NCBI RefSeq assembly: GCF_002855575.1
Contig: NZ_PKRQ01000002.1
Location: 620,001-684,000 of the forward strand
Reading direction: 5' to 3'
Source of the DNA: Tabrizicola sp. TH137
GTDB lineage: Bacteria > Pseudomonadota > Alphaproteobacteria > Rhodobacterales > Rhodobacteraceae
Length of the DNA stretch: 64,000 nt
Made by a program: the position numbers and the translations under genes. The notes beneath the pieces are model-generated. The model did no database searches, was not told the DNA's origin, and was given only the letters and a program-made list of their open reading frames with translations. Shown here piece after piece: positions 1 to 64,000 of the stretch; the stretch's first letter is position 1, and every line of letters starts with the position of its first letter.

Positions 1-631
1 CTGACGCCAGAAATCCCACCACGGCGGCGATCTCCGCCATCGTGCCATAGCGCTTCATCGGCACCATCGCGGCGCGTTCCTCCGTCCCCGGCAGGCTGTC
101 GATCCAGCCCGGCAGCACATTGTTCATCCGGATATTCGCCGCCGCATAGCTGTCGGCGAAGAGCTTGGTAAAGGCCGCCAGCCCCGCCCGCGCCACGGCA
201 CTGGTGGGAAACATCGCCGATGGTTCAAAGGCCCAGGCGGTGGAGATATTGATGATCGCCCCCCCACCCTGCGCCTGCATGATCGGCGTCACCAACCGCG
301 TGGGGCGCACCACGTTCAGGAAATACACCTCCTGCCCGCGCAGCCAGTCCTCATCCGTGATTTCCAGGAGTGGCCCGCGCGGCCCGTGTCCGGCACTGTT
401 CACCAGCACATCCACCCGCCCCCAACGCGCCATCGCCCCATCGACCAGCGCCTGAAGATCGGCCACGGATTGATTGGACCCCGTCACCCCAAAGCCACCC
501 AGCGCAGCGGCCAAGGCCTCGCCCTTGCCGGACGAAGACAGGATGCCCAGGGCAAACCCGTCCTCGGCCAGCTTGCGCGCCGCAGCGGCCCCCATGCCGC
601 TGCCCCCTGCGGTGACGAGGGCGACCTTCAC
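1..631 (-). CDS. SDR-fold oxidoreductase-like protein (3' end outside window), catalytic triad altered
   Basis: Classical short-chain dehydrogenase/reductase fold, 210 residues visible. The N-terminal dinucleotide loop reads TAGGSGMG (residues 7-14), NSAG follows near 78-81 and the late motif NNVLPGWIDSLPG is near 170-182. The active-site segment aligns without gaps to E. coli FabG, but the Ser, Tyr and Lys positions are T131, S144 and R148; the structural Asn (N106) remains. Ordinary SDR chemistry is therefore doubtful. I chose the GTG start because it follows the hydA stop by one base with GGGGG about seven bases upstream, implying co-translation with hydA. A role in the pyrimidine cluster is inferred only from position. 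Confidence 0.8.
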   Translation of the reverse strand, partial: MKVALVTAGGSGMGAAAARKLAEDGFALGILSSSGKGEALAAALGGFGVTGSNQSVADLQALVDGAMARWGRVDVLVNSAGHGPRGPLLEITDEDWLRGQEVYFLNVVRPTRLVTPIMQAQGGGAIINISTAWAFEPSAMFPTSAVARAGLAAFTKLFADSYAAANIRMNNVLPGWIDSLPGTEERAAMVPMKRYGTMAEIAAVVGFLAS

Positions 632-632
632 A

Positions 633-2087
633 TCACACCCCCGTCGCCGGAATGCCCGTCCGCACCACAGGGCGCGGTGCCGTCAGGTCCTTCCACTGGC
701 TCAGCGCCCGGTTCACCGCAGGCCGCGCCTCGCGCCCGACGAATTTCCCGTGCCCTTCCTGCGTCTTGACCGCCCCGTCGTCGATGGCCACCTGCCCCCG
801 CGTCAGAACGTAACGCGGCAGACCCTTCACTTTGTGACCCTCGAACACATTGTAGTCGATTGCCGATTGCTGCGTGCTGGCCGAAATCACCTTCTCCCTC
901 GAAGGGTCCAGCACCACAAGATCGGCATCCGCCCCCACTAGAACCGCCCCCTTCTTCGGGTAGAGGTTCAGAATCTTCGCGATATTGGTCGAGGTGACGG
1001 CCACGAACTCATTCGGCGTCAACCGCCCCGTCCCCACCCCATGCGTCCAGAGCATCGGGATACGGTCCTCCAATCCCCCTGTCCCGTTCGGTATCTTCGC
1101 AAAATTCCCCAGACCGAAGCGCTTCTGCTCCGTCGTGAAGGCGCAATGATCCGTCGCCACCACCGACAGCGACCCCGACATGAGCCCGGCCCACAAGGAC
1201 GCCTGATGCTCCTTGTTGCGGAACGGGGGCGACATGACGCGCCGCGCGGCATGGTCCCAGTCGGGATGGAAATACTCGCTCTCATCCAGCGTCAGATGCT
1301 GGATCAGCGGCTCCCCCCAGACCCGCTTGCCCGCCGCCCGCGCGCGCCGGATCGCCTCATGCGCATCCTCGCAAGAGACATGGACGACATACAATGGCAC
1401 CCCGGCCATGTCGGCAATCATGATGGCGCGGTTCGTGGCCTCCCCCTCCACCTGCGGCGGGCGGGAATAGGCATGGCCCTCCGGCCCGGTATTCCCCTCG
1501 GCCAAGAGCTTCGCCGTCAGTTCCGCCACCACATCGCCATTCTCGGCATGGACCATGGCAAGGCCGCCCAGATCGCCCACCCGGCGGAAGGACGAGAACA
1601 ACTCGTCATCATTCACCATCAGCGCGCCCTTATAGGCCATGAAATGCTTGAAGGAGGTGATCCCCGCCTTCACGCTCTCTTCCATGCCCTCCCAGACCTT
1701 CTCGCCCCACCATGTCACGGCCATGTGGTAGGAATAGTCGCAATTCGCCCGGCCCGATTTGTTGTGCCACATCTGGGCCGCATCCATCAGCCCCTGCCCC
1801 TGCCCCGGCAGCACGAAATCGACGACCATGGTGGTGCCACCCGACAGCGCCGCCCGCGTCCCGCTCTCGAAATCATCGGCCGAATAGGTGCCCATGAAGG
1901 GCATCTCCAGATGCGTATGCGGGTCGATGCCCCCCGGCATCACATAGCAGCCCGTCGCATCCAGCTCCGTCCCGCCCTTCAGCCCCGGCCCGATCTCGGT
2001 GATCTTCCCCCCCTCGATCCGCACATCGGCCTTGTAGGACAGGTCCGCCGTCACCACCGTCCCGTTCTTGATGATCGTCACGCTCAT
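633..2087 (-). CDS. hydA: dihydropyrimidinase (hydantoinase)
   Basis: Cytosolic binuclear-zinc amidohydrolase that opens 5,6-dihydrouracil or dihydrothymine to the N-carbamoyl-beta-amino acid, second step of reductive pyrimidine degradation. At 484 residues it has family length. Metal ligands are visible: PHTH (H57, H59), the SFKHFMAYKG segment near 145-154 that carries the carbamylated lysine, MVHAENGD near 179-185, VVHVSCEDAH, and VATDH near the C-terminal third. The ATG beginning MSVTIIKNG was chosen because GAGGGAGATGAG precedes it; in-frame codons further upstream lie in an intergenic repeat. It sits between the carbamoylase gene and the SDR gene in one orientation. Confidence 0.95.
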   Translation of the reverse strand: MSVTIIKNGTVVTADLSYKADVRIEGGKITEIGPGLKGGTELDATGCYVMPGGIDPHTHLEMPFMGTYSADDFESGTRAALSGGTTMVVDFVLPGQGQGLMDAAQMWHNKSGRANCDYSYHMAVTWWGEKVWEGMEESVKAGITSFKHFMAYKGALMVNDDELFSSFRRVGDLGGLAMVHAENGDVVAELTAKLLAEGNTGPEGHAYSRPPQVEGEATNRAIMIADMAGVPLYVVHVSCEDAHEAIRRARAAGKRVWGEPLIQHLTLDESEYFHPDWDHAARRVMSPPFRNKEHQASLWAGLMSGSLSVVATDHCAFTTEQKRFGLGNFAKIPNGTGGLEDRIPMLWTHGVGTGRLTPNEFVAVTSTNIAKILNLYPKKGAVLVGADADLVVLDPSREKVISASTQQSAIDYNVFEGHKVKGLPRYVLTRGQVAIDDGAVKTQEGHGKFVGREARPAVNRALSQWKDLTAPRPVVRTGIPATGV

Positions 2088-2118
2088 CGGCTCATCTCCC
2101 TCTCGAAACCTGCCGGCT

Positions 2119-2170
2119 TCATCTGTTCGAAAATATCCTCGGGGGTCCGGGGGCAGACAGCCCCCGGGGG
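2119..2170 (-). repeat. GAGGATATTT-type intergenic element, copy 1
   Basis: Read on the minus strand: a GC hairpin (GGGGGC, five to six bases, GCCCCC), then CCCCCGAGGATATTTTCG and AACAGATGAAG, ending about 30 bp before the hydA start. The same core occurs at 19.35, 39.75, 47.2 (two copies) and 60.45 kb. It lies inside an operon between the stop of one gene and the ribosome binding site of the next. The sequence shows the repeat; the function is unknown. Confidence 0.7.
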
Positions 2171-2176
2171 TTGCCA

Positions 2177-3427
2177 TCAGGAAACCACCTCCGCCACCTC
2201 AAGCGCCGCGTGCAGCAGCACATCCGTCCCCGCCGCCGCCCATTCCGGGGAAATCGCCTCCGCCTCGTTATGCGAAAGCCCGTCCACGCAGGGACACATC
2301 ACCATCACCGTCGGCGCCACGCGGTTGATCCAGCAGGCGTCATGCCCCGCGCCCGACACGATATCCATGTGGGAATAGCCCAGCCGCTCTGCCGCGCCGC
2401 GCACCACGGCCACCAGGCCGGGGTCGAAGGTGACGGGATCGAAATGCCCCACATCCTCGATCTCGCAGCCCAGACCCAGCTCCTTCGCCACCGCATGGGC
2501 CGCCCGCATCACCTCGGCCTTCATCGCGTCGAGCTTGGCCTGCTCCGGGCTGCGGATATCCACCGTGAAGACCACCTTCCCCGGAATCACGTTGCGCGAA
2601 TTCGGGAAGACCTTCACCTGCCCCACCGCGCCCACCGCATTCGGCTGATGGCTCATCGCGATCTGATGCACCCGCTCGGTGATCCGCGCCATGCCCAGCC
2701 CCGCATTCACCCGCATATGCATCGGCGTCGAACCCGTATGCGCATCCTTCCCCGTCAGCGTGATCTCCAGCCACCACAGGCCCTGACCGTGGGTGACAAC
2801 CCCGATGGTCTTCCCTTCCGCCTCCAGGATCGGCCCCTGTTCGATATGCAGCTCCAGCATCGCATGCATCTTGCGCGCGCCGACCTTCTCTGTCCCGACC
2901 CAGCCGATGCGCGCCAGTTCCTCGCCAAAGACCTTGCCCTCCAGGTCCTTGCGCGACTTCGCATAGTCCTCCGTATGGATGCCCGCGAACACGCCCGAGG
3001 CCAGCATCGCCGGCGCAAACCGCGCGCCTTCCTCATTGGTCCAGTTCGTCACCACGATGGGGCGGCGGGTCTTCACCCCCATGTCATTCATCGTCCGCAC
3101 CACCTCCAGCGCGCCCAGCACGCCGAGGACGCCGTCATATTTCCCCCCCGTGGGCTGGGTATCCAGATGCGACCCCATATAGACAGGCAGGGCATCAGGG
3201 TCCGCCCCTGCCCGCGTGGCGAACATGTTGCCCATGCTGTCCACACCCATGGTCATTCCCGCCGCCTCGCACCAGCGCTGGAACAGATGCCGCCCCTCGC
3301 TGTCGGCATCGGTCAGCGTCTGGCGGTTGCAGCCCCCGGCCACGCCGGGGCCGATCAAGGCCATCTCCTCCAGGCTGTCCCACAGCCGCGCGGAATTGAT
3401 CCTCAGGTTTTCCCCGGGTGCTGGCAT
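2177..3427 (-). CDS. Zn-dependent M20 amidohydrolase, N-carbamoyl-beta-alanine / allantoate amidohydrolase type
   Basis: 416-residue member of the hydantoinase/carbamoylase branch of peptidase family M20. In this context it most likely hydrolyses N-carbamoyl-beta-alanine to beta-alanine, CO2 and ammonia, completing the pathway after hydA. Diagnostic segments: GSHLDTQPTGGKYDG (first metal His/Asp), TNEEGARFAP (Glu pair), ELHIEQGP, GKDAHTGSTPM in the lid domain, and GAGHDA near the C-terminus. The start MPAPGENLRINSARLW follows GGGAGAG; the open frame continues upstream but through operator sequence. Homologues that cleave allantoate or other carbamoyl amino acids look alike, so the substrate is inferred from the neighbours. 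Confidence 0.9.
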   Translation of the reverse strand: MPAPGENLRINSARLWDSLEEMALIGPGVAGGCNRQTLTDADSEGRHLFQRWCEAAGMTMGVDSMGNMFATRAGADPDALPVYMGSHLDTQPTGGKYDGVLGVLGALEVVRTMNDMGVKTRRPIVVTNWTNEEGARFAPAMLASGVFAGIHTEDYAKSRKDLEGKVFGEELARIGWVGTEKVGARKMHAMLELHIEQGPILEAEGKTIGVVTHGQGLWWLEITLTGKDAHTGSTPMHMRVNAGLGMARITERVHQIAMSHQPNAVGAVGQVKVFPNSRNVIPGKVVFTVDIRSPEQAKLDAMKAEVMRAAHAVAKELGLGCEIEDVGHFDPVTFDPGLVAVVRGAAERLGYSHMDIVSGAGHDACWINRVAPTVMVMCPCVDGLSHNEAEAISPEWAAAGTDVLLHAALEVAEVVS

Positions 3428-3495
3428 TCGCTTGCTCTCCCTGTGCGCTGCGGGCTCTCCGGCCCGCTCACCCACGTCGTTGATCGACTCGCATC

Positions 3496-3511
3496 CTGAC
3501 CGTATGGTCAA
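3496..3511. promoter_or_regulatory. RutR-type operator 1
   Basis: CTGACCGTATGGTCAA matches the RutR palindrome TTGACCA-NN-TGGTCAA at 12 of 14 defined positions. It lies in the 136-bp divergent gap between the amidohydrolase operon and a RutR-like regulator gene. The box is read directly; which of the two RutR-type proteins binds is inference. Confidence 0.75.
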
Positions 3512-3529
3512 TACGAAGGCCACCACAAC

Positions 3530-3545
3530 CTGACCAGACGGTCAA
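3530..3545. promoter_or_regulatory. RutR-type operator 2
   Basis: CTGACCAGACGGTCAA, a second near-consensus RutR palindrome (12 of 14), 34 bp centre to centre from the first (about three helical turns). It ends 18 bp before the regulator start codon, a position suited to autorepression. Confidence 0.75.
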
Positions 3546-3563
3546 CGAAAAACACAGGCGACA

Positions 3564-4211
3564 ATGCCCGAATCTGCCCACGTTTCACGCATCCGCTCCG
3601 GCCGCCGCACGGATATCAGGCAACAGAATGAACGCCTCATCCTCGATGCCGCCGAAAAGGTCTTTGCCGAGGCGGGCTTCGGCGGGGCGACCATGCAACT
3701 GATCGCCGACATGGCCGGTCTGCCCAAGGCCAATCTGCATTACTACTTCCCCACCAAGGAAGATCTCTATCGCCGCGTGGTGCAGAACATCTTCGAAATC
3801 TGGCTCGACGCCGCCTCCTCCTTCGACGGCGCGGCAGGCCCGGTGGAAGGCATCGGCGCCTATATCGAGGCGAAGATGGACATTTCGCGCCGCCACCCGC
3901 ACGGGTCCAAGGTCTGGGCGGCCGAGGTGATGCATGGCGCGCCGGTCATCCAGGACTATCTGGAAACCACGCTCCGCGACTGGACCGAAGGCCGCATCGC
4001 GGTCATCCGGCGCTGGATCGACGAAGGCAAGATGGCCCCCATCGACCCGCGCCACCTGCTCTACATGCTCTGGGCCACGACGCAGCATTATGCCGATTTC
4101 GGCCATCAGATCGAAACCTTGAACGCGGGCGCAGCACTGTCAGACCGGCAATGGCGCGAGGCCACCGAAAGCGTCAAGCAGATCATCCTGCGCGGCATCG
4201 GCGCGCTGTGA
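3564..4211 (+). CDS. TetR-family regulator, RutR-like
   Basis: 215 residues. The N-terminal helix-turn-helix covers roughly residues 18-65 (ILDAAEKVFAEAGFGGATMQLIADMAG, then LPKANLHYYFPTKEDLY). The C-terminal ligand domain carries the RutR-family signature GKMAPIDPRHLLYMLWATTQHYADF. Known RutR binds uracil or thymine and controls pyrimidine degradation genes. It is transcribed away from the amidohydrolase/hydA/SDR operon across two RutR-type palindromes. A second RutR-type gene lies 3 kb downstream and matches E. coli RutR more closely, so I leave this paralogue unnamed. The ATG is preceded by a weak AGGCG. Confidence 0.9.
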   Translation: MPESAHVSRIRSGRRTDIRQQNERLILDAAEKVFAEAGFGGATMQLIADMAGLPKANLHYYFPTKEDLYRRVVQNIFEIWLDAASSFDGAAGPVEGIGAYIEAKMDISRRHPHGSKVWAAEVMHGAPVIQDYLETTLRDWTEGRIAVIRRWIDEGKMAPIDPRHLLYMLWATTQHYADFGHQIETLNAGAALSDRQWREATESVKQIILRGIGAL

Positions 4212-4331
4212 CCGCCAATCCCCACCCCCTGCCCCCCACCCCCTGCGCCGCCATGTGGGGGCATTGACCTTCCCCGGCCTTCCTTTCTTACTGGGCGTGC
4301 CAGAAGGCGGGTCAGGTCGGGGGCAGGTATC

Positions 4332-5087
4332 GTGGGACAGGGAAGAAGACACCGGGTTGAACCCGTGGCGACGGAAGGGTTGACCGTCACGCCCCCCGGC
4401 CAGATCGTGCGCAGCGTGATCCATGGCCAGCCCGTGCAGTTCTTCATCGCCGATCCGCGCGACACGATCCAGAAAGTCCATGCCACCGGCCAGTTCTACG
4501 AGGCGGAAGAGCTTGAGATCATCCGCCAGTGGTGCCCGCCCGGCGCCGTCTTCTGCGATATCGGGTCGAATGTCGGCAACCACGCGATCTATGCGCTGAA
4601 ATACCTGCATGCGGCGCGCGTCATCCTCTGCGAACCCAATCCGCTCGCCATCGAAATCCTGCTCACCAATCTCGGCCTCAACGGCCTCCTGGACCGCTGC
4701 GACAGGTCGAAACTCGGCTACGGCCTGTCCGACCGCAACGAGGACGGGCTGGTGATCAAGGCCCGCCGCCGCAACCTCGGCGGTGGCCGTATTCAGGAAG
4801 CCGCCGATGCCGAAGCTGCCCCCGGCAGCATTACCCTGCGCCGGGGCGACGAATTGCTGGCCGACATCACCCCCGATTTCGTCAAGATCGACGTGGAGGG
4901 GATGGAGATGTCCGTTCTCTCCGGCCTGTCCGGCATGCTGGAGCGCTGCCGCCCCGTCTTCTTCGTCGAGGTGGACAATGCCAACCGGGCCGCCTTCAAG
5001 ACCTGGGCCGATGAGAACGGCTATACCCTGCGCGCCCGGTTCCGGCGCTGCCGTGCCAACGAAAACCTTCTGGTCGCCCCGCGTTAG
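4332..5087 (+). CDS. FkbM-family SAM-dependent methyltransferase
   Basis: 251 residues if GTG is used. The Rossmann SAM-binding motif is CDIGSNVGNHAIYAL (near 73-87), followed by CEPNPLAIEIL for the acidic ribose-binding residue and DFVKIDVEGMEMSVLSGL near 180-197, the FkbM hallmark. FkbM proteins O-methylate sugars or polyketides; the substrate here is unknown. The GTG has GGGGGCAGG five bases upstream; GTG at 4365 and TTG at 4380 are alternatives. It is followed by a second FkbM gene in the same direction, with no glycosyltransferase or polysaccharide genes nearby. Confidence 0.85.
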   Translation: MGQGRRHRVEPVATEGLTVTPPGQIVRSVIHGQPVQFFIADPRDTIQKVHATGQFYEAEELEIIRQWCPPGAVFCDIGSNVGNHAIYALKYLHAARVILCEPNPLAIEILLTNLGLNGLLDRCDRSKLGYGLSDRNEDGLVIKARRRNLGGGRIQEAADAEAAPGSITLRRGDELLADITPDFVKIDVEGMEMSVLSGLSGMLERCRPVFFVEVDNANRAAFKTWADENGYTLRARFRRCRANENLLVAPR

Positions 5088-5207
5088 GACGGCCGCAGCG
5101 CGGCACGGTGCAGCGCGCCGCCTGATCGGTGCGGGCTCTGCCCCCCCACAACTCGTGCTATTCATCCGCCCGTCCTTCCCCTAGACTTGGTGCAAAGCCC
5201 CTTGCAG

Positions 5208-6242
5208 ATGAAACATGTGATGGTTGACGCCCCTGCCCCACCCGGTCCCACCGCAAAGCCCCGCTCCGGCACCCCGCTCGACCCCGCCGCGCGGCTTCTG
5301 CTCGACCGGCTGGCCTTCCCGCGCAAGACGGCCATCGTCGATGTCGGGGCCAATCCGATAAACCCCGCCCCCTATACGCCGCTGCTGCGCGCGGGCGGCT
5401 GCGCGGTGACCGGGTTCGAACCGCAGGAAGAGGCCTTCGCCGCCTTGCAGAAGGTCAAGGGGCCGGACGAAACCTATTTCCCCCATGCCGTGGCGGATGG
5501 AAGGACGCATGACCTGCACATCTTCCGCTTCGACGGCATGACCTCGCTCTTCCCGCCCTATCTGCCGACCTATGCCGCCATCGACCGGCCACGCTGGTGC
5601 CGGGTGGACCGGATCGTTCCCCTGCCCACGGTCGCCTTGGACGACCTGCCCGATCTCGGCCCCTGCGACCTGCTGAAAATCGACATCCAGGGGGGCGAGA
5701 AACTGGTCTTCGATCACGCCCGCCGCACCCTGGCCGAAGCCGTGGCCGTGATCGTCGAACTCCGCTACCTGCAACTCTACGAGGGCGAACCGATGCTGGG
5801 CGGCGTGGATGGCGCCCTGCGCGAACAGGGTTTCACGCTGCACAAGTTCCTGTTCAACAAATCCATCGCCATGCCCCATTCGCAAGCCGCCCGGCTGAAC
5901 CGCCGCCGCACCGGCGACCAGCTTGTCGATGGCGACGCGGTCTATCTGCGCCAGCCGGGCCATGTCGGCGACTGGTCCGACGGGCAGCTCATGCATGTCG
6001 CGCTGCTGGCCGCTGCCGTCTTCGACAGCCACAGCCTCGCGCTCTGGGCGCTGGATGAACTGGTGCGGCGCAGCGCCTGCGCCCATGACCTGCCCGCCCG
6101 CTATGTCGATCTGCTGCCGGAACGGCTTCTGTCGGACGAGGAACTCGCCCGCCGCCAGGCTGCCGCCGCTGCCGCTGCCGCCACCGCCGCCCCGGCCAAG
6201 ACCCGCACCGCAACGCGCAAGACCGCGCGCAAGGCGGGCTGA
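5208..6242 (+). CDS. FkbM-family methyltransferase with Ala/Lys-rich C-terminal tail
   Basis: 344 residues. VDVGANPINPAPYTPLL is the SAM loop, TGFEPQEEAFAAL carries the acidic residue and CDLLKIDIQGGEKLVFDHA is the FkbM signature. About 150 residues of uncharacterised C-terminal region follow (LARRYVDLLPERLL-type helices), then a low-complexity end with eight alanines in a row and a Thr/Lys/Arg tail (KTRTATRKTARKAG) resembling histone-H1-like tails. The start is uncertain: ATG 5208, ATG 5220, or TTG/GTG at 5187-5190. Only distantly similar to the preceding FkbM gene, so not a recent duplicate. Confidence 0.82.
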   Translation: MKHVMVDAPAPPGPTAKPRSGTPLDPAARLLLDRLAFPRKTAIVDVGANPINPAPYTPLLRAGGCAVTGFEPQEEAFAALQKVKGPDETYFPHAVADGRTHDLHIFRFDGMTSLFPPYLPTYAAIDRPRWCRVDRIVPLPTVALDDLPDLGPCDLLKIDIQGGEKLVFDHARRTLAEAVAVIVELRYLQLYEGEPMLGGVDGALREQGFTLHKFLFNKSIAMPHSQAARLNRRRTGDQLVDGDAVYLRQPGHVGDWSDGQLMHVALLAAAVFDSHSLALWALDELVRRSACAHDLPARYVDLLPERLLSDEELARRQAAAAAAAATAAPAKTRTATRKTARKAG

Positions 6243-6271
6243 CCCCTCCCTGAAGGAACCGCAGGACCACC

Positions 6272-6727
6272 ATGGACATCTCCGAACTCGAAGCAGAAGC
6301 CGCCCGCCTGATCCTGCCCGCCTTTTCCGAAGAGGCCGCGCTGCGGCTTGGCCTCACGCTGATGAACATGGCCAAGCTCGACCGCCTGCCCATCGTCATC
6401 GACATCCGCACCGCCGACCGCACGCTCTTCCACCTAGCAATGCCCGGCTCGGCCCCGATCAACGACCGCTGGGCCCTGCGCAAGTCGAACACCGCTCTGC
6501 ATTTCCACCTCGCCTCACTTCATGTCGGGCGCAACATGGCGGCCAAGGGCGACACGCTGCTGAAACATGGCCTGTCCGAGACGGAATTCGCCGTCAATGG
6601 CGGCGCGGTGCCGATCTGCGTGGCCGGCGCCGGCGTAGTCGCCTGCGCCACCGTGTCGGGCCTGCCGCAAGTGGAAGATCACCGGCTCGTCGTGCGGGCG
6701 ATCGAGACGCTGCTGCAAGGCGCCTGA
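6272..6727 (+). CDS. UPF0303 family (heme-degrading domain-like) protein
   Basis: 151 residues, full family length. Recognisable segments are MDISELEAEAARLILPAF, LPIVIDIRTADRTLFHLAMPG, WALRKSNTALHF, and the C-terminal FAVNGGAVPICVAGAGVVACATVSGLPQ with DHRLVVRAIE. The fold is shared with GlcG/HbpS-type proteins; no enzymatic role is established for UPF0303. It starts 29 bp after the second FkbM gene with GAAGGAACCGCAGG upstream, so it is probably co-transcribed. Confidence 0.85.
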   Translation: MDISELEAEAARLILPAFSEEAALRLGLTLMNMAKLDRLPIVIDIRTADRTLFHLAMPGSAPINDRWALRKSNTALHFHLASLHVGRNMAAKGDTLLKHGLSETEFAVNGGAVPICVAGAGVVACATVSGLPQVEDHRLVVRAIETLLQGA

Positions 6728-6820
6728 CCCTTCCCGCTCACGTTCCCGTGATTGCCCGCTTCCCCCGGCCCGCGCGATGCCTAGATCAGGGGAACGCAGA
6801 ACCAACAGACGAGGGAACCG

Positions 6821-6910
6821 ATGAACTTCAAGGGATTGACCCGCTCGCTCGCCATCGTGGTGGGCATGCTTGTGGCCGTGCCATATCTGATGATCCTCGC
6901 CGTCGAATGA
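6821..6910 (+). CDS. 29-residue single-span membrane peptide
   Basis: ATG preceded by GAGGGAAC at ideal spacing opens a 29-codon frame: a short basic N-terminus (MNFKGLTRS), about 18 hydrophobic residues (LAIVVGMLVAVPYLMILA) and VE before the stop. One membrane span with the N-terminus inside is expected from the positive-inside rule. No homologue comes to mind. It stands alone between the UPF0303 gene and the convergent cupin gene. The ribosome binding site and clean hydrophobic design argue for a real gene; function unknown. Confidence 0.55.
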   Translation: MNFKGLTRSLAIVVGMLVAVPYLMILAVE

Positions 6911-6952
6911 CGGCGCAGGGCGCGGCGGGGCCAGGCCCCTGCCGCGCCCGGG

Positions 6953-7237
6953 CTACAGCAGTTCGACCTCGACAAAGCGCATCTCCGCCGTCCCGGCATT
7001 GACGACATTGTGCTCCACCCCCGCCGCACGCCGATAGGCCGTGCCGGCCGGCACCGTGACACGACGCACCCCGCCCCCCGGCTCTTCCAGCGCCATCTCG
7101 CAATCCGTGATCGCGGTGATCACGTAGTCATGGCCATGCCGATGCCACCCCGTCTCCGCCCCGGGGGCAAAGTCGAAGCGCGTCACCCGCACCCGCGCAT
7201 CCTCCACCAGAACCGTCGCCACGCAAGCCTGCCGCAT
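6953..7237 (-). CDS. small cupin-domain protein
   Basis: 94 residues, a single cupin barrel. Motif 1 is GAETGWHRHGHDYVITAITDCE (metal-type His pair in HRHGHDY) and motif 2 is near PAGTAYRRAAGVEHNVVNAG. It may bind a metal and a small ligand; the substrate is unknown. AGGGGAAGAGGG directly precedes the ATG. It diverges from the RutR-type gene across 84 bp, so shared control is plausible, though I see no good RutR box in that gap. Confidence 0.82.
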   Translation of the reverse strand: MRQACVATVLVEDARVRVTRFDFAPGAETGWHRHGHDYVITAITDCEMALEEPGGGVRRVTVPAGTAYRRAAGVEHNVVNAGTAEMRFVEVELL

Positions 7238-7321
7238 CCCTCTTCCCCCTACCGCTTTGCATCCGCCGCGGAATTGCGCCAAGGTCAGGCACAGCGCCCG
7301 ACCCCGCAAGTCCCGAAACCC

Positions 7322-7930
7322 ATGATGACCCGTCCCCGCACCCGCATCCAGCAGAAGAATTCCGAAACCATCCTCGAAGCGGCGCTTGAGGTGTTTTCCA
7401 CCTATGGCTTCCGCGGCGCGACGCTGGACCAGATCGCCGATGTCGCGGGCCTGTCGAAACCGAACCTCCTCTACTACTTCCCCTCCAAGGAGGCGATGCA
7501 TCAGGCCCTGCTCACACGCCTGCTGGAAACCTGGCTCGACCCCCTGCGCGAGATGGACGAGGCCGGCGATCCGGTGGCCGAAATCCTGGCCTATGTGCGG
7601 CGCAAGATCGAACTCAGCCGCGACTATCCCCGCGAAAGCCGCCTCTTCGCCAATGAGATCCTGCAAGGCGCCCCCCGGATGCGCGAGGCCATCGAAGGCG
7701 ATCTGAAACGTCTGGTGGATGAAAAGGCCGCCGTCATGCTGCGCTGGATGGAGCAGGGCCGCATCGCCCGCCTGCCCCCGCATCACCTTGTCTTTTCCAT
7801 CTGGGCCCTGACCCAGCACTATGCCGATTTCGACATGCAGGTCCGCGCCGTCCTCGGCCCCGACCGGGACCCCTTCGCCGAGGCGGGGGATTATCTGGAG
7901 GCGCTGTTCCGCAAGCTGCTGGCGGTGTGA
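7322..7930 (+). CDS. rutR: TetR-family pyrimidine regulator RutR
   Basis: 202 residues. The helix-turn-helix ILEAALEVFSTYGFRGATLDQIADVAGLSKPNLLYYFPSKEA is close to E. coli RutR. The ligand domain keeps SRDYPRESRLF, GDLKRLVDEKAA and WALTQHYADF, matching RutR segments that line the uracil pocket. Known RutR represses pyrimidine catabolism until uracil or thymine binds. It lies between the hydA-side and preA/preT-side halves of the cluster. Tandem ATGs open the gene; I start at the first. Of the two RutR-type proteins here this is the better orthologue candidate. Confidence 0.82.
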   Translation: MMTRPRTRIQQKNSETILEAALEVFSTYGFRGATLDQIADVAGLSKPNLLYYFPSKEAMHQALLTRLLETWLDPLREMDEAGDPVAEILAYVRRKIELSRDYPRESRLFANEILQGAPRMREAIEGDLKRLVDEKAAVMLRWMEQGRIARLPPHHLVFSIWALTQHYADFDMQVRAVLGPDRDPFAEAGDYLEALFRKLLAV

Positions 7931-7974
7931 AGGGCGTTAACCGGGCCTTCACCTTTGGCGGCGAGACTGCGGGC

Positions 7975-8205
7975 ATGGCACATGACATGACATATCCCCG
8001 CCGAACATCCTGGGCAGAAAGCCTTTTTGCCGCGAAGGCGGTTGCAAAGGGCGGCGTCATCCGCCGTGCCATCCGTGACGTCGACCGTGACATCGGCCGT
8101 GCAGCCTTCGAACTCGAAGTGCGGCGCCGGGGGTATCACCTCATCGAATGCGACAACCAGTATATCGTCATCTGCAACGCAGGACGCATCAACGTGATCT
8201 GCTGA
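7975..8205 (+). CDS. conserved hypothetical small protein
   Basis: 76 residues from ATG 7975 (72 from ATG 7987). Features: SWAESLFAAKAVAKGGVIRRAIRDVDRDIG, then FELEVRRRGYHLIECDNQYIVICNAGRINVIC. I recall similar short proteins in Rhodobacterales annotated as phosphoribosylanthranilate isomerase, which cannot be right for a protein this short without a TIM barrel. The arrangement (basic helix, RRRGYHLIE, beta strands) could be a small nucleic-acid-binding or toxin/antitoxin-like fold, but nothing here proves it. It starts 44 bp after rutR. Confidence 0.65.
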   Translation: MAHDMTYPRRTSWAESLFAAKAVAKGGVIRRAIRDVDRDIGRAAFELEVRRRGYHLIECDNQYIVICNAGRINVIC

Positions 8206-8216
8206 AACCTGCCGCA

Positions 8217-8321
8217 GGCCAGAAAGTTTTCCCGAAAACTTTCTGGCCGCACCACCGGAAATCTTCCACTGGAAGATTTCCGGGTCCGTGACCGAAAATT
8301 TTTCGGGAAAAATTTTCGGTC
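8217..8321. repeat. array of three perfect hairpins between convergent genes
   Basis: Three back-to-back perfect inverted repeats: 8217-8248 (14-bp stem GGCCAGAAAGTTTT, 4-nt loop), 8255-8283 (13-bp stem CCGGAAATCTTCC, 3-nt loop) and 8290-8321 (14-bp stem GACCGAAAATTTTT, 4-nt loop). They fill nearly all of the 132-bp gap between the small hypothetical gene and the 3' end of preA. Stems share the pattern GAAA-N-TTT but are not copies. No T-run follows, so they are not textbook terminators, though they could end transcripts from both sides. Confidence 0.85.
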
Positions 8322-8337
8322 GGTGCGTCGATACCGG

Positions 8338-9636
8338 TTACTCCGCCGCCTGCGCCGACGGATTGTTCGGATGGGTCGTCCAGTTGGCGTAATCGCCCAC
8401 CACCTTGCCCGTGCGCGGGTCGGTCGCGCCTTTCGGCATCTCGACCATGGTAATGCAATTGTCCACCGGGCAGACATTGACGCAGAGGTTGCAGGCCACG
8501 CATTCCTCATCCTTGACGGTGAAGACGCGCTCGGGCGTCATGGCGATGGCCTGATGGCTCGTATCCTCGCAGGCCGCGTAGCAGCGCCCGCATTTGATGC
8601 AGGCATCCTGGTCGATATGCGCCTTGGTGACGTAGTTCAGGTTCAGGTCCTGCCATTCCACGAAGTTCGGCACCGCGCGACCGACAAGCTGGTCCAGCGT
8701 CATGCCCTTCTCGTCCAGATATTGCGACAGGCCCGAGATCATCTCCTGCACGATCTTGAACCCATAGGTCATGGCCGCCGTGCAGACCTGCACATTGCCC
8801 GCCCCCATGGCCAGGAACTCCGCCGCATCGCGCCATGTGGTCACGCCGCCGATGCCGGAAATCGGCAGGCCCCGCGTCACGTCATGCCGCGCGATCTCGC
8901 CCACCATGTTCAGCGCGATGGGCTTCACCGCAGGCCCGCAATAGCCGCCATGCGACCCTTTCCCGTCGATCATCGGGAAGGGCGAGAAACTGTCGAGATC
9001 GACATTGGTGATCGACTTCACCGTGTTGATCAGGCTGACCGCATCCGCCCCGCCCCGCTTCGCCGCCATGGCAGGCGGCAGGATCGAGGTGACATTGGGC
9101 GTCAGCTTCACGATGCAGGGCATCTTGGAGTAATGCTTCACCCAGGCGGTGACCATCTCGATATATTCCGGCACCTGCCCCACGGCCGATCCCATGCCGC
9201 GCTCGGCCATCCCGTGCGGGCAGCCGAAGTTCAGCTCCACCCCGTCGGCCCCGGTATCCTCGATCCGGTGAAGGATGTCCTTCCAGCTTTCCTCGTCGCA
9301 GGGCACCATCAGCGAGATGATCATCGCCCGGTCCGGGTAATCCTTCTTCACCCGCCGAATCTCGGCCAGGTTCACCTCCAGCGGGCGGTCGGTGATCAAC
9401 TCGATGTTGTTCAGCCCCAGCAGACGCCGATCCGCGCCCCAGATCGCGCCATAGCGCGGGCCGTTCACATTCACGATGGGCGGGCCTTCGCTGCCCAGCG
9501 TCTTCCACACCACCCCGCCCCAGCCCGCCTCGAAGGCGCGGCGGACATTGTATTCCTTGTCCGTCGGCGGGGCCGAGGCCAGCCAGAACGGGTTGGGGGA
9601 CTTGATCCCGATGAAATGCGACGTGAGGTCAGCCAT
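8338..9636 (-). CDS. preA: NAD-dependent dihydropyrimidine dehydrogenase subunit PreA
   Basis: 432 residues. Reduces uracil or thymine to the 5,6-dihydro form together with PreT, first step of the pathway completed by hydA and the amidohydrolase. The FMN-binding dihydroorotate-dehydrogenase-like barrel covers residues 1-330 (WKTLGSEGPPIVNV; GVELNFGCPHG; VKLTPNV; GIGGVTTWRDAAEFL). Two C-terminal 4Fe-4S clusters follow: CIKCGRCYAAC and CVACNLCVNVCPVDNC. The second in-frame ATG is chosen because GGAGG sits five bases upstream of it; the first ATG precedes that site. Confidence 0.95.
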   Translation of the reverse strand: MADLTSHFIGIKSPNPFWLASAPPTDKEYNVRRAFEAGWGGVVWKTLGSEGPPIVNVNGPRYGAIWGADRRLLGLNNIELITDRPLEVNLAEIRRVKKDYPDRAMIISLMVPCDEESWKDILHRIEDTGADGVELNFGCPHGMAERGMGSAVGQVPEYIEMVTAWVKHYSKMPCIVKLTPNVTSILPPAMAAKRGGADAVSLINTVKSITNVDLDSFSPFPMIDGKGSHGGYCGPAVKPIALNMVGEIARHDVTRGLPISGIGGVTTWRDAAEFLAMGAGNVQVCTAAMTYGFKIVQEMISGLSQYLDEKGMTLDQLVGRAVPNFVEWQDLNLNYVTKAHIDQDACIKCGRCYAACEDTSHQAIAMTPERVFTVKDEECVACNLCVNVCPVDNCITMVEMPKGATDPRTGKVVGDYANWTTHPNNPSAQAAE

Positions 9637-9711
9637 GAAAGCCTCCATGTTGGCGTGCGGGACGGTGGCCCTTGGCCCCTCCCGGCGTTTTGCTATGCGT
9701 GAAGGAAAGGG

Positions 9712-10248
9712 TCAGAAGCCCAGCAGGTTCCAGAACCAGCCGATGATGAGGCCGCCGATCTCGCCGAATTTCGGGATGACATAGGCCCAGGCCAGTGCCC
9801 CCACGACGTTCACGGCCAGAAAGACAGGGAATCCCATCCGCATCATCCCGGCAAAGAGAAAGATCACCGGGCGCAGCGGCCCGATGAAATGGCCAAGGAA
9901 GACCGCGCCCGCGCCCCATTTGCGGAAATACTCGGCGCCCTTTTCCACCAGTTCGGGCTGATCGCGCAGCGGCCACATGGTCAGGATCCGCGCGCCGAAG
10001 CGCAGGCCCAGCCAATAGCTGAAGGTCGATCCCAGGATTGCCCCCAACGCCGCCCCGGCCCAGATCGGAAAGAAGGGGATCGCCCCCGTGGCCACGGTCG
10101 CGCCGACGCCCACAAGGATCGCAGTCGATGGCACGGCGAGCGACAGGAAGGCCGTCGTCTCGGCTGCTGCAAAGACCAGGGCCAGCCAGAAGGACCACTC
10201 CTGATGCCGCTCCATGAAGGCGATCGCCGCCTGCGTCCAGCTGTCCAT
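9712..10248 (-). CDS. DedA-family membrane protein
   Basis: 178 residues with about four to five membrane segments. Family signatures are PSTAILVGVGATVATG, WAGAALGAILGSTFSYWLGLRFG (re-entrant loop region) and FLGHFIGPLRPVIFLFAGMMRM, the last matching the conserved FxGRFIPxxRTxxxxxAG-type DedA motif. DedA proteins act in lipid-carrier flipping and membrane homeostasis. It lies between preT and preA on the same strand, although no functional link with pyrimidine catabolism is known. Confidence 0.9.
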   Translation of the reverse strand: MDSWTQAAIAFMERHQEWSFWLALVFAAAETTAFLSLAVPSTAILVGVGATVATGAIPFFPIWAGAALGAILGSTFSYWLGLRFGARILTMWPLRDQPELVEKGAEYFRKWGAGAVFLGHFIGPLRPVIFLFAGMMRMGFPVFLAVNVVGALAWAYVIPKFGEIGGLIIGWFWNLLGF

Positions 10249-10317
10249 TCTGCCTCACCGTTTCCGGTGGGGCAGATGGGGCATTTCCGCGCCCCGGTAA
10301 AGGGGGGCGGGCGAAAT

Positions 10318-11661
10318 TCATGACCGCGCCGCCATCAGCGTGGCATGAATGTCCAGCGCGGCATCGCGGCCCTCGGCCACGGCCGTCACTGTCAGGTCCT
10401 CGCCCCCCGCCGCGCAATCGCCGCCCGCCCAGATGCCGGGAACCGAGGTCCGCCCCGCACCCGTCACCGCGATCTTGCCGCCCGCAAGCTCCAGCCCCTC
10501 GGGCGCGCCCGAAAGCGTCTGCCCGATCGCCTTGAACACCTGATCGGCGCGCAGACGGAAGGTCTCGCCCGTGGGTTTCAACCCGTCCGGCCCATCGACC
10601 GTGTAGGCAAATTCCACCTCCAGCGCGCCACCCGCCGGATGCACCGCAACGGGCGAGGCATTGCAGATGATCCGCACGCCCGCGCTCGTCGCATGGTCCT
10701 GCTCATAGCCCGAGGCGCTCATCTTTTCCTGCCCGCGCCGATAGACGATGGTGACGTTGAGGGCACCCAGAAGCCGCGACTGCACCGCCGCATCCACGGC
10801 CGTCATGCCACCGCCGATCACCACCACATCGCGGCCGATGGGCAGGGCCGACTTGTCCTTCGCCTGCCGCAGTTCCGCGATGAAATCCACCGCGGGCCGC
10901 ACGCCCGGCAGGTCCTCGCCCGCCGCGCGCAGGGCGTTCACCCCCGCCAGACCCATGCCAAGGAACACCGCATCATGCGCCTTCTGCAATTCGGCCAGCG
11001 TGATCCCCTGCCCCAGCGCCATCCCGGTCTTCACCGTGATCCCGCCGATCTTGAGCAGCCACTCCACCTCGGCCTGCGCGAAATCGCCCACGGCCTTGTA
11101 TTGCGCGATCCCGTATTCGTTCAGACCCCCGGCCTTGGGCCGCGCGTCATAGATCACCACGTCATGGCCGAGCATCGCCAGACGATGCGCCGCAGCAAGG
11201 CCCGCAGGCCCGGCCCCCACCACTGCCACGCTGCGCCCCGTGGGCGCGGCACGGGTGAAGGGATGCACCCCCGCCGCCATCACCGTATCGGTCGCATAGC
11301 GCTGCAACCGCCCGATCTCCACCGGCTTGCCTTCCGCCGCCTCGCGCACGCAGGCCTCTTCACAGAGCGTTTCCGTCGGGCAGACACGGGCGCACATGCC
11401 GCCCAGGATGTTCTGGCTCAGGATCGTCTTCGCCGCCGCCTCGGGCGTGCCGGTCGCGATCTGGCGGATGAAAAGCGGGATGTCGATCGAGGTCGGGCAG
11501 GCCGTGATGCAGGGGGCGTCATGGCAGAAATAGCAGCGATCCGCCGCGACCCGCGCCTCGTGCATGTCAAGCGGCGGCTCATGGTCGCCGAAATTCTTCG
11601 CATAGGCATCGGCGGGCAGACGACCCGGCACGACCCCGGGCGTAAGCTGGCTGTTGGACAA
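10318..11661 (-). CDS. preT: dihydropyrimidine dehydrogenase subunit PreT (NAD(P)H-dependent FAD/FeS oxidoreductase)
   Basis: 447 residues, GltD-like. The N-terminal FeS domain has CYFCHDAPCITACPTSIDIP and GGMCARVCPTETLCEEACVR; the FAD site is VAVVGAGPAGLAAAHRLAMLGHDV; the NAD(P) site is DVVVIGGGMTAVDAA; VPGIWAGGDCAAGG binds the FAD ribityl chain. It passes electrons from NADH to PreA. The start is a TTG (LSNSQLTPGVV) because GGGAGAAGG precedes it at correct spacing and no ATG fits. Gene order preT-dedA-preA on one strand suggests one transcript. Confidence 0.93.
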   Translation of the reverse strand: MSNSQLTPGVVPGRLPADAYAKNFGDHEPPLDMHEARVAADRCYFCHDAPCITACPTSIDIPLFIRQIATGTPEAAAKTILSQNILGGMCARVCPTETLCEEACVREAAEGKPVEIGRLQRYATDTVMAAGVHPFTRAAPTGRSVAVVGAGPAGLAAAHRLAMLGHDVVIYDARPKAGGLNEYGIAQYKAVGDFAQAEVEWLLKIGGITVKTGMALGQGITLAELQKAHDAVFLGMGLAGVNALRAAGEDLPGVRPAVDFIAELRQAKDKSALPIGRDVVVIGGGMTAVDAAVQSRLLGALNVTIVYRRGQEKMSASGYEQDHATSAGVRIICNASPVAVHPAGGALEVEFAYTVDGPDGLKPTGETFRLRADQVFKAIGQTLSGAPEGLELAGGKIAVTGAGRTSVPGIWAGGDCAAGGEDLTVTAVAEGRDAALDIHATLMAARS

Positions 11662-11719
11662 GGCACCTTCTCCCTGCTGGCTTTTCTCGTTAAAGGAAAG
11701 GCTGCCACAGGCCCATATT

Positions 11720-11735
11720 TTTATCAAACGGTAAA
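11720..11735. promoter_or_regulatory. weak RutR-like palindrome before preT
   Basis: TTTATCAAACGGTAAA agrees with the RutR consensus at 10 of 14 defined positions and is flanked by further A/T symmetry. It lies 59-74 bp upstream of the preT start, where promoter elements are expected. Its match is weaker than the two boxes near 3.5 kb. Confidence 0.35.
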
Positions 11736-11954
11736 ATACGCCCCGACCGCGATTTTCCCGCCCACAGCACTCCAATCCGCTTTGGATGCTGAAAAAGCAG
11801 GCATCCGCCCGTCGCTCCGCTGCCGAAGATCGCCGCTTTTCACCCCCGGCGCGCTGGCGTATAAGCACCGAACCCAGCCGGGCCGCCCCTCTGGCGCGCC
11901 CGGACCGGCAGCAACGAATGACCCCCGGCGCAACGTCGCCAGCAGAGGACCGGC

Positions 11955-12449
11955 ATGAGCAAGCACACTTCCGAAGCCGATGTCGCCTTCATCCAGGCGC
12001 TCGCGGAACTTCTGAACAAGAACGAACTTACCGAGCTTTCGGTGAAGCGCGAATATGGCGAGGATGACAGCCTCGAGGTGCGCGTGGTCAAGCAGTCCAA
12101 TGTGGTGACCGTCGCCGCCGCTGCCCCTGCTCCGGTCGCCTATGCCGCTGCCCCTGCCGCAGCCGCGCCTGCCGCGGCCGCCCCTGCCGCCGCCCCCGAA
12201 GACCCGGCCCAGCATCCGGGCGCGGTCACCTCGCCCATGGTCGGCACCTGCTACCTGGCCGCCGAACCCGGCGCCACGCCCTTCGTCACCCTGGGCGCGA
12301 CCGTGGCCGAAGGCCAGACCGTCCTCATCATCGAGGCGATGAAGACCATGAACCACATCCCCGCGCCCAAGGCCGGGGTGGTGAAGCGCATCCTCGTCGA
12401 AGACGGCACGCCGGTCGAATATGGCGCGCCCCTGATGATCATCGAATAA
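11955..12449 (+). CDS. accB: acetyl-CoA carboxylase biotin carboxyl carrier protein
   Basis: 164 residues. The N-terminal helix/strand ([21 protein letters not shown]) leads to an Ala/Pro-rich flexible linker near 53-85, then the biotinyl domain: [15 protein letters not shown], and the biotinylated lysine in EAMKTMN. BCCP shuttles carboxybiotin between AccC and the transferase in fatty acid synthesis. It is followed after 10 bp by accC, the classical accBC operon. Confidence 0.97.
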
Positions 12450-12459
12450 GGGAAACCCG

Positions 12460-13809
12460 ATGTTCGAAAAGATCCTGATCGCCAACCGGGGCGAGATCGC
12501 GCTGCGCGTGATCCGGGCTGCCCGCGAAATGGGGATCAAGTCGGTGGCGGTGCATTCCACTGCCGATGCCGATGCGATGCATGTCCGCATGGCCGATGAA
12601 AGCGTCTGCATCGGCCCCGCCTCCTCCACCCAATCCTATCTCAACAAGGCCGCCATCATCTCGGCCTGCGAGATCACGGGGGCGCAGGCCGTGCATCCGG
12701 GTTACGGCTTCCTGTCCGAAAACGCCGCCTTCGCGCAGGCGCTGGAAGATCACGGCATCACCTTCATCGGCCCCTCGGCGGAACATATCCGCATCATGGG
12801 CGACAAGATCACCGCCAAGGAAACCGCCAAGGAACTGGGCATCCCGGTCGTCCCCGGCTCCGATGGCGGCGTGCCGGATTATGAAACCGCCCAGACCGTG
12901 GCCGAACAGATCGGTTATCCCGTCATCATCAAGGCCACCGCCGGCGGCGGCGGCCGGGGCATGAAGGTCGCGCGGAACGCCGAGGAACTGGAAGTCTCCT
13001 TCCGCACCGCGCGGTCCGAGGCGAAGGCCGCCTTCGGCAATGACGAGGTCTATATCGAGAAATACCTCCAGAAGCCCCGCCATATCGAGATTCAGGTCTT
13101 CGGCGATGGCAAGGGCAAGGCGGTGCATCTGGGCGAACGCGACTGCTCGCTCCAGCGCCGCCACCAGAAGGTGTTCGAAGAGGCCCCGGGTCCCGCCATC
13201 ACCCCCAAGATGCGCGCCGAAATCGGCGCGATCTGCGCCAATGCCGTGGCCAAGATCAACTATATCGGCGCGGGCACCATCGAATTCCTCTACGAGGACG
13301 GGAAGTTCTATTTCATCGAAATGAACACCCGGCTTCAGGTCGAACACCCGGTGACCGAGGCGATTTTCGGCGTCGATCTGGTGCGCGAACAGATCCGCGT
13401 CGCGGCCGGCCTGCCGATGTCCTTTTCGCAGGGCGATCTGGAGATCAATGGCCATGCCATCGAAGTGCGCATCAATGCCGAGAAACTGCCGAACTTCGCC
13501 CCCTGCCCCGGCAAGGTCCGCGTCTTCCACGCGCCGGGCGGCCTTGGCGTGCGGATGGATTCGGCGCTCTATGGCGGCTATTCCATCCCGCCCTATTACG
13601 ACAGCCTGATCGGCAAGCTGATCGTGCATGGCCGCGACCGGCCCGAGGCGCTCGCCCGGCTGAAGCGCGCGCTGGGGGAACTCATCATCGACGGCATCGA
13701 CACCTCGGTCCCGCTCTTCCACATGCTGCTGGCGGAACCCGATATCCAGAACGGGGAATACAACATCCACTGGCTGGAAAAATGGTTGGCCGCGCAATTC
13801 GCGGAATGA
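12460..13809 (+). CDS. accC: acetyl-CoA carboxylase biotin carboxylase subunit
   Basis: 449 residues, standard length. ATP-grasp enzyme that carboxylates biotin on AccB. The N-terminus is [22 protein letters not shown], the glycine-rich ATP loop [12 protein letters not shown], the metal/catalytic region [17 protein letters not shown], and the C-terminal domain includes [21 protein letters not shown]. All expected residues are present. Confidence 0.97.
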
Positions 13810-13812
13810 CAT

Positions 13813-13840
13813 GTAGGATGGGCAGCATTGCCCATCCTAC
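13813..13840. terminator. GGATGGGCA hairpin (repeat copy 1)
   Basis: Perfect 12-bp stem GTAGGATGGGCA with 4-nt loop, 3 bp after the accC stop and just before aat. The same stem core recurs at 51.78 kb. No T-run follows. It is either a terminator used with Rho or a REP-like repeat. Confidence 0.65.
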
Positions 13841-13849
13841 GCCCCGGCC

Positions 13850-14482
13850 ATGACCACGAACGCCATCACCCCGGAAATCCTGCTGCGCGCCTATGCGGCG
13901 GGCATCTTTCCCATGGCCGAAGGCCGCGACGACCCCGAGATTCACTGGGTCGATCCGCGCCGCCGGGGCATCCTGCCGCTGGACGGCTTCCACATCTCGC
14001 GCTCGCTCCGTCGCCGCATCCTGACCGCGCCCTGGCGCGTCACCGCCGACACCGCCTTCGCCGCCACGGTCGAATCCTGCGCCGACCGGGACGAAACCTG
14101 GATCAACGACACGATCTTCGCCCTCTATGTCGCCCTGCACCGCAAGGGCCATGCCCATTCGATCGAGCTATGGGAGGACGAAACCCTCATCGGTGGCGTC
14201 TATGGCGTGACGCTGGGCAGCGCCTTCTTCGGGGAAAGCATGTTCTCGCGCCGCACGGATGCATCAAAGGCCGCGCTGGCCTACGCCGTACACCGCCTGC
14301 GCGCAGGCGGCTTCACCCTGTTTGACACGCAATTCCTGACGCCGCATCTGCGCAGCCTCGGCGGCATCGAAATCCCGCGCGCCGACTATCACCGCCGCCT
14401 CGCCGCCGCCCTTCAGACCACGGCGCAATTCCACCCGCCGGGCTATTCGCCCTCGCCCTCCGACGTCGTCTCTTCGGCCTGA
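13850..14482 (+). CDS. aat: leucyl/phenylalanyl-tRNA--protein transferase
   Basis: 210 residues. Transfers Leu or Phe from tRNA to proteins with N-terminal Arg/Lys, marking them for ClpAP through the N-end rule. Signature regions: EILLRAYAAGIFPMAEGRDD, IHWVDPRRRGILPLDGFHISRSLRR, ETWINDTIFALYVALHRKGHAHSIELW and GESMFSRRTDASKAAL, FDTQFLTPHLRSLGG. Its 3' end overlaps the convergent DUF2155 gene by 40 bp. Confidence 0.95.
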   Translation: MTTNAITPEILLRAYAAGIFPMAEGRDDPEIHWVDPRRRGILPLDGFHISRSLRRRILTAPWRVTADTAFAATVESCADRDETWINDTIFALYVALHRKGHAHSIELWEDETLIGGVYGVTLGSAFFGESMFSRRTDASKAALAYAVHRLRAGGFTLFDTQFLTPHLRSLGGIEIPRADYHRRLAAALQTTAQFHPPGYSPSPSDVVSSA

Positions 14483-14850
14483 GGCGCGGGTTCCGGCGTC
14501 ACGCAGCGCAGCACCCAGACGTCATAGCGCGGATGGTCCAGCGCCGATAGCGCGGGCGAAGAGGCCACCATCCAGCCCTCGAACACCGGCTCCGCCACGC
14601 CCGCATCAAGGATCGTCAGATGCGCCTGCGCGTCCGAGGTGGGGTTGTCCGCCGGATAGCGGCAGGCATCCAGCCGGATCGTCAGCCGCCCCGACACCGC
14701 CTCCTGCCCGCGCATCAGCTCGATATCCGCAACCTCGCCCGTCAGCTTGTCCAGCCAGCGCAGGATGCCCGCCTCGCTATCGGCAAAGTCCTGCGCCATG
14801 GCAGGCAGCGCCGCCATCAGCGCAAGCGCGGTCAGGGCGGGCCGGATCAT
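14443..14850 (-). CDS. DUF2155 domain-containing exported protein
   Basis: 135 residues. Signal peptide MIRPALTALALMAALPAMA, then the DUF2155 core: LRWLDKLTGEVADIEL, LTIRLDACRYPADNP, AHLTIL and FEGWMVASSPALSALDHPRYDVWVLRC. A periplasmic protein of unknown function. The last residues are an acidic tail. Its ATG overlaps the mlaD stop by four bases, and its 3' end runs 40 bp into aat on the other strand. Confidence 0.9.
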   Translation of the reverse strand: MIRPALTALALMAALPAMAQDFADSEAGILRWLDKLTGEVADIELMRGQEAVSGRLTIRLDACRYPADNPTSDAQAHLTILDAGVAEPVFEGWMVASSPALSALDHPRYDVWVLRCVTPEPAPQAEETTSEGEGE

Positions 14851-15326
14851 TCGACCGCCCCATCCCCCGCGGCGTCGCCCTCATCCGACCCGCCGCCCGC
14901 GAATTTCATCATCAGCGAGATGACGGAAACGGCCCCCTGCGTATCCTCGATCTCGGCCCCCGGGCTCAGATTGTCCAGCGATCCGCCCGGCACCAGTTCC
15001 ACAAAATTCCCGCCCAGCAACCCTTCCGACGAGATCAGCGCCGCCGAGTCATCGGGCAGGACCACATTTTCCTGCACGCTCAGCACCGCATCGGCGAAAA
15101 AAGTCTGCGGGTTCAAGTCCAGCGCCGTCACCGTGCCGACCTTCACGCCCGCCAGCCGCACATCCGTGCCCACCCGCACCCCTTCCACCGACCGGAAGGA
15201 GGCTGTCAGCTCATAGCTGCCCGCAGGCCCTGAAACACCCGTCTCACGCCCCGCATAGATCAGAAAGCCGATCGCCGCGGCCAACACCGCCGCCCCGGCC
15301 AGAACCTCGGCCCGATTCTCAGCCAT
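14847..15326 (-). CDS. mlaD: MlaD-type MCE-domain phospholipid transport protein
   Basis: 159 residues. N-terminal membrane anchor (AEVLAGAAVLAAAIGFLIYAG) and a single MCE domain: YELTASFRSVEGVRVGTDVRLAGVKVGTVTALDL, then LISSEGLLGGNFVELVPGG. MlaD forms a periplasmic hexamer that carries phospholipids between inner-membrane MlaFEB and the outer membrane. Here it is separated from mlaF/mlaE and is coupled to DUF2155 downstream and the NDUFA12-like gene upstream. Confidence 0.92.
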   Translation of the reverse strand: MAENRAEVLAGAAVLAAAIGFLIYAGRETGVSGPAGSYELTASFRSVEGVRVGTDVRLAGVKVGTVTALDLNPQTFFADAVLSVQENVVLPDDSAALISSEGLLGGNFVELVPGGSLDNLSPGAEIEDTQGAVSVISLMMKFAGGGSDEGDAAGDGAVE

Positions 15327-15353
15327 CGCCCCGCCCCGTTCCAGAAAGACCCG

Positions 15354-15728
15354 TCACTCGGGCTGCCATGCCTCGTAATCGCGCCGCGCCACCGGATCGG
15401 GACGGCGAATGGAACCGGGCGGCGCATAGGCGGCAGAGGTGCCGGTCAGGTTCTCCTGATGCGGCTTTTCCCAGGCCTTGTGCTTCAAGGGCGCCTTGGT
15501 CGGCGGCTCGTCCCAGGTGTGGTGCAGCCAGCCATGCCAGTCGGGCGAAACCCGGCTCGCCTCCGCCTCACCGTTGTAGATCACCCAGCGCCGCTTGCCG
15601 TCGCGCGTTTCGTAATAGACGTTCCCCTGGTCATCCTCGCCCACCTTCACGCCCTTGCGCGAGGTGTAAAGCTGCGTGCCCAGCGTCTGGCCGTTCCACC
15701 ATGTGACAAGCCGCTTGAGGAAATCCAT
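15354..15728 (-). CDS. NADH:ubiquinone oxidoreductase NDUFA12-family accessory subunit
   Basis: 124 residues. Typical start [22 protein letters not shown] followed by [44 protein letters not shown]. Homologous to the mitochondrial complex I subunit B17.2/NDUFA12 found in alphaproteobacterial complex I. The ATG has GGAGGG upstream; the open frame continues further but without a ribosome binding site. First gene of the set leading to mlaD and DUF2155. Confidence 0.93.
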
Positions 15729-15878
15729 CGTAACCCTCCGGGAACCCTTTGCGTCCCATATGGCCGAAGCCACCGCAAAGGTCCAGCGCCAAGCCGCCGC
15801 GCCCGGCGGAAAGTGACCGTCCGGAGAGGGCGCGTGAAGCCGGGGCAAGGCCCGATCCGGCCCTGCCCCGCCCTCCGC

Positions 15879-16274
15879 TCAGGCCGCTGCCATCGCCTCG
15901 ATCTCGAACAGAAGCCCCGGTACGGCCAGCCGCGTGACACCGACAAGCGTCATCGGCGGGGCCACGCGATGCGGCCCGAAACGCTTGCCCATCAGGTCGA
16001 AGTTCTGCAGCGCCGCGTCCACATCCGTGGCATAGACGCCAAGCCGGATCACATTTCCAAGCGTCATCCCCGCCCCCGCCAGCACCGCCTCCAGATTGTC
16101 CAGCGCAAGCCCGATCTGGGCGCGCATGTCGCCCGGATGCTGCGGACGGCCTGCGCCATCCACCGCCGTCTGTCCCGCACAGATGACCTGCCGGGTCGCG
16201 CCCGTGATCACCTCCGCCTGATGATAGCCGAGGGGTAGCGACCAGTCCCAGGGATTCACCGCGACACGTTCCAT
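15879..16274 (-). CDS. RidA family (YjgF/YER057c/UK114) protein
   Basis: 131 residues. RidA proteins are trimeric enamine/imine deaminases protecting PLP enzymes. Visible: ATRQVICAGQTAVDGAGRPQHPGDMRAQIGLALDNLEAVLAGAGMTLGNVIRLGVYATD and VTRLAVPGLLFEIEAMA. The usual arginine of the RidA carboxylate site in the C-terminal half is not obvious (VTRLAVPG occupies that segment), so this may be a non-archetypal Rid subgroup. It diverges from a WYL-domain regulator across 87 bp containing a long dyad. Confidence 0.88.
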   Translation of the reverse strand: MERVAVNPWDWSLPLGYHQAEVITGATRQVICAGQTAVDGAGRPQHPGDMRAQIGLALDNLEAVLAGAGMTLGNVIRLGVYATDVDAALQNFDLMGKRFGPHRVAPPMTLVGVTRLAVPGLLFEIEAMAAA

Positions 16275-16310
16275 GATCCACTTCTCCTTTTTCTGCGTGG
16301 TGACACAGGG

Positions 16311-16352
16311 CTAGCGGAAATTGGTGCCACAACCTGTCACCATTCCTGCTAG
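16311..16352. promoter_or_regulatory. extended dyad between ridA-like gene and WYL regulator
   Basis: Arms begin CTAGCGGAAA and end TTCCTGCTAG, with an inner GGTGCCA-N5-TGTCACC palindrome (one mismatch). A further GGTGACA lies just left of it, near 16299. Placement in the divergent gap fits an operator of the adjacent WYL regulator. Confidence 0.5.
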
Positions 16353-16361
16353 ACTGTCCGC

Positions 16362-17081
16362 ATGGATATCCGCCTTCGCCATGACGCCCTTGTCCGAAGC
16401 CTGCGCCGCACCGGCAGCACCACCGTCGCCGCCCTGGCGCGCGAAGTGGGCGCCTCGCGCCGCACGGTGCTGCGCGACCTCTCGGCCCTGCGCGATCAGG
16501 GCTATGTGATCCATGCCGATGTCGGGCGCGGCGGCGGGTTGCAGCTTGACCCGCGCTCTGTCCAGACCACGGCGCGGCTTTCGGTGCCCGAGGTCTTTGC
16601 CCTTCTCCTCAGCGTGGCCGCGATGCGCGCGGCGGGCAACCTGCCCTTCTCCGACCTCGCCGATGCCGGGCTTGCCCGGATCGAGAAAGCCCTGCCCCCC
16701 GACAAGGTCAAGGATCTGCGCGCCTTTCTGGACTGCCTGCATGTCGGCCGCCTGTCACCCGAGCAGGACCTGTCGGACATGGGAAGGATGGACCCGGCGT
16801 TGCTGTCGGCCTTCGAGACAGCCTTCCTCCGCCGCCAGCTTCTGCGCTTTGCCTATCGCGATGCCAAGGGGCGCCCCTCTCAGCGCGAGGTGGAACCGCA
16901 GGCCATGCTGATCCTGCCGCCGCTCTGGTATCTGGTGGCCTGGGACCCCGCGCGGGACGATTTCCGCCAGTTCCGTATGGACCGCATCCGCACCCCCGAA
17001 GCGGTGGAGGGAACGACCTTCCGCCGCCGCCATGTCCCGTTTGAGGCGGACGTCTGCCCCTTCTCCGATCTCAGGCGCTGA
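16362..17081 (+). CDS. HTH / WYL-domain transcriptional regulator (YafY type)
   Basis: 239 residues. DeoR-like helix-turn-helix at residues 1-60 (ALVRSLRRTGSTTVAALAREVGASRRTVLRDLSALRDQG), a linker GRGGGLQLDP, then the WYL region with REVEPQAMLILPPLWYLVAWDPARDDFRQFRMDRI. WYL domains sense small ligands or nucleic acid. Divergent from the RidA-family gene, which is the likeliest target. Confidence 0.9.
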   Translation: MDIRLRHDALVRSLRRTGSTTVAALAREVGASRRTVLRDLSALRDQGYVIHADVGRGGGLQLDPRSVQTTARLSVPEVFALLLSVAAMRAAGNLPFSDLADAGLARIEKALPPDKVKDLRAFLDCLHVGRLSPEQDLSDMGRMDPALLSAFETAFLRRQLLRFAYRDAKGRPSQREVEPQAMLILPPLWYLVAWDPARDDFRQFRMDRIRTPEAVEGTTFRRRHVPFEADVCPFSDLRR

Positions 17082-17110
17082 AAGCGCCCCTCCCGGCCCG
17101 CAGGAAAGGG

Positions 17111-17144
17111 AAGCGCCCGCCAACCCTTCGGTCGGCGGGCGCTT
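17111..17144. terminator. bidirectional hairpin terminator between WYL gene and clpX
   Basis: 11-bp perfect stem AAGCGCCCGCC with a TTCG-containing loop, sited in the 103-bp gap between convergent genes. AA and TT at the stem ends give a short U-tract in neither direction, so strength is uncertain. Confidence 0.6.
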
Positions 17145-17184
17145 GCCCGAAATCGCTCTGCTCCCCTTTGGGGGACGCCCCGGA

Positions 17185-18453
17185 TCACCCCGCCGTCGCA
17201 GGCTCCTTCTTCTTCGCATCCGTATAGACGAGCATCGGCTTCGCCTCGGCGGCGTTCACCGCCTCTTCGTTCACCACGACCTCGGCCACGCTCTCCATGC
17301 CCGGCAGTTCGAACATGGTATCCAGCAGGATATCCTCCATGATCGACCGCAGCCCCCGCGCGCCCGTCTTGCGCTTGATCGCGCGCTTGGCGATGGCCGA
17401 CAGGGCATCCGGCGTGAAGGTCAGCTTCACGCCCTCGATCTCGAACAGGCGCTGATACTGCTTGACCAGCGCATTCTTCGGCTCGGTCAGAATGGTGACC
17501 AGCGCCGCCTCGTCCAGATCGTTCAGCGTGGCGATCACCGGCAGACGGCCGACGAATTCAGGGATCAGCCCGAATTTCAGCAGGTCCTCCGGCTCCAACT
17601 CCTTGAACAGCTCCCCGGCCCCGCGCGCATCCGGGTCCTTCACATCCGCGCCAAAGCCGATCGCGCTGCCTTTGTTGCGCTGCGCGATGATCTTTTCCAG
17701 CCCGGCAAAGGCCCCGCCGCAGATGAAGAGGATATTCGTCGTGTCCACTTGCAGGAATTCCTGCTGCGGATGCTTGCGCCCGCCCTGCGGCGGCACAGAT
17801 GCCACGGTGCCTTCCATGATCTTCAGCAGCGCCTGCTGCACCCCTTCGCCCGACACATCGCGGGTGATCGACGGGTTGTCCGACTTGCGGGTGATCTTGT
17901 CCACCTCGTCGATATAGACGATGCCGCGCTGCGCCCGCTCCACGTTATACTCGCTGGCCTGCAACAGCTTCAGGATTATGTTCTCCACATCCTCGCCGAC
18001 ATAGCCGGCTTCCGTCAGCGTCGTCGCATCGGCCATGGTGAAGGGCACGTCAAGGATGCGCGCCAGCGTCTGCGCCAGCAGCGTCTTGCCACAGCCGGTG
18101 GGGCCGATCAGCAGGATGTTCGACTTCGACAGTTCGATATCCGTCTTCGACGAATTGTTCAGCCGCTTGTAATGGTTGTGCACCGCGACAGACAGCACGC
18201 GCTTGGCATGGATCTGGCCGATCACGTAATCGTCCAGCACCTTGCAGATCTCGCGCGGCGTCGGCACCCCTTCCGAAGACTTCAGACCCGAGGTCTTCGT
18301 CTCTTCGCGGATGATGTCCATGCACAGTTCGACGCATTCGTCGCAGATGAACACCGTCGGCCCTGCAATCAGCTTGCGCACCTCGTGCTGGCTCTTGCCG
18401 CAGAAAGAACAATAGAGCGTGTTCTTGCTGTCGCTGCCGGAGTTGTTCGCCAT
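17185..18453 (-). CDS. clpX: ATP-dependent Clp protease ATP-binding subunit ClpX
   Basis: 422 residues. AAA+ unfoldase that feeds ClpP. The N-terminal zinc-binding domain has CSFC and CDECVELC; Walker A is [15 protein letters not shown], Walker B is VYIDEVDKI, the pore loop GYVGED follows [11 protein letters not shown], and sensor/ClpP-contact segments IGFGAD are present. Located immediately downstream of clpP on the same strand with a terminator between them. Confidence 0.97.
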
Positions 18454-18535
18454 CAGGTCGTCCTCTGCCAGGTCCCGGCCCTGCGGCCGGACTTGCGTGA
18501 AAGTCTAGGCCAAGGCCCGCGCCCCCACAATGCCA

Positions 18536-18569
18536 AAAAGCCCCCGGCCGGACAGGCCGCCCGGAGGCA
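18536..18569 (-). terminator. Rho-independent terminator downstream of clpP
   Basis: On the minus strand a GC-rich imperfect stem (CCGGGCGGCC, TGTCC loop, GGCCGGGGG) is followed by TTTTT. It lies 6 bp after the clpP stop and before clpX, so clpX probably has its own promoter or depends on read-through. Confidence 0.7.
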
Positions 18570-18574
18570 TGTCG

Positions 18575-19207
18575 TCACTTCGCCGTGTCGTCCGCCTTGC
18601 CGCGGCTTTCGACGATCTCGTCGATCAGGCCCCAGGCCTTGGCATCCTCGGCGGACATGAAATTGTCCCGCTCCAGCGCCGCCTCAACCGTGTCATAGGT
18701 ATTGCCGGTATGTTTCACGTAGATCTCGTTCAGCCGACGCTTCAGCTTTTCGGTCTCGCGGGCATGGATCATGATATCCGTGGCCTGCCCCTGATAGCCG
18801 CCCGAAGGCTGGTGCACCATCACGCGGCTGTTGGGCAGCGAGAAGCGCATCCCCTTTTCCCCCGCCGTCAAGAGCAGCGACCCCATGGAGGCAGCCTGCC
18901 CGATGACCAGCGTGGAAACCTTTGGCTTGATGTATTGCATCGTGTCATAGATCGACAGGCCAGATGTCACCACGCCACCGGGGCTGTTGATATACATGCT
19001 GATTTCCTTCGACGGATTCTCCGCCTCAAGGAACAGAAGCTGCGCGCAGATCAGCGACGACATCCCGTCATGCACGGGGCCGGAGAGGAAGATGATCCGC
19101 TCCTTCAGCATGCGCGAGAAGATGTCATAGGCCCGCTCGCCCCGGCTGGTCTGTTCCACGACCATCGGGACAAGGGTGTTCATGTAGTGCTCGACCGGAT
19201 CGCGCAT
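18575..19207 (-). CDS. clpP: ATP-dependent Clp protease proteolytic subunit ClpP
   Basis: 210 residues. Serine protease with triad S107 (GQAASMGS), H132 (MVHQPSGG) and D181 (ERDNFMS). The glycine-rich IYINSPGG-type segment ([13 protein letters not shown]) is near residue 71. Start [14 protein letters not shown] is preceded by AAAGAGGCAG; the frame stays open far upstream but through an intergenic repeat and a divergent gene. Confidence 0.97.
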
Positions 19208-19328
19208 GGCGGGCTGCCTCTTTCTCGTACAAGGGTCATAACGACGGTGTCTTGCCGGAGTCTTAGTTCCGCGGGCCGGGGGCTGCAAGGGCAGGTGGTC
19301 GAATGGCCCGCCCGGCCGCACCGTTGCA

Positions 19329-19396
19329 GGGGGGCCGTCTGCCCCCCTCGTCGCTGACGCTCCTCCCCCCCGAGGATATTTTCCGACAGAAAGTGA
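19329..19396 (+). repeat. GAGGATATTT-type intergenic element, copy 2
   Basis: Hairpin GGGGGGC-N5-GCCCCCC, a 17-nt spacer, then CCCCCCGAGGATATTTTCC and GACAGAAAGTG. It reads toward the photolyase-like gene, whose ATG is 73 bp downstream. The part after CCCC is identical over more than 20 bases to the right arm of the inverted pair at 47 kb. Confidence 0.7.
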
Positions 19397-19468
19397 AGCG
19401 AAGGAGACAGGACCCTGCGACAGGCTGTGCCCCTTGCTGCGCCCGCGCCGGCCCCTAGCTTGGCCGCC

Positions 19469-20650
19469 ATGACAGCCCTTTCCCTTCCCTTGCCCGCCAC
19501 CCGCGCCGCCGCCACCGCCCGGCTGGCCGCCTTCCTGCCCCGCGCGGGCCTCGCCTATGCCGCGCGCCGCAACGAGGATCTTCCGGGCCATCCGCATGTC
19601 TCGGGTCTCGCCCCCTATATCCGTCACCGCCTGCTGACCGAGGCCGAGGCGATCGACGCCACGCTGCGCGCCCATCCGCAGGGGGCCGACAAGTTTCTGG
19701 CAGAACTCTGGTGGCGCACTTATTGGAAGGGCTGGCTGGAACGCCGCCCCGGCATCTGGTCGGCCTATCGTCAGGGTCTGGCCGAGGCGACAAACCGGCT
19801 TCAGGCCGAGGCAGGCTTGCGCCAGCAATGGCAATCCGCCTGCACGGGCGAAACGGGCATCGACGGCTTTGACCATTGGGCGCGGGACCTGGCCGCCACC
19901 GGCTATCTGCACAATCACGCGCGGATGTGGTTCGCCTCGATCTGGATCTTCACCCTGCGCCTGCCCTGGGAATTGGGGGCGGATTTCTTCCTGCGCCATC
20001 TGATTGACGGCGATCCCGCCTCCAACACCCTGTCATGGCGCTGGGTCGGGGGGCTGCACACGCCGGGCAAGACCTATGCGGCAACGGCCGACAATATAGC
20101 CAAGAATACCGGGGGGCGGTTCCGGCCCACGGGCCTCGCCCGCGACTGCGCGCCCTTGCGCATGGCCCCGCACCCCGCGCCGCGCCCGGTGCCGGAGGGC
20201 GATGCCATCGTCCCGGACCTGCCCACCGCGCTTCTCTTGCACGAGGATGATCTGGCGGGAGACGGCTTCCCCCATCTGCCCGAAGGCACGCCGCTCCTCT
20301 TCCTCACCACCACCGCCCGCCGCTCCACCCTTGCCGTCAATCCGCTGGTCCATCACTTCGTGGATGAGGCGCTGGCCGATACTGCCCGCCGCCATGGCCA
20401 GCCCGAGGCCGCCCGCTTCACCGACGAAAGCTTGATGCCCCTGGCCGACCATCTTGCCGCAACCGGCATCCGGCAGCTTGTCACACCTTACGCACCCATC
20501 GGCCCCACCGCCGCCGCGCTGCAACGGCTGGCCCCGCTGCTCGATGACCGGGGCATCCGGCTTGCGCGGCTGCTCCGCGACCATGATGCGCGGGCATGGC
20601 CTCATGCGACGCATGGCTTCTTCCGCTTCCGCGAAGGGGTGATGGGCTGA
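19469..20650 (+). CDS. photolyase/cryptochrome-like FAD-domain protein with C-terminal alpha/beta domain
   Basis: 393 residues. The helical FAD-binding domain of photolyases is at the N-terminus: [17 protein letters not shown] (near 76-92), [32 protein letters not shown] (near 128-159), [41 protein letters not shown] second region (near 245-385) reads like an alpha/beta nucleotide-binding domain: [41 protein letters not shown]. In ordinary photolyases the alpha/beta antenna domain comes first, so the order looks permuted. DNA repair or light signalling is inferred from family only. Confidence 0.85.
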
Positions 20651-20777
20651 CCCCACAGGAAATCCCGTCCCGGGCTTGCCCCGGGTCCTCCCCGCACCGA
20701 CCGACACAGGGCCCGGATCAAGGGTCCGGATGCCGGCCACCGACAGGCCTGCCAAAAGCGACCGCCCCTCGGCGCAC

Positions 20778-20861
20778 CGTTAACCTTACCGCCCCCTCAC
20801 CGCAGCGCCCGCTGCGTGGCCACAATTTGCTGCACAGTTTACGGCACAGAATGCGGCACAG
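20778..20861 (-). repeat. 84-bp CTGTG/GTTAAC element, copy A
   Basis: Read on the minus strand it begins directly after the stop codon of the CDP-alcohol transferase gene. Four boxes (CTGTG, CTGTG, CTGTG, TTGTG) start exactly 12 bp apart, then AGCG, 25 nt, and GTTAACG. A second copy at 45431-45514 has identical spacing and 45 of 52 identical bases over the box region. Not explained by any gene; the other part of this 211-bp convergent gap shows nothing else I recognise. Confidence 0.8.
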
Positions 20862-21470
20862 TCAGCGAAAGCTCCGCCGGGCCAGCAGCACCCTGCTTAA
20901 CGCGGTCACAAGGCAAAGCGCAGCAAAGCCCCAGGCCAGCGGCGCAAAGGCCGCGGGGAACAGGCAAAGGATCAGGAAAAAGGCAATGGTTTCCGTGCCT
21001 TCCAGCAGACCGGCGGTGAAGTAGAGCGACTTCTCCCCCCGCGACCGCGTCTCCATCCCGCGCTTTTCGGCCAGCACGGCATAGCCAAGGAAGGTGCTGC
21101 CATTGATGTAGAAGCTGGCCAGCAGAAAGGCCCCCGCCACCCCATTCGCCATCGGATCGCGCATCACGAAAGCCATTGGAATCGCGGCGTAAAAGACGAA
21201 ATCGCAGACGATATCCAGATAGCCGCCGAAATCCGTCTTCCCCCGCGCCCGCGCCACCGCCCCGTCCAGCCCATCCGCCACCCGACTGGCCATCAGGGGC
21301 AGCACCGCCGCCCATCCCGGCCCGCCCGATGCCAGCACCCCTGCCGCCAGTAGCCCCAGCGCAAGCCCCGCCAGCGTCACCGCATCCGCCGTAACCCCGC
21401 GATCCGCAAGGCCTTTTCCCAGACGGTTCAGACCCGGATCAATCACGCCGCGCATCCAGCCATCCAGCAT
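20862..21470 (-). CDS. CDP-alcohol phosphatidyltransferase family protein
   Basis: 202 residues, about six membrane segments. The CDP-alcohol motif appears as DGLDGAVARARGKTDFGGYLDIVCD (near 66-90), with the Asp residues that bind Mg2+ and CDP. The family joins a CDP-activated lipid to an alcohol (glycerol-phosphate, inositol, choline and so on); the alcohol used here cannot be told from sequence. A standalone gene, convergent with the photolyase-like gene. Confidence 0.88.
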   Translation of the reverse strand: MLDGWMRGVIDPGLNRLGKGLADRGVTADAVTLAGLALGLLAAGVLASGGPGWAAVLPLMASRVADGLDGAVARARGKTDFGGYLDIVCDFVFYAAIPMAFVMRDPMANGVAGAFLLASFYINGSTFLGYAVLAEKRGMETRSRGEKSLYFTAGLLEGTETIAFFLILCLFPAAFAPLAWGFAALCLVTALSRVLLARRSFR

Positions 21471-21575
21471 CCATTCACCTTTCCGTATGCTTGAACAGAA
21501 GACTGTTGCCAGCCGCCCCAGCCCCTAGCTATCCCGGTGAAGAGGCGCAAAACAAGCGCCGCCATGGGAGAGATC

Positions 21576-22787
21576 ATGCACCGCCGCACCGCCCTGCGCC
21601 TGCTCGCCACCCTGCCCGCCTTTGCCGGGTTTTCGACAAAAGCCCTTGCCGCAGAATGGGATGGCATCCTTTCCGAAGCCAAGGGCCAGACCGTCTATTG
21701 GCACGCCTGGGGCGGCGATCCCAAGATCAACGATTTCATAACCTGGATCGGGGATAAGGCGCAGGAGCGTTACGGAGTCTCCCTCGAACATGTCAAACTC
21801 GCCGCCACTTCCGATGCCGTGGCTCGCGTTCTGGCCGAACAGCAGGCCGGACAGACGGAAGGCGGCGCTGTCGATCTCATCTGGATCAATGGCGAAAACT
21901 TCGCCGCGATGAAGGCGCAGGGCCTGCTTTACGGACCCTTTGCCGAAGCCCTGCCGAACTGGCCCCTGGTGGATGTGGCCGGCAAACCCGCCACCGTGAC
22001 CGATTTCACCCTGCCAACCGAGGGTTTCGAAAGCCCCTGGGCCATGGCGCAACTGGTCTTCGAGTACGATACGGCTCGCGTGCAGAACCCGCCGCAAACC
22101 ATTGATTCCCTTCTTGAATGGGCGATTGAAAATCCCGGCCGCTTCACCTATCCGCAGCCGCCCGACTATCTGGGCACCACCTTCCTGAAACAGGTGCTCT
22201 ATGGCGTGATGGCCGACCCGTCGGTCCTGCAATCCCCCGTCGATGATGCCGGTTACGAGGCACAGGTCGCCCCCCTCTGGGCCTATCTCGACCGCCTCCA
22301 TCCCGCGCTCTGGCGGCAGGCGCAGGCCTTTCCGCAGAACGAACCGGCGCTTGGCCAGTTGCTTGCCGATGGCGAGATCGACATTTCCTTCGCCTTCAAC
22401 CCCGGTCGCGCCAGCGCCGAGATCGCCGCAGGCACCCTGCCCAACAGCGTGCGGACCTTCGTCCTGCAAGGCGGGACCATCGGCAACGCCTCTTTCGTCG
22501 CAATCCCCTTCAACGCCGCCCACAGGGCCGGAGCCATGGTCATGGCCAACCTCCTCCTCGACCCGGAAGTGCAGGCCCGCGCGCAAGACCCGGCCATCCT
22601 CGGTTTCCAGACCGTCCTCGATCTCGCGGCCCTCACTCCCGAAGACCGCGCCCGGTTCGACGCGCTGGAGCTTGGCATCGCCACCCTCTCCCCCGCCGAT
22701 CTCGGCCCGGTGCTGCTGGAACCCCATGCAAGCTGGATGACCCGCATCGCGCAGGACTGGACAGCCCGCTACGGGGTTGCCCAGTGA
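21576..22787 (+). CDS. YnjB-like ABC transporter substrate-binding protein
   Basis: 403 residues. Twin-basic start MHRRTALRLLATLPAFAGFSTKALA is a signal peptide, followed by WDGILSEAKGQTVYWHAWGGDPKINDFITWIG, LIWINGENFAAMKAQGLLYGPFAEALPN and FVLQGGTIGNASFVAIPFNAAHRAGAMVMANLLLDPEVQ, all typical of YnjB. GGGAGAG precedes the ATG. First gene of a three-gene transporter operon with four-base overlaps; the substrate of YnjBCD systems is not firmly known. Confidence 0.9.
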   Translation: MHRRTALRLLATLPAFAGFSTKALAAEWDGILSEAKGQTVYWHAWGGDPKINDFITWIGDKAQERYGVSLEHVKLAATSDAVARVLAEQQAGQTEGGAVDLIWINGENFAAMKAQGLLYGPFAEALPNWPLVDVAGKPATVTDFTLPTEGFESPWAMAQLVFEYDTARVQNPPQTIDSLLEWAIENPGRFTYPQPPDYLGTTFLKQVLYGVMADPSVLQSPVDDAGYEAQVAPLWAYLDRLHPALWRQAQAFPQNEPALGQLLADGEIDISFAFNPGRASAEIAAGTLPNSVRTFVLQGGTIGNASFVAIPFNAAHRAGAMVMANLLLDPEVQARAQDPAILGFQTVLDLAALTPEDRARFDALELGIATLSPADLGPVLLEPHASWMTRIAQDWTARYGVAQ

Positions 22788-24469
22788 CAGCAGGCAGGCG
22801 GCGCGGTGGTCTTCTCCGGCTGGCGCCGCCGCTCACGCTCGGCCTGATGCTGTTGCCCGTCGCGGCAGGCCTTGCCGGGACGGCGCTGCCCGCCCTGCGC
22901 GACGGCGCCGCCGGCCTTGACATGGTGCTGGCCTGGCCCGGCCTGCCCCGCGCGGCGGCCCTGTCGCTGGTCACCGGGCTTACCTCCACGCTTCTGGCCC
23001 TTGGACTGACGGTCCTGATCCTTGCGGCCTTCGCGGGCACCCCGGCCTTCGCCCGCATCCGCCGCAGCCTTGCGCCGCTGCTCTCGGTGCCCCATGCCGC
23101 CGCGGCGCTGGGGCTTGCCTTCCTGATTGCCCCCTCGGGCTGGATCGCGCGGATACTCTCGCCCGAACTCACGGGATGGGACCGTCCGCCCGACCTGCTC
23201 ATCCTGAACGATCCCTGGGGGCTGTCCCTCACGCTCGGGCTGATCGCCAAGGAACTGCCCTTCCTTCTGCTCATGGCGCTGGCCGCCCTGCCGCAGGTGG
23301 ATGCCGACCGCCGCCTGACCACCGCTGCCACGCTGGGCTATGGCCGCATCGCCGCCTTCGCCTTCACCCTGCTGCCCGACCTCTATCGCCAGTTGCGCCT
23401 GCCCACCTATGCGGTGCTCGCCTATGGGATGACGACGGTGGATATGGCGATGATCCTCGGCCCTACGCTGCCACCCACGCTTTCCACCCAGATCACCCTC
23501 TGGATGGGCGACCCCAGCCTCGCCATGCGCGACACGGCCGCCGCTGCCGCGCTGCTTCAGCTTTTGCTTGCAATCCTCGCCATAAGCCTCTGGCGTATCA
23601 TGGAGATCGCGGCGAAATGGGCGCTGGTTGCAACCGCCTTCCGCGCGCCCCGTGCCACGCGGCTGGACCGCCCCGCCGCGCTGATGGCCCGGATCGCCAG
23701 CCTTGCCGTTGCAGGCAGCCTTACCTTCGGGCTGGCCGGGCTGGCGCTCTGGTCGGTGGCAGGGCCGTGGCAGTTTCCCGATGCCCTGCCGCGCGCCTTC
23801 ACCTTGCAGACCTGGGCCACTGCCGCGCCCGCGCTTGCCGATACCGCGCTGACAACGCTGGCCATCGCGGCCCTTGCCACGCTGGCGGCGCTGGCCCTCG
23901 CCCTCGCCTGCCTCGAGGCGGAGGCGCGGCTGCATCTGCGGCCGACATCCCGCGCAATGGTGCTGCTCTACCTGCCGCTTCTGGTGCCGCAGATCGCCTT
24001 CCTGCCGGGGTTGCAGGGATTGGCGCTGTCGCTCGGTCTCGACAGCAGCCTCGCCGCCGTTGCCGCGATCCATCTGGTCTTCGTCCTGCCCTATGTCTTC
24101 CTGTCGCTCTCCGGCCCTTTCCGCGCCTGGGATGGCCGCATCGCCACTGCCGCCGCGACGCTGGGCGCCTCTCAGGCGCGGATCTTCTGGCGCCTGCGCC
24201 TGCCCATGCTGGCCGGGCCGGTGCTGACCGCCGCCGCCGTGGGCATCGCCGTGTCCATCGGCCAGTATCTGCCCACGCTGCTCATCGGCGGCGGACGGGT
24301 CGAAACCCTGACGACCGAAGCCGTCGCCCTGTCCTCGGGCGGCAACCGCCGCCTGATCGGGGCCTATGCCGTACTGCAACTGCTCATTCCGGCGCTGGCC
24401 TTCACCGCTGCGCTGGCCCTGCCGCTGATCCTCTGGCGCAACCGCCGCCTGATGCGGGGGCTGGGATGA
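22784..24469 (+). CDS. YnjC-like ABC transporter permease (two fused permease domains)
   Basis: 561 residues, about twelve membrane spans: two BPD_transp_1 domains in tandem. EAA-type loops appear as TAATLGYGRIAAFAFTLLP near 183-201 and TAAATLGASQARIFWRLRLPML near 449-470. A GTG start overlaps the binding-protein stop by four bases, so translation is coupled. The fused arrangement matches E. coli YnjC. Confidence 0.9.
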   Translation: MTAGRRRGGLLRLAPPLTLGLMLLPVAAGLAGTALPALRDGAAGLDMVLAWPGLPRAAALSLVTGLTSTLLALGLTVLILAAFAGTPAFARIRRSLAPLLSVPHAAAALGLAFLIAPSGWIARILSPELTGWDRPPDLLILNDPWGLSLTLGLIAKELPFLLLMALAALPQVDADRRLTTAATLGYGRIAAFAFTLLPDLYRQLRLPTYAVLAYGMTTVDMAMILGPTLPPTLSTQITLWMGDPSLAMRDTAAAAALLQLLLAILAISLWRIMEIAAKWALVATAFRAPRATRLDRPAALMARIASLAVAGSLTFGLAGLALWSVAGPWQFPDALPRAFTLQTWATAAPALADTALTTLAIAALATLAALALALACLEAEARLHLRPTSRAMVLLYLPLLVPQIAFLPGLQGLALSLGLDSSLAAVAAIHLVFVLPYVFLSLSGPFRAWDGRIATAAATLGASQARIFWRLRLPMLAGPVLTAAAVGIAVSIGQYLPTLLIGGGRVETLTTEAVALSSGGNRRLIGAYAVLQLLIPALAFTAALALPLILWRNRRLMRGLG

Positions 24470-25125
24470 CCACGGCTTCACCCCTCATCCTCGACAGGCT
24501 GACCATCACCCTCGGTGCGCGCCGCCTCGTGGACCTGACCCTCACCATCCCGGGGGGCGAAGTGGCAACGATCATGGGCGCCTCCGGTTCGGGCAAATCC
24601 ACCGCTCTTGCCGCAATCACTGGAACACTGCCGCCAGAGTTCAAAAGAACCGGCCGCATCCTGTTGAACGATAACGACATAACGGACATCCCCACCCGGC
24701 TGCGCGGGGTCGGCCTGATGTTCCAGGACCCGGTTCTCTTTCCCCATCTCTCCGTCGCAGGCAACCTCGCCTTCGCGCTGCCCGCCCATGTCACCGGCCG
24801 CGCCGCCCGCCGCGCCCGGATCGAACAGGCCCTCGCCTCGGCGGGGTTGGAGGGGCTGGCAGAGCGCGACCCCGCCACGCTCTCGGGTGGTCAGAAGGCC
24901 CGCGTCGCCCTGCTCCGCACCCTGCTTGCGGAACCGAAGGCGCTGCTTCTTGATGAACCCTTCTCGCGGCTGGATGCCGACCTGCGCAGCCAGATCCGCG
25001 CCTTCACCTTTCAACGCGCCCGCGCCGCAGGCATTCCCACCTTGCTCGTCACCCATGATGCCGAAGATGCCCGCGCCGCAGGCGGCCCCGTCCTGTCGCC
25101 GCTCGGCGACTCCCTGCCCCTCTGA
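24466..25125 (+). CDS. YnjD-like ABC transporter ATP-binding protein
   Basis: 219 residues. Walker A is MGASGSGKSTALAAI, Q-loop LMFQDPVLFPHL, signature LSGGQKARVALLRTLL, Walker B ALLLDEPFSRLD, switch His in LLVTHDAEDA. The ATG overlaps the permease stop (ATGA). Completes the YnjBCD-like importer. Confidence 0.92.
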   Translation: MTTASPLILDRLTITLGARRLVDLTLTIPGGEVATIMGASGSGKSTALAAITGTLPPEFKRTGRILLNDNDITDIPTRLRGVGLMFQDPVLFPHLSVAGNLAFALPAHVTGRAARRARIEQALASAGLEGLAERDPATLSGGQKARVALLRTLLAEPKALLLDEPFSRLDADLRSQIRAFTFQRARAAGIPTLLVTHDAEDARAAGGPVLSPLGDSLPL

Positions 25126-25206
25126 CACCCGCGCCCTCGCCCGGCGCCTCCGCCTCGTCTATCCTGCCCCTCGACACGCCCGAAGCCGCCCGCCCACAGG
25201 TGCCCC

Positions 25207-25671
25207 ATGATCCGCCCCCTCGCCACCCTCGCGCTGATCCTCGCCTTCGCCACGCCCGCTGCCGCCTGCCGCCTCCCGGCAGGGATCGCGGCACTGGCAG
25301 AGGACACGCTCGCCGCGATCAATGCCGAACGGCAGGCCAAGGGCATGGCCCCGCTCAGCCCGGATACGCGACTGCAAGAGGCAGCCCAGGCCCATGCCTG
25401 CGACAGCGCCACCCGCAACCGGATGGGCCATGACGGCAGCGATGGCAGCGATCTTGGCACCCGCGCCGCCCGCGCCGGCTATGCCTATCGCGAGATCGCC
25501 GAGAATGTCGCGCAGGGCTATCCCTCGCCGCAGGCCGTCACCGAGGGCTGGATGAACAGTCCCGGACATCGCCGCAACATCCTGATGCGGCGCGCCAGCG
25601 ATGCAGGGGTGGGCATTGCGCTCGGCAGCAATGGCGATCTGCACTGGGTGCTGAAACTCGGCCGGGAATAG
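25207..25671 (+). CDS. CAP/SCP domain secreted protein
   Basis: 154 residues. Signal peptide MIRPLATLALILAFATPAAA, then a CAP domain: MAPLSPDTRLQEAAQAHACDSATRNRMGHDGSDGSDLGTRAARAGYAYREIAENVAQGYPSPQAVTEGWMNSPGHRRNILMRR. The CAP cavity residues (His in MGHDG, Glu in IAEN, His in SPGHR) are present. Two further cysteines near the N-terminus (ACRLP, HACDS) may form a disulfide. Function of bacterial CAP proteins is mostly unknown. Confidence 0.9.
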   Translation: MIRPLATLALILAFATPAAACRLPAGIAALAEDTLAAINAERQAKGMAPLSPDTRLQEAAQAHACDSATRNRMGHDGSDGSDLGTRAARAGYAYREIAENVAQGYPSPQAVTEGWMNSPGHRRNILMRRASDAGVGIALGSNGDLHWVLKLGRE

Positions 25672-25734
25672 CAGCGGAAATTCAATATAAACTATTGTTT
25701 TTGTTGTATTATTTTCACAATCTTGATCGACAAC

Positions 25735-27051
25735 CTAGCGCGCCACCACCAGCTCCGCCTTCAACCCGCCAAGTGCCGCGCTTTCCCCAAGCCGCAACTC
25801 CCCGCCATGGCTGCGCGCGATATCCGCGGCAATGGACAGGCCCAACCCCACCCCGCCCCCCCGGTTCGGGTCGCGCGCGGCATCCAGACGGCTGAAGGGT
25901 TGCACGGCCTCGGCCCGCCGCGCCGCGGGGATGCCCGGACCGTCATCCTCCACCGTGAAGCGCAGCCAGCGTTCCCCCATCGCCACCGTCACCTCGGCCC
26001 GGCCGCCATAGCGCAGCGCGTTTGACACCAGATTCTCCAACGCCCGCGCCATCGCCTGCGGCCGCAGCGGCACGCTGGCCAGCGGTCCGTCCAGCCGCAA
26101 CTCCACCCGCTTGCCCATCCGCGCCGCATTCTCCACCACCCGCCGGGCAAGCGCCTCTGGGTCCACCGGCTCCACCGCCTCGGTCGCGTCGCCGCGGGCA
26201 AAGGACAGGAATTCATCCACCAGCCGCTCCATCTCGGCCACATCGGACAGCAGCGCCCGCGTCTCCTCATCTTCGGGCAGCAGCGACAGGCCCAGCCGCA
26301 TCCGCGTCAGCGGGGTGCGCAGGTCATGGCTCACCCCCGACAGCATCAGGGTGCGCTGTTCGATCTGCCGCTCGATCCGCGCCCGCATGTCCAGAAAGGC
26401 ATGGCCCGCCGCCCGCACTTCGGTCGCCCCCCTCGGGCTGTAGGGGATCACCTGCCCCTTGCCAAAGGCCTCAGCCGCCAGAGAAAGCCGCGCGATGGGG
26501 CGCAACTGATTGGAAAGGAACAGATAAGCGATGACGGTCATCAGGATCGACGTGACGATCATCAGCACCAGAAGCTGATGCGGATTGGTGGCCGACATGC
26601 GCGACCGGTTCACCGTCACCGCCATCTCGCCCCAGCGTGTGGGATGATGCAGGCGGACCATCCCGTCCCCCTCCACCAGATCGACAGGGGCAAGGCGCGG
26701 AAACAGGTCGCGCAGCGTGCGGATCACCACCCGCCCCGAAAGATCCAGCAGTTCGGTCCGATCCGCCGCCGGGATGGCATCCCGCGCCGGAAGCGCCACC
26801 TGCACCTGCAAGGGCCCGGAGGCCCGCGCCAGTTGCCCCTGCGCCTCGCGCAGCGATCCCGCCTGCTCGGCCAGGGCCAGAAGCAGCCGCAACTCCGCGG
26901 CCACGCCGCCGGTCAGCTGCTCCGTCACCCGCTCGAAATGCCGCTGTATGAAGGTCACGGACACGACAAGCTGGATCGTGACGATCGGCACGATCAGGAT
27001 CAACGCGGCGCGGCCGTAAAGACCGCGGGGCAGGAAGGACTTGCGGGTCAT
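25735..27051 (-). CDS. sensor histidine kinase, EnvZ-like
   Basis: 438 residues. Membrane spans near 14-34 and 158-180 enclose a periplasmic sensor of about 120 residues; a HAMP domain follows (NQLRPIARLSLAAEAFGKG); the phospho-acceptor is H242 in SGVSHDLRTPLTR; N box LENLVSNALRYGG, G boxes DDGPGIP and GGGVGLGLSIAADIARSHGG. Start MTRKSFLPRG chosen because the upstream open frame is proline/glycine shadow of the divergent gene. No response regulator gene is adjacent, so the partner lies elsewhere. Confidence 0.92.
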   Translation of the reverse strand: MTRKSFLPRGLYGRAALILIVPIVTIQLVVSVTFIQRHFERVTEQLTGGVAAELRLLLALAEQAGSLREAQGQLARASGPLQVQVALPARDAIPAADRTELLDLSGRVVIRTLRDLFPRLAPVDLVEGDGMVRLHHPTRWGEMAVTVNRSRMSATNPHQLLVLMIVTSILMTVIAYLFLSNQLRPIARLSLAAEAFGKGQVIPYSPRGATEVRAAGHAFLDMRARIERQIEQRTLMLSGVSHDLRTPLTRMRLGLSLLPEDEETRALLSDVAEMERLVDEFLSFARGDATEAVEPVDPEALARRVVENAARMGKRVELRLDGPLASVPLRPQAMARALENLVSNALRYGGRAEVTVAMGERWLRFTVEDDGPGIPAARRAEAVQPFSRLDAARDPNRGGGVGLGLSIAADIARSHGGELRLGESAALGGLKAELVVAR

Positions 27052-27100
27052 GGGACCAGAGCCTAGCCTGCCCCCCGCCCCGAGGGAAGAGGAGGCCCCC

Positions 27101-27988
27101 TTGCCGCCCCCGCCACAGCCGATCCGCGCCCCGCGCCTGCGCAGCCTGCTCGCCCCCAACCCGTCGCCCCTCACCTTCACCGGGACACGGACCTATCTCC
27201 TCGGCACCGGCAGGGTGGCGGTGATCGACCCCGGCCCCGCCGATGACAGCCATCTCGACGCCATCCTTTCCGCCCTCGACCCCGGCGAAACCGTCAGCCA
27301 TATCCTTGTCACCCATGCCCATCGCGACCATTCCGCACTCGCCCCACGCCTCGCCGCCGCGACGGCTGCGCCCGTCCTCGCCCATGGCAGCGCCGCCGAA
27401 GGCCGCAGCCCGCAGATGCAGGCCCTCGCCATGCAGGGCCTCTCGGCAGGGGGCGACGGGCTCGACACCGCCTTCGCCCCCGACCTGCGGCTGGGCGATG
27501 GCGACCGGCTGACCGGCCCGGATTGGGAGATCACCGCCCTGCACACCCCCGGCCATCTCGGCGGCCATCTCTGCCTTTCTGCCGGAGAGGTGCTCTTTTC
27601 CGGCGATCACGTGATGGGGTGGAGCAGTTCGGTCATCGCCCCGCCCGACGGCGACATGGGGCAATACATGGACAGCCTCGCCGCCCTTAACCGCCCCGAC
27701 TGGCGGCAATTCCTGCCCGGTCACGGCGACCCCATCTCCGAACCGCAACACCGCGTGCAGGCCCTGATCGCCCACCGCCAGCAGCGCGAGGCCGAAATCT
27801 GCCGCGCGCTGGAGGCAGGCCCCGCCGGCGCAGACGGACTCGCCACCCGCCTCTACCCCGACCTCGCGCCCGCCCTGCACCCTGCCGCCTGTCGCAACGT
27901 CTTCGCCCACCTGCTTGATCTGTTACGGAAAAACCGCGTCACCACCGATCCGCAGCCGAGCATGGACAGCCTGTTCCGCCTGCGCTGA
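27101..27988 (+). CDS. MBL-fold metallo-hydrolase (LACTB2-like)
   Basis: 295 residues from TTG. Zinc motif HAHRDHSALAPRLA, then HTPGHLGGHLCL and FSGDHVMGWSSSVIAPPDGDMGQYMDSL, and FLPGHGDPI; a C-terminal winged-helix-like extension follows. Close to the LACTB2/beta-lactamase-like nuclease group. I chose the TTG because GAAGAGGAGG lies five bases upstream; the ATG at 27050 would overlap the divergent kinase start by two bases and adds a proline-rich stretch. Confidence 0.85.
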   Translation: MPPPPQPIRAPRLRSLLAPNPSPLTFTGTRTYLLGTGRVAVIDPGPADDSHLDAILSALDPGETVSHILVTHAHRDHSALAPRLAAATAAPVLAHGSAAEGRSPQMQALAMQGLSAGGDGLDTAFAPDLRLGDGDRLTGPDWEITALHTPGHLGGHLCLSAGEVLFSGDHVMGWSSSVIAPPDGDMGQYMDSLAALNRPDWRQFLPGHGDPISEPQHRVQALIAHRQQREAEICRALEAGPAGADGLATRLYPDLAPALHPAACRNVFAHLLDLLRKNRVTTDPQPSMDSLFRLR

Positions 27989-28018
27989 GGCGATCCGAAA
28001 CTTTTCCACCATTTCCCC

Positions 28019-28047
28019 TTGTCCCCCCGAAACACCCTTGCTATACG
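28019..28047 (+). promoter_or_regulatory. promoter of the tRNA-Asn gene
   Basis: TTGTCC and TATACG are separated by exactly 17 bp, ending 10 bp before the mature tRNA 5' end, an arrangement expected for a stable-RNA promoter. Confidence 0.6.
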
Positions 28048-28057
28048 GCCCCCGTGT

Positions 28058-28132
28058 TCCGGCGTAGCTCAGCGGTAGAGCAGTTGACTGTTAATCAATT
28101 GGTCGTAGGTTCGATCCCTACCGCCGGAGCCA
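28058..28132 (+). tRNA. tRNA-Asn (anticodon GTT)
   Basis: 75-nt cloverleaf with encoded CCA. The acceptor stem pairs TCCGGCG with CGCCGGA, discriminator G. The D arm contains GCTCAGCGGTAGAGC, the anticodon stem-loop is TTGACTGTTAATCAA with GTT at the centre, and the T loop is GGTTCGATCC. All stems close without mismatch. Confidence 0.97.
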
Positions 28133-28872
28133 AAATCCCCGAAGTCTTTCATCCAGATGATGGCGCCTCCCAATAGGTAGTGCCTCTGGATATCTGCCCG
28201 GACCCGCACAAGGACGTCGGCACCGCCGCGTCACAGAGGCAGGCCGGAGGCGCGGTGAAGGCCGGTCGCCGCGCCAATGGCCGAGCGGCGATCGCGCGGG
28301 AAGATGACAGCCAAGACGTGCTGCGACAGGCCCTTGCGCCGAAGGATGGAAGGAAAAGCCACATCCGGCGGATCGTGGGCAGCAGTCCGGTGCCAATGGT
28401 TGAGGCGGGATCGAGAAGGGTCGTCTCTGCCCCCTTGATGCCGAAGATCATCGACCTCCCCGTTTCGAGACAACAGCCGCGGCAGGATCTACCGGTCGGT
28501 GCCTGCCCCACCTTTTCACGCCGAAACATCGGCATCGGCCGGGTCCCTTTACCGATTGACCGCTCAAAGTCCCTCGGTTGCCCTGCTGCACTTTTCCCAT
28601 ACAGGTCCACCTTCGTCTCCGAACGGGGGACGATGACTTGCGGCGTCACGCCCGGCAGGCGCGAACAAATCTGCGCGGCGGTCTGGTGGGGCGGGCACAT
28701 GCAAGCTGCGCCCCTCACCCAATGCGGTAAACGGATTTCAGGAATACCCGTATAAGCAGAATATCGTCGCACAAAGGGGCGGGGCTGGCGGCAGCCTCAG
28801 GCGAGGTTGGGCACGGATCGGAAATGGCGCGAAGCGGCGCCGATTGGAATGGACTTGGGGCAAGGAGACGAC
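28133..28872. other. 740-bp stretch downstream of tRNA-Asn without a credible gene
   Basis: Both strands contain open frames of about 190-205 codons, but none has a good ribosome binding site, recognisable motif or codon pattern like the neighbours, and overlapping frames on the minus strand both look patchy (for example IQRHYLLGGAIIWMKDF in one frame and MIFGIKGAETTLLDPAS in another). GC is visibly lower than in flanking genes. It may be a decayed insertion beside a tRNA or regulatory/5' untranslated sequence of the following gene. I found no attachment-site duplicate of the tRNA end. Confidence 0.5.
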
Positions 28873-29538
28873 ATGGACGGCGCATTCCTCGACGGGCGCG
28901 AAGTCATCGGCAGCATCGTGCATCGCACCAACGGCTTCGTCTATCGGTGCCGCAATGACCGCGACTATTCCATGATCCTGATGGAAGGCGCGGTCACCGC
29001 GCTGACCGGCTATCCGGCCGAGGATTTCATCTCCACACCGCAACGCTCCTACTCCGGCCTCGCCCACCCCGAGGATACCGAAACCGTCTTCGCCGCCGTC
29101 GATGCCGCGCTGGAAAAGGGCGAAAACTGGTCCGTCGATTACCGCCTCGTCCGGCCGGACGGCACCACCCGCTGGGTGCATGAGGTGGGCGGCGGTGTCT
29201 TCGATGCAAACGGGACGCTGCAATTCCTCGAAGGTATCGTTCTGGATCACGAAGCCCGCAAGCGCGAGGAAGAGACGCGCGGCGCCCGCAACCAGCAGAT
29301 CACCGCCTTCTGCCGCAACCTCGTCTCGGAGACCAAGCCGATCCTCAGCGTTCTGCGCGAGTTGCGCATCCTTGCCATCAATGCCCGGATCGAGGCGGCG
29401 CGGGCAGGCCAGGCGGGGGCCGGCTTTGCCGTGGTCGCAGGTGAGGTGGGGCGGATCGCCAATGAAACCACCACCCGCGCCAGCAGCGTGAGCGACCTGA
29501 CGGAAGAGTTGCAGAAACTCTTGCGCAACTCCGGCTGA
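28873..29538 (+). CDS. soluble PAS-domain protein with truncated chemoreceptor signalling tip
   Basis: 221 residues. An N-terminal PAS domain ([41 protein letters not shown] ... [39 protein letters not shown], near 14-130) is followed by a short MCP signalling hairpin: [44 protein letters not shown]. There is no membrane segment or HAMP domain, and the coiled coil is far shorter than in normal receptors. AAGGAG lies five bases before the ATG. It may couple to CheA/CheW or act as a stand-alone PAS sensor; no che gene is nearby. Confidence 0.85.
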
Positions 29539-29666
29539 TCGCGGCGTCCAACCACAGCCCATAGACAGGGAACCGTCGTGGGCCTGCACCTGCGAAAGGC
29601 TGTGCGCAAGGTTGCGCCGGGCCGCCAGTCCATCCTAAGCTCGGGCAAACAGCGAAAGGCAGCCCC

Positions 29667-30284
29667 TTGCCCGAAACCGCCTTTCTGATCACGGCCTTCG
29701 CCACCCTCTTCGTGGTGATCGACCCGCCCGGTCTTGTGCCGCTTTTCATCGCTCTGACCCAGGGCATGGGTTCGGATCACCGCCGCCGTCTTGCGCTGCG
29801 GGCCTGCGTGATCGCGGGCTTCCTGCTTCTGCTCTTCGGGCTGGCGGGGGAGTCGATCCTGAATTTCATCGGCATCTCCATGCCCGCCTTCCGCATCGCG
29901 GGCGGCATCCTGCTGTTCCTGACGGCGCTCGACATGCTCTTCGAGAGGCGGACCCAGCGGCGCGAGGGGCAGAAGGCGGAACATGACCACGACCCTTCGG
30001 TCTTCCCCCTCGCCATACCCCTGATCGCGGGGCCGGGCGCGATTGCCACGATGATCCTTCTGGTGGGCGAGGCTCCGGGGTGGCCCGGCACTGTTGCCGT
30101 TCTTGGCCTGATGGCCGTGGTGATGATGACGACCTTTCTCTTCCTGCTGGCCTCGCCGCCGCTGGAGCGGCTGCTGGGTCGGACCGGAACCATCGTGATC
30201 ACCCGGCTGCTCGGGATGCTGCTGGCGGCCCTGTCGGTGCAATTCGTCATCGACGGGGTCAAGGGCACCGGGCTGATCGGCTGA
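29667..30284 (+). CDS. MarC-family integral membrane protein
   Basis: 205 residues, six membrane segments. Characteristic starts: FATLFVVIDPPGLVPLFIALTQGM, and the middle FPLAIPLIAGPGAIATMILL, then LLGMLLAALSVQFVIDGVKG. MarC proteins are of unknown function despite early links to antibiotic resistance and labels as amino acid transporters. The start is a TTG with AAAGG upstream; no ATG or GTG fits before the first span. Confidence 0.9.
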   Translation: MPETAFLITAFATLFVVIDPPGLVPLFIALTQGMGSDHRRRLALRACVIAGFLLLLFGLAGESILNFIGISMPAFRIAGGILLFLTALDMLFERRTQRREGQKAEHDHDPSVFPLAIPLIAGPGAIATMILLVGEAPGWPGTVAVLGLMAVVMMTTFLFLLASPPLERLLGRTGTIVITRLLGMLLAALSVQFVIDGVKGTGLIG

Positions 30285-30339
30285 CCCTTTCACCCAGTTC
30301 CGATCACCCCCATATCCGACAGAAAGGAGGGTTTGCCTG

Positions 30340-30915
30340 ATGGATGGTGAAACGACCGGTCGCCTGTTCTATCTGCTCCTGCTGCTGGTGGCGGTGGCGG
30401 GCTATGTCATGGTCGAATACCGCAACCGGATGGGTCAGGCCCTGCGGAACTTCGCCGCCTGGGGGTTGATCTTTGTCGGGGTGATGGCGGGTTACGGGCT
30501 TTGGGCGGACCTGAAGACCGATCTCGCGCCGCAGCAGATGGTCACGCAGGATGGCATGATCGAAATTCCGCGCGCCGCCGACGGGCATTACTATGTGACG
30601 CTGACAATCAACGGGACGCCGGTGCAATTCATGGCCGATACCGGGGCGACCAACATGGTTCTATCTGCCGATGATGCGCGCCGTCTGGGAATCGACCTTG
30701 ACGCGCTGGTCTATATCGGTCGGGCGCAGACGGCCAATGGCATGGTGGCCACCGCGCGGGTGGAATTGCAGCAGGTCGAACTTGGCCCCTATCGCGAGCA
30801 GGTCTTCCCCGCCTGGGTCAATCAGGGAGAGATGGACAAATCCCTGCTCGGCATGGATTACCTGTCGCTCTACCGGGTGGAGATCGCGGGCGACCGCATG
30901 ATCCTGCGGCGCTGA
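30340..30915 (+). CDS. membrane-anchored retropepsin-like aspartic protease (TIGR02281 family)
   Basis: 191 residues. Two N-terminal membrane spans (near 9-25 and 39-56) precede the protease domain. The catalytic motif is ADTGATNMVLS (D100, T101, G102), with NGTPVQFMADTG and the flap region ANGMVATARVELQQVELGP, then LLGMDYLSLYRVEIAGDRMILRR. A single-domain enzyme of this clan must dimerise to be active. AGGAGG precedes the ATG. It starts 56 bp after marC. Confidence 0.9.
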   Translation: MDGETTGRLFYLLLLLVAVAGYVMVEYRNRMGQALRNFAAWGLIFVGVMAGYGLWADLKTDLAPQQMVTQDGMIEIPRAADGHYYVTLTINGTPVQFMADTGATNMVLSADDARRLGIDLDALVYIGRAQTANGMVATARVELQQVELGPYREQVFPAWVNQGEMDKSLLGMDYLSLYRVEIAGDRMILRR

Positions 30916-30920
30916 GGGCA

Positions 30921-31379
30921 TCAGCCCTTCTCGGCCTTCTTTTCCCAGCGCCCGCTTTCCTCAGACCAATATTGCGCGGGCAGTCCGGCCTCGGTCAGGG
31001 CCTTCCACTTTGCCCGTGCGGCGGCAAGCTGCCCCCCGTCCGATCCATCGAACAGAAGCCAGACCCGCTCCAGCGGCCGCGCTTCCTCGGCCGTCGTTTC
31101 GGCCCCGTCGATCAGGAACAGCCCCTGCGCCCCGTTCGCGATGGCCCCTGTGCCCAGCAGGATCGGCTGATCCGCATCATGCGGTCCGCCCTGCACCCCG
31201 TGCGGCAGGAAGGGATGCGCCTCGTCCAGCCAGAGCCGGGTGTCCAGCCGCTCCAGCACGGCAGGATCCCGCCCGCGCACCATGACGCGCCAGCCCTGCC
31301 CCAGGGCGCGGGGCAGCAGCATGGCCAGCGTGTCATCCGGCGAAGACCGGGTCAGGTGATAGAACATCACCACGCCCAT
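30921..31379 (-). CDS. holC: DNA polymerase III chi subunit
   Basis: 152 residues. MFYHLTRSSPDDTLAMLLPRALGQGWRVMVRGRDPAVLERLDTRLWL is the chi N-terminal half (alpha/beta), then GTGAIANGAQGLFLIDGAETTAEEARPLERVWLLFDGSD. Chi links the clamp loader to single-stranded DNA-binding protein. Directly downstream of pepA (7 bp), an arrangement common in proteobacteria. ATG at 31367 (MFYHL) is an alternative start. Confidence 0.92.
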   Translation of the reverse strand: MGVVMFYHLTRSSPDDTLAMLLPRALGQGWRVMVRGRDPAVLERLDTRLWLDEAHPFLPHGVQGGPHDADQPILLGTGAIANGAQGLFLIDGAETTAEEARPLERVWLLFDGSDGGQLAAARAKWKALTEAGLPAQYWSEESGRWEKKAEKG

Positions 31380-31386
31380 GGCGGCC

Positions 31387-32859
31387 TCACTTGCCTTCGA
31401 ACTTCTCTTGGATCAGGCGGTTCAGCGCCATCACGCCCCAGCCCGTCGCCCCCTTCGGCGCCAGCGTGCTGTCGGATTTCAGCAGGGCGGTGCCTGCGAT
31501 ATCCAGATGGCACCAGGGCGTTTCAGGCTTCACGAAGCGTTGCAGGAACTGCGCCGCCGTGATGGCGCCGCCATCGCGCCCGCCCACATTCATCATGTCG
31601 GCGATGCGCGATTTCAGTTTGGCGTCATAGGCATCGCCCATCGGCATCCGCCAGGCCCCTTCGCCTTCGGCCTTCGCGGCCTTGAGAAAGGCGTTGCAGA
31701 GGTCATCGTTGTTGGAAAAGACCCCTGTATTCTCATGCCCGAGCGCGATGATGATCGCCCCGGTCAGGGTGGCGAGGTCGATCATTCCCACGGGCTTGAA
31801 CCGCTCCTGCGCGTACCAGAGCACATCGGCCAGAACGAGGCGGCCTTCGGCATCGGTATTGATCACCTCGATCGTGTCGCCCTTCATGCTGCGCACCACG
31901 TCGCCCGGGCGCTGCGCGCGCCCGTCGGGCATGTTCTCGACCAGACCGACCAGACCCACGACATTGGCCTTCGCCTTGCGCAGGGCCAGCGTCCGCATCA
32001 CGCCCGCCACCACGGCGGCGCCGCCCATGTCCATCGTCATCTCTTCCATGCCCGCGGCGGGCTTGATCGAGATGCCGCCGGTATCGAAGACCACGCCCTT
32101 GCCCACAAGGGCGAAGGGGGCCGCCCCCTTTTCACCGCCATGCCATTGCATCACCACGACCTTGGACGGGCTTTCCGACCCCTGCCCCACGCCCAGAAGC
32201 GCACCCATGCCCAGCTTGGCAAGCTGCTCTTCCTCAAGGATTTCGACATCGAGCCCCAGTTCCTGCATCGCGGCAAGGCGGGCCGCGAAATCATAGGTGG
32301 TCAGGATATTGGCCGGTTCATTGACCAGATCGCGGGTGAAGAACACCCCTTCGGCAACGGCCGCCCCCGGCGCCGCGGCGGTGGCCACGGCCTCGGGATT
32401 GGCGGTCATCACATGCACGGAACCCGGTTCCTTCTTCTCTCCCGTCTTGTGGGCCGAGAAGTCATAGGCCCGCATCGCAACCCCGAAGGCGATCTCGGCA
32501 GCCATCGGATGGCTTTCGGCGAGAACCGTCGTCCCGGCAGGTGACAGGACCTTGCCGATGGCCCCGCCCGCCTTGCGCGCGAGGGCCGCATCGGCGCGGC
32601 GCGGCAGGCGGATGATCTGCACCGCCTCGGCCAGCAATCCCGCAGGCCAGGCGAGTTCCACCGACTCGCCGGGTTTCAGCCGCCCGAATGCCTCGCTGTT
32701 CAGAAAGCGCAGCACCGCGCCCTTCGTCAGCCGGTCCAGCCGCCGGACTCCGGGCGAAGGGCTGCCCGCCGCATCGGCGAAGGCCACGATGCGGCCGGTC
32801 AATCTGGCAAGCTGGTCCAGTTCCACAGGGCGGAAATGGATCGGAACGGGATGGGTCAT
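31387..32859 (-). CDS. pepA: leucyl aminopeptidase (M17)
   Basis: 490 residues, family length. Two-zinc cytosolic exopeptidase. Metal-binding and catalytic segments: LVGKGVVFDTGGISIKPAAGMEEMTMDMGGAA (Lys and Asp ligands), the M17 signature NTDAEGRLVLADVLWYA, and TLTGAIIIALG. The N-terminal macro-like domain is normal. It diverges from lptF, an arrangement conserved in many Gram-negatives. Confidence 0.96.
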   Translation of the reverse strand: MTHPVPIHFRPVELDQLARLTGRIVAFADAAGSPSPGVRRLDRLTKGAVLRFLNSEAFGRLKPGESVELAWPAGLLAEAVQIIRLPRRADAALARKAGGAIGKVLSPAGTTVLAESHPMAAEIAFGVAMRAYDFSAHKTGEKKEPGSVHVMTANPEAVATAAAPGAAVAEGVFFTRDLVNEPANILTTYDFAARLAAMQELGLDVEILEEEQLAKLGMGALLGVGQGSESPSKVVVMQWHGGEKGAAPFALVGKGVVFDTGGISIKPAAGMEEMTMDMGGAAVVAGVMRTLALRKAKANVVGLVGLVENMPDGRAQRPGDVVRSMKGDTIEVINTDAEGRLVLADVLWYAQERFKPVGMIDLATLTGAIIIALGHENTGVFSNNDDLCNAFLKAAKAEGEGAWRMPMGDAYDAKLKSRIADMMNVGGRDGGAITAAQFLQRFVKPETPWCHLDIAGTALLKSDSTLAPKGATGWGVMALNRLIQEKFEGK

Positions 32860-33038
32860 GGGTCATTCTCTCGACGGGAGGAGGGGCACCACACCCTGCG
32901 CCGCGGGCGCTATCAGGCAGAGGGGCGACCGTGATCGGCAAAACGCTACCTGCTGTGGCCCGGAATGACCAGATATGAGTTTTCCCTCCGGGGGAATTCC
33001 GATAGGGTCCGAAGCAGAAACAATGGGGCATCCAGGGC

Positions 33039-34157
33039 TTGTCGAGATTTGACCGATATCTGCTGTCGCAACTGCTGGCAGTCTTCGGCTTCTTCGCGCT
33101 GGTCCTTGTTTCCGTCTATTGGGTGAACCGGGCCGTCGGCCTGTTCGACCGGCTGATCGGGGATGGGCAATCTGCCGTCGTCTTCGTGGAATTCTCGCTG
33201 CTTGCCTTGCCCAATGTGATCCGCCTAGTCCTGCCCATCGCGGCCTTTGCCGCGGCCGTCTATGTGACCAACCGCATGATGCGGGAAAGCGAGCTGGTCA
33301 CCATGCAGGCCACCGGCAGCAGCGCCTTCCGCCTGGCCCGCCCGGTGCTGATCTTCGGGTTGATCGTGACAAGCCTGCATCTTCTGCTGATGAATGTGCT
33401 GGTGCCACGCAGCGATGCCCTTCTGAAGGAACGCGAGGCGCAGGTGTCGCAGGACGTGACCGCCCGTTACCTGAAGGTGGGCGAATTCATGCATCCCTCG
33501 GCGGGGGTGACCCTCTTCATCGGCGAGATGTCGCAGGACGGGCAATTGCGCAACGTCTTCCTCTTTGACGACCGCGACGAGACGTCGAGCAGCACCTATA
33601 CCGCACAGCGCGCGCTTCTGGCCCAGGGGGCGGCGGGGCCGGTTCTTCTGATGTTCGACGGCATGATCCAGTCCATCGCGCGGGCCGATGGGCGGCTGTC
33701 GGTGACGCGCTACAGCGATTACAGCTTCGACCTCCTCTCGCTGATCGAAGCGGAGGGCGGTTTTGCGCCCACGGTCGAGACGACGACGACGCTTGCCCTG
33801 CTGAAGATGGGCTCGGCGGACTGGAGCACAAGCTTCAACAGTTCCTACGAATACATCGTGCAGGAACTGCATTCGCGGCTTGCGCAGCCCTTCCTGTCGG
33901 CTGCGGCGGCCCTCGTGGGCTTTGCCGCGCTGCAACTGGGCGCCTTCAGCCGTTTTGGGCTGATGCGGCAGATCCTCGGGGCGGTGCTGGTGCTGATCGT
34001 GCTTCAGCTTCTGAACACGACCGGGGCCTCGATGGCCGGGCGGAACGCTGCGGCCTGGCCTGCGATCTATATCGCGCCCCTGGCCGGGTTCGCCATCGCC
34101 ATGGCGATGCTGCATCTGTCGCAAAGCGTACCGCCCTGGCGGAGGCGGCCCGCATGA
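33039..34157 (+). CDS. lptF: LPS export ABC transporter permease LptF
   Basis: 372 residues. Six membrane segments with a periplasmic jellyroll between the third and fourth. YLLSQLLAVFGFFALVLVSVYWVNRAVGLFDRLIGDGQ, then LLALPNVIRLVLPIAAFAAAVYVTNRMMRESELVTMQATGSS is the YjgP/YjgQ signature. Together with LptG and LptB it extracts LPS from the inner membrane. The start codon is TTG; the nearby ATG at 33023 is out of frame. Ends overlapping lptG by four bases. Confidence 0.94.
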   Translation: MSRFDRYLLSQLLAVFGFFALVLVSVYWVNRAVGLFDRLIGDGQSAVVFVEFSLLALPNVIRLVLPIAAFAAAVYVTNRMMRESELVTMQATGSSAFRLARPVLIFGLIVTSLHLLLMNVLVPRSDALLKEREAQVSQDVTARYLKVGEFMHPSAGVTLFIGEMSQDGQLRNVFLFDDRDETSSSTYTAQRALLAQGAAGPVLLMFDGMIQSIARADGRLSVTRYSDYSFDLLSLIEAEGGFAPTVETTTTLALLKMGSADWSTSFNSSYEYIVQELHSRLAQPFLSAAAALVGFAALQLGAFSRFGLMRQILGAVLVLIVLQLLNTTGASMAGRNAAAWPAIYIAPLAGFAIAMAMLHLSQSVPPWRRRPA

Positions 34158-35251
34158 CGCTGAGCTTCTACATCGCCCGTCGCTTCTTCACGACCTTCCT
34201 CGTCGTGCTGGCGATTTTTTTCGGCGTCATGCTTCTGATCGACGTGATCGACCAGCTTCGGCAGCTTAGCGGGCAGGAGTCCGGCCTCGCCTCGGCGCTG
34301 CGCCTGGCGGTTCTGAACGTGCCGGAAAGCCTGTATCGCATCTTGCCCTTGATCACGGTTCTTGCCGCCGTGGCGCTGTTCATGAACCTCGCCCGGACGA
34401 GCGAGCTGGTCATCATCCGCGCTGCGGGCCGGTCGGGGCTGCGCTTTCTGGTGGCCCCCATCATCGTCTCGCTTCTGTGCGGGATGCTGGCCGTCGCGGT
34501 GTTCAACCCCCTCGTCGCGGCGACCACGAACCGTTACGAAATCACCCGCGCGCAACTGACGGGCAGCGGCGAAAGCCGGTTGTCGATCTCATCCACCGGG
34601 CTCTGGCTGCGGCAGGGCGGGGCGAACGGGCAGACGGTGATTCAGGCCGCGCGGGCCAATGCCTTCGGCACGGAACTGCTGGATGTGACCTTTCTTCTCT
34701 ACGGGCCGGACGGCAAGCCCGAAACCCGGATCGAGGCCGAGTCCGCGCGGCTGGAACCGGGGGCCTGGGTGGTGTCGGGCGCGATGCGCTGGCCCCTGTC
34801 GGAAAGCAACCCCGCCAGCCGGGTGGAAGCCATGCCAGAGGGCAGCCGGATCGACTCCGACCTGACGGCCGAGGGCATACGCGACAGTTTCGGCACCCCT
34901 GCGGAAATCGCCTTCTGGGCCTTGCCCGAGTATATTCAGGGTCTTGACCGCGCCGGGTTCTCTTCGCTGGCCCATCGTGTCTGGTTCCAGATGGAACTGG
35001 CCCAGCCGCTGCTTCTGGCGGCCATGGTTCTGGTGGCGGCGGGCTTCACCATGCGCCCGGCCCGCTTTGGCCGGACCGGCATTCTTGTGCTGCTGGCGAT
35101 CCTGAGCGGCTTTCTGATCTTCTTCCTGCGGAACTTCGCGCAGGTTCTGGGGGCGAACGGGCAGATCCCGGTGATCTGGGCGGCATGGACTCCGCCCGTC
35201 GCAGCCTTCATGATGGCGCTGGGCCTTCTTCTGCATGTCGAGGATGGCTGA
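34154..35251 (+). CDS. lptG: LPS export ABC transporter permease LptG
   Basis: 365 residues, same family and topology as LptF: FYIARRFFTTFLVVLAIFFGVMLLIDVIDQLRQLS, LPLITVLAAVALFMNLARTSELVIIRAAGRSGL, and a C-terminal membrane bundle ending in NGQIPVIWAAWTPPVAAFMMALGLLLHVED. The ATG overlaps the lptF stop (ATGA), coupling the two subunits of the heterodimer. lptD follows after 6 bp. Confidence 0.95.
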   Translation: MTLSFYIARRFFTTFLVVLAIFFGVMLLIDVIDQLRQLSGQESGLASALRLAVLNVPESLYRILPLITVLAAVALFMNLARTSELVIIRAAGRSGLRFLVAPIIVSLLCGMLAVAVFNPLVAATTNRYEITRAQLTGSGESRLSISSTGLWLRQGGANGQTVIQAARANAFGTELLDVTFLLYGPDGKPETRIEAESARLEPGAWVVSGAMRWPLSESNPASRVEAMPEGSRIDSDLTAEGIRDSFGTPAEIAFWALPEYIQGLDRAGFSSLAHRVWFQMELAQPLLLAAMVLVAAGFTMRPARFGRTGILVLLAILSGFLIFFLRNFAQVLGANGQIPVIWAAWTPPVAAFMMALGLLLHVEDG

Positions 35252-35257
35252 ACACCC

Positions 35258-37414
35258 ATGCGTCGGCATCTGATCGCCTTTCTTCTCTGCGCGACCTTCG
35301 TGGTCGCGCCCGCGCCGACCGATCCGGTCCGGGCGCAGGAAACGGCCACCCTCATCGCCGACCGGCTGGAGATCGCGGGCGACAGCACGCTGATCGCCGA
35401 TGGCGCGGTGGAGGTGTTCCATCAGGGCCGCCGCCTGACGGCGAGCAAGGTGATCTACGACCAGACGACCGACCGCCTGCGCATCGAAGGCCCGATACGC
35501 CTCACCGATGAGGCAGGCACCACTGTCATCGTCGCGGCGCAGGCCGATCTGGCCGCCGACCTGACCGAAGGCCTGATGCAGAGCGCGCGGATCGTCCTTC
35601 AGGAACAGCTTCAGGTCGCCGCCGCCGAATTGCGCCGCAGCGGCGGGCGCTACATGCAACTGGACAACGCCGTCGCCTCCAGTTGCCGCATCTGCAACGG
35701 CAGCAGCACGCCGCTTTGGGAAATCCGCGCAAGGCGCATCCTGCACGATACCGTGGAACGGCAGATCTATTTCGACCACGCGCAGATGCGCGTCGGCGGG
35801 GTGCCGGTCTTCTACATCCCGCGGCTCCGGATGCCCGACCCCTCGCTCGACCGCAGCACCGGCTTTCTGCAACCCTCTCTGGTCGCGCGCACCGATCTGG
35901 GGACAGGCCTCACCCTGCCCTATTTCGTCACGCTCGGCCCGTCGCGCGACCTGACCTTCTCGCCCACACTGACCACGACCGGGGCCTTCACCCTGGGCCT
36001 GCGCTACCGGCAGGCCTTCGACAATGGCAGCCTGTCGATCGAGGGCGCGGTGAGCCGCGACGATCTGCAACCGGGGCAGATGCGCGGCTATGTGATGGCC
36101 GACGGCACCTTCATGCTGTCCAGCGGCCACCGCCTTGCCTTCCATGCCGAAGGGGTGAGCGATGACGCCTATCTGGCCGATTACGACATCAGCGATACCG
36201 ACCGGCTGACCAATACGCTGCTGATCGACAAGGTGCAGCGGGAGAGTTTCTTTGAAGGGCGCGTGATCAACTTCCAGTCGCTGCGCGAGGGCGAGCTGGG
36301 TTCTGCCACGCCCTATCTGGTGACCGATGTCACCTATCTGCGCCGCTTCACCCTGGGTGCCCTTGGGGGCGAGGGGATGCTGCGGCTGAGCGGTCACACC
36401 CATACGCGGCAATCCTCTGTCACCACCGATTCCGTCGATGACAGCGACGATGTGGCCGAGGGGGCCGATCTCGGGCGGTTGTCGCTGGGGGCGGATTGGC
36501 GGCGCGACTGGATCGCGCCCGGCGGTCTGGTGCTGGCCGCCCTGGGCGAGGTGCGGCTTGACGCCTATCACGTGCAGGACGATGCGACCTATGGCGGCTC
36601 ATCCACCCGCAGCTTCGGCGCGGGGGCGGTGGAGCTGCGCTGGCCCTGGGTCCGCGCCGGAGAGCAGGCGACGCAGGTGATCGAACCGATCGCGCAGATC
36701 GTCTGGTCATCGGCCAATGGCGGGCTGATCCCGAACGAGGACAGCCGTCTGGTCGAATTCGACGAAGGCAATCTCTTCTCGCTCAACCGGTTCCCGGGGT
36801 CGGATGCGGTGGAGACGGGCGCGCGGCTGGCGCTTGGCCTGTCCTGGACGCGGATCGCGCCTTCGGGCTGGAGCTTCGGCGTCACCGGCGGGCGCGTCTT
36901 GCGGGAAGACCCGGTCGCCAGCTTTGGCGAGGCTTCGGGGCTGAGCGGATCGACCTCGGACTGGATGCTGGGCGCGACGGTGGATGCGCCAAACGGTCTG
37001 CAACTGGCGGGGCGTCTGATCGCCTCTTCCGATCTGGACGTCACGCGCGGCGAGGTTCATGCCGCCTATTCCAACAACCGCATGTCGATCAGCGCGGGCT
37101 ACATCAATTCCATCGCCGATGCGGTGGAGGCGCGGGTCGATGACGTGTCCGACATCGTGCTAGCGGGAAGCTATCAGTTCACCCCGCAATGGAACGGCAC
37201 GGCCTCGGGCCGCTATGACTTCGAGGGCGACAGCTACAGCCGTGTCGATCTGGGACTGGCCTATAGAAACGAGTGCGTCAGCTTCAATCTTTCCATCTCG
37301 CGTCGCCTGACTTCCTCGACTAATCTCCAGCCCAGCACGACGGTCGATCTTTCCTTCGGCCTCATCGGCTTTGGCACCGGGAAAAGCGGGGCCGCGCGGA
37401 TGTGCCGGGAATGA
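35258..37414 (+). CDS. lptD: LPS-assembly outer membrane protein LptD
   Basis: 718 residues. Signal peptide of about 26 residues ending PVRAQ. An N-terminal beta-jellyroll (LIADRLEIAGDSTLIADGAVEVFHQGRRLTASKVIYDQ) resembles LptA/LptC, then a C-terminal beta-barrel (LDRSTGFLQPSLVARTDLGTGLTLPYFVTLGPSRDLTFSPTLTT) ends in GFGTGKSGAARMCRE. Cysteines occur as CRIC near 145 and in the C-terminal part (ECVSFN; MCRE), consistent with disulfide-controlled assembly. It inserts LPS into the outer leaflet. Confidence 0.95.
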   Translation: MRRHLIAFLLCATFVVAPAPTDPVRAQETATLIADRLEIAGDSTLIADGAVEVFHQGRRLTASKVIYDQTTDRLRIEGPIRLTDEAGTTVIVAAQADLAADLTEGLMQSARIVLQEQLQVAAAELRRSGGRYMQLDNAVASSCRICNGSSTPLWEIRARRILHDTVERQIYFDHAQMRVGGVPVFYIPRLRMPDPSLDRSTGFLQPSLVARTDLGTGLTLPYFVTLGPSRDLTFSPTLTTTGAFTLGLRYRQAFDNGSLSIEGAVSRDDLQPGQMRGYVMADGTFMLSSGHRLAFHAEGVSDDAYLADYDISDTDRLTNTLLIDKVQRESFFEGRVINFQSLREGELGSATPYLVTDVTYLRRFTLGALGGEGMLRLSGHTHTRQSSVTTDSVDDSDDVAEGADLGRLSLGADWRRDWIAPGGLVLAALGEVRLDAYHVQDDATYGGSSTRSFGAGAVELRWPWVRAGEQATQVIEPIAQIVWSSANGGLIPNEDSRLVEFDEGNLFSLNRFPGSDAVETGARLALGLSWTRIAPSGWSFGVTGGRVLREDPVASFGEASGLSGSTSDWMLGATVDAPNGLQLAGRLIASSDLDVTRGEVHAAYSNNRMSISAGYINSIADAVEARVDDVSDIVLAGSYQFTPQWNGTASGRYDFEGDSYSRVDLGLAYRNECVSFNLSISRRLTSSTNLQPSTTVDLSFGLIGFGTGKSGAARMCRE

Positions 37415-37443
37415 AGCGACGGGCAGGACAACAGGAAACGAGA

Positions 37444-38748
37444 ATGACGGAAGCTTTGCGGAACAGGACGGCGCCGGCCCTTCGGGTGGCGGCCATCGGT
37501 CTGGTGCTCTGGGGCGGGGCCATGGCCGCGCCTGCGGCGGCGCAGGACGGCAGCCTCTTCGCGCCCCGCATGGTGATCAACGGCCAGACCATCACGAATT
37601 TCGAGGTGGAGCAGCGGATGCTGTTCCTGCGCGCCCTGCGCGCACCGGGCGACCCGGAAAAGGAGGCGATCAAGGCGCTGATGCGCGACCGGCTCGGGGC
37701 GCAGGCCGCCGAGGATGCCGGGATCACGGTCACCGCCGAACAGGTGTCGGAAGGGCTGGAGGAATTCGCCTCCCGCGCCAACATGACGGCGGAGCAGTTT
37801 ACCGCCGCCCTGGCCGACGAAGGTGTGGCGCCCGAAACCTTCCGCGATTTCGTCGCCAATGGCCTTTTGTGGCGCGAGGTGGTGCGGTCGAAATTCGGCC
37901 CGCAGATCCGCATTTCCGAAGCGCAGATCGACCGCGCCCTGGCGGAGAACGCCAAGAAGACGCAGATCCGCATCCTGCTGTCGGAACTCATCCTGCCCAT
38001 TCAGGGCGATGACGTGACCCCGGCACTGGATCAGGCCCGCGCCATCAAGGCCGAGGCGGCGGGCGACGGCTTTGCCGCGGCGGCGCGCGAGTTTTCCGCC
38101 GCCCCTTCGGCAGCGCGCGGCGGGCGGCTGGACTGGCTGGAGGTGACGAACCTTCCCCCGGCCATCGTGAGCCAGGTCCTGACCCTGTCGCCCGGCGAGG
38201 TTTCCGATCCCATCGTGGTGCCGCAGGCGGTGGTCCTGTTCCAGTTGAACGGCATCAGCGATGTGGAAAGCGCCATGCCCGCGCAGGTGGAAGTGGAATA
38301 TGCCCAATTCGCCCTGCCCCCGAACCTCGACCCGGCCACGATCCGCGCCCAGGTCGATGGCTGCGGTGATCTTTACCCGCTGGCCCGCGGCCTGCCGCCC
38401 GAACAGTTGCGCCTGACGACCCAGATGATGGGCGCGGTGCCGCAGGATATCGGGCTGGAACTGGCCAAGCTGGACGTCGGCGAATTCGTCCTGCGCCAGC
38501 GCGCGGGATATACCGAGTTGCTGATGCTCTGCCTGCGGACAGGGGTGCCGGAGACCGACCCTGCCGCCGCCGCGCAGGTGCCGGTGACGACGGAAGAGGC
38601 CGAAGCGGTGGAAGGCGAGGAGGCCGAGGCCACGCCGCTGGTGGACCGCGAGGCGCTGCGCAACCGGCTGGGCAATGCGCAGCTTACCGCCATGGCCGAG
38701 GCCTATATGGAAGAGCTGCGGTCGGAAGCCATCATCGAGGAACGGTGA
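37444..38748 (+). CDS. surA: SurA-like periplasmic chaperone / peptidylprolyl isomerase
   Basis: 434 residues. Signal peptide near APALRVAAIGLVLWGGAMAAPAAAQ. The SurA N domain (VINGQTITNFEVEQRMLFLRAL ... LGAQAAEDAGITVTAEQVSEGL) is followed by one clear parvulin domain (FAAAAREFSAAPSAARGGRLDWLEVTNLPPAIVSQVLTLSPGEVSDPIVVPQAVVLFQLNG). It helps outer-membrane barrels such as the adjacent LptD fold. I start at the ATG preceded by CAGGAAACGAGA; ATG 37411, overlapping the lptD stop, is possible. A low-complexity Glu/Ala stretch lies near 395-412. Confidence 0.9.
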   Translation: MTEALRNRTAPALRVAAIGLVLWGGAMAAPAAAQDGSLFAPRMVINGQTITNFEVEQRMLFLRALRAPGDPEKEAIKALMRDRLGAQAAEDAGITVTAEQVSEGLEEFASRANMTAEQFTAALADEGVAPETFRDFVANGLLWREVVRSKFGPQIRISEAQIDRALAENAKKTQIRILLSELILPIQGDDVTPALDQARAIKAEAAGDGFAAAAREFSAAPSAARGGRLDWLEVTNLPPAIVSQVLTLSPGEVSDPIVVPQAVVLFQLNGISDVESAMPAQVEVEYAQFALPPNLDPATIRAQVDGCGDLYPLARGLPPEQLRLTTQMMGAVPQDIGLELAKLDVGEFVLRQRAGYTELLMLCLRTGVPETDPAAAAQVPVTTEEAEAVEGEEAEATPLVDREALRNRLGNAQLTAMAEAYMEELRSEAIIEER

Positions 38749-39722
38749 CTGCCCCGCGCCCCATCGCGCTGAGCTGTGGCGATCCTTCCGGCATCGGCAC
38801 GGAACTGGCCATCCAGGCCCGGCAGGCCCTGGCCGGGGAGGTGCCCTTCTTCTGGATCGGTGATCCGGCGCATCTGCCCCCTGGCACCGCCCATGCGGTG
38901 ATCGCCGCGCCAGAGGCGGCGGCGGGCGTGGCGGCAGAGGTGCTGCCGGTGCTGGCCCATCCTTTTCCGCATCCTGCCCCGCCGGGCCGTCCCGACCTGC
39001 GCAATGCCGCCGCCGTCATCGCCGTGCTGGAACGGGCGGTGGCCCTGGTGCAGGCGGGGGCGGCCTCTGCCCTGTGCACCCTGCCGATCAGCAAGAAGGT
39101 GCTGAAGGACGGCGCGGATTTCGCCTATCCCGGCCATACCGAGTTTCTCGCCCATCTGGCGGGGGTGGAGCGGGTGGTGATGATGCTGGCCTGCCCCGAA
39201 TTGCGGGTGGTGCCTGCGACCATCCATATCGCCCTGTCCGAGGTGCCGCGGGCCCTTACCCCTGCCCTGCTGGAAGAAACGATCCGCATCACCGAGGCCG
39301 GGCTGATCCGCGATTGCGGGATTGCCCGGCCCCGGATCGTGGTGGCGGGGCTGAACCCTCATGCCGGTGAAGGCGGGGTGATGGGGCGGGAAGAGCTCGA
39401 CTGGATCGCCCCCCTGGTCGCCCGGCTGGCGGCGGAAGGCATGGCGATTTCCGGGCCGCTGCCGCCCGACACGATGTTCCACAAGGCGGCGCGGGCGCGT
39501 TATGACGTGGCGGTCTGCATGTATCACGATCAGGCGCTGATCCCGATCAAGACGGTGGATTTCGACGGGGGGGTGAATGTGACGCTGGGCCTGCCCTTCA
39601 TCCGCACCTCGCCCGATCACGGCACGGCCTTCGACATCGCGGGACAGGGCATCGCCAATCCGACAAGCCTTGTCGCGGCGCTGCGGATGGCGCAACAGAT
39701 GGCGGCGGCACGCGGGATGTGA
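38745..39722 (+). CDS. pdxA: 4-hydroxythreonine-4-phosphate dehydrogenase
   Basis: 325 residues, GTG start overlapping the surA stop by four bases. Signature sequences: [48 protein letters not shown] (substrate and metal His), [62 protein letters not shown]. It oxidises 4-phosphohydroxy-L-threonine in pyridoxal phosphate synthesis. The surA-pdxA-rsmA order is conserved in proteobacteria. Confidence 0.97.
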
Positions 39723-39726
39723 CGTT

Positions 39727-39778
39727 CGGGACCGGGGCGCCGCCCCGGACCCCGGAGTATTTTCGCCAAGATGAAGGG
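39727..39778 (+). repeat. GAGGATATTT-type intergenic element, copy 3 (diverged)
   Basis: Perfect 7-bp hairpin CCGGGGC-GCC-GCCCCGG, then ACCCCGGAGTATTTTCGCC and AAGATGAAGG. It fills most of the 68 bp between the pdxA stop and the rsmA start, in the direction of transcription. Core differs from other copies (GGAGTATTTT). Confidence 0.6.
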
Positions 39779-39790
39779 ACGGGTTCAGGG

Positions 39791-40630
39791 ATGGCGACGA
39801 TCGACGGGCTGCCGCCCTTGCGCGAGGTGATACGGGCGCATGATCTGGTGGCGAGAAAGCAGCTTGGCCAGAACTTCCTTCTGGACCTGAACCTGACGGC
39901 CAAGATCGCGCGGCAAGCGGGCGACCTGTCGGCCTGCGATGTGCTGGAGGTGGGGCCGGGACCGGGCGGGTTGACGCGGGGCCTACTGGCCGAAGGCGCG
40001 CGGCGAGTGCTGGCGGTAGAAAAGGATGCCCGCTGCCTGCCCGCGCTGGCCGAGGTGGCGGCGGCCTATCCGGGGCGGTTGCAGGTCATCAATGGCGACG
40101 CGCTGGAGGTGGATGCGCTGGCACATCTGACGCCGCCCGTTCGGGTGGTGGCGAACCTGCCCTATAATGTGGGGACGGAGCTTCTGATCCGCTGGCTGAC
40201 ACCCGCCCAGTGGCCGCCCTTCTGGGAGAGCCTGACGCTCATGTTCCAGAAGGAGGTGGCGGAGCGGATCGTGGCCAAGCCGCGCAGCGATCATTACGGG
40301 CGGCTGGCCCTTCTGGTGCAATGGCGGGCCGAGGCGAAGATCGTGATGCATCTGCCGCCCGAAGCCTTTACCCCAGCGCCGAAGGTGCATTCCTCGGTCG
40401 TGCATATCACCCGGCTGGCCGAGCCGCGTTTCCCGGCGGACGGGGCGGTGTTGCAGCGGATCACGGCGATGGCCTTCAACCAGCGGCGCAAGATGCTGCG
40501 ATCCTCGCTGAAGGGGCTGGGGCCGGATATCGAGGAAAAGCTGGTCGCTGCGGGGATCGAGCCCACGGCGCGGGCGGAGGAGATTTCGCTGGAGCGGTTC
40601 TGCGCCCTCGCCCGCCTGATTGCGGAATGA
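39791..40630 (+). CDS. rsmA: 16S rRNA (A1518/A1519) dimethyltransferase RsmA (KsgA)
   Basis: 279 residues. Motifs in order: [25 protein letters not shown] loop [16 protein letters not shown], acidic [11 protein letters not shown], the catalytic [38 protein letters not shown] and the C-terminal [15 protein letters not shown]. It dimethylates two adjacent adenosines late in 30S assembly. The ATG ([17 protein letters not shown]) is preferred over upstream codons lying within the intergenic repeat. Confidence 0.96.
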
Positions 40631-40633
40631 GAA

Positions 40634-40656
40634 AGGCCGGGGGGGTGCCCCGGCCT
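40634..40656. terminator. hairpin terminator after rsmA
   Basis: 9-bp perfect stem AGGCCGGGG with a 5-nt loop, just after the rsmA stop and facing the convergent DUF4167 gene. T-rich sequence after it is weak (TGTCTTC). Confidence 0.6.
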
Positions 40657-40697
40657 GTCTTCGGATGTCATTAAGAAAACGTTAACCAGTCAGCCGT

Positions 40698-41627
40698 TCA
40701 TTCCGCCGCTTCGGCGGGGCCGCCTTCGGGCGGGGCCTTGTCAGCCTTGGGTTTGCGCGGGGCGCGGGCCTTTTTCGGCGCCTCGGCGGCAGCCTCCTTG
40801 GCCGGAGCGTCCTTGACCGGGGCGTCCTTTACCGGGGCTTCCGCCTTGGGCGCGACGGGCGTCTCGATGGCGATGGTCACCACTTCGGGCTTGGGCGCTG
40901 CGGCGGCAGGGGCCTGATCGGGCCGGGCGTCGCGGTCACGGTCGCGGTTGCGATCCCGGTCGCGACGGAATTCGCGGCGTTCGCCGCCCTGCTGTTCGTT
41001 GCGGCGTTCGTTCGGGCGGTCGCCGCCACCCTGACGATCATTCTGCCGATCATTGGGGCGGTCATTGGGGCGGTCGTTCTGGCGGTCACCGCGATCATCG
41101 CGGCGTTCGCCCCGGTCATCGCGGCGCGACTGGAAGGGGCGCGCCTCCGGCGTTTCCACAAGCTGCGCCTCGCCCTCGCCCAGTTCGATCACTTCGGCGC
41201 TGCCCGAGTCTTCCCCGCGCTCGTCGCGGTTGTCGCGATAGTCGCCACGATCCTGCCGGTCGCGCCAGGGTTCGCGGTCGCGATCCCGGTCACGGAACCC
41301 GTCGCGATTGCCGTTGTTGCCGTTGTTTCCGCCACCGTTCTGCTGTTGCTGGCGCTGGCGTTCTTCCTGCTCGGCCGCCATTTCGCGCTGCGCCTCGCCC
41401 AACATCCGGGTGTAATGTTCCGCATGTTGCAGGAAATTCTCCGCCGCCACGCGGTCATTGGAAAGCTGCGCATCACGGGCGAGAAGCTGGTATTTCTCGA
41501 TGATCTGCTGCGGCGTGCCGCGCACCTTGCCTTCGGGGCCGGAGCTGTCGAACACGCGGTTGATGATGTTGCCGAGGGTGCGCGGGCGGTTCGCCTTGTT
41601 GCGCGAGCGGGACTTGGAAGATCTCAT
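40698..41627 (-). CDS. DUF4167 domain-containing protein
   Basis: 309 residues. The DUF4167 domain is N-terminal (residues 3-80: RSRNKANRPRTLGNIINRVFDSSGPEGKVRGTPQQIIEKYQLLARDAQLSNDRVAAENFLQHAEHYTRML). The rest is low complexity: Gln/Asn run, then repeated RDRDR/NDRPNDRQ units near 105-240 and an Ala/Pro/Lys C-terminus with repeated APVKDAPVKDAP. The basic, disordered composition suggests RNA or ribosome association, which is inference. AAAGGACAAG precedes the ATG. Alphaproteobacterial family of unknown function. Confidence 0.92.
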   Translation of the reverse strand: MRSSKSRSRNKANRPRTLGNIINRVFDSSGPEGKVRGTPQQIIEKYQLLARDAQLSNDRVAAENFLQHAEHYTRMLGEAQREMAAEQEERQRQQQQNGGGNNGNNGNRDGFRDRDRDREPWRDRQDRGDYRDNRDERGEDSGSAEVIELGEGEAQLVETPEARPFQSRRDDRGERRDDRGDRQNDRPNDRPNDRQNDRQGGGDRPNERRNEQQGGERREFRRDRDRNRDRDRDARPDQAPAAAAPKPEVVTIAIETPVAPKAEAPVKDAPVKDAPAKEAAAEAPKKARAPRKPKADKAPPEGGPAEAAE

Positions 41628-41873
41628 CTTGTCCTTTGGTCCAGATGACCTGGCTTTCTGCGAAGCGCCTTCGGGTCGCGTGGTCCCTTGCGGGACCGGA
41701 AGGCGTTCAAGCTGTCTGGCAGTTCCGGGACAGGGGAGCCTGCGCCCGGCCCCGTCTCCTGCTTTCGACTAAACATTCTTGGCGGCGCATGACAAGCTGA
41801 TTCTCGCAGCGAACGCTGCCGGGGGCCGGATTCCGCGGTTTCGGGCGCGCGGATGTGGCCGAATTCCCGCAGA

Positions 41874-42728
41874 TCAGGCCGAGCCGCAGCCGGTATCATC
41901 CATCGGTTTGCGCGCGGCGACGACGCGGTCCCGGCCATCCAGATCGGGCAGGATGGCAAGCTCCGTCAGCCCCTGCGCGGCGAAAAGCGCGGCAACCGCC
42001 TGCCCTTGGGTCGGCCCGATCTCCACGATCAGCCGCCCGCCGGGCATGAGCCGCGCCGGGGCGCCGCGCGCAATGGCACGATAGGCATTCAGACCGTCGC
42101 CCCCCGGCGTCAGGGCACGGCGGGGTTCGCGCAACACCTCGGGCGCGAGGTCGGGCATCTCGTCCTCGGCGATATAGGGCGGGTTCGACAGGATCAGGTC
42201 AAAGCGCCCCGGAACCGCGGCAAACCAGTCGGACACCAGGAATTCGGCGCGGTCGGCGAGGCCGAGGTCGCGGGCATTCGCCTCGGCCACAGCTAGGGTC
42301 GCGGGGTGGATATCGGTGCCGATGCCCCGCGCCAGCGGCCTGTCGGCCAGGCAGGAGAGCAGGATGCAGCCGGTGCCGGTGCCAAGGTCGAGAAGCTTGA
42401 AAAAAGGTTCCGAAAGCGCGGCAGAAACAAGGATTTCCGTCTCGGGCCGGGGGTCGAGCGTATCGGGCGTGACGCGGAAGCTGCGCCCCCAGAAGAGCCG
42501 CGCGCCGGTGATGTGGCTGACGGGGTCGCGGGCGGCACGGCGGGTGATGGCGGCCTCGAAGGCGGCGGCAGCTTCGGGAGACAGCGGATCGGCCAGATGC
42601 AGGGTCAGCCGGTCCGGCGCTATGCCTGCCGCATGGGCCAGCAGGGCGCGGGCATCGCGGGGGGCGTCGGGGATGCCCGCCGCGGCAAGGCGGGGAATGG
42701 CGGCGCGCAGCGCCTCGTTCCCCGTCAT
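41874..42728 (-). CDS. prmC: release factor glutamine methyltransferase
   Basis: 284 residues. N-terminal helical domain, then [12 protein letters not shown], the SAM site [31 protein letters not shown] and the catalytic [43 protein letters not shown] with NPPY. It methylates the GGQ glutamine of RF1/RF2. Its start overlaps the prfA stop by four bases, so enzyme and substrate are co-translated. Confidence 0.96.
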
Positions 42729-43780
42729 CCTTCCATCTCGGCCAGTTTTTCGGCCTGGTCATGGGCAACCAGCGCATCCACCACGGCATCCAGCTCGCCG
42801 CCCATGATCTGCGGCAGGGCATAGAGCGTCAGGTTGATGCGGTGATCGGTCATCCGGCCCTGCGGAAAGTTGTAGGTGCGGATGCGTTCGGAGCGGTCGC
42901 CCGATCCCACCTGCGCCTTGCGATCGGCGGCGCGGTCCTGCGCCTGGCGTTCGCGTTCCATCTCGTAAAGCCTTGCGCGCAGCACCTGCATGGCGATGGC
43001 GCGGTTCTGGTGCTGGGATTTCTCTGATGAGGTGACGACGATCCCGGTGGGAACATGGGTGATGCGCACCGCCGAGTCGGTGGTGTTCACATGCTGGCCC
43101 CCTGCCCCGCTGCTGCGCATCGTGTCGATGCGGATGTCGGCGGCGGGAATGTCGATATCCACCTCCTCGGCCTCGGGCAGGACGGCGACTGTGGCGGCAG
43201 AGGTGTGGATGCGGCCACCTGCCTCGGTCTCTGGCACGCGCTGCACGCGGTGGACGCCGGATTCGAATTTCAGCTTGGCGAAGACGCCTTCGCCCTGCAC
43301 ATGGGCGGTAACCTCCTTGATCCCGCCAAGATCGGACAATTGCTGATCCAGAATGTCGAAGCGCCAGCCCTGCCGTTCGGCATAACGCTGATACATGCGG
43401 AGGAGATCGCCCGCGAAGAGCGCCGCCTCTTCCCCCCCCGTGCCGGGGCGGATTTCAAGGATGGCGGGGCGGGCATCGGCGGCATCCTTGGGCAGGAGCG
43501 CGATGCGCAGCGCCTGTTCATAGACGGGGATCAGGGCGCGCAGGCGGGGAATTTCATCCTCGGCCAGCGCCTTCATCTCCGGGTCGGACAGCATCGCCTC
43601 GGCTTCGGCAAGGTCATCCAGCGCGCGGCGATAGGCGGCGATCTGGTCCGCCACGGGCCGCAGGTCGCTGTATTCGCGCGAGATTTTCGCAATCTCTGCC
43701 GGGTTTGCGCCCGCGTTCAGCCGGGCCTCGAGATATTCGAAGCGCTGGGTGATCTGGGCGAGTTTGTCGAGCGGAACCAT
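42725..43780 (-). CDS. prfA: peptide chain release factor 1
   Basis: 351 residues. The UAG/UAA-reading domain and the catalytic GGQ ([27 protein letters not shown]) are intact. [31 protein letters not shown] and the C-terminal [22 protein letters not shown] are standard. Start [21 protein letters not shown]; the open frame upstream belongs to non-coding sequence and the next gene. Confidence 0.97.
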
Positions 43781-43812
43781 GCGCGCGGGTTTGGCGGGTT
43801 CGGCGCGGTCGG

Positions 43813-44262
43813 TCAAGGGTTGAGCGCGGCAAGCCAGTCGCGCAGGCGGGCGGCGTTCACGCCCATATCGCTGCGGCCAAAGCGGAGGCGGGCATGGAGG
43901 GTGACGCGGGCTTGCGCACCCTCCGCCACGGCTTCGGCCGTGGTGTAGTCGGGAAAGCCCCAGAGCGCGGAACGGGTGATCCATGTGATCCGGCCCTCGG
44001 CGGGCGATCCGGCCAGGCGGATGGTGCGGGGCGTGGCCATCGCGACAGCCTCGATCCGCGCCAGAGCCTCTGCCGCCGTGCCGGGGATCAGGCAGGTGAC
44101 GCGGGCATCACCCTCGCCCGCCGCGATGCTGCAATCGGGCTGCTGGGCGGGCGCGGGCGAGACATGCCAGCGCGCCGGGTCCGAGGGGGCAAGCCGGACA
44201 TAGGCGGCGAAGCCGATCACCAGAAAGATCAGAAACCCCGCGACAAAGCCCATCCTGCCCAC
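43813..44262 (-). CDS. DUF1499 domain-containing protein
   Basis: 149 residues. One N-terminal membrane anchor ([21 protein letters not shown]), then the DUF1499 region: [82 protein letters not shown]. Function unknown. ATG at 44253 is an alternative start. Downstream on the same strand is prfA (32 bp away). Confidence 0.88.
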
Positions 44263-44295
44263 CTCGATTCACCTTTTCCGATTGCCTGCCGCCAT

Positions 44296-45264
44296 TTAGC
44301 GCCGCGTCCTCGCCCAATGATAGAGGCAGATCAGATCATAGGCGACATGCGCCCCGGCAATCGCCGTGGCCCCGGTCGTGTCATAGGGGGGCGAAACCTC
44401 CACCACATCGCCGCCCACCATGTTGATCCCCGCCAGATCCCGCAGGATCGCCGCCGCCTGCCAGGAATGCAGGCCGCCCCAGACCGGCGTGCCGGTCCCC
44501 GGCGCATAGGCGGGGTCGAGCGCGTCGATGTCGAAGGTGACATAGGCGGGCTTGTCCCCCACGATCTCCTTGGCCAGGGCCACGGCATGGGCCACGCCCT
44601 TTTCGTGCAACTCCCGCGCGGAGAGGACGTTGACGCCAAGGTAATCCTCGGTCGTCGTGCGGATGCCGATCTGGAGCGACCGTTTGGGGTCCACATAGCC
44701 TTCCTTCACGGCCTTGTAGAGCATGGTGCCATGGTCGATCCGGTCCGGGTTGTCATCGGGCCAGAGGTCGGAATGGGCGTCGAAATGGATCACGCCGAGG
44801 GGGCCATGCTTTTCGGCATGGGCCTTCAGGATCGGATAGGTGATGTAGTGATCGCCCCCCAGCGTGATCGCCCCCGCGCCTGCGTTCAGGATCGTGCGGA
44901 TATGGTCGGTCAGCGCGCCCGGAAAGCTGGGCGTATGGGCATAGTCGAAGGCGAGGTCGCCGTAATCGACCACCGCCATCTCCTCCAGCGGATCGGTGCC
45001 CCAGCCGAAGGGCGGGTCATAGGCGATGAGGCTGGATGCCTCGCGGATCGCGCGGGGGCCGAAGCGGGTGCCGGCGCGGTGGCTGGTGGCCTGATCGAAG
45101 CAGACGCCAGTGATGGCGATATCTACCCCGGTCAGGTCCTTGGTATAGGTCCGCCGCAGGAAGGAGGTGGCGCCGGCGAAGGCATTCTCGAAGGAATGGC
45201 CGCGCAGGCCCTTGCGGGTGAAAGCGGTATCAATGTCAGACTTTGCGTCTTCCAGAAGTGCCAT
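44296..45264 (-). CDS. speB: agmatinase (ureohydrolase)
   Basis: 322 residues. The manganese-binding ureohydrolase signatures are complete: GGDHYITYPILKA, IHFDAHSDLWPDD, and VTFDIDALDPAYAPGTGTPVWGGL. It converts agmatine to putrescine and urea; related guanidinobutyrase or guanidinopropionase activity cannot be excluded. Start MALLEDAKSDIDTAF chosen on AGGGACA upstream; a longer frame exists. Confidence 0.88.
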   Translation of the reverse strand: MALLEDAKSDIDTAFTRKGLRGHSFENAFAGATSFLRRTYTKDLTGVDIAITGVCFDQATSHRAGTRFGPRAIREASSLIAYDPPFGWGTDPLEEMAVVDYGDLAFDYAHTPSFPGALTDHIRTILNAGAGAITLGGDHYITYPILKAHAEKHGPLGVIHFDAHSDLWPDDNPDRIDHGTMLYKAVKEGYVDPKRSLQIGIRTTTEDYLGVNVLSARELHEKGVAHAVALAKEIVGDKPAYVTFDIDALDPAYAPGTGTPVWGGLHSWQAAAILRDLAGINMVGGDVVEVSPPYDTTGATAIAGAHVAYDLICLYHWARTRR

Positions 45265-45578
45265 GATGGGGATGTCCCTGAACAGCAGCGCAGTCGTTTG
45301 GAAAGCCGAGACGCGCGGATCGGGTGCCGCGAAGGTGCCATGCCGGGTGGCCATGTCAAGCGGCGGGCTGCGGCGATCCGGCGCGCGGTGATGTAACCCT
45401 CTGACATGGCGAAAGATTTCCCGTCACCGGCTGTGCCGGATGCTGTGCCGCCTTCTGTGCAGCAAACTGTGGCCACGCAGCGCACGGCGGGTTTACCGGC
45501 AGGTTGCGTTAACCAAGCCGCGCGAATCGGCGGCTGGACGGTCACGGGGCGTGCAGCCGCCGGGGCGGGGTTTCAGGG
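45265..45578. other. 314-bp intergenic region upstream of speB
   Basis: Contains the putative speB promoter side (minus strand) and, from 45431, the 84-bp CTGTG/GTTAAC element. A 62-codon plus-strand frame starting at 45406 overlaps the element but has no ribosome binding site. No other feature recognised. Confidence 0.5.
45431..45514 (+). repeat. 84-bp CTGTG/GTTAAC element, copy B
   Basis: Four CTGTG boxes start at 45431, 45443, 45455 and 45467, exactly 12 bp apart; AGCG, 25 nt and GTTAACC follow. Spacing is identical to copy A at 20.8 kb (minus strand). The third unit and the end of the fourth (TGTGGCCACGCAGCG) are the most conserved. Neither copy lies at the same gene type, so the element is mobile or a shared regulatory module. 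Confidence 0.8.
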
Positions 45579-46985
45579 TCAGCCGAGACGATAGCCTTCG
45601 CGCACCAGTTCATCCGTCACCTGACGGATCGCCTTTTCCAGCGTGACGGCGACGAATTCCACCTCGTCTTCAGAGATGACGAGGGGCGGCGACATCACGT
45701 TCAGATGCGCCAGCGGACGCACGATCAGACCCATCGCCTCGGCCGCGTTCGAGATGCGCTTGCTTTCATTCACCCCATCGGGGAGCGGCGCCTTCGTCGC
45801 CTTGTCCATCACATTCTCGGTGCAGATCATCAGGCCCCGGCCCCGCACCTGCCCCACCAGCGGCAGGTCTTCCAGCCGCTTCAGCCGCGCCTGGAACAGC
45901 GCGCCCATGCGCGCGGCATTGGCCAGAAGACCCTCGCGTTCCATGATCTCGATGTTCTTCAGGCCCGCGGCACAGGCGACGGGATGGCCGGAATAGGTGA
46001 ACCCGGCGGTGAACCAGCGGTCGGGGTCCTGCCCCATGATCTGCCACAGCCGATCGGAAAAGATCATCGCGCCCAGCGGCACATAGCCCGAGGTCAGGCC
46101 CTTGGCCGTGGTGATGATGTCGGGCGTGACGCCGAAGACATCTTCGGAGGCGAACCAATGGCCGAGGCGGCCGAAGGCGGTGACCACCTCATCGGCGATG
46201 AAGAGGATGCCGTGACGCTGGCAGACCTGCCACATCCGGTGCAGATAGCCCTCGGGCGGGACGATCACGCCCCCCGAGGCCTGGATCGGCTCGGCGATGA
46301 AACCGCCGATGCGGTCGGCCCCCACGCGGGCGATGAGGTCTTCATATTCCTGCACCAGCGCATCGCAGAACTCGGCCTCTGTCATCCCCTCCGGACGGCG
46401 ATAGGTGTCGGGCGGCGAAAGATGCCAGATGCCATCCTCCTTGTAGCGGAATTCCGGCACCCGGTCGCCCGGACGCTTGCCCACGCTTTGCGACAGATAG
46501 GTGGAGCCGTGATAGCTGTGGTCCCGCGCGACGATCCCGGTCTTGTCGGGATGGCCGAGGCAGGATTGCACATAGGCCACCATGCGGATCGCGGTATCCA
46601 CGGCGGTCGAGCCGCCGGTGGTGAACATCACGCGGTTCAGATCGCCGGGCGCCAGCGAGGCCAGTTTCGCGGCCAGCCGGGCGGAGGGGTCATTGGCCAT
46701 GTCCACGAAGGTATTGGAAAAGGCCAGCCGTTCCGCCTGTTCGGCGATGGCCTGCGCCATCTCGCGCCGCCCGAGCCCGATATTGGTGCACCAGAGCCCG
46801 CCCACCGAATCGAGATAGCGCTTGCCATCGGCATCCCAGAGCCAGCAGCCCTCGCCCCGCGTGATGACCAGCGCGCCTTCCTTCTGGAAGCTGCCGAAAT
46901 TCGTCCAGGGATGAAGGGCGTGGCTGTGATCCATCTCCCAGAGATCGGCGGGAGAGGGCGAATTGAGCGCGGCGAGGGGCGACAT
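45579..46985 (-). CDS. class III PLP-dependent aminotransferase (omega-transaminase type)
   Basis: 468 residues. PLP lysine in DIITTAKGLTSGYVPLGAMIF, with ILFIADEVVTAFGRLGHWFASE (Asp/Val binding the pyridine nitrogen), FTTGGSTAVDTAIRMV for phosphate binding and WFTAGFTYSGHPVACAAGLKNIEIME. Similar enzymes use beta-alanine, taurine, putrescine or aromatic amines with pyruvate. Proximity to agmatinase makes a diamine plausible; beta-alanine from the pyrimidine pathway is another candidate. Substrate unresolved. Confidence 0.9.
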   Translation of the reverse strand: MSPLAALNSPSPADLWEMDHSHALHPWTNFGSFQKEGALVITRGEGCWLWDADGKRYLDSVGGLWCTNIGLGRREMAQAIAEQAERLAFSNTFVDMANDPSARLAAKLASLAPGDLNRVMFTTGGSTAVDTAIRMVAYVQSCLGHPDKTGIVARDHSYHGSTYLSQSVGKRPGDRVPEFRYKEDGIWHLSPPDTYRRPEGMTEAEFCDALVQEYEDLIARVGADRIGGFIAEPIQASGGVIVPPEGYLHRMWQVCQRHGILFIADEVVTAFGRLGHWFASEDVFGVTPDIITTAKGLTSGYVPLGAMIFSDRLWQIMGQDPDRWFTAGFTYSGHPVACAAGLKNIEIMEREGLLANAARMGALFQARLKRLEDLPLVGQVRGRGLMICTENVMDKATKAPLPDGVNESKRISNAAEAMGLIVRPLAHLNVMSPPLVISEDEVEFVAVTLEKAIRQVTDELVREGYRLG

Positions 46986-46996
46986 CGGGAGAATCC

Positions 46997-47024
46997 GTGC
47001 AGTGAGTTATTGCACATTAGTATA
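46997..47024 (-). promoter_or_regulatory. aminotransferase promoter: extended -10 with overlapping palindrome
   Basis: On the minus strand TGTTATACT (extended -10, TGnTATACT) is followed closely by GTGCA-N9-TGCAC (46997-47015), a 19-bp palindrome placed where the transcript would begin and 12 bp before the ATG. That position suits a repressor site. No consensus -35 is seen. Confidence 0.45.
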
Positions 47025-47070
47025 ACAAATCGGGGCCATTCGCGCCAGAGCGGTGGGCGGTGATCCTGCG

Positions 47071-47383
47071 GCGCGCTGCGCGCGTTCCTCTTGTCTCGCC
47101 TCCCGCGCCTGCGCGCGTCCGGCTCGGCGTCAGGGGGGCTCGCCCCCCTCTTGTCCCGCCTGCGGCGCGCCAATTCACCCCCGAGGATATTTGCAGACAG
47201 AAAGTGCAGCAGACCTGAAACCTAGGGACTCAGGCGCGGCGGCCTGTCCACTTTCTGTCGGAAAATATCCACAGGGGGTGAATTGGCCGCAGGCCAAGAG
47301 GGGGCGCGTGCGCCCCCTGACCCCGAGCCGGAGCGCGGAACGCGCGCAGGCGAGACAAAAGGAACGCGCGCAGCGCTCCGCCT
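47071..47383. repeat. large imperfect inverted repeat (copies 4 and 5 of the GAGGATATTT element)
   Basis: Left arm near 47071-47208 and right arm near 47247-47383 are inverted copies about 135 bp long with some 38-42 nt between. Shared blocks in order: GCGCTGCGCGCGTTCC, TTGTCTCGCCT, CCGGCTCGG, GTCAGGGGG, CCCCCTCTTG, CCAATTCACCCCC, GGATATTT, GACAGAAAGTG. The right arm ends at the stop codon of the M20 gene. It occupies nearly all of the 400-bp gap between the aminotransferase and M20 genes. The arms could form a long hairpin. No transposase or direct target repeat is seen. Confidence 0.8.
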
Positions 47384-47385
47384 GG

Positions 47386-48561
47386 TCAGGCGAGGGGCTG
47401 GGCGCGTTCGACGAGGCGGGCGAAGAAGCTGGCGCCGATGGGGGCGGCCTCGTCGTTGAAGTCATAGGCGGGGTGGTGGAGGCCCGCGCCCGGTCCGGTG
47501 CCAAGGAAGAGATAGGCGCCGGGACGGGCTTCGAGCATGTAGGAGAAATCCTCCGACCCCATCTCGCGGTTCGCCTTGTCATTTACCGCCGTCTCGCCCG
47601 ACACCTCGCGCGCCACTTCGGCGGCGAAGGCGGCAGAGGCGGCTTCGTTGATCGTGGCGGGATAGCCCCAGTCATAGTCGATCCGCGCGGTGACGTTATA
47701 GGCCAGCGCATGGCCTTCGATGATTTCGTGGATGCGGCGCTTGAGCAGGGCGCGGACATCGGGGTTGAAACAGCGGATCGTGGCGCAGAACATCGCCTCT
47801 TCGGGGATGATGTTCGAGGCGGTGCCGGTATGGATCTGCGTGACGGAAATCACCGCCTCGTCCAGCGCATAGACATTGCGCGGGATGATCGTCTGGATCG
47901 CCTGCACCATGCCCACCACGGCGATGACCGGGTCGATGCATTCATGCGGATTGGCCCCATGGCCGCCCTTGCCGGTGATATAGACGAAGGCCGTATCGAC
48001 CGAGGCCATCAGGGCACCCGGATTGGTGTGGAAATGGCCGAATTCCACATTCGGCGCATTGTGGATGCCATAGACGGAGCCGATGCCGAACCGGTCCATC
48101 ACGCCTTCCTTGACCATCACCTCGCCGCCGCCGCCATCCTCTTCCGCAGGCTGGAACAGGAGCGCGACGCGGCCCGAAAATCGGCGCGTTTCGGCCAGAT
48201 ACTTGGCCGCCCCCAGCAGCATGGCGACATGGCCGTCATGGCCGCAGGCATGCATCTTGCCGGGGATGGTGGAGGCATGGGCCGCCCCCGTCATCTCTTC
48301 GATGGGCAATGCGTCCATATCGGCGCGCAGGCCGATGGTGGGGGCATCGGGGGCATCGCCCCCCTGCCCCCGGATGATCGCCACGATCCCGGTCTTGGCG
48401 ATGCCGGTATGGATTTCGTCCACACCCATCTCGCGCAGCCGGTCCTGGATGAAGGCTGCCGTATCGTGGCAGTCGAAGGCCAGTTCCGGATGGGCATGGA
48501 GATGGCGACGCCAGGCCTTCATTTCTTCGGCGTAAGCGGCGATACGGTTGAGGACGGGCAT
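47386..48561 (-). CDS. M20 family amidohydrolase (hippurate hydrolase / IAA-amino acid hydrolase type)
   Basis: 391 residues. Metal ligands: KMHACGHDGHVAMLLGAA, FQPAEEDGGGGEVMV, GIHNAPNVEFG, and the lid domain VYITGKGGHGANPHECIDPVIAV; C-terminal GSEDFSYMLEARPGAYLFLGTGPGAGLHHPAYDFND. Hydrolyses an N-acyl amino acid amide bond; substrate unknown. Distinct from the carbamoylase at 2.2 kb (different M20 branch). Directly preceded at its 3' side by the large inverted repeat. Confidence 0.93.
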   Translation of the reverse strand: MPVLNRIAAYAEEMKAWRRHLHAHPELAFDCHDTAAFIQDRLREMGVDEIHTGIAKTGIVAIIRGQGGDAPDAPTIGLRADMDALPIEEMTGAAHASTIPGKMHACGHDGHVAMLLGAAKYLAETRRFSGRVALLFQPAEEDGGGGEVMVKEGVMDRFGIGSVYGIHNAPNVEFGHFHTNPGALMASVDTAFVYITGKGGHGANPHECIDPVIAVVGMVQAIQTIIPRNVYALDEAVISVTQIHTGTASNIIPEEAMFCATIRCFNPDVRALLKRRIHEIIEGHALAYNVTARIDYDWGYPATINEAASAAFAAEVAREVSGETAVNDKANREMGSEDFSYMLEARPGAYLFLGTGPGAGLHHPAYDFNDEAAPIGASFFARLVERAQPLA

Positions 48562-48618
48562 TGCGGTTTCCTTGCGCGTGGTTGCCTTTGATCAAATCCG
48601 AATTCCGGGGGGGCTGCA

Positions 48619-49464
48619 ATGGCCGTGGATGAACGTGACGGGGCGTCAGGCGGGAAGCTGATCACCGATCCCGAGGGCGGGGTGCCGCGGCTGCTGGCGA
48701 TCATGCGCGCCCTGCGCGACCCGGCGGGGGGATGCCCCTGGGATCTGGAGCAGAATTTCGACACGATCGCCCCCTATACGCTGGAAGAGGCGCATGAGGT
48801 GGCCGATGCCATCGCCCGCCGCGCCTGGGGCGAGTTGCGGGGGGAGTTGGGGGACCTGCTGTTCCAGGTCGTCTATCATGCGCAGATGGCCGAGGAGGCC
48901 GGGCATTTCGCCTTTGACGATGTGGTGCGGGCGATCTCGGACAAGATGGTGGCGCGGCATCCGCATGTCTTTGGCGCGGAGAGCCGGGACAAGAGCGCGG
49001 CGCAGCAGACCGCGGATTGGGAACGGATCAAGGCCGCCGAGCGGGGCGCGGCGCGGGTGCTGGACGGGGTGGCGCTGGGGTTGCCGGCGCTGACGCGGGC
49101 GGTGAAGCTGCAAAAGCGCGCGGCGCGGGTGGGGTTCGACTGGCCCTCGACCGATGAGGTGGTGGCCAAGATCGCGGAAGAGGCGGCGGAACTGGTGGAG
49201 GCGCGCGACCGGCTGACGGAGGCGGAGGTGGCCGAGGAATTCGGCGACCTGCTTTTCGTGATGGCCAATCTGGCGCGGCATCTGGAGGTGGACCCGGAGG
49301 CGGCGCTGCGGGCGGCGAATGCCAAGTTCACCCGCCGTTTCGGGCGGATCGAGGACTGGCTGGCCGAGGCGGGCAAGCGGCCCGATCAAAGCGACCTGGC
49401 CGAGATGGACGCGCTGTGGAACCGCGCCAAGGCCGAGGAGAAGGCGGCGCGCAAGGGCGATTGA
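48619..49464 (+). CDS. mazG: nucleoside triphosphate pyrophosphohydrolase MazG
   Basis: 281 residues. Two MazG repeats: the first has CPWDLEQNFDTIAPYTLEEAHEVADAIARRAWGELRGELGDLLFQVVYHAQMAEE, the second VGFDWPSTDEVVAKIAEEAAELVEARDRLTEAEVAEEFGDLLFVMANLARHL; both carry the EExxE-12-28-ExxD metal motif. It removes non-canonical dNTPs and affects (p)ppGpp. It diverges from the M20 gene. Confidence 0.95.
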   Translation: MAVDERDGASGGKLITDPEGGVPRLLAIMRALRDPAGGCPWDLEQNFDTIAPYTLEEAHEVADAIARRAWGELRGELGDLLFQVVYHAQMAEEAGHFAFDDVVRAISDKMVARHPHVFGAESRDKSAAQQTADWERIKAAERGAARVLDGVALGLPALTRAVKLQKRAARVGFDWPSTDEVVAKIAEEAAELVEARDRLTEAEVAEEFGDLLFVMANLARHLEVDPEAALRAANAKFTRRFGRIEDWLAEAGKRPDQSDLAEMDALWNRAKAEEKAARKGD

Positions 49465-49472
49465 GCCGAATT

Positions 49473-49489
49473 TTCCGTAATTTGCGGAA
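49473..49489. promoter_or_regulatory. palindrome TTCCG-N7-CGGAA between mazG and the ferric-binding protein gene
   Basis: Interrupted perfect 5-bp arms, 9 bp after the mazG stop and about 140 bp upstream of the binding-protein gene. It does not match the Irr (ICE) or RirA (TGA-N9-TCA) consensus. Operator or part of a transcript end is uncertain. Confidence 0.3.
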
Positions 49490-49626
49490 CGAGGCTGAGA
49501 TGCCGTCGCAGGATCAAGGGCCGGGGGGCTGCGGCAGATTTGCCGATCATTTTCGTCGGATATTGACCCGAGTGAAATAGTAAGGTTTATGGGGCGCATC
49601 AAATTCCGACAAAAGGACTCAAGCAA

Positions 49627-50634
49627 ATGTCGATGCGCCTTTCCTTTCTGGCCCTTGCCTGCGCGACCACGGCCCTTCCCGCCTTCGCGCAAGAGATCAA
49701 CGTCTATTCGCACCGCCAGCCGGAACTGATCCAGCCGCTCGTCGATGCCTTCACCGCCGAGACGGGGATCACCGTGAACGTGGCCTTCGTGGACAAGGGC
49801 ATGGCCGAGCGTCTGGTGGCCGAGGGCGACCGGTCGCCCGCCGATCTGGTGCTGACGGTGGATATCGCGCGGCTGACCCAGATCGTCGATGCGGGCGTGA
49901 CCCAGCCGGTGCAATCGGATGTGCTGGAGGCGAATATCCCCGCCGATCTGCGCGATGCCGAGGATCACTGGTTCGGGCTGACCAGCCGGGCGCGCATCGT
50001 CTATGCCAGCGTGGACCGCGTGGCCGAGGGCGAGGTCACGACCTACGAGGACCTCGCCGATCCGAAATGGGCGGGCCGCATCTGCATCCGCTCGGGGACC
50101 AATGACTATAACGTGGCGCTGACGGCGGCGATGCTGGCCCATCACGGTGCCGAAGAGACCAAGGCCTGGCTGGAAGGCGTGAAGGCCAATCTGGCGCGCA
50201 AGCCGGAAGGCGGGGACCGCGATCAGGTGAAGGCGATCGCGGCAGGCCAATGCGACATCGCGGTGGGCAACACCTATTACATCGGCCAGATGCTGAATGA
50301 CCCGGAGCAGAAGGAGGCCGCCGAGGCGGTGCGCATCCTCTTCCCGGTCTTCGAAGGCGCGGGCACGCATCTGAACGTGTCGGGCGTGGCGATGACCAAG
50401 GCCGCCCCGAATCGCGAGAACGCGCTGAAGTTCATGGAATGGCTGGCCGGGGACGAGGCGCAGCGCATCTATGCCGAAACCAACCACGAATATCCGGTGA
50501 AGCCGGGCGTGGCGCGGTCGGAACTGGTGACAAGCTGGGGTGAATTCACCGCCGATCCGATGCCGCTGACCGATGTGGCGAAGCTGCGTCCCGAGGCGCT
50601 GAAACTGATCGAAGAGGTCAATTTCGACGGCTGA
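49627..50634 (+). CDS. ferric iron ABC transporter substrate-binding protein (FbpA/FutA type)
   Basis: 335 residues. Signal peptide MSMRLSFLALACATTALPAFA, mature start QEINVYSHRQPELIQPLVDAFTAETGI typical of Fe3+-binding proteins (first Tyr/His of the site), and the paired tyrosines Y217-Y218 in AVGNTYYIGQML. KFMEWLAGDEAQRIYAETNHEYPVKPGV closes the protein. AAAGGACTCAAGCAA precedes the ATG. No permease or ATPase gene is adjacent, so it serves a transporter encoded elsewhere. A strong terminator follows. Confidence 0.93.
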   Translation: MSMRLSFLALACATTALPAFAQEINVYSHRQPELIQPLVDAFTAETGITVNVAFVDKGMAERLVAEGDRSPADLVLTVDIARLTQIVDAGVTQPVQSDVLEANIPADLRDAEDHWFGLTSRARIVYASVDRVAEGEVTTYEDLADPKWAGRICIRSGTNDYNVALTAAMLAHHGAEETKAWLEGVKANLARKPEGGDRDQVKAIAAGQCDIAVGNTYYIGQMLNDPEQKEAAEAVRILFPVFEGAGTHLNVSGVAMTKAAPNRENALKFMEWLAGDEAQRIYAETNHEYPVKPGVARSELVTSWGEFTADPMPLTDVAKLRPEALKLIEEVNFDG

Positions 50635-50659
50635 CCGTCGACAATGTCTGACGGGTGCA

Positions 50660-50682
50660 GGGGCGCCACCGGCGCCCCTTTT
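50660..50682 (+). terminator. Rho-independent terminator after ferric-binding protein gene
   Basis: Perfect 8-bp stem GGGGCGCC-ACC-GGCGCCCC directly followed by TTTT (then CCGTTTT), 26 bp after the stop codon. Textbook intrinsic terminator. Confidence 0.88.
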
Positions 50683-50751
50683 CCGTTTTGACTGTCTGGA
50701 CAAGACCGGTTTCATCAGTTTCTCTGCCCAAATTACGACGAATGTCGCAAA

Positions 50752-50772
50752 TCACTCACGAAGCGCGAGTGA
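50752..50772. promoter_or_regulatory. 21-bp palindrome upstream of the nucleoside hydrolase gene
   Basis: TCACTCACG-AAG-CGCGAGTGA, one mismatched pair, 64 bp before the start codon. It lies between the preceding terminator and the gene, a likely operator position. No regulator gene is adjacent. Confidence 0.45.
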
Positions 50773-50835
50773 ACATCGGACTTGGGGATGTTCCGATAGG
50801 GCGACAAAAGATGAATGATTCCGAAAGGCACAGGC

Positions 50836-51783
50836 ATGACACAGACGCGCAAGATCATCATCGACACCGATCCCGGACAGGATGATGCGGTGGCGATCCT
50901 TCTTGCCCTTGCCAGCCCGGAGGAAATCGAGGTTCTGGGGATCACCGCCGTCGCGGGCAATGTGCCGCTGGCCCTGACCCAGAAGAATGCCCGCATCATC
51001 TGCGAACTGGCCGGCAAGCCGGAGTTGCATGTCTTTGCGGGCTGCGACCGTCCGATGCGGCGCAAGCTGGTGACGGCGGAACATGTGCATGGCAAGACCG
51101 GGCTGGACGGGCCGCAGATGGCCGATCCGGTGATGGCCTTGCAGGATCAGCATGGCGTCGATTTCATCATCGAGACGCTGCGGCGCGAGGCGGCGCATAC
51201 GGTGACGCTCTGCCCGCTCGGGCCGCTGACGAACATCGCCACGGCCTTTGAACGCGCGCCCGATATCGTGGATCGGGTGCAGCAGATCGTGCTGATGGGC
51301 GGGGCCTATTTCGAGGTGGGCAACATCACCCCGGCGGCAGAGTTCAACATCTATGTCGATCCCGAGGCGGCGGCGATCGTCTTCGGTTCGGGCGTGCCGC
51401 TGGTGGTGATGCCGCTGGACGTCACGCACAAAGCGCTGACCACCCGCGCGCGGGTGGAGGCCTTCCGCGCCCTCGGCAACGAGGCGGGGCGGATGGTGGC
51501 GGAATGGACGGATTTCTTCGAACGCTTCGACATGCAGAAATACGGCAGCGAGGGCGCGCCGCTGCATGACCCCTGCGTGATCGCCTATCTTCTTCGCCCC
51601 GACCTGTTCGCCGGTCGCCACATCAATGTGGAGATCGAGACGCAGTCGGAGCTCACACTGGGCATGACGGTCGCGGATTGGTGGGGGGTGACGAAACGGC
51701 CGGCCAATGCGCTGTTCATCGGATCGGTCGATGCGGACGGGTTCTATGGCCTGCTGACAGAGCGGCTCGCGCGGTTGCCGTAG
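50836..51783 (+). CDS. inosine/uridine-preferring nucleoside hydrolase
   Basis: 315 residues. The calcium-binding N-terminus is IIIDTDPGQDDAVAILLAL; then ITAVAGNVPLALTQKNARIICELAG, HGKTGLDG, CPLGPLTNIATAFERAPDIVDRVQQIVLMGGAYFEVGNITPAAEFNIYVDPEAA, and HDPCVIAYLL (Asp ligand). It cleaves ribonucleosides to base and ribose; releasing uracil would feed the Pre/Hyd pathway at the start of the window. Start MTQTRKIIID chosen for AAAGGCACAGG upstream. Confidence 0.94.
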   Translation: MTQTRKIIIDTDPGQDDAVAILLALASPEEIEVLGITAVAGNVPLALTQKNARIICELAGKPELHVFAGCDRPMRRKLVTAEHVHGKTGLDGPQMADPVMALQDQHGVDFIIETLRREAAHTVTLCPLGPLTNIATAFERAPDIVDRVQQIVLMGGAYFEVGNITPAAEFNIYVDPEAAAIVFGSGVPLVVMPLDVTHKALTTRARVEAFRALGNEAGRMVAEWTDFFERFDMQKYGSEGAPLHDPCVIAYLLRPDLFAGRHINVEIETQSELTLGMTVADWWGVTKRPANALFIGSVDADGFYGLLTERLARLP

Positions 51784-51805
51784 GATGGGCAGGACTGCCC
51801 ATCCT
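51782..51805. terminator. GGATGGGCA hairpin (repeat copy 2) between nucleoside hydrolase and phoB
   Basis: 10-bp perfect stem AGGATGGGCA with a 4-nt loop, overlapping the hydrolase stop codon TAG and ending 5 bp before the phoB stop. Same stem as the hairpin after accC, with a different loop. Serves two convergent genes. Confidence 0.65.
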
Positions 51806-51810
51806 GCCCC

Positions 51811-52497
51811 TCAGCCAAGCGCATAGCCCGATCCGCGCACGGTGCGGATCGGGTCCTCGCCCCCGGCCTCTGTCAGCGCCTTGCGCAGGCGGCCGACATG
51901 GACATCCACGGTGCGCGTCTCGACATAGATGTCGCGGCCCCAGACCCGGTCGAGCAGCGCCTCGCGGGTGAAGACCCGCCCCGGGCGTTCCATGAAACAG
52001 GCGAGCAGGCGGAATTCCGTCGGCCCCAGCCGAACCTCGCCCCCTGCGCGATGCACGCGGTGGGTTTCGGTATCCAGCCGGATATCGCCATGTTCCAGCA
52101 CGATCCCCACCGTGGCAGGGCGCACGCGGCGCAATTGCACCCGCACCCGCGCCATGAGTTCCACCATCGAATAGGGTTTGACCACATAGTCATCCGCCCC
52201 GGTTTCAAGGCCCCGGACGCGATCCACCTCTTCGCTGCGGGCCGAGATCATGATGACGGGGATGGCGCGCGTCTCGGGCCGGGCCTTGAGGCGGCGGCAG
52301 AGCTCGATCCCGGAAAGTTCGGGCAGCATCCAGTCGAGGAGGATCACGTCGGGCGGGGTTTCGGCGACGATCAGTTCCGCCTCGGCCCCCGAGACGGCCT
52401 GCATCACCTCGAACCCATCGGCGGCAAGGTTATAGGCCAGAACCTCGCGCTGGGCGGGTTCATCCTCGACCAGAAGGACGGTCGGGCGCGTGGTCAT
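51811..52497 (-). CDS. phoB: phosphate regulon response regulator PhoB
   Basis: 228 residues. The receiver domain has acidic pocket VEDEP, phospho-acceptor D55 in VILLDWMLPE, and KPYSM with the conserved Lys. The C-terminal winged-helix DNA-binding domain includes LGPTEFRLLACFMERPGRVFTREALLDRVWGRDIYVETRTVDVHVGRLRKAL. It activates Pho-box promoters on phosphate starvation. Last gene of the pst operon. Confidence 0.97.
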   Translation of the reverse strand: MTTRPTVLLVEDEPAQREVLAYNLAADGFEVMQAVSGAEAELIVAETPPDVILLDWMLPELSGIELCRRLKARPETRAIPVIMISARSEEVDRVRGLETGADDYVVKPYSMVELMARVRVQLRRVRPATVGIVLEHGDIRLDTETHRVHRAGGEVRLGPTEFRLLACFMERPGRVFTREALLDRVWGRDIYVETRTVDVHVGRLRKALTEAGGEDPIRTVRGSGYALG

Positions 52498-52504
52498 CTC
52501 CGCC

Positions 52505-53212
52505 TCAGACCGCAGGCCCTGTCATCGTGCTGTCCACCTTGGGGCGGGCATCGCCGGGCAATTGCCCGGTGACAAGGTAGATCACCTGTTCCGCCACGGC
52601 GGTGGCATGGTCCCCGACCCGTTCGATGTTCTTGGCGATGAAATGCAGATGCATCGCGGGGGTGATGTTGCGCGGGTCTTCCATCATATGGGTCAAGAGT
52701 TCGCGGAAGAGCGCGTTATACATCTGATCGACCTCGTGGTCGCGCTGGCGCACATCCTCGGCCAGCCGTGCATCGCGGGCGATATAGGCATCGAGTCCGT
52801 CCTTCAGCAGCAGCGCCACCTGTTTGGCCATCCGGCGGATCGACCCGGTGGAGCCCGGCAGGGCCGTCATCTGGGCCAGCACCATGGAGCGTTTGGCCAG
52901 GTTCTTGGCATAGTCGCCGCAGCGTTCCAGATTGGCGGCGATCTTCATCACCGTCAGCACCGTGCGCAGGTCCGAGGCGGCGGGGGCGCGGATGGCAATG
53001 ACGCGGGCGCATTCGGAATTGATCTGCTCTTCCAGCGCGTCGATGGCCTTGTCGCCGGCGCGGACACGCTGGGCGATTTCCTCGTCGCGGGTTTCCAGCG
53101 CCTCGGCGGCGTCAAGGATGGCGGCCTCCACCAGGCCGCCCATGCGCGCAAGCAGCGCCTGGATGGATTCAAGATCGCGGTCGAAGGCGGAGAGGATATG
53201 GGACTGGGACAT
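52505..53212 (-). CDS. phoU: phosphate signalling protein PhoU
   Basis: 235 residues, two repeated three-helix units with the metal-binding signatures ERCGDYAKNLAKR and ERVGDHATAVAEQ. It couples the state of PstSCAB to PhoR. Start MSQSHILSAFDRDLESIQALLARMGG; 7 bp separate its stop from the phoB start. Confidence 0.96.
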   Translation of the reverse strand: MSQSHILSAFDRDLESIQALLARMGGLVEAAILDAAEALETRDEEIAQRVRAGDKAIDALEEQINSECARVIAIRAPAASDLRTVLTVMKIAANLERCGDYAKNLAKRSMVLAQMTALPGSTGSIRRMAKQVALLLKDGLDAYIARDARLAEDVRQRDHEVDQMYNALFRELLTHMMEDPRNITPAMHLHFIAKNIERVGDHATAVAEQVIYLVTGQLPGDARPKVDSTMTGPAV

Positions 53213-53222
53213 GGGTTCTCCG

Positions 53223-54017
53223 TCAGCCGATGCGGCCGGTGATATAGGCTTCGGTCCGGGGGTCGGTCGGGTTGGTGAAGATATGGCCCGTCTCGCCATA
53301 TTCGACGAGGCTGCCCAGATGGAAAAAGGCCGTGCGCTGCGACACGCGGGCGGCCTGCTGCATGGAATGGGTCACGATCACGACCGAGAACTGGGCGCGC
53401 AATTCGTCGATCAACTCTTCCACCTGGGCCGTGGCGATGGGGTCGAGGGCGGAGCAGGGTTCGTCCATCAGCAGCACTTCGGGCGAGGTGGCAACGGCGC
53501 GGGCGATGCAGAGCCGCTGCTGCTGACCGCCCGAGAGGCCGGTGCCGGGGGCGGTGAGACGGTCCTTCACCTCATTCCACAGCGCGGCCTTGCGCAGCGA
53601 GGTTTCGACGATCTCGTCGAGATCCGCCTTGCTGCGGGCAAGGCCATGGATCTTGGGGCCATAGGCCACATTCTCGTAGATCGACTTCGGAAAGGGGTTC
53701 GGCTTCTGGAACACCATCCCCACCTTGGCGCGCAGTTGCACGGGATCGACGCGGGGGTCGTAGATGTCCTGCCCGTCCATCTCGATCCGGCCGGTGACGC
53801 GGGCGCTGGCCACGGTGTCATTCATCCGGTTCAGGCAGCGCAGGAAGGTGGATTTCCCGCAGCCCGAGGGGCCGATGAAGGCCGTCACCGTCTTGTCGAG
53901 GATATCGACATCGACATCCTTCAGCGCGTGGTTCGTCCCGTAATGGACCTGCACGCCGCGGGCCGTCATCTTGGCGGTTTCTGTCACGACTCTCTCCGTC
54001 AGACGCATGTCGTTCAT
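53223..54017 (-). CDS. pstB: phosphate ABC transporter ATP-binding protein
   Basis: 264 residues. Walker [21 protein letters not shown]-loop [21 protein letters not shown], signature [15 protein letters not shown], Walker [16 protein letters not shown] and switch [17 protein letters not shown] are all present. Start could also be M17 ([11 protein letters not shown]). Confidence 0.97.
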
Positions 54018-54028
54018 GGGGGTCCCCT

Positions 54029-55378
54029 TTACCAGCGCCGCTCGAAGCGGCGGCGGAGTATGATGGCGAGGGCGTTCATGGCCAGAAGGAAGGCCAGAAG
54101 CACGATGATGGCGCCCGAGGCGCGTTCCACGAAGGCGGGATCGGCGCGCTGGGTCCAGCTATAGACCTGCACCGGCAGGGCGGCGGCGGGGTCAAGCAGG
54201 CCCTGCGGCGGCGCGCCGGGGAAATCGCGCACGAAGGCCACCATCCCGATCAGGAGGAGCGGGGCGGATTCGCCAAGCGCGCGGGCAAGGCCAAGGATGG
54301 TGCCGGTCAGGATGCCGGGCATGGCCAGCGGCAGGACATGGTGAAAGATCGCCTGCATCTTCGAGGCCCCCACCCCCAGCGCCGCGTCGCGGATCGAGGG
54401 CGGCACGGCCTTCAGGCTGGCGCGGGTGGCGATGATGATGGTGGGCAGCGTCATCAGCGTCAGCACCAGCCCCCCCACCAGCGGCGCGGATTGCGGCAGG
54501 CCGAGGATATTGATGAAGAGCGCCAGCGCGAGGATGCCATAGACGATGGAGGGCACGGCGGCGAGGTTGGCGATGTTGATCTCGATCAGGTCGGTCCAGC
54601 GATTCCTGGGCGCCAGTTCCTCCAGATAGATCGAGGCGGCCACGCCGATGGGCAGCGACAGGACCAGCACCACAACCATCATATAGGCCGAGCCGAGGAT
54701 GGCGACACCCAGACCCGCCGCCTCGGGCCGCAGTTCCGAGGCATCGGGGCGGGTCAGGAAGCCCGCATTGCCCTGCGTCCCAATCAGCCCCGCAGCGGCC
54801 ATGCGATCGGCAAGGTCAAGCTGTGCCGGGGTGACATTGGCATCGCGGGCCGCGCTTTCGCGGGTCACCCGGCCCTTGAAATAGCCGTCGATGCGCGAGG
54901 TGGCGAGCGCCCGGAAGGTGAGGGTCTGCCCCACCAGCGAGGGATCGGCGAGGACGGCCGTGCGCAGGTCGGCGGCGGCCTCCTTGGACAGCAGGCCCGT
55001 CACCTCCTTTTCCGACAGGGCATCGGTGGCGATGCCCTTTTCGGCCAGGGCCGCGATCAGCGCCGCCTCAAGCAGCTTGCCATAGCCCAGCGTGGTGACC
55101 TGCCGCATCTCTTCGGGGTTGCGGTTCCCCTCCTTGTCCAGCAGCGCCGCGTCCAGCGTGACGGGAACCGTGATCCAGGTCTGGCGAAAGGCCGAAAGCC
55201 CGTTGCCAAGGACCGATGTCAGCAGGACCACCAGCGCCAGCAGCCCCAGGCCGACGGCAGAGAGGCCCAGCAGGCGGAAGCGGCGTTCCGAAGCGTTGCG
55301 GCGGCGGGTGCGGGCATCGGGCGCGATCAGCGAGGCGCCCTTCGCAGGCGCCGGCGCGGCCAGGGAAGGCGCGGTCAT
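54029..55378 (-). CDS. pstA: phosphate ABC transporter permease PstA
   Basis: 449 residues, longer than E. coli PstA because of an N-terminal DUF3333-type region (near 30-230: [41 protein letters not shown] ...). The permease core has [52 protein letters not shown] and [30 protein letters not shown]. The extension is usual in alphaproteobacteria. Overlaps pstC by four bases. Confidence 0.95.
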
Positions 55379-56835
55379 TCGTACTGCTCCCGATATTTGC
55401 GGACGATGTAGAGCGCGAGGACATTCAGCCCCAACGTGAAGACGAAGAGCGTGAGGCCAAGCGCGAAGGCCACCAGCGTTTCAGGGCTGGCGAATTCGGT
55501 GTCGCCCGTAAGCTGGCTCACGATCTTGACCGTGACGGTGGTCATTGCCTCGAAGGGGTTGAGGTCCAGCTTCGCCGCCGCCCCCGCGCCAAGGACGACG
55601 ATCATCGTCTCGCCGATGGCGCGGCTGGCGGCCATCAGGATCGCCCCCACGATGCCGGGAAGGGCGGCAGGAAAGACCACCTGGCGGATGGTTTCGGATT
55701 GCGTCGCGCCGATGGCGTAGGACCCGTCGCGCAGGGCCTGCGGCACGGCGTTGATGATGTCATCCGACAGGGACGAGACATAGGGGATCAGCATGATGCC
55801 CATGACCACCCCCGCCGTCATCACCGAAGAGGAACTGTCACCCAGTCCCATTGGCTGGGCGAACCAGTCGCGCAGGAAGGGGCCGACCGTCATCAGCGCA
55901 AAAAGGCCATAGACGATGGAGGGGATGCCGGCGAGGATCTCGATTGCCGGTTTCGCCACCGCGCGCAGGGCGGGGCTTGCATATTCCGACAGGTAGATCG
56001 CCGCCATCAGCCCGATCGGCACCGCAACCAAAAGCGCGATGGCCGACACATAGAGCGTTCCCCAGAGCAGCGGCCAGAGGCCGAGATCGGACCCGCCGCC
56101 GAATTTGGGCGACCAGGTCAGCGACAGGAAGAAATCCCGCGCGGGGTAAAGCTGGAAGAAATGCCAGCTTTCGAAGACCAGCGAAAAGATGATGCCCGCC
56201 GTGGTGAGGATCGCGATGGAGGAGGCCGCGATCAGCAGCACCTGCATCACCCGTTCCACCACATTGCGGGCGCGGAACTGCGGCGTCACGCGCCAGAGCG
56301 CCAGCAGGAACCCCGCCACCGCCAGGGCCAGCACCGCCACCGCCATCGCCCCCTGCCCCGTCGCCATGGACTGGCGATAGACCAGCGCCGCCCCGGCCAC
56401 ATGGGCCGAGATCGGCGCGGCCAGTGCCACATTCACCTCTGCAAGCCGCGCCTTCAGCGCCTCGGGCTGACTGGCCAGGGCGACGATCTCGCCCTCATTC
56501 GCTGTGCCGGAGGCGACGAGCACCTCCATCCCTTCGGCGATGCGGCGGATATCGGCCATGACCAGTTCGCGCGACGACCCGGCGCCGATGTCTTCGGGCA
56601 GGATCAGGGCCAGCGTGCTGCGTTCCACCGCCAGAGGCTGCACGATCAGCCAGACCAGCATCAGCAGCGCGGCAGGCACCGCCGCCGCCAGCGCCACGGC
56701 CTGCCCGTAATAGGCCGGCAGCGAATGCAGGTCGCGCGCATCGCCGCGCACGGCGGCCAGCGCCCGCTGGCGCCCCGCGACGAAGCCAAGGCCCGCAAGC
56801 CCGATCAGAAGAAGAAGGAGAAGGCCAAGGCTCAT
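55375..56835 (-). CDS. pstC: phosphate ABC transporter permease PstC
   Basis: 486 residues. An N-terminal extension of about 200 residues with two membrane spans and a periplasmic part precedes the permease core: LWGTLYVSAIALLVAVPIGLMAAIYLSEYASPALRAVAKPAIEILAGIPSIVYGLFAL and SYAIGATQSETIRQVVFPAALPGIVGAILMAASRAIGETMIVVLGAG. Pairs with PstA in the membrane. Confidence 0.95.
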   Translation of the reverse strand: MSLGLLLLLLIGLAGLGFVAGRQRALAAVRGDARDLHSLPAYYGQAVALAAAVPAALLMLVWLIVQPLAVERSTLALILPEDIGAGSSRELVMADIRRIAEGMEVLVASGTANEGEIVALASQPEALKARLAEVNVALAAPISAHVAGAALVYRQSMATGQGAMAVAVLALAVAGFLLALWRVTPQFRARNVVERVMQVLLIAASSIAILTTAGIIFSLVFESWHFFQLYPARDFFLSLTWSPKFGGGSDLGLWPLLWGTLYVSAIALLVAVPIGLMAAIYLSEYASPALRAVAKPAIEILAGIPSIVYGLFALMTVGPFLRDWFAQPMGLGDSSSSVMTAGVVMGIMLIPYVSSLSDDIINAVPQALRDGSYAIGATQSETIRQVVFPAALPGIVGAILMAASRAIGETMIVVLGAGAAAKLDLNPFEAMTTVTVKIVSQLTGDTEFASPETLVAFALGLTLFVFTLGLNVLALYIVRKYREQYE

Positions 56836-56893
56836 GATCCGGTCATCCTGCGATGCGGTAGGGTGGGGGCCGGTCTGGCGGGATCGGTCATCC

Positions 56894-57955
56894 TCATTGG
56901 CTCAGCGGTTCCATCGGGCGTTCGGCGGCCACAAGGGCCTGCGTCTCGGCCAGTTTCGGATCGGAGACGAGGCCGTAATCCGCCAGCGGCCCATCCGGCC
57001 CCGCCACCTCGTCGGACAGGAAGAAGGCCACATATTCCCGCAGGCCCGGGATCACCCCCATATGCGCCAGCTTGACGTAGAAGTAGAGCGGCCGGGACAC
57101 CGGATAGTCGCCCGAGGCGATGGTTTCCACCGATGGCATCACGCCGCTCATCGGATAGACGCGCAGCCGGTCGGTATTGGACTGGTAGAAGGACAGGCCG
57201 AAGACGCCGATCCCCACGGGGTTGGACTGCACCCGCGCCAGCGTTTCGGTATAGTCGCCGTCGATATCGACCGACAGGCCATCGGTGCGCAGGTCGAGAC
57301 AGGCCTCGTCGGCGGCCTTCTTCTTCGCCTCCTCATCCCCCTCGGCGGTGGCGGCGTAAAGGTCATGCGCCCCCGTCTCCTTGCAGCCCGCCAGAAGGAC
57401 GTTGTGGTCAAAGACCTCGCGCGTGCCATGCTTGGTGCCGGGAATGAAGGCGAGGATCTCCTGCGACGGGAAGGCGGGGTTCACCTCGGCCCAGTCGCGC
57501 AGGCGGTTCTCGACCAGCGCACCGTCCTGCACGATCCGGGCGCCCAGGGCGCGATACCAATCGGCGGGGGTGAAGGCGAAATCGGGCTGGTCGCGCAAGG
57601 CGGCAAAGACGATGCCGTCATAGCCGAAGCGGACCTCCATCACCCCGGTCACGCCATTGGCATTGCAGAGGTCGATATCAGATTGCTTGATCCGGCTGGA
57701 GGAATTGGCGATGTCGATGGTCCCCTCGCCCAGCCCTTCGCACAGCTTCTTGCGCCCTGCCCCCGACCCGCCGCCTTCCACCACGGGGGTCGGATGTTCG
57801 AAATTCTCGCCGAAGAGTTCGGCCACGATGGTCGCATAGGGCAGCACGGTGGAACTGCCCGCGATCTGGATATTGTCCCGCGCGGCGGCAGGCGCGGCGA
57901 GGCAAAGCGCCGCCAGCAGGGCGGTGACGGCAGGGAAAGGCAGGCGGCTGGACAT
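56894..57955 (-). CDS. pstS: periplasmic phosphate-binding protein PstS
   Basis: 353 residues. Signal peptide near LPFPAVTALLAALCLAAPAAA; then DNIQIAGSSTVLPYATIVAELFGE (SSTV binds phosphate), GGGSGAGRKKLCEG, and DIANSSSRIKQSDIDLC. First gene of the pst operon, with a Pho box 61 bp upstream of its ATG. Confidence 0.95.
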   Translation of the reverse strand: MSSRLPFPAVTALLAALCLAAPAAARDNIQIAGSSTVLPYATIVAELFGENFEHPTPVVEGGGSGAGRKKLCEGLGEGTIDIANSSSRIKQSDIDLCNANGVTGVMEVRFGYDGIVFAALRDQPDFAFTPADWYRALGARIVQDGALVENRLRDWAEVNPAFPSQEILAFIPGTKHGTREVFDHNVLLAGCKETGAHDLYAATAEGDEEAKKKAADEACLDLRTDGLSVDIDGDYTETLARVQSNPVGIGVFGLSFYQSNTDRLRVYPMSGVMPSVETIASGDYPVSRPLYFYVKLAHMGVIPGLREYVAFFLSDEVAGPDGPLADYGLVSDPKLAETQALVAAERPMEPLSQ

Positions 57956-58016
57956 GCGGACTCCGTCTGGGGTCGCGCCATCAGGGTCAGGAGAGCCCGG
58001 GGACGCGCGCGCCTTT

Positions 58017-58056
58017 TGCGACAGCTTTGTAACAGTTCGATGACAATGCCGTCACA
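58017..58056 (-). promoter_or_regulatory. Pho box with four 11-bp repeats upstream of pstS
   Basis: On the minus strand TGTGACG, TGTCATC, TGTTACA and TGTCGCA follow each other with 4-nt spacers, an exact 11-bp periodicity. This matches the PhoB direct-repeat consensus CTGTCAT-N4-CTGTCA. Four units allow two PhoB dimers. The site lies between phoR and pstS, so pstSCAB-phoU-phoB is autoregulated separately from phoR. Confidence 0.9.
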
Positions 58057-58106
58057 TCACCCGCCGCCAGCCCCTGCCGCCCGTCCTGCACCCTGCGGTG
58101 CCGGGG

Positions 58107-59126
58107 TCAGGTTTCGGGGAAGATCACGCTGAAAACGCTGCCCTTTCCCCGCTCGCTTTCAATCCGGATGCGACCGCGATGGCGTTGCAGGATATGTTTC
58201 ACAATGGCCAGACCCAGCCCCGTCCCGCCCTTCTCGCGCGAGCGGTGGCCGTCCACGCGATAGAATCGCTCGGTCAGCCGGGGGATATGGACCGCGTCGA
58301 TCCCTTCGCCCCGGTCGATCACATCCACCCGCAGCCCCGGCCCGCGCGGCAGGGATTCGCGCGCCACATGCAGCGTGACCACGCCCCCTGCCCCGCCATA
58401 TTTCACCGCATTCTCGATCAGGTTCACCAGAACCTGCGTGATCTGGTCGGCATCGCCGGGCATGGGCAAAGGCCCCGGCTCGCCGGTGATCTCCAGCCGC
58501 ACCCCGGCCCCGTCGGCCAGCGGGCGCAACCCGTTCGCGGCGCTGGCAATCAGGGATGCCAGATCGACCCGCTCCGTCGGGCGGACACGCTCATCCGCCT
58601 CCACCTTCGACAGGTGCAGAAGATCCGAGATCAGGCGATTCATCCGCCCCGCCTCGCGTTCCATGATGCCCAGAAACCGTTCCCGCGCCGCCGCATCGTC
58701 GCGGGCGGCGCCCTTCAGCGTCTCGATGAATCCCAGCAGCGCGGTCAGCGGCGTGCGCAATTCATGGCTGACATTGGCCACGAAATCGCGGCGCATCTGG
58801 CCCATCTGTTCGGCCTCGGTCACATCCTCGAAGGTCAGGATGGCATGGCCCTCGGCGGGGGCGACGGTGACACGATAGATGATGTCCTGCGACGGGCCGG
58901 GGATGACATGGCGCGCCGTGCCCGTCTCGCCCTCTCCCAGCGCCGCCGCGATGGCCGATTGCAGCGCCGGCTGGCGCAGGGCCAGCAGGTGATGCCGCCC
59001 CTCCACCCCCGGCCCGAACAGCGCAAGGGCCGCCGCATTGGCCGCAAGGATGCGCTCGTCCGGCCCGATGGCCAGCACCGGCAGGGGAATCGCTGCCACG
59101 ATTGTCCGCATCATTTCCGTATACAT
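58107..59126 (-). CDS. phoR: phosphate regulon sensor histidine kinase PhoR, soluble form
   Basis: 339 residues, about 90 fewer than E. coli PhoR. No membrane span is evident: the protein starts with a PAS domain (TIVAAIPLPVLAIGPDERILAANAAALALFGPG ... GHAILTFEDVTEAEQMGQMRRDF). H121 in ANVSHELRTPLTALLGFIETLKG is the phospho-acceptor; N box NLIENAVKYGGAG, G boxes DRGEGID and GGTGLGLAIVKHI are intact. It phosphorylates PhoB. First in the Pho gene set. Confidence 0.94.
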   Translation of the reverse strand: MYTEMMRTIVAAIPLPVLAIGPDERILAANAAALALFGPGVEGRHHLLALRQPALQSAIAAALGEGETGTARHVIPGPSQDIIYRVTVAPAEGHAILTFEDVTEAEQMGQMRRDFVANVSHELRTPLTALLGFIETLKGAARDDAAARERFLGIMEREAGRMNRLISDLLHLSKVEADERVRPTERVDLASLIASAANGLRPLADGAGVRLEITGEPGPLPMPGDADQITQVLVNLIENAVKYGGAGGVVTLHVARESLPRGPGLRVDVIDRGEGIDAVHIPRLTERFYRVDGHRSREKGGTGLGLAIVKHILQRHRGRIRIESERGKGSVFSVIFPET

Positions 59127-59198
59127 GCCACGCTCCTGCCGTGTTCCGCCCTCATAGCATGGAGAATCCGATAGGCCAGCGCAGAAGGGGCGGGCGTC

Positions 59199-59603
59199 AT
59201 GCAGACGGGTGGACAGGAGCAGCTTCCCTCGCGGCCAAGGCCGCCGCGGAGCACGGCTGCGCGCCGGACGCGCGCCCCGCAGGTGCGCACGGGCGAGGTG
59301 GCAGAGACCCCGACCCGTGCCATCGTGCTGGGCTATCCGGCACAGCCGCCCGAAAGCATCGCGGTGGACGGGCCGGACAAGATCGACGCCGTCCTCCTGG
59401 CGACGATGGCGCCGGACAAGGTGATCTGCCCGCTCTTTTCCGAAAACTACGACGCGCTGGTCGTGGCGCAGCTTCTCACCAAGCTTGGCTTCAACGGCAC
59501 GCTGGTCGTGGTCGCGCCCGACCTGCCCAATCCCCGCATGGTAGAGCGTGAAATCCGCAACCAGGCGGGCGGCATCAAGGTTGCGGTCGTCCTCCGCCCC
59601 TGA
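59199..59603 (+). CDS. hypothetical protein, receiver-like alpha/beta fold
   Basis: 134 residues. A basic, Pro/Arg-rich N-terminus (SRPRPPRSTAARRTRAPQVRTG) precedes a compact domain: RAIVLGYPAQPPESI, DAVLLATMAPDKVICPLFSENYDALVVAQLLTKLGFNGTLVVVAPDLPNPRMVEREIRNQAGGIKVAVVLRP. The alternating strands and helices recall a response-regulator receiver without the phospho-acceptor Asp. I recall similar unnamed Rhodobacterales proteins but no function. The start is uncertain and may be later than the ATG used. Divergent from phoR, convergent with iolB. Confidence 0.65.
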   Translation: MQTGGQEQLPSRPRPPRSTAARRTRAPQVRTGEVAETPTRAIVLGYPAQPPESIAVDGPDKIDAVLLATMAPDKVICPLFSENYDALVVAQLLTKLGFNGTLVVVAPDLPNPRMVEREIRNQAGGIKVAVVLRP

Positions 59604-59618
59604 ACCGAAGCCTGACCG

Positions 59619-60428
59619 TCACGGATTATCGCGGCGCCAGATCCAGTCATGATCGGGGTCGTTCTGGAATCGCCAGTTGCGGCGCGGCCCGGCCATGACG
59701 TTCAGGTAATAGAGGTCATAGCCGTAGGGCACGCCGCAGGGGTGATGCCCCTTCGGAACCAGGGTCACGTCATGGTCCTTCACCGCCATGGTGACATCGA
59801 GGCTGCCATCCTCGGTATAGACCCGCTGGATGCCGAAGCCCTGCGCCGGATTCAGGCGCATGTAATAGGTCTCTTCCAGATAGGTCATGCGCGGGAAATC
59901 ATCCTCGTCATGGCGGTGGCTCGGATAGCTGGACCAGTTCCCCGCCGGGGTGAAGACCTCGGTCACCAGCAGGCTGTCGGCCACCTCGCGGCCTTCCATC
60001 GCAATGTTGTTGATGAAACGCGTATTGGCCCCCTGCCCGCGCGGGGTGAGTTCGATCCCCTCCGGCCCCAGCCGCCGCACGGGATGATTGCCCTTGCCCG
60101 GCGCCGTGCAGACGGCCAGCACGCAATCGGTGGTCGCTACCGCCGCCCAGTCGCTGCCATTCGGGACATAAAGGCAATGCGGCGGCGTCCTTTCGAAGAC
60201 GCTCATCCGCGCGCCCATCTCGCCGAAGTCCTGCCCGCCTGCCGTGATCTGCGCGCGGCCCTCGACAAGCACGAGGATGGCTTCCCGATCCCCCGTCGCC
60301 TCTGCCGCCGACTGCCCCGGCGTCAGACGATAGAGGCCGAAGCCCACATAGCCCCAGCCCGCGCCTTCCGGCGTGATGTCATGGACCTTGCCATTGGTCC
60401 CCGTCGGTTTCCGCAAAAGCCCGGTCAT
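59619..60428 (-). CDS. iolB: 5-deoxy-glucuronate isomerase
   Basis: 269 residues, bicupin. EAILVLVEGRAQITAGGQDF and the C-terminal metal site SSYPSHRHDEDDFPRMTYLEETYYMRLNPAQGFGIQRVYTEDGSLDVTMAVKDHDVTLVPKGHHPCGVPYGYDLYYLNVMAGPRRNWRF are characteristic. It converts 5-deoxyglucuronate to 5-dehydro-2-deoxygluconate in myo-inositol breakdown. Start MTGLLRKPTG is preceded by GAAGGGCAGGGGA. Confidence 0.96.
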   Translation of the reverse strand: MTGLLRKPTGTNGKVHDITPEGAGWGYVGFGLYRLTPGQSAAEATGDREAILVLVEGRAQITAGGQDFGEMGARMSVFERTPPHCLYVPNGSDWAAVATTDCVLAVCTAPGKGNHPVRRLGPEGIELTPRGQGANTRFINNIAMEGREVADSLLVTEVFTPAGNWSSYPSHRHDEDDFPRMTYLEETYYMRLNPAQGFGIQRVYTEDGSLDVTMAVKDHDVTLVPKGHHPCGVPYGYDLYYLNVMAGPRRNWRFQNDPDHDWIWRRDNP

Positions 60429-60436
60429 TCCCCTGC

Positions 60437-60507
60437 CCTTCATCTGTTCTCAAATATCCCACGGGGTCAGCCATCGAGTCGCCATCGGTTCGAGACCGAT
60501 GGCTGAC
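60437..60507 (-). repeat. GAGGATATTT-type element (copy 6) preceded by nested alternative hairpins, upstream of iolB
   Basis: Read on the minus strand: an 11-bp stem GTCAGCCATCG / CGATGGCTGAC (60466-60507) encloses a second, 9-bp stem ACCGATGGC / GCCATCGGT (60481-60503). The two share bases, so only one can form at a time. Immediately after come CCCCGTGGGATATTTGAG and AACAGATGAAGG, then the iolB start 9 bp on. The layout (competing hairpins before a start codon) resembles an attenuator or translational control element inside the iol operon. Confidence 0.65.
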
Positions 60508-60538
60508 GGGGTGTGAAACCCCCGGTTCCGCCGGGTTG

Positions 60539-61447
60539 TCACAAGAGACCGGCCTCCCGCGACAGCCGTTTCAGCGTCGCAAGGCCCAGCGTCTGGTACA
60601 GCAGCGGGTTGCGGACCTTCGGGTCCTGTTCCGCCTCGATCACGATCCAGGCGTCGCCGCCCTTCCCATAGCCCGCCTTGGCCAGTTGCTGCAAAAGCGG
60701 CGCGAAGTCGATGCCGCCTTCCTGATCGCCCGGCACGGTGAAGGCCCCTTCCACCACGCCCTTCAGGAAGGACCAGCCCTCGGCCCGGACCTTCTCCACC
60801 ACGGCGGGGCGGATGTTCTTGGCGTGGAAATGCTTCACCCGGCCGATATGGCGGGCCAGCACCGCCACCGGATCGCCGCCGCCAAAGGCGCAATGGCCCG
60901 CATCGAACAGAAGATGAGTATGCGGCCCAGTCGCCGCCATCAGCGCGTCGATCTCTTCGGGGGATTCCACGATGGTCCCCATGTGATGGTGATAGACCAG
61001 CGTCACGCCCTGCCCGGCCAGGTAGGCGGCGAAGGCTTCAAGTTTCGCGCCGAAGTCCTTCATCTCGCTGGCAGAAAGGCGCGGGCGGTCATTGACCGCC
61101 TTGCCCGCATCGCCATGGATGGCATTCGACGTCTCGCAGACGATCATCACGGCGCAGCCATTGTGCTTCAGCTTGGCCAGATGGGGCTGGCAGGCGGCGA
61201 TCTCCGACTCCACCGACCGGACCAGAAGCTCCGTCGAATACCAGCCCGAGATGAATTTCAGCCCGTAAGAGGCCAGCAGGGCGCGCAATTCCTCGGGCTC
61301 ATCCGGCCAGCGATGGCCGTTCTCTATGCCGTCAAAGCCGATCTGGCGGCCGGCCTCGTCGAGGATGCGGGTGGTGGCGATATCGGCGCCGATGCTGCGG
61401 TCGTCGTCATTCGCCCAGGCGATGGGATTGGTTCCGAAAAGGATCAT
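60539..61447 (-). CDS. iolE: myo-inosose-2 dehydratase
   Basis: 302 residues, xylose-isomerase-like TIM barrel. [46 protein letters not shown] at the N-terminus is diagnostic. [55 protein letters not shown] and [10 protein letters not shown] provide metal and substrate ligands. It dehydrates 2-keto-myo-inositol. Located between iolD and iolB. Confidence 0.96.
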
Positions 61448-61461
61448 GTTCTTTCTCAGCT

Positions 61462-63291
61462 TCAGTCGGCAAGCCGCTGTTTTTCTTTGGCAGATTCGAA
61501 TTTCTCACGCGCCGCCCGCACTTCGGCCCGCGCCGAGACTTCGGGAACGCCCACTTCCCACCAGGTGCCGCCCGCCGCCGTCGAGGGGCCGGGATCGGTG
61601 TCGATGACGATGACGGATGGCACCTCGCCGCCGCGCAATTCGGTGATCTTCGCCTCCAGTTCCGCCACCGACCCGGCCTTCACCGCCCGCGCGCCCATGC
61701 TGGCGGCATGGGCCACGAAGTCGATGGCCGAAGGGTTCACGTGATAGGCGTCGTCCAGCAGGTTGTTGAAAGGCGCGCCGCCGGTATGCTTTTGCAGGCG
61801 GTTGATGCAGCCATAGCCGCGGTTGTCGGTGATGACGACGGTGAAGGGCAGGCCCATCATCACCGCCGTGGCCAATTCGCTATTGGCCATCATGTAGCTG
61901 CCATCGCCCACCATGCAGACCACATCCGCATCGGGCCGCGCCATCTTGATCCCCAGCGCCCCCGCAATCTCATACCCCATGCAGGAGAAACCGTATTCCA
62001 TGTGATAGCCGCCCGGCGCGGCATCCCAGATCTTGTGCAACTCGCCCGGCATGGTGCCCGCCGCGCCCATCACGATGGTCGCCGGGCCAGAGGCGCGCTG
62101 CACCGCACCCACCACCTGCATGTCGGTGGGCAGGGCGTTGCCCGCCGCAGGGGCCGCCTTGACCGCCGCCTTGGCCGCCGCCCAATCCGCCTTCAGCCGC
62201 GCATCGGGGGCGGCAAAGCGCAGGCCCTTGATCGCCCCGCCCAGCCGTTCCAGCGCGACCCGCGCATCGGACACAAGGCTGATCGCGCCATGCTTGCCCG
62301 CATCATAGGGCTGCACATTGATGGAAAGGATGCGGCGCGCGGGGTTCTTGAACAGCGACCAGGACCCCGTGGTGAAATCCTGGAACCGCGTGCCAAGGCC
62401 GATCACCAGATCGGCGCTTTCGCAGATGATATTGGCCGAAGAGGCGCCGGTCACGCCCACGGGGCCGAAGTTCAGATCATGGTCATGCGCCAAGGCCGAC
62501 TTGCCCGCCTGGGTTTCCACCACCGGGATGCCATGTTCGGCGGCAAATCCGGCCAGCGCCGCCTCGGCCCCCGAATAGATCACGCCGCCGCCCGCCACGA
62601 TCACCGGCGCTTTCGCCGCCTTGATCGCCGCGATGGCCGCCTCCAGTTCCGCCTGATCGGGCTCCGGGCGGCGGATGCGCCAGACCTTGGGGGTGAAGAA
62701 GCTTTCAGGGTAATCATAGGCCTCGGCCTGCACGTCCTGACAGAAGGCCAGCGTGACAGGCCCGCATTCCGCCGGGTCCGTCATCACCCGCAGGGCGCGG
62801 GGCAGCGCGGTCAGAATATGTTCGGGCCGCGTGATGCGGTCGAAATAGCGGCTGACGGGGCGGAAGCAGTCATTCGCACTCACCGTGCCATCGGCGAAAT
62901 CCTCCACCTGTTGAAGCACAGGGTCGGGCGCGCGATTGGCAAAGACATCGCCGGGGATGATCAGCAGCGGCAGGCGGTTCACATAGGCCAGCGCGGCGGC
63001 GGTCACCACATTGGTCGCGCCGGGGCCGATGGAGGTGGTCACCGCCATGGCCTTGCGCCGCTTTTGCGCCTTGGCATAGGCGATGGCGGTATGGGCCATG
63101 GTCTGTTCGTTATGCCCGCGCCAGGTGGGAAAGACGTCGCGCGCACCATGCAGCGCCTCGCCCAGGCCTGCCACATTGCCATGGCCGAAGATCGCCCAGA
63201 TGCCTTCGATGAAACGGGTGCCATCCTCGGCCTGCTGGTTGGCCAGCCAACGCACCATGGCCTGCGCTGCGGTCAGTCGGACGGTTGTCAT
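61462..63291 (-). CDS. iolD: 3D-(3,5/4)-trihydroxycyclohexane-1,2-dione acylhydrolase
   Basis: 609 residues, thiamine-diphosphate enzyme. [43 protein letters not shown] at the N-terminus; ThDP/Mg motif [39 protein letters not shown]. It hydrolytically opens the ring in the inositol pathway. Start [20 protein letters not shown] follows GGGGGAGAAAG and overlaps the iolC stop by four bases; iolE follows after 14 bp. Confidence 0.96.
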
Positions 63292-64000
63292 GCGGCTTTC
63301 TCCCCCTTGGCGCGCGCCTCGTCCCAGATCAGGCACAGGCGGCGGTATCTCTCCACCATCATGGCGATGGCCTCCTCGTCGCCCAGGGACCCTGCCAGCC
63401 AGCCGCGTGCGGCATCGGCAAAGATGGTGCGACCCACAGCGAAACCCTTCACCAGTTCATGCCGCGCGGCAAGGGCCAGCGAGGCGGCCAACTGATCCTC
63501 CGGCGCGTCCAGCCCCAGCACCACGATGCCGCGCACATGGGCATCGCGCGAGGTGATGGCGGTGCAGGCATTGGTCCAGGCGGCATCGGTGGCAAAGGGC
63601 TCCAGCTTCCACCAATCCGGGTAAACCCCAAGGTCATAGAACCTTTCTATGACCCGCGCCGAAGTCATGTCATCCACCGGGCCGACCTTGGAGGGGATCA
63701 CTTCCAGCAGCATCTCCAGCCGGTTGCGGCGGCAGGCATGGAACAGGCGGAGGACCGTCTCTTCCTGCTGCGCCTTCATCTCGGCCGCGTCATCCGGGTG
63801 GTAGAAGCACAGCACCTTGACCACATGGCCCAGCGGCCATTCCGACAGCCCGCCGAAATCGGGGCCCAGTTCGGGTTCCAGCGTCAGGGGCCGCGACCCC
63901 GGCCATTCCACCGGCCGCCCGATCCAAAGGCCCGTCCCGGCCGCGGCATGCAGCGCGCGGCGGCCAAGGCGGTTGTCGCAGAGGATGCCATGGCCTGGCT
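63288..64000 (-). CDS. iolC: IolC, C-terminal DUF2090 (aldolase-like) part; 5' end outside window
   Basis: The last 236 codons are visible and the frame is open to the window edge. Sequence such as GHGILCDNRLGRRALHAAAGTGLWIGRPVEWPGSRPL followed by GLSEWPLGHVVKVLCFYHPDDAAEMKAQQEETVLRLFHACRRN and GFAVGRTIFADAARGWLAG belongs to the DUF2090 domain. In many alphaproteobacteria this domain is fused behind the 5-dehydro-2-deoxygluconokinase domain and is taken to supply the phosphogluconate aldolase step. The kinase domain would lie outside the window, so the fusion is inferred. Confidence 0.88.
   Translation of the reverse strand, partial: PGHGILCDNRLGRRALHAAAGTGLWIGRPVEWPGSRPLTLEPELGPDFGGLSEWPLGHVVKVLCFYHPDDAAEMKAQQEETVLRLFHACRRNRLEMLLEVIPSKVGPVDDMTSARVIERFYDLGVYPDWWKLEPFATDAAWTNACTAITSRDAHVRGIVVLGLDAPEDQLAASLALAARHELVKGFAVGRTIFADAARGWLAGSLGDEEAIAMMVERYRRLCLIWDEARAKGEKAA

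Follow-up and report, generated by a model that had tools for sequence, protein, structure and literature searches.

The analysed window, a 64,000-nucleotide stretch of the Tabrizicola sp. TH137 genome (G000), carries two copies of an 84-bp sequence that opens with four short boxes repeated head to tail, which raises the question of what such a sequence is and whether it stands alone. The spacing is alike in both copies, as had been described, with boxes at offsets 0, 12, 24 and 36, AGCG at 48, then 25 nt, and GTTAAC at 77 (Table 1). The earlier figure of 45/52 identical positions in the box part was reproduced, and 62 of the full 84 positions are identical. Of the claim of four CTGTG boxes at a 12-bp period, the period and the box count stood, whereas the fourth box of copy 1 reads TTGTG. 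In a scan of the window both copies score 19 on 19 core positions; apart from the same copies taken one box off register (16), no further sequence there scores above 14, a value also attained by each of three mononucleotide shuffles of the window. No GANTC site lies close by beyond the GTTAAC of copy 1.

Table 1. Coordinates of the two copies, their parts and the flanking genes in the window
Feature	Position	Strand	Remarks
Copy 1, whole element	20778..20861	-	begins right behind the stop codon of gene 20862-21470; convergent gene pair
Copy 1, box 1, CTGTGCCGCATT	20850..20861	-	
Copy 1, box 2, CTGTGCCGTAAA	20838..20849	-	
Copy 1, box 3, CTGTGCAGCAAA	20826..20837	-	
Copy 1, box 4 (terminal), TTGTGGCCACGC	20814..20825	-	
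Copy 1, GTTAAC	20779..20784	-	TTAA enriched on the same side family-wide
CDP-alcohol phosphatidyltransferase domain gene	20862..21470	-	flanks copy 1, outside the element; anchors the orthologous site
Gene with FAD-binding domain of DNA photolyase type	19469..20650	+	flanks copy 1, outside the element
Copy 2, whole element	45431..45514	+	
Copy 2, box 1, CTGTGCCGGATG	45431..45442	+	
Copy 2, box 2, CTGTGCCGCCTT	45443..45454	+	
Copy 2, box 3, CTGTGCAGCAAA	45455..45466	+	
Copy 2, box 4 (terminal), CTGTGGCCACGC	45467..45478	+	followed by the conserved tail AGCGCACGG
Copy 2, GTTAAC	45508..45513	+	in 11 genomes aligned: 6 GTTAAC, 1 ATTAAC, 4 GGTAAC
GAATC, a GANTC (CcrM-type) site beyond copy 2	45524..45528	+	kept in 11/11 genomes aligned
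TGTAACC near copy 2	45392..45398	+	TTAA there in 9/11 aligned genomes; not in own genome or G006
Arginase family gene	44296..45354	-	flanks copy 2; anchors the orthologous site
Class-III aminotransferase gene	45579..46985	-	flanks copy 2; anchors the orthologous site

The preliminary description spoke of a two-copy element and named as a refutation that these be the only copies, with no conservation elsewhere. The opposite was found: a search of the genome and its relatives with the spaced pattern, which it had suggested, returned many copies, at least 85 of them in the TH137 genome, and the family proved to be present in relatives within the genus. In TH137, exact TGTG(N8)TGTG(N8)TGTG(N8)TGTG sites number 51, versus 1 for the reversed control, and a three-box pattern with at most 3 mismatches gave 87 matches versus 0 in the control. 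The 85 copies were obtained by merging registers in the fetched loci and are a lower bound, because scoring covered only the stretches around pattern matches.

By the calls of a home-made codon-model gene finder, used in place of an annotation, 81 of the 85 copies overlap any called gene by at most 20 bp. Of the 80 copies flanked by called genes to the left and right, 36 sit between convergent genes; the convergent share of the background is 946 of 5,818 bases of window gaps of at least 70 bp, giving an enrichment with a binomial p of about 1e-9. Between tandem genes the direction of the copy is the same in 17 cases and opposite in 14, showing no preference. The overall spacing of copies has a CV of 0.83 versus 0.98 for random placement, and 144 of 2000 random sets were equally regular. 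Tandem pairs of copies sit 115-127 bp apart. A triple array occurs at C32:186k, with flanks that contain element copies, and contig C11 has 14 copies on the minus and 4 on the plus strand.

In the profile of the 85 copies the core consists of direct repeats, the last box alone is near-palindromic, and no inverted ends are visible by eye. Counting from where the last box begins, TTAA between +12 and +90 is present in 48 of the 85 copies and absent from 37; the first occurrence is at 30 bp in 23 copies, at 35-36 bp in 12, at 41 bp in 4 and elsewhere in 9. The GTTAAC at fixed distance thus characterises the two window copies but not the family. GANTC is over-represented outside the core, at 40-60 bp from the last-box start (16 matches in 85 copies).

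Comparison within the genus, of which 19 genomes were examined and which takes in Fuscovulum ytuae, revealed that the family also occurs in relatives, for the most part at corresponding locations, with a box type that depends on the clade: TGTGCMG/GTGGCCAC, TGTRCCG/GTCAGCAC, GTGCAG/GTATGCAC, or, with an 11-bp period, ATGCAC. Counted over whole genomes, the TGTGCMG type occurs 68 times in G000, 74 times in G002 and 75 times in G010, and not once in the remaining 16 genomes of the genus; the GTATGCAC type occurs 18-40 times in six other genomes and not once in G000, G002 and G010. The counts of these two types are thus mutually exclusive. Loci of other clades were chosen by pattern, which biases them towards their own box sequence, and the per-position zero identities between G000 and the GTATGCAC group were set aside for this reason.

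When sites were paired with those of G000 by reciprocal flanks on one strand, partners were found for 53 of 60 sites in G010, 23 of 30 in G002 and 17 of 44 of the GTATGCAC type. A looser pairing on both strands gave 58/62 for G010, 27/30 for G002, 7/13 for G012 and 16/30 for GTATGCAC-type loci, some of these pairings resting solely on the copy-bearing C32:186k flanks; the one-strand figures are the stricter. In the looser pairing an inversion was seen in 1 of 28 G002 pairs and in none of the other three groups. The two window sites, being anchored by flanks, are free of pattern bias. At the site of copy 2 the boxes of the respective clade occur in 11/11 genomes aligned (alignment row L255, another fragment of a G002 site already represented, is left out of this count), and in five more distant genomes there are ATGCAC arrays in four and no evident array in one. 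At the site of copy 1, 10 of 17 readable genomes have the boxes of their own clade, 3 more have ATGCAC arrays, and the array is absent from 4. In a wider scan of genome contigs, at least 64 loci were found among the matches listed: 62 in one MAG and one each in a Chloroflexi and a Tepidisphaeraceae MAG. A window copy matched a single record, of Fuscovulum ytuae, in a plasmid collection and none in a phage collection; nothing in the plasmid collection matched the ATGCAC-type array.

The sequence between boxes is likewise homogeneous within genomes. Spacer identity is 0.76 within both G010 and G002, above that of orthologous sites (0.71 for G000-G010, 0.61 for G000-G002), with a small bias in the comparison from spacer positions -19 and -18, which are partly set by the search patterns. 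Between G010 and G002 orthologous identity (0.82) exceeds the within-genome value (0.77), which counts against operators that change in concert, as does the homogeneity of the spacers, which gene conversion would also yield. In each of the three comparisons orthologues are more alike than cross-species pairs taken at random. Linkage between box types is weak in G010 (p 0.05, 0.006, 0.02) and absent in G000 (p 0.52-0.70).

The orientation of the copies follows replication in G002 (56 of 72 copies; 0 of 300 permutations as good) and G007 (31 of 40; 6 of 300), where origin and terminus were placed by sampled GC skew, the samples being impure (in G002 one of the 7 negative-arc samples has a slightly positive value, and several in G007 break the pattern) and dnaA not located at the skew switch. 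This strand bias is partial, and the species are not independent in this respect because the sites are inherited.

The family, whose copy number, build, location between genes, mostly conserved sites, concerted box change by clade and, in two genomes, replication-linked orientation were observed here, is rather likely, as far as sequence can tell, to consist of dispersed operator arrays, about 85 in TH137, for a putative sequence-specific DNA-binding protein. Each array would comprise three or four head-to-tail half-sites spaced by 12 bp (by 11 bp in the genus's distant members) and end in an inverted half-site, with GTGC in the boxes and GCAC or CCAC in the last, so that subunits could line up next to one another on the helix, capped at one end. 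Just past the presumed cap come TTAA, at a small set of favoured distances, and a GANTC site, the latter in a minority of copies. The changing specificity of the putative protein may have driven the in-step change of boxes within each clade, and its role would probably lie at chromosome level, in nucleoid organisation, segregation, or replication/transcription traffic, not in regulon control. The preliminary description had taken the phased repeats as a sign of a protein array on DNA; the phasing, the largely conserved positions, the clade-wise box change and the lack of a shared terminal-box RNA helix agree with it, and binding itself stays putative. Further points against the operator reading are the weak box linkage in G010, the closeness of orthologues relative to random pairs, the sites where no array is seen, the copies lacking TTAA, the want of a GANTC near copy 1 and the partial strand bias. 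Neither a candidate binding protein nor a gene theme among the neighbours scanned was found. It is possible, if on the doubtful side, that all this amounts to a chromosome-wide Rhodobacterales system, in which a putative head-to-tail protein would occupy tens and up to about 85 polar arrays in each genome, read with replication, its recognition having switched at least three times in the genus and most sites having been rewired in place.

The main rival, judged unlikely, is a small, non-autonomous repeat of MITE- or REP-like mobile kind, dispersed in the distant past, with no host function and with copies kept alike within each genome by ectopic gene conversion or same-site replacement. The dispersed, intergenic copies, their tandem pairs, the homogenised spacers and the weak box linkage in G010 would fit it, and so would the orientation, since a link to replication is known for single-strand transposition. 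Against it, positions are largely kept between species, box types are unlinked in G000, no inverted ends stand out by eye in the profile, the downstream TTAA-type motif and GAATC are kept at the copy 2 site although they lie outside the core, and tens of sites in each genome would have to undergo conversion across about 70 bp. The Y1 transposase family PF01797, searched for as the RAYT of REP/BIME elements, is over cut-off in 0 of 19 genus genomes, with one sub-threshold match in G000. The palindromic unit of REP/BIME elements was likewise not seen in the direct-repeat core. An ordinary transcription-factor regulon, in which a response regulator or comparable factor would bind tandem half-sites, is less probable still. 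The 11-12 bp head-to-tail half-sites resemble OmpR-family operators (as given in part of PMC9275681) and 30 complete genes begin within 160 bp of a copy, but convergent pairs are the commonest location, the Rhodobacter CenR site TGA-N8-TGA differs (same part of PMC9275681), and no common theme is apparent in 30 proteins scanned (4 window neighbours and 26 genes starting near copies), 27 of them with a Pfam match. The suggested check of neighbouring genes thus brought out an intergenic, convergent-rich placement but no common function in these proteins.

An RNA element, be it a small RNA, a 3' UTR signal or a terminator, has very little probability. RNAalifold on 60 of the 85 TH137 copies fell below all 100 column shuffles on either strand; however, the folds of two consensus strings and of the window copies, both of them tested, are no better than those of dinucleotide shuffles (z -0.14 to 0.69), and the sole helix of at least 4 pairs common to clades A, B and C at 70% pairing joins box 1 to box 2, GTGC with GTGC with two G-U pairs, there being no common terminal-box helix at that threshold. 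Moreover, six element loci have no Rfam match up to E 0.5, and orientation is independent of the flanking genes in tandem pairs; Rfam 15 at gathering score found one tRNA and nothing else in the window. The preliminary description also considered a repeat-peptide origin (LCRx-LCRx), since 12 bp equal four codons and both window copies translate alike. This is contradicted by the 11-bp period in distant members and by the placement of 81 of 85 copies outside called genes, overlaps of up to 20 bp aside, and the variable box positions, on a reading of the column profile, do not seem to be third-codon positions, so that such a remnant can practically be dismissed.

Among known systems, Noc, SlmA and MatP have palindromic sites without polarity that either avoid the terminus region or are restricted to it; they are alike in having tens of dispersed sites per chromosome-organising protein, not tied to promoters, whereas the arrays are polar and spread over the whole chromosome. 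MraZ operators have head-to-tail boxes of about one helical turn, as here, but sit in the promoters of defined regulons and differ in box sequence. A GntR-type operator, TGTNNNNACA, was a possible reading of single boxes in variant copies and was dropped because it does not hold in other clades. CIR intergenic repeats with GANTC sites were reportedly described by Chen and Shapiro in 2003. According to an excerpt of PMC2229807, CIR sequences of Caulobacter and Brucella have a pair of long inverted repeats, one of which has GANTC within or next to it; they resemble the present family as dispersed intergenic repeats of about 100 bp with GANTC sites in Alphaproteobacteria and differ from its 12-bp direct repeats, where GANTC lies outside the core in a minority of copies. 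OmpR-family/CenR operators share the head-to-tail boxes of about one helical turn, but they too sit in regulon promoters with unlike boxes (part of PMC9275681). CenR came into question as a binder of direct repeats in Rhodobacter, and a CenR regulon was rejected, its TGA-N8-TGA contrasting with TGTGC, GTGCA or ATGCA (PMC9275681, same part). AIMS, in the passages of PMC5993296 at hand, are strand-biased octamers, commoner towards the terminus, forming with KOPS polar chromosomal guide sequences, and KOPS-FtsK co-evolution is the title of a reference cited there. The preference for leading-strand orientation is shared, as in G002 and G007 above, and the difference lies in size, octamers versus arrays of about 70 bp in tens of copies. 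No description of the element was found in the titles and abstract beginnings of the open-licence literature searched.

If the copies are instead old mobile repeats, they would be unusual as an example of concerted evolution among bacterial loci that stay fixed. If a protein does read the operator arrays, they would constitute a chromosome-level DNA-binding system for which that literature, as far as its titles and abstract beginnings go, yielded no description, and a natural experiment on the joint change of specificity in a protein and its dozens of unlinked sites. The arrays provide a ready bait for finding the putative protein.

The two copies in the window agree with the preliminary description in all but one point, since box 4 of copy 1 reads TTGTG; their box parts are identical at 45 of 52 positions, and both carry AGCG at offset 48 and GTTAAC at offset 77. 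The element had been taken to exist in two copies, which no longer holds. In the 4.66-Mb genome of Tabrizicola sp. TH137 (38 contigs), four TGTG boxes at every 12 bp gave 51 exact sites against 1 for the reversed control, and three boxes, with as many as 3 mismatches allowed, gave 87 matches against 0. After scoring of the fetched loci and merging of registers, 85 copies remain, a lower bound. A few are arranged in tandem, 115-127 bp apart. In two relatives the array at the copy 1 site is duplicated in tandem. In the window, copy 1 is adjoined by a second, CCCGG-rich dispersed repeat, matches to which (query positions of about 757-830) occur in genomes G006, G012, G014, G018 and G007.

Coordinates of the arrays and of features near them
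Feature	Genome or sequence	Position	Locus position
Copy 1 (minus strand)	window	20778-20861	
Copy 2 (plus strand)	window	45431-45514	
CCCGG-rich repeat	window	20656-20730	
Tandem copies at copy 1 site	G007, contig C1	2799105 and 2799221	
Tandem copies at copy 1 site	G018, contig C7	306369 and 306485	
Copy between dnaA and dnaN	TH137 (G000), contig C11	854865	L007, around 1500
dnaA match	TH137 (G000), contig C11	853703-854188	
dnaN	TH137 (G000)		L007:1691-2818
Plasmid element, Fuscovulum ytuae	NZ_CP124537.1	16939-16997	L456:3001-3059
Weak Y1_Tnp match	TH137 (G000), contig C22	135398-135694	L235

In the column profile of the 85 copies, about 70 bp form a conserved core, in which GGCGAAAACGG is followed by boxes TGTGCCGNATCC, TGTGCCGCATTC and TGTGCMGCAAAC, the terminal TGTGGCCACGC and the less conserved AGCGCACGGTGG. 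Counted in 20-bp bins from the start of the last box, TTAA peaks at 20-60 bp (62 hits), with a secondary bin at -80 to -60 (16 hits) and 0-3 hits in each remaining bin, while GANTC has 16 hits at 40-60 bp and 0-6 in other bins. The first TTAA lies at 30 bp in 23 copies, at 35-36 bp in 12, at 41 bp in 4 and at other distances in 9; the other 37 have none between +12 and +90. Phased direct half-sites closed by an inverted one are compatible with a DNA-binding oligomer, which would occupy the direct half-sites with the inverted half-site as its cap. The results for RNA structure were mixed. Four sequences showed no folding advantage over their dinucleotide shuffles (z -0.14 to 0.69), the alifold value of 60 TH137 copies was below all 100 column shuffles on both strands, and the sole helix of at least 4 pairs common across clades joins box 1 with box 2 (GTGC with GTGC), the terminal box taking part in no such helix.

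Searches of open-licence papers yielded no description of the element. Caulobacter CIR repeats resemble the present arrays in lying between genes and in having GANTC, but are inverted repeats (PMC2229807). AIMS and KOPS have polarity in common with the arrays but are octamers (PMC5993296), and CenR sites differ from the boxes (PMC9275681).

A search of the genome and its relatives found arrays to be widespread in TH137 and across the genus, with the box type varying by clade. TGTGCMG-type arrays number 68 in TH137, 74 in G002 (probably Fuscovulum ytuae, as coordinates on the plasmid of that species are identical) and 75 in G010, and are absent from the other 16 genus genomes and from 42 further relatives; among 248 family genomes a broader pattern had many matches only in TH137 (63) and G002 (54), with one match each in two others. 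Other genus members have box types of their own. The GTGCAG..GTATGCAC type occurs in G014 (20), G005 (18), G001 (27), G018 (38), G007 (40) and G017 (39), with none in the other 13 genus genomes or in controls, and most copies read in G012 and G006 have GTCAGCAC at box ends. ATGCACN4-6ATGCAGAC, found in G011 (41), G013 (27), G003 (14), G008 (11) and G015 (1), was matched in 25 of 293 genomes searched. Some of these matches look coding (e.g. locus L394 of G011), and the single matches in 17 of the 20 matching genomes outside the genus may be chance, because the reversed control also matches once in each of two genomes. More than one match was found in G133 (5), G074 (5) and G126 (3), where six loci read have three or four boxes about 11 bp apart. 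Arrays of ATGCACANNNN boxes with an 11-bp period and ATGCAGACG at the end occur in other genera (loci L402, L386, L389 and L403), which suggests that the array family predates the genus.

The copy 2 site, retrieved from relatives with its DNA as the query and anchored on the flanking genes, carries an array with the clade's own boxes in all 11 genomes (G000, G002, G010, G012, G014, G005, G018, G007, G001, G017 and G006). GAATC is present in all 11 and upstream TTAA in nine; the downstream motif is GTTAAC in six, ATTAAC in one and GGTAAC in four. A left-flank search reached five more distant genomes, but not G009, G015 or G016; ATGCAC arrays are present in four of the five (G008, G003, G013 and G011), and no array is evident in G004. 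The copy 1 site was readable in 17 genomes (not in G001, where the contig stops), of which 10 have clade-type arrays, three (G013, G003 and G008) ATGCAC arrays, and four (G011, G009, G015 and G016) no array within the 240 bases read. Reciprocal flanks, searched on one strand, paired 53 of 60 sites in G010, 23 of 30 in G002 and 17 of 44 of the GTATGCAC type with a TH137 site; with both strands allowed, one of 28 orthologous pairs in G002 was inverted.

For sites that mostly keep their places over the age of the genus and change in step, differently in each clade, the best explanation would be a shared trans-acting reader of drifting specificity. The main rival, gene conversion among old mobile repeats, remains viable because the spacers are homogenised too, and not the boxes alone. 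Spacer identity within a genome is 0.76 in both G010 and G002, above that of orthologous sites (0.71 for G000-G010, 0.61 for G000-G002), and random cross-species pairs are lower still (0.64 and 0.57, respectively). Between G010 and G002, orthologous spacers (0.82) exceed the within-genome value (0.77). Linkage of box types is absent in TH137 and weak in G010.

Genes were called with a simple codon-model finder, and 81 of the 85 copies overlap any of them by at most 20 bp. For 80 copies both flanking genes were called, and the pair is convergent in 36 cases, tandem in 31 (17 copies run along the genes, 14 in the opposite sense) and divergent in 13; convergent gaps account for 946 of 5818 bases in window gaps of at least 70 bp (binomial p about 1e-9 for 36 of 80). 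Pfam matches were obtained for 27 of 30 proteins, comprising four neighbours from the window and the products of 26 genes that start close to copies, and no common gene theme was seen among the 30. One TH137 copy lies between dnaA and dnaN. The plasmid element of F. ytuae has a gene with a ParB domain on one side and a tyrosine recombinase in convergent orientation on the other, with a DnaA N-terminal-domain gene and an ScpB gene nearby. A 224-aa open frame in TH137 matches Y1_Tnp weakly, below the curated cut-off, and is the only match at E 0.001 in the 19 genus genomes.

Along the 3.9-Mb contig of G002, 20 samples of GC skew place the change to positive values at 2.15-2.34 Mb and the change to negative values at 0.78-0.98 Mb; one sample within the negative arc is slightly positive. 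With two register duplicates and two copies on plasmid DNA set aside, the orientation of 56 of 72 copies fits the best two arcs, as good a fit being reached in 0 of 300 permutations, and the nearest skew sample agrees for 53. G007, a genome in one contig, has 31 of 40 copies that fit two arcs (6 of 300 permutations as good) and 29 that agree with the skew, whose samples are less clean than in G002. Since dnaA does not coincide with the skew switch, the origin was inferred from skew. Copies are spaced nearly at random along G002 (CV 0.83 vs 0.98 for random). With no link to promoters and no gene theme, the replication-linked orientation would point to a role of the arrays at the level of the chromosome.
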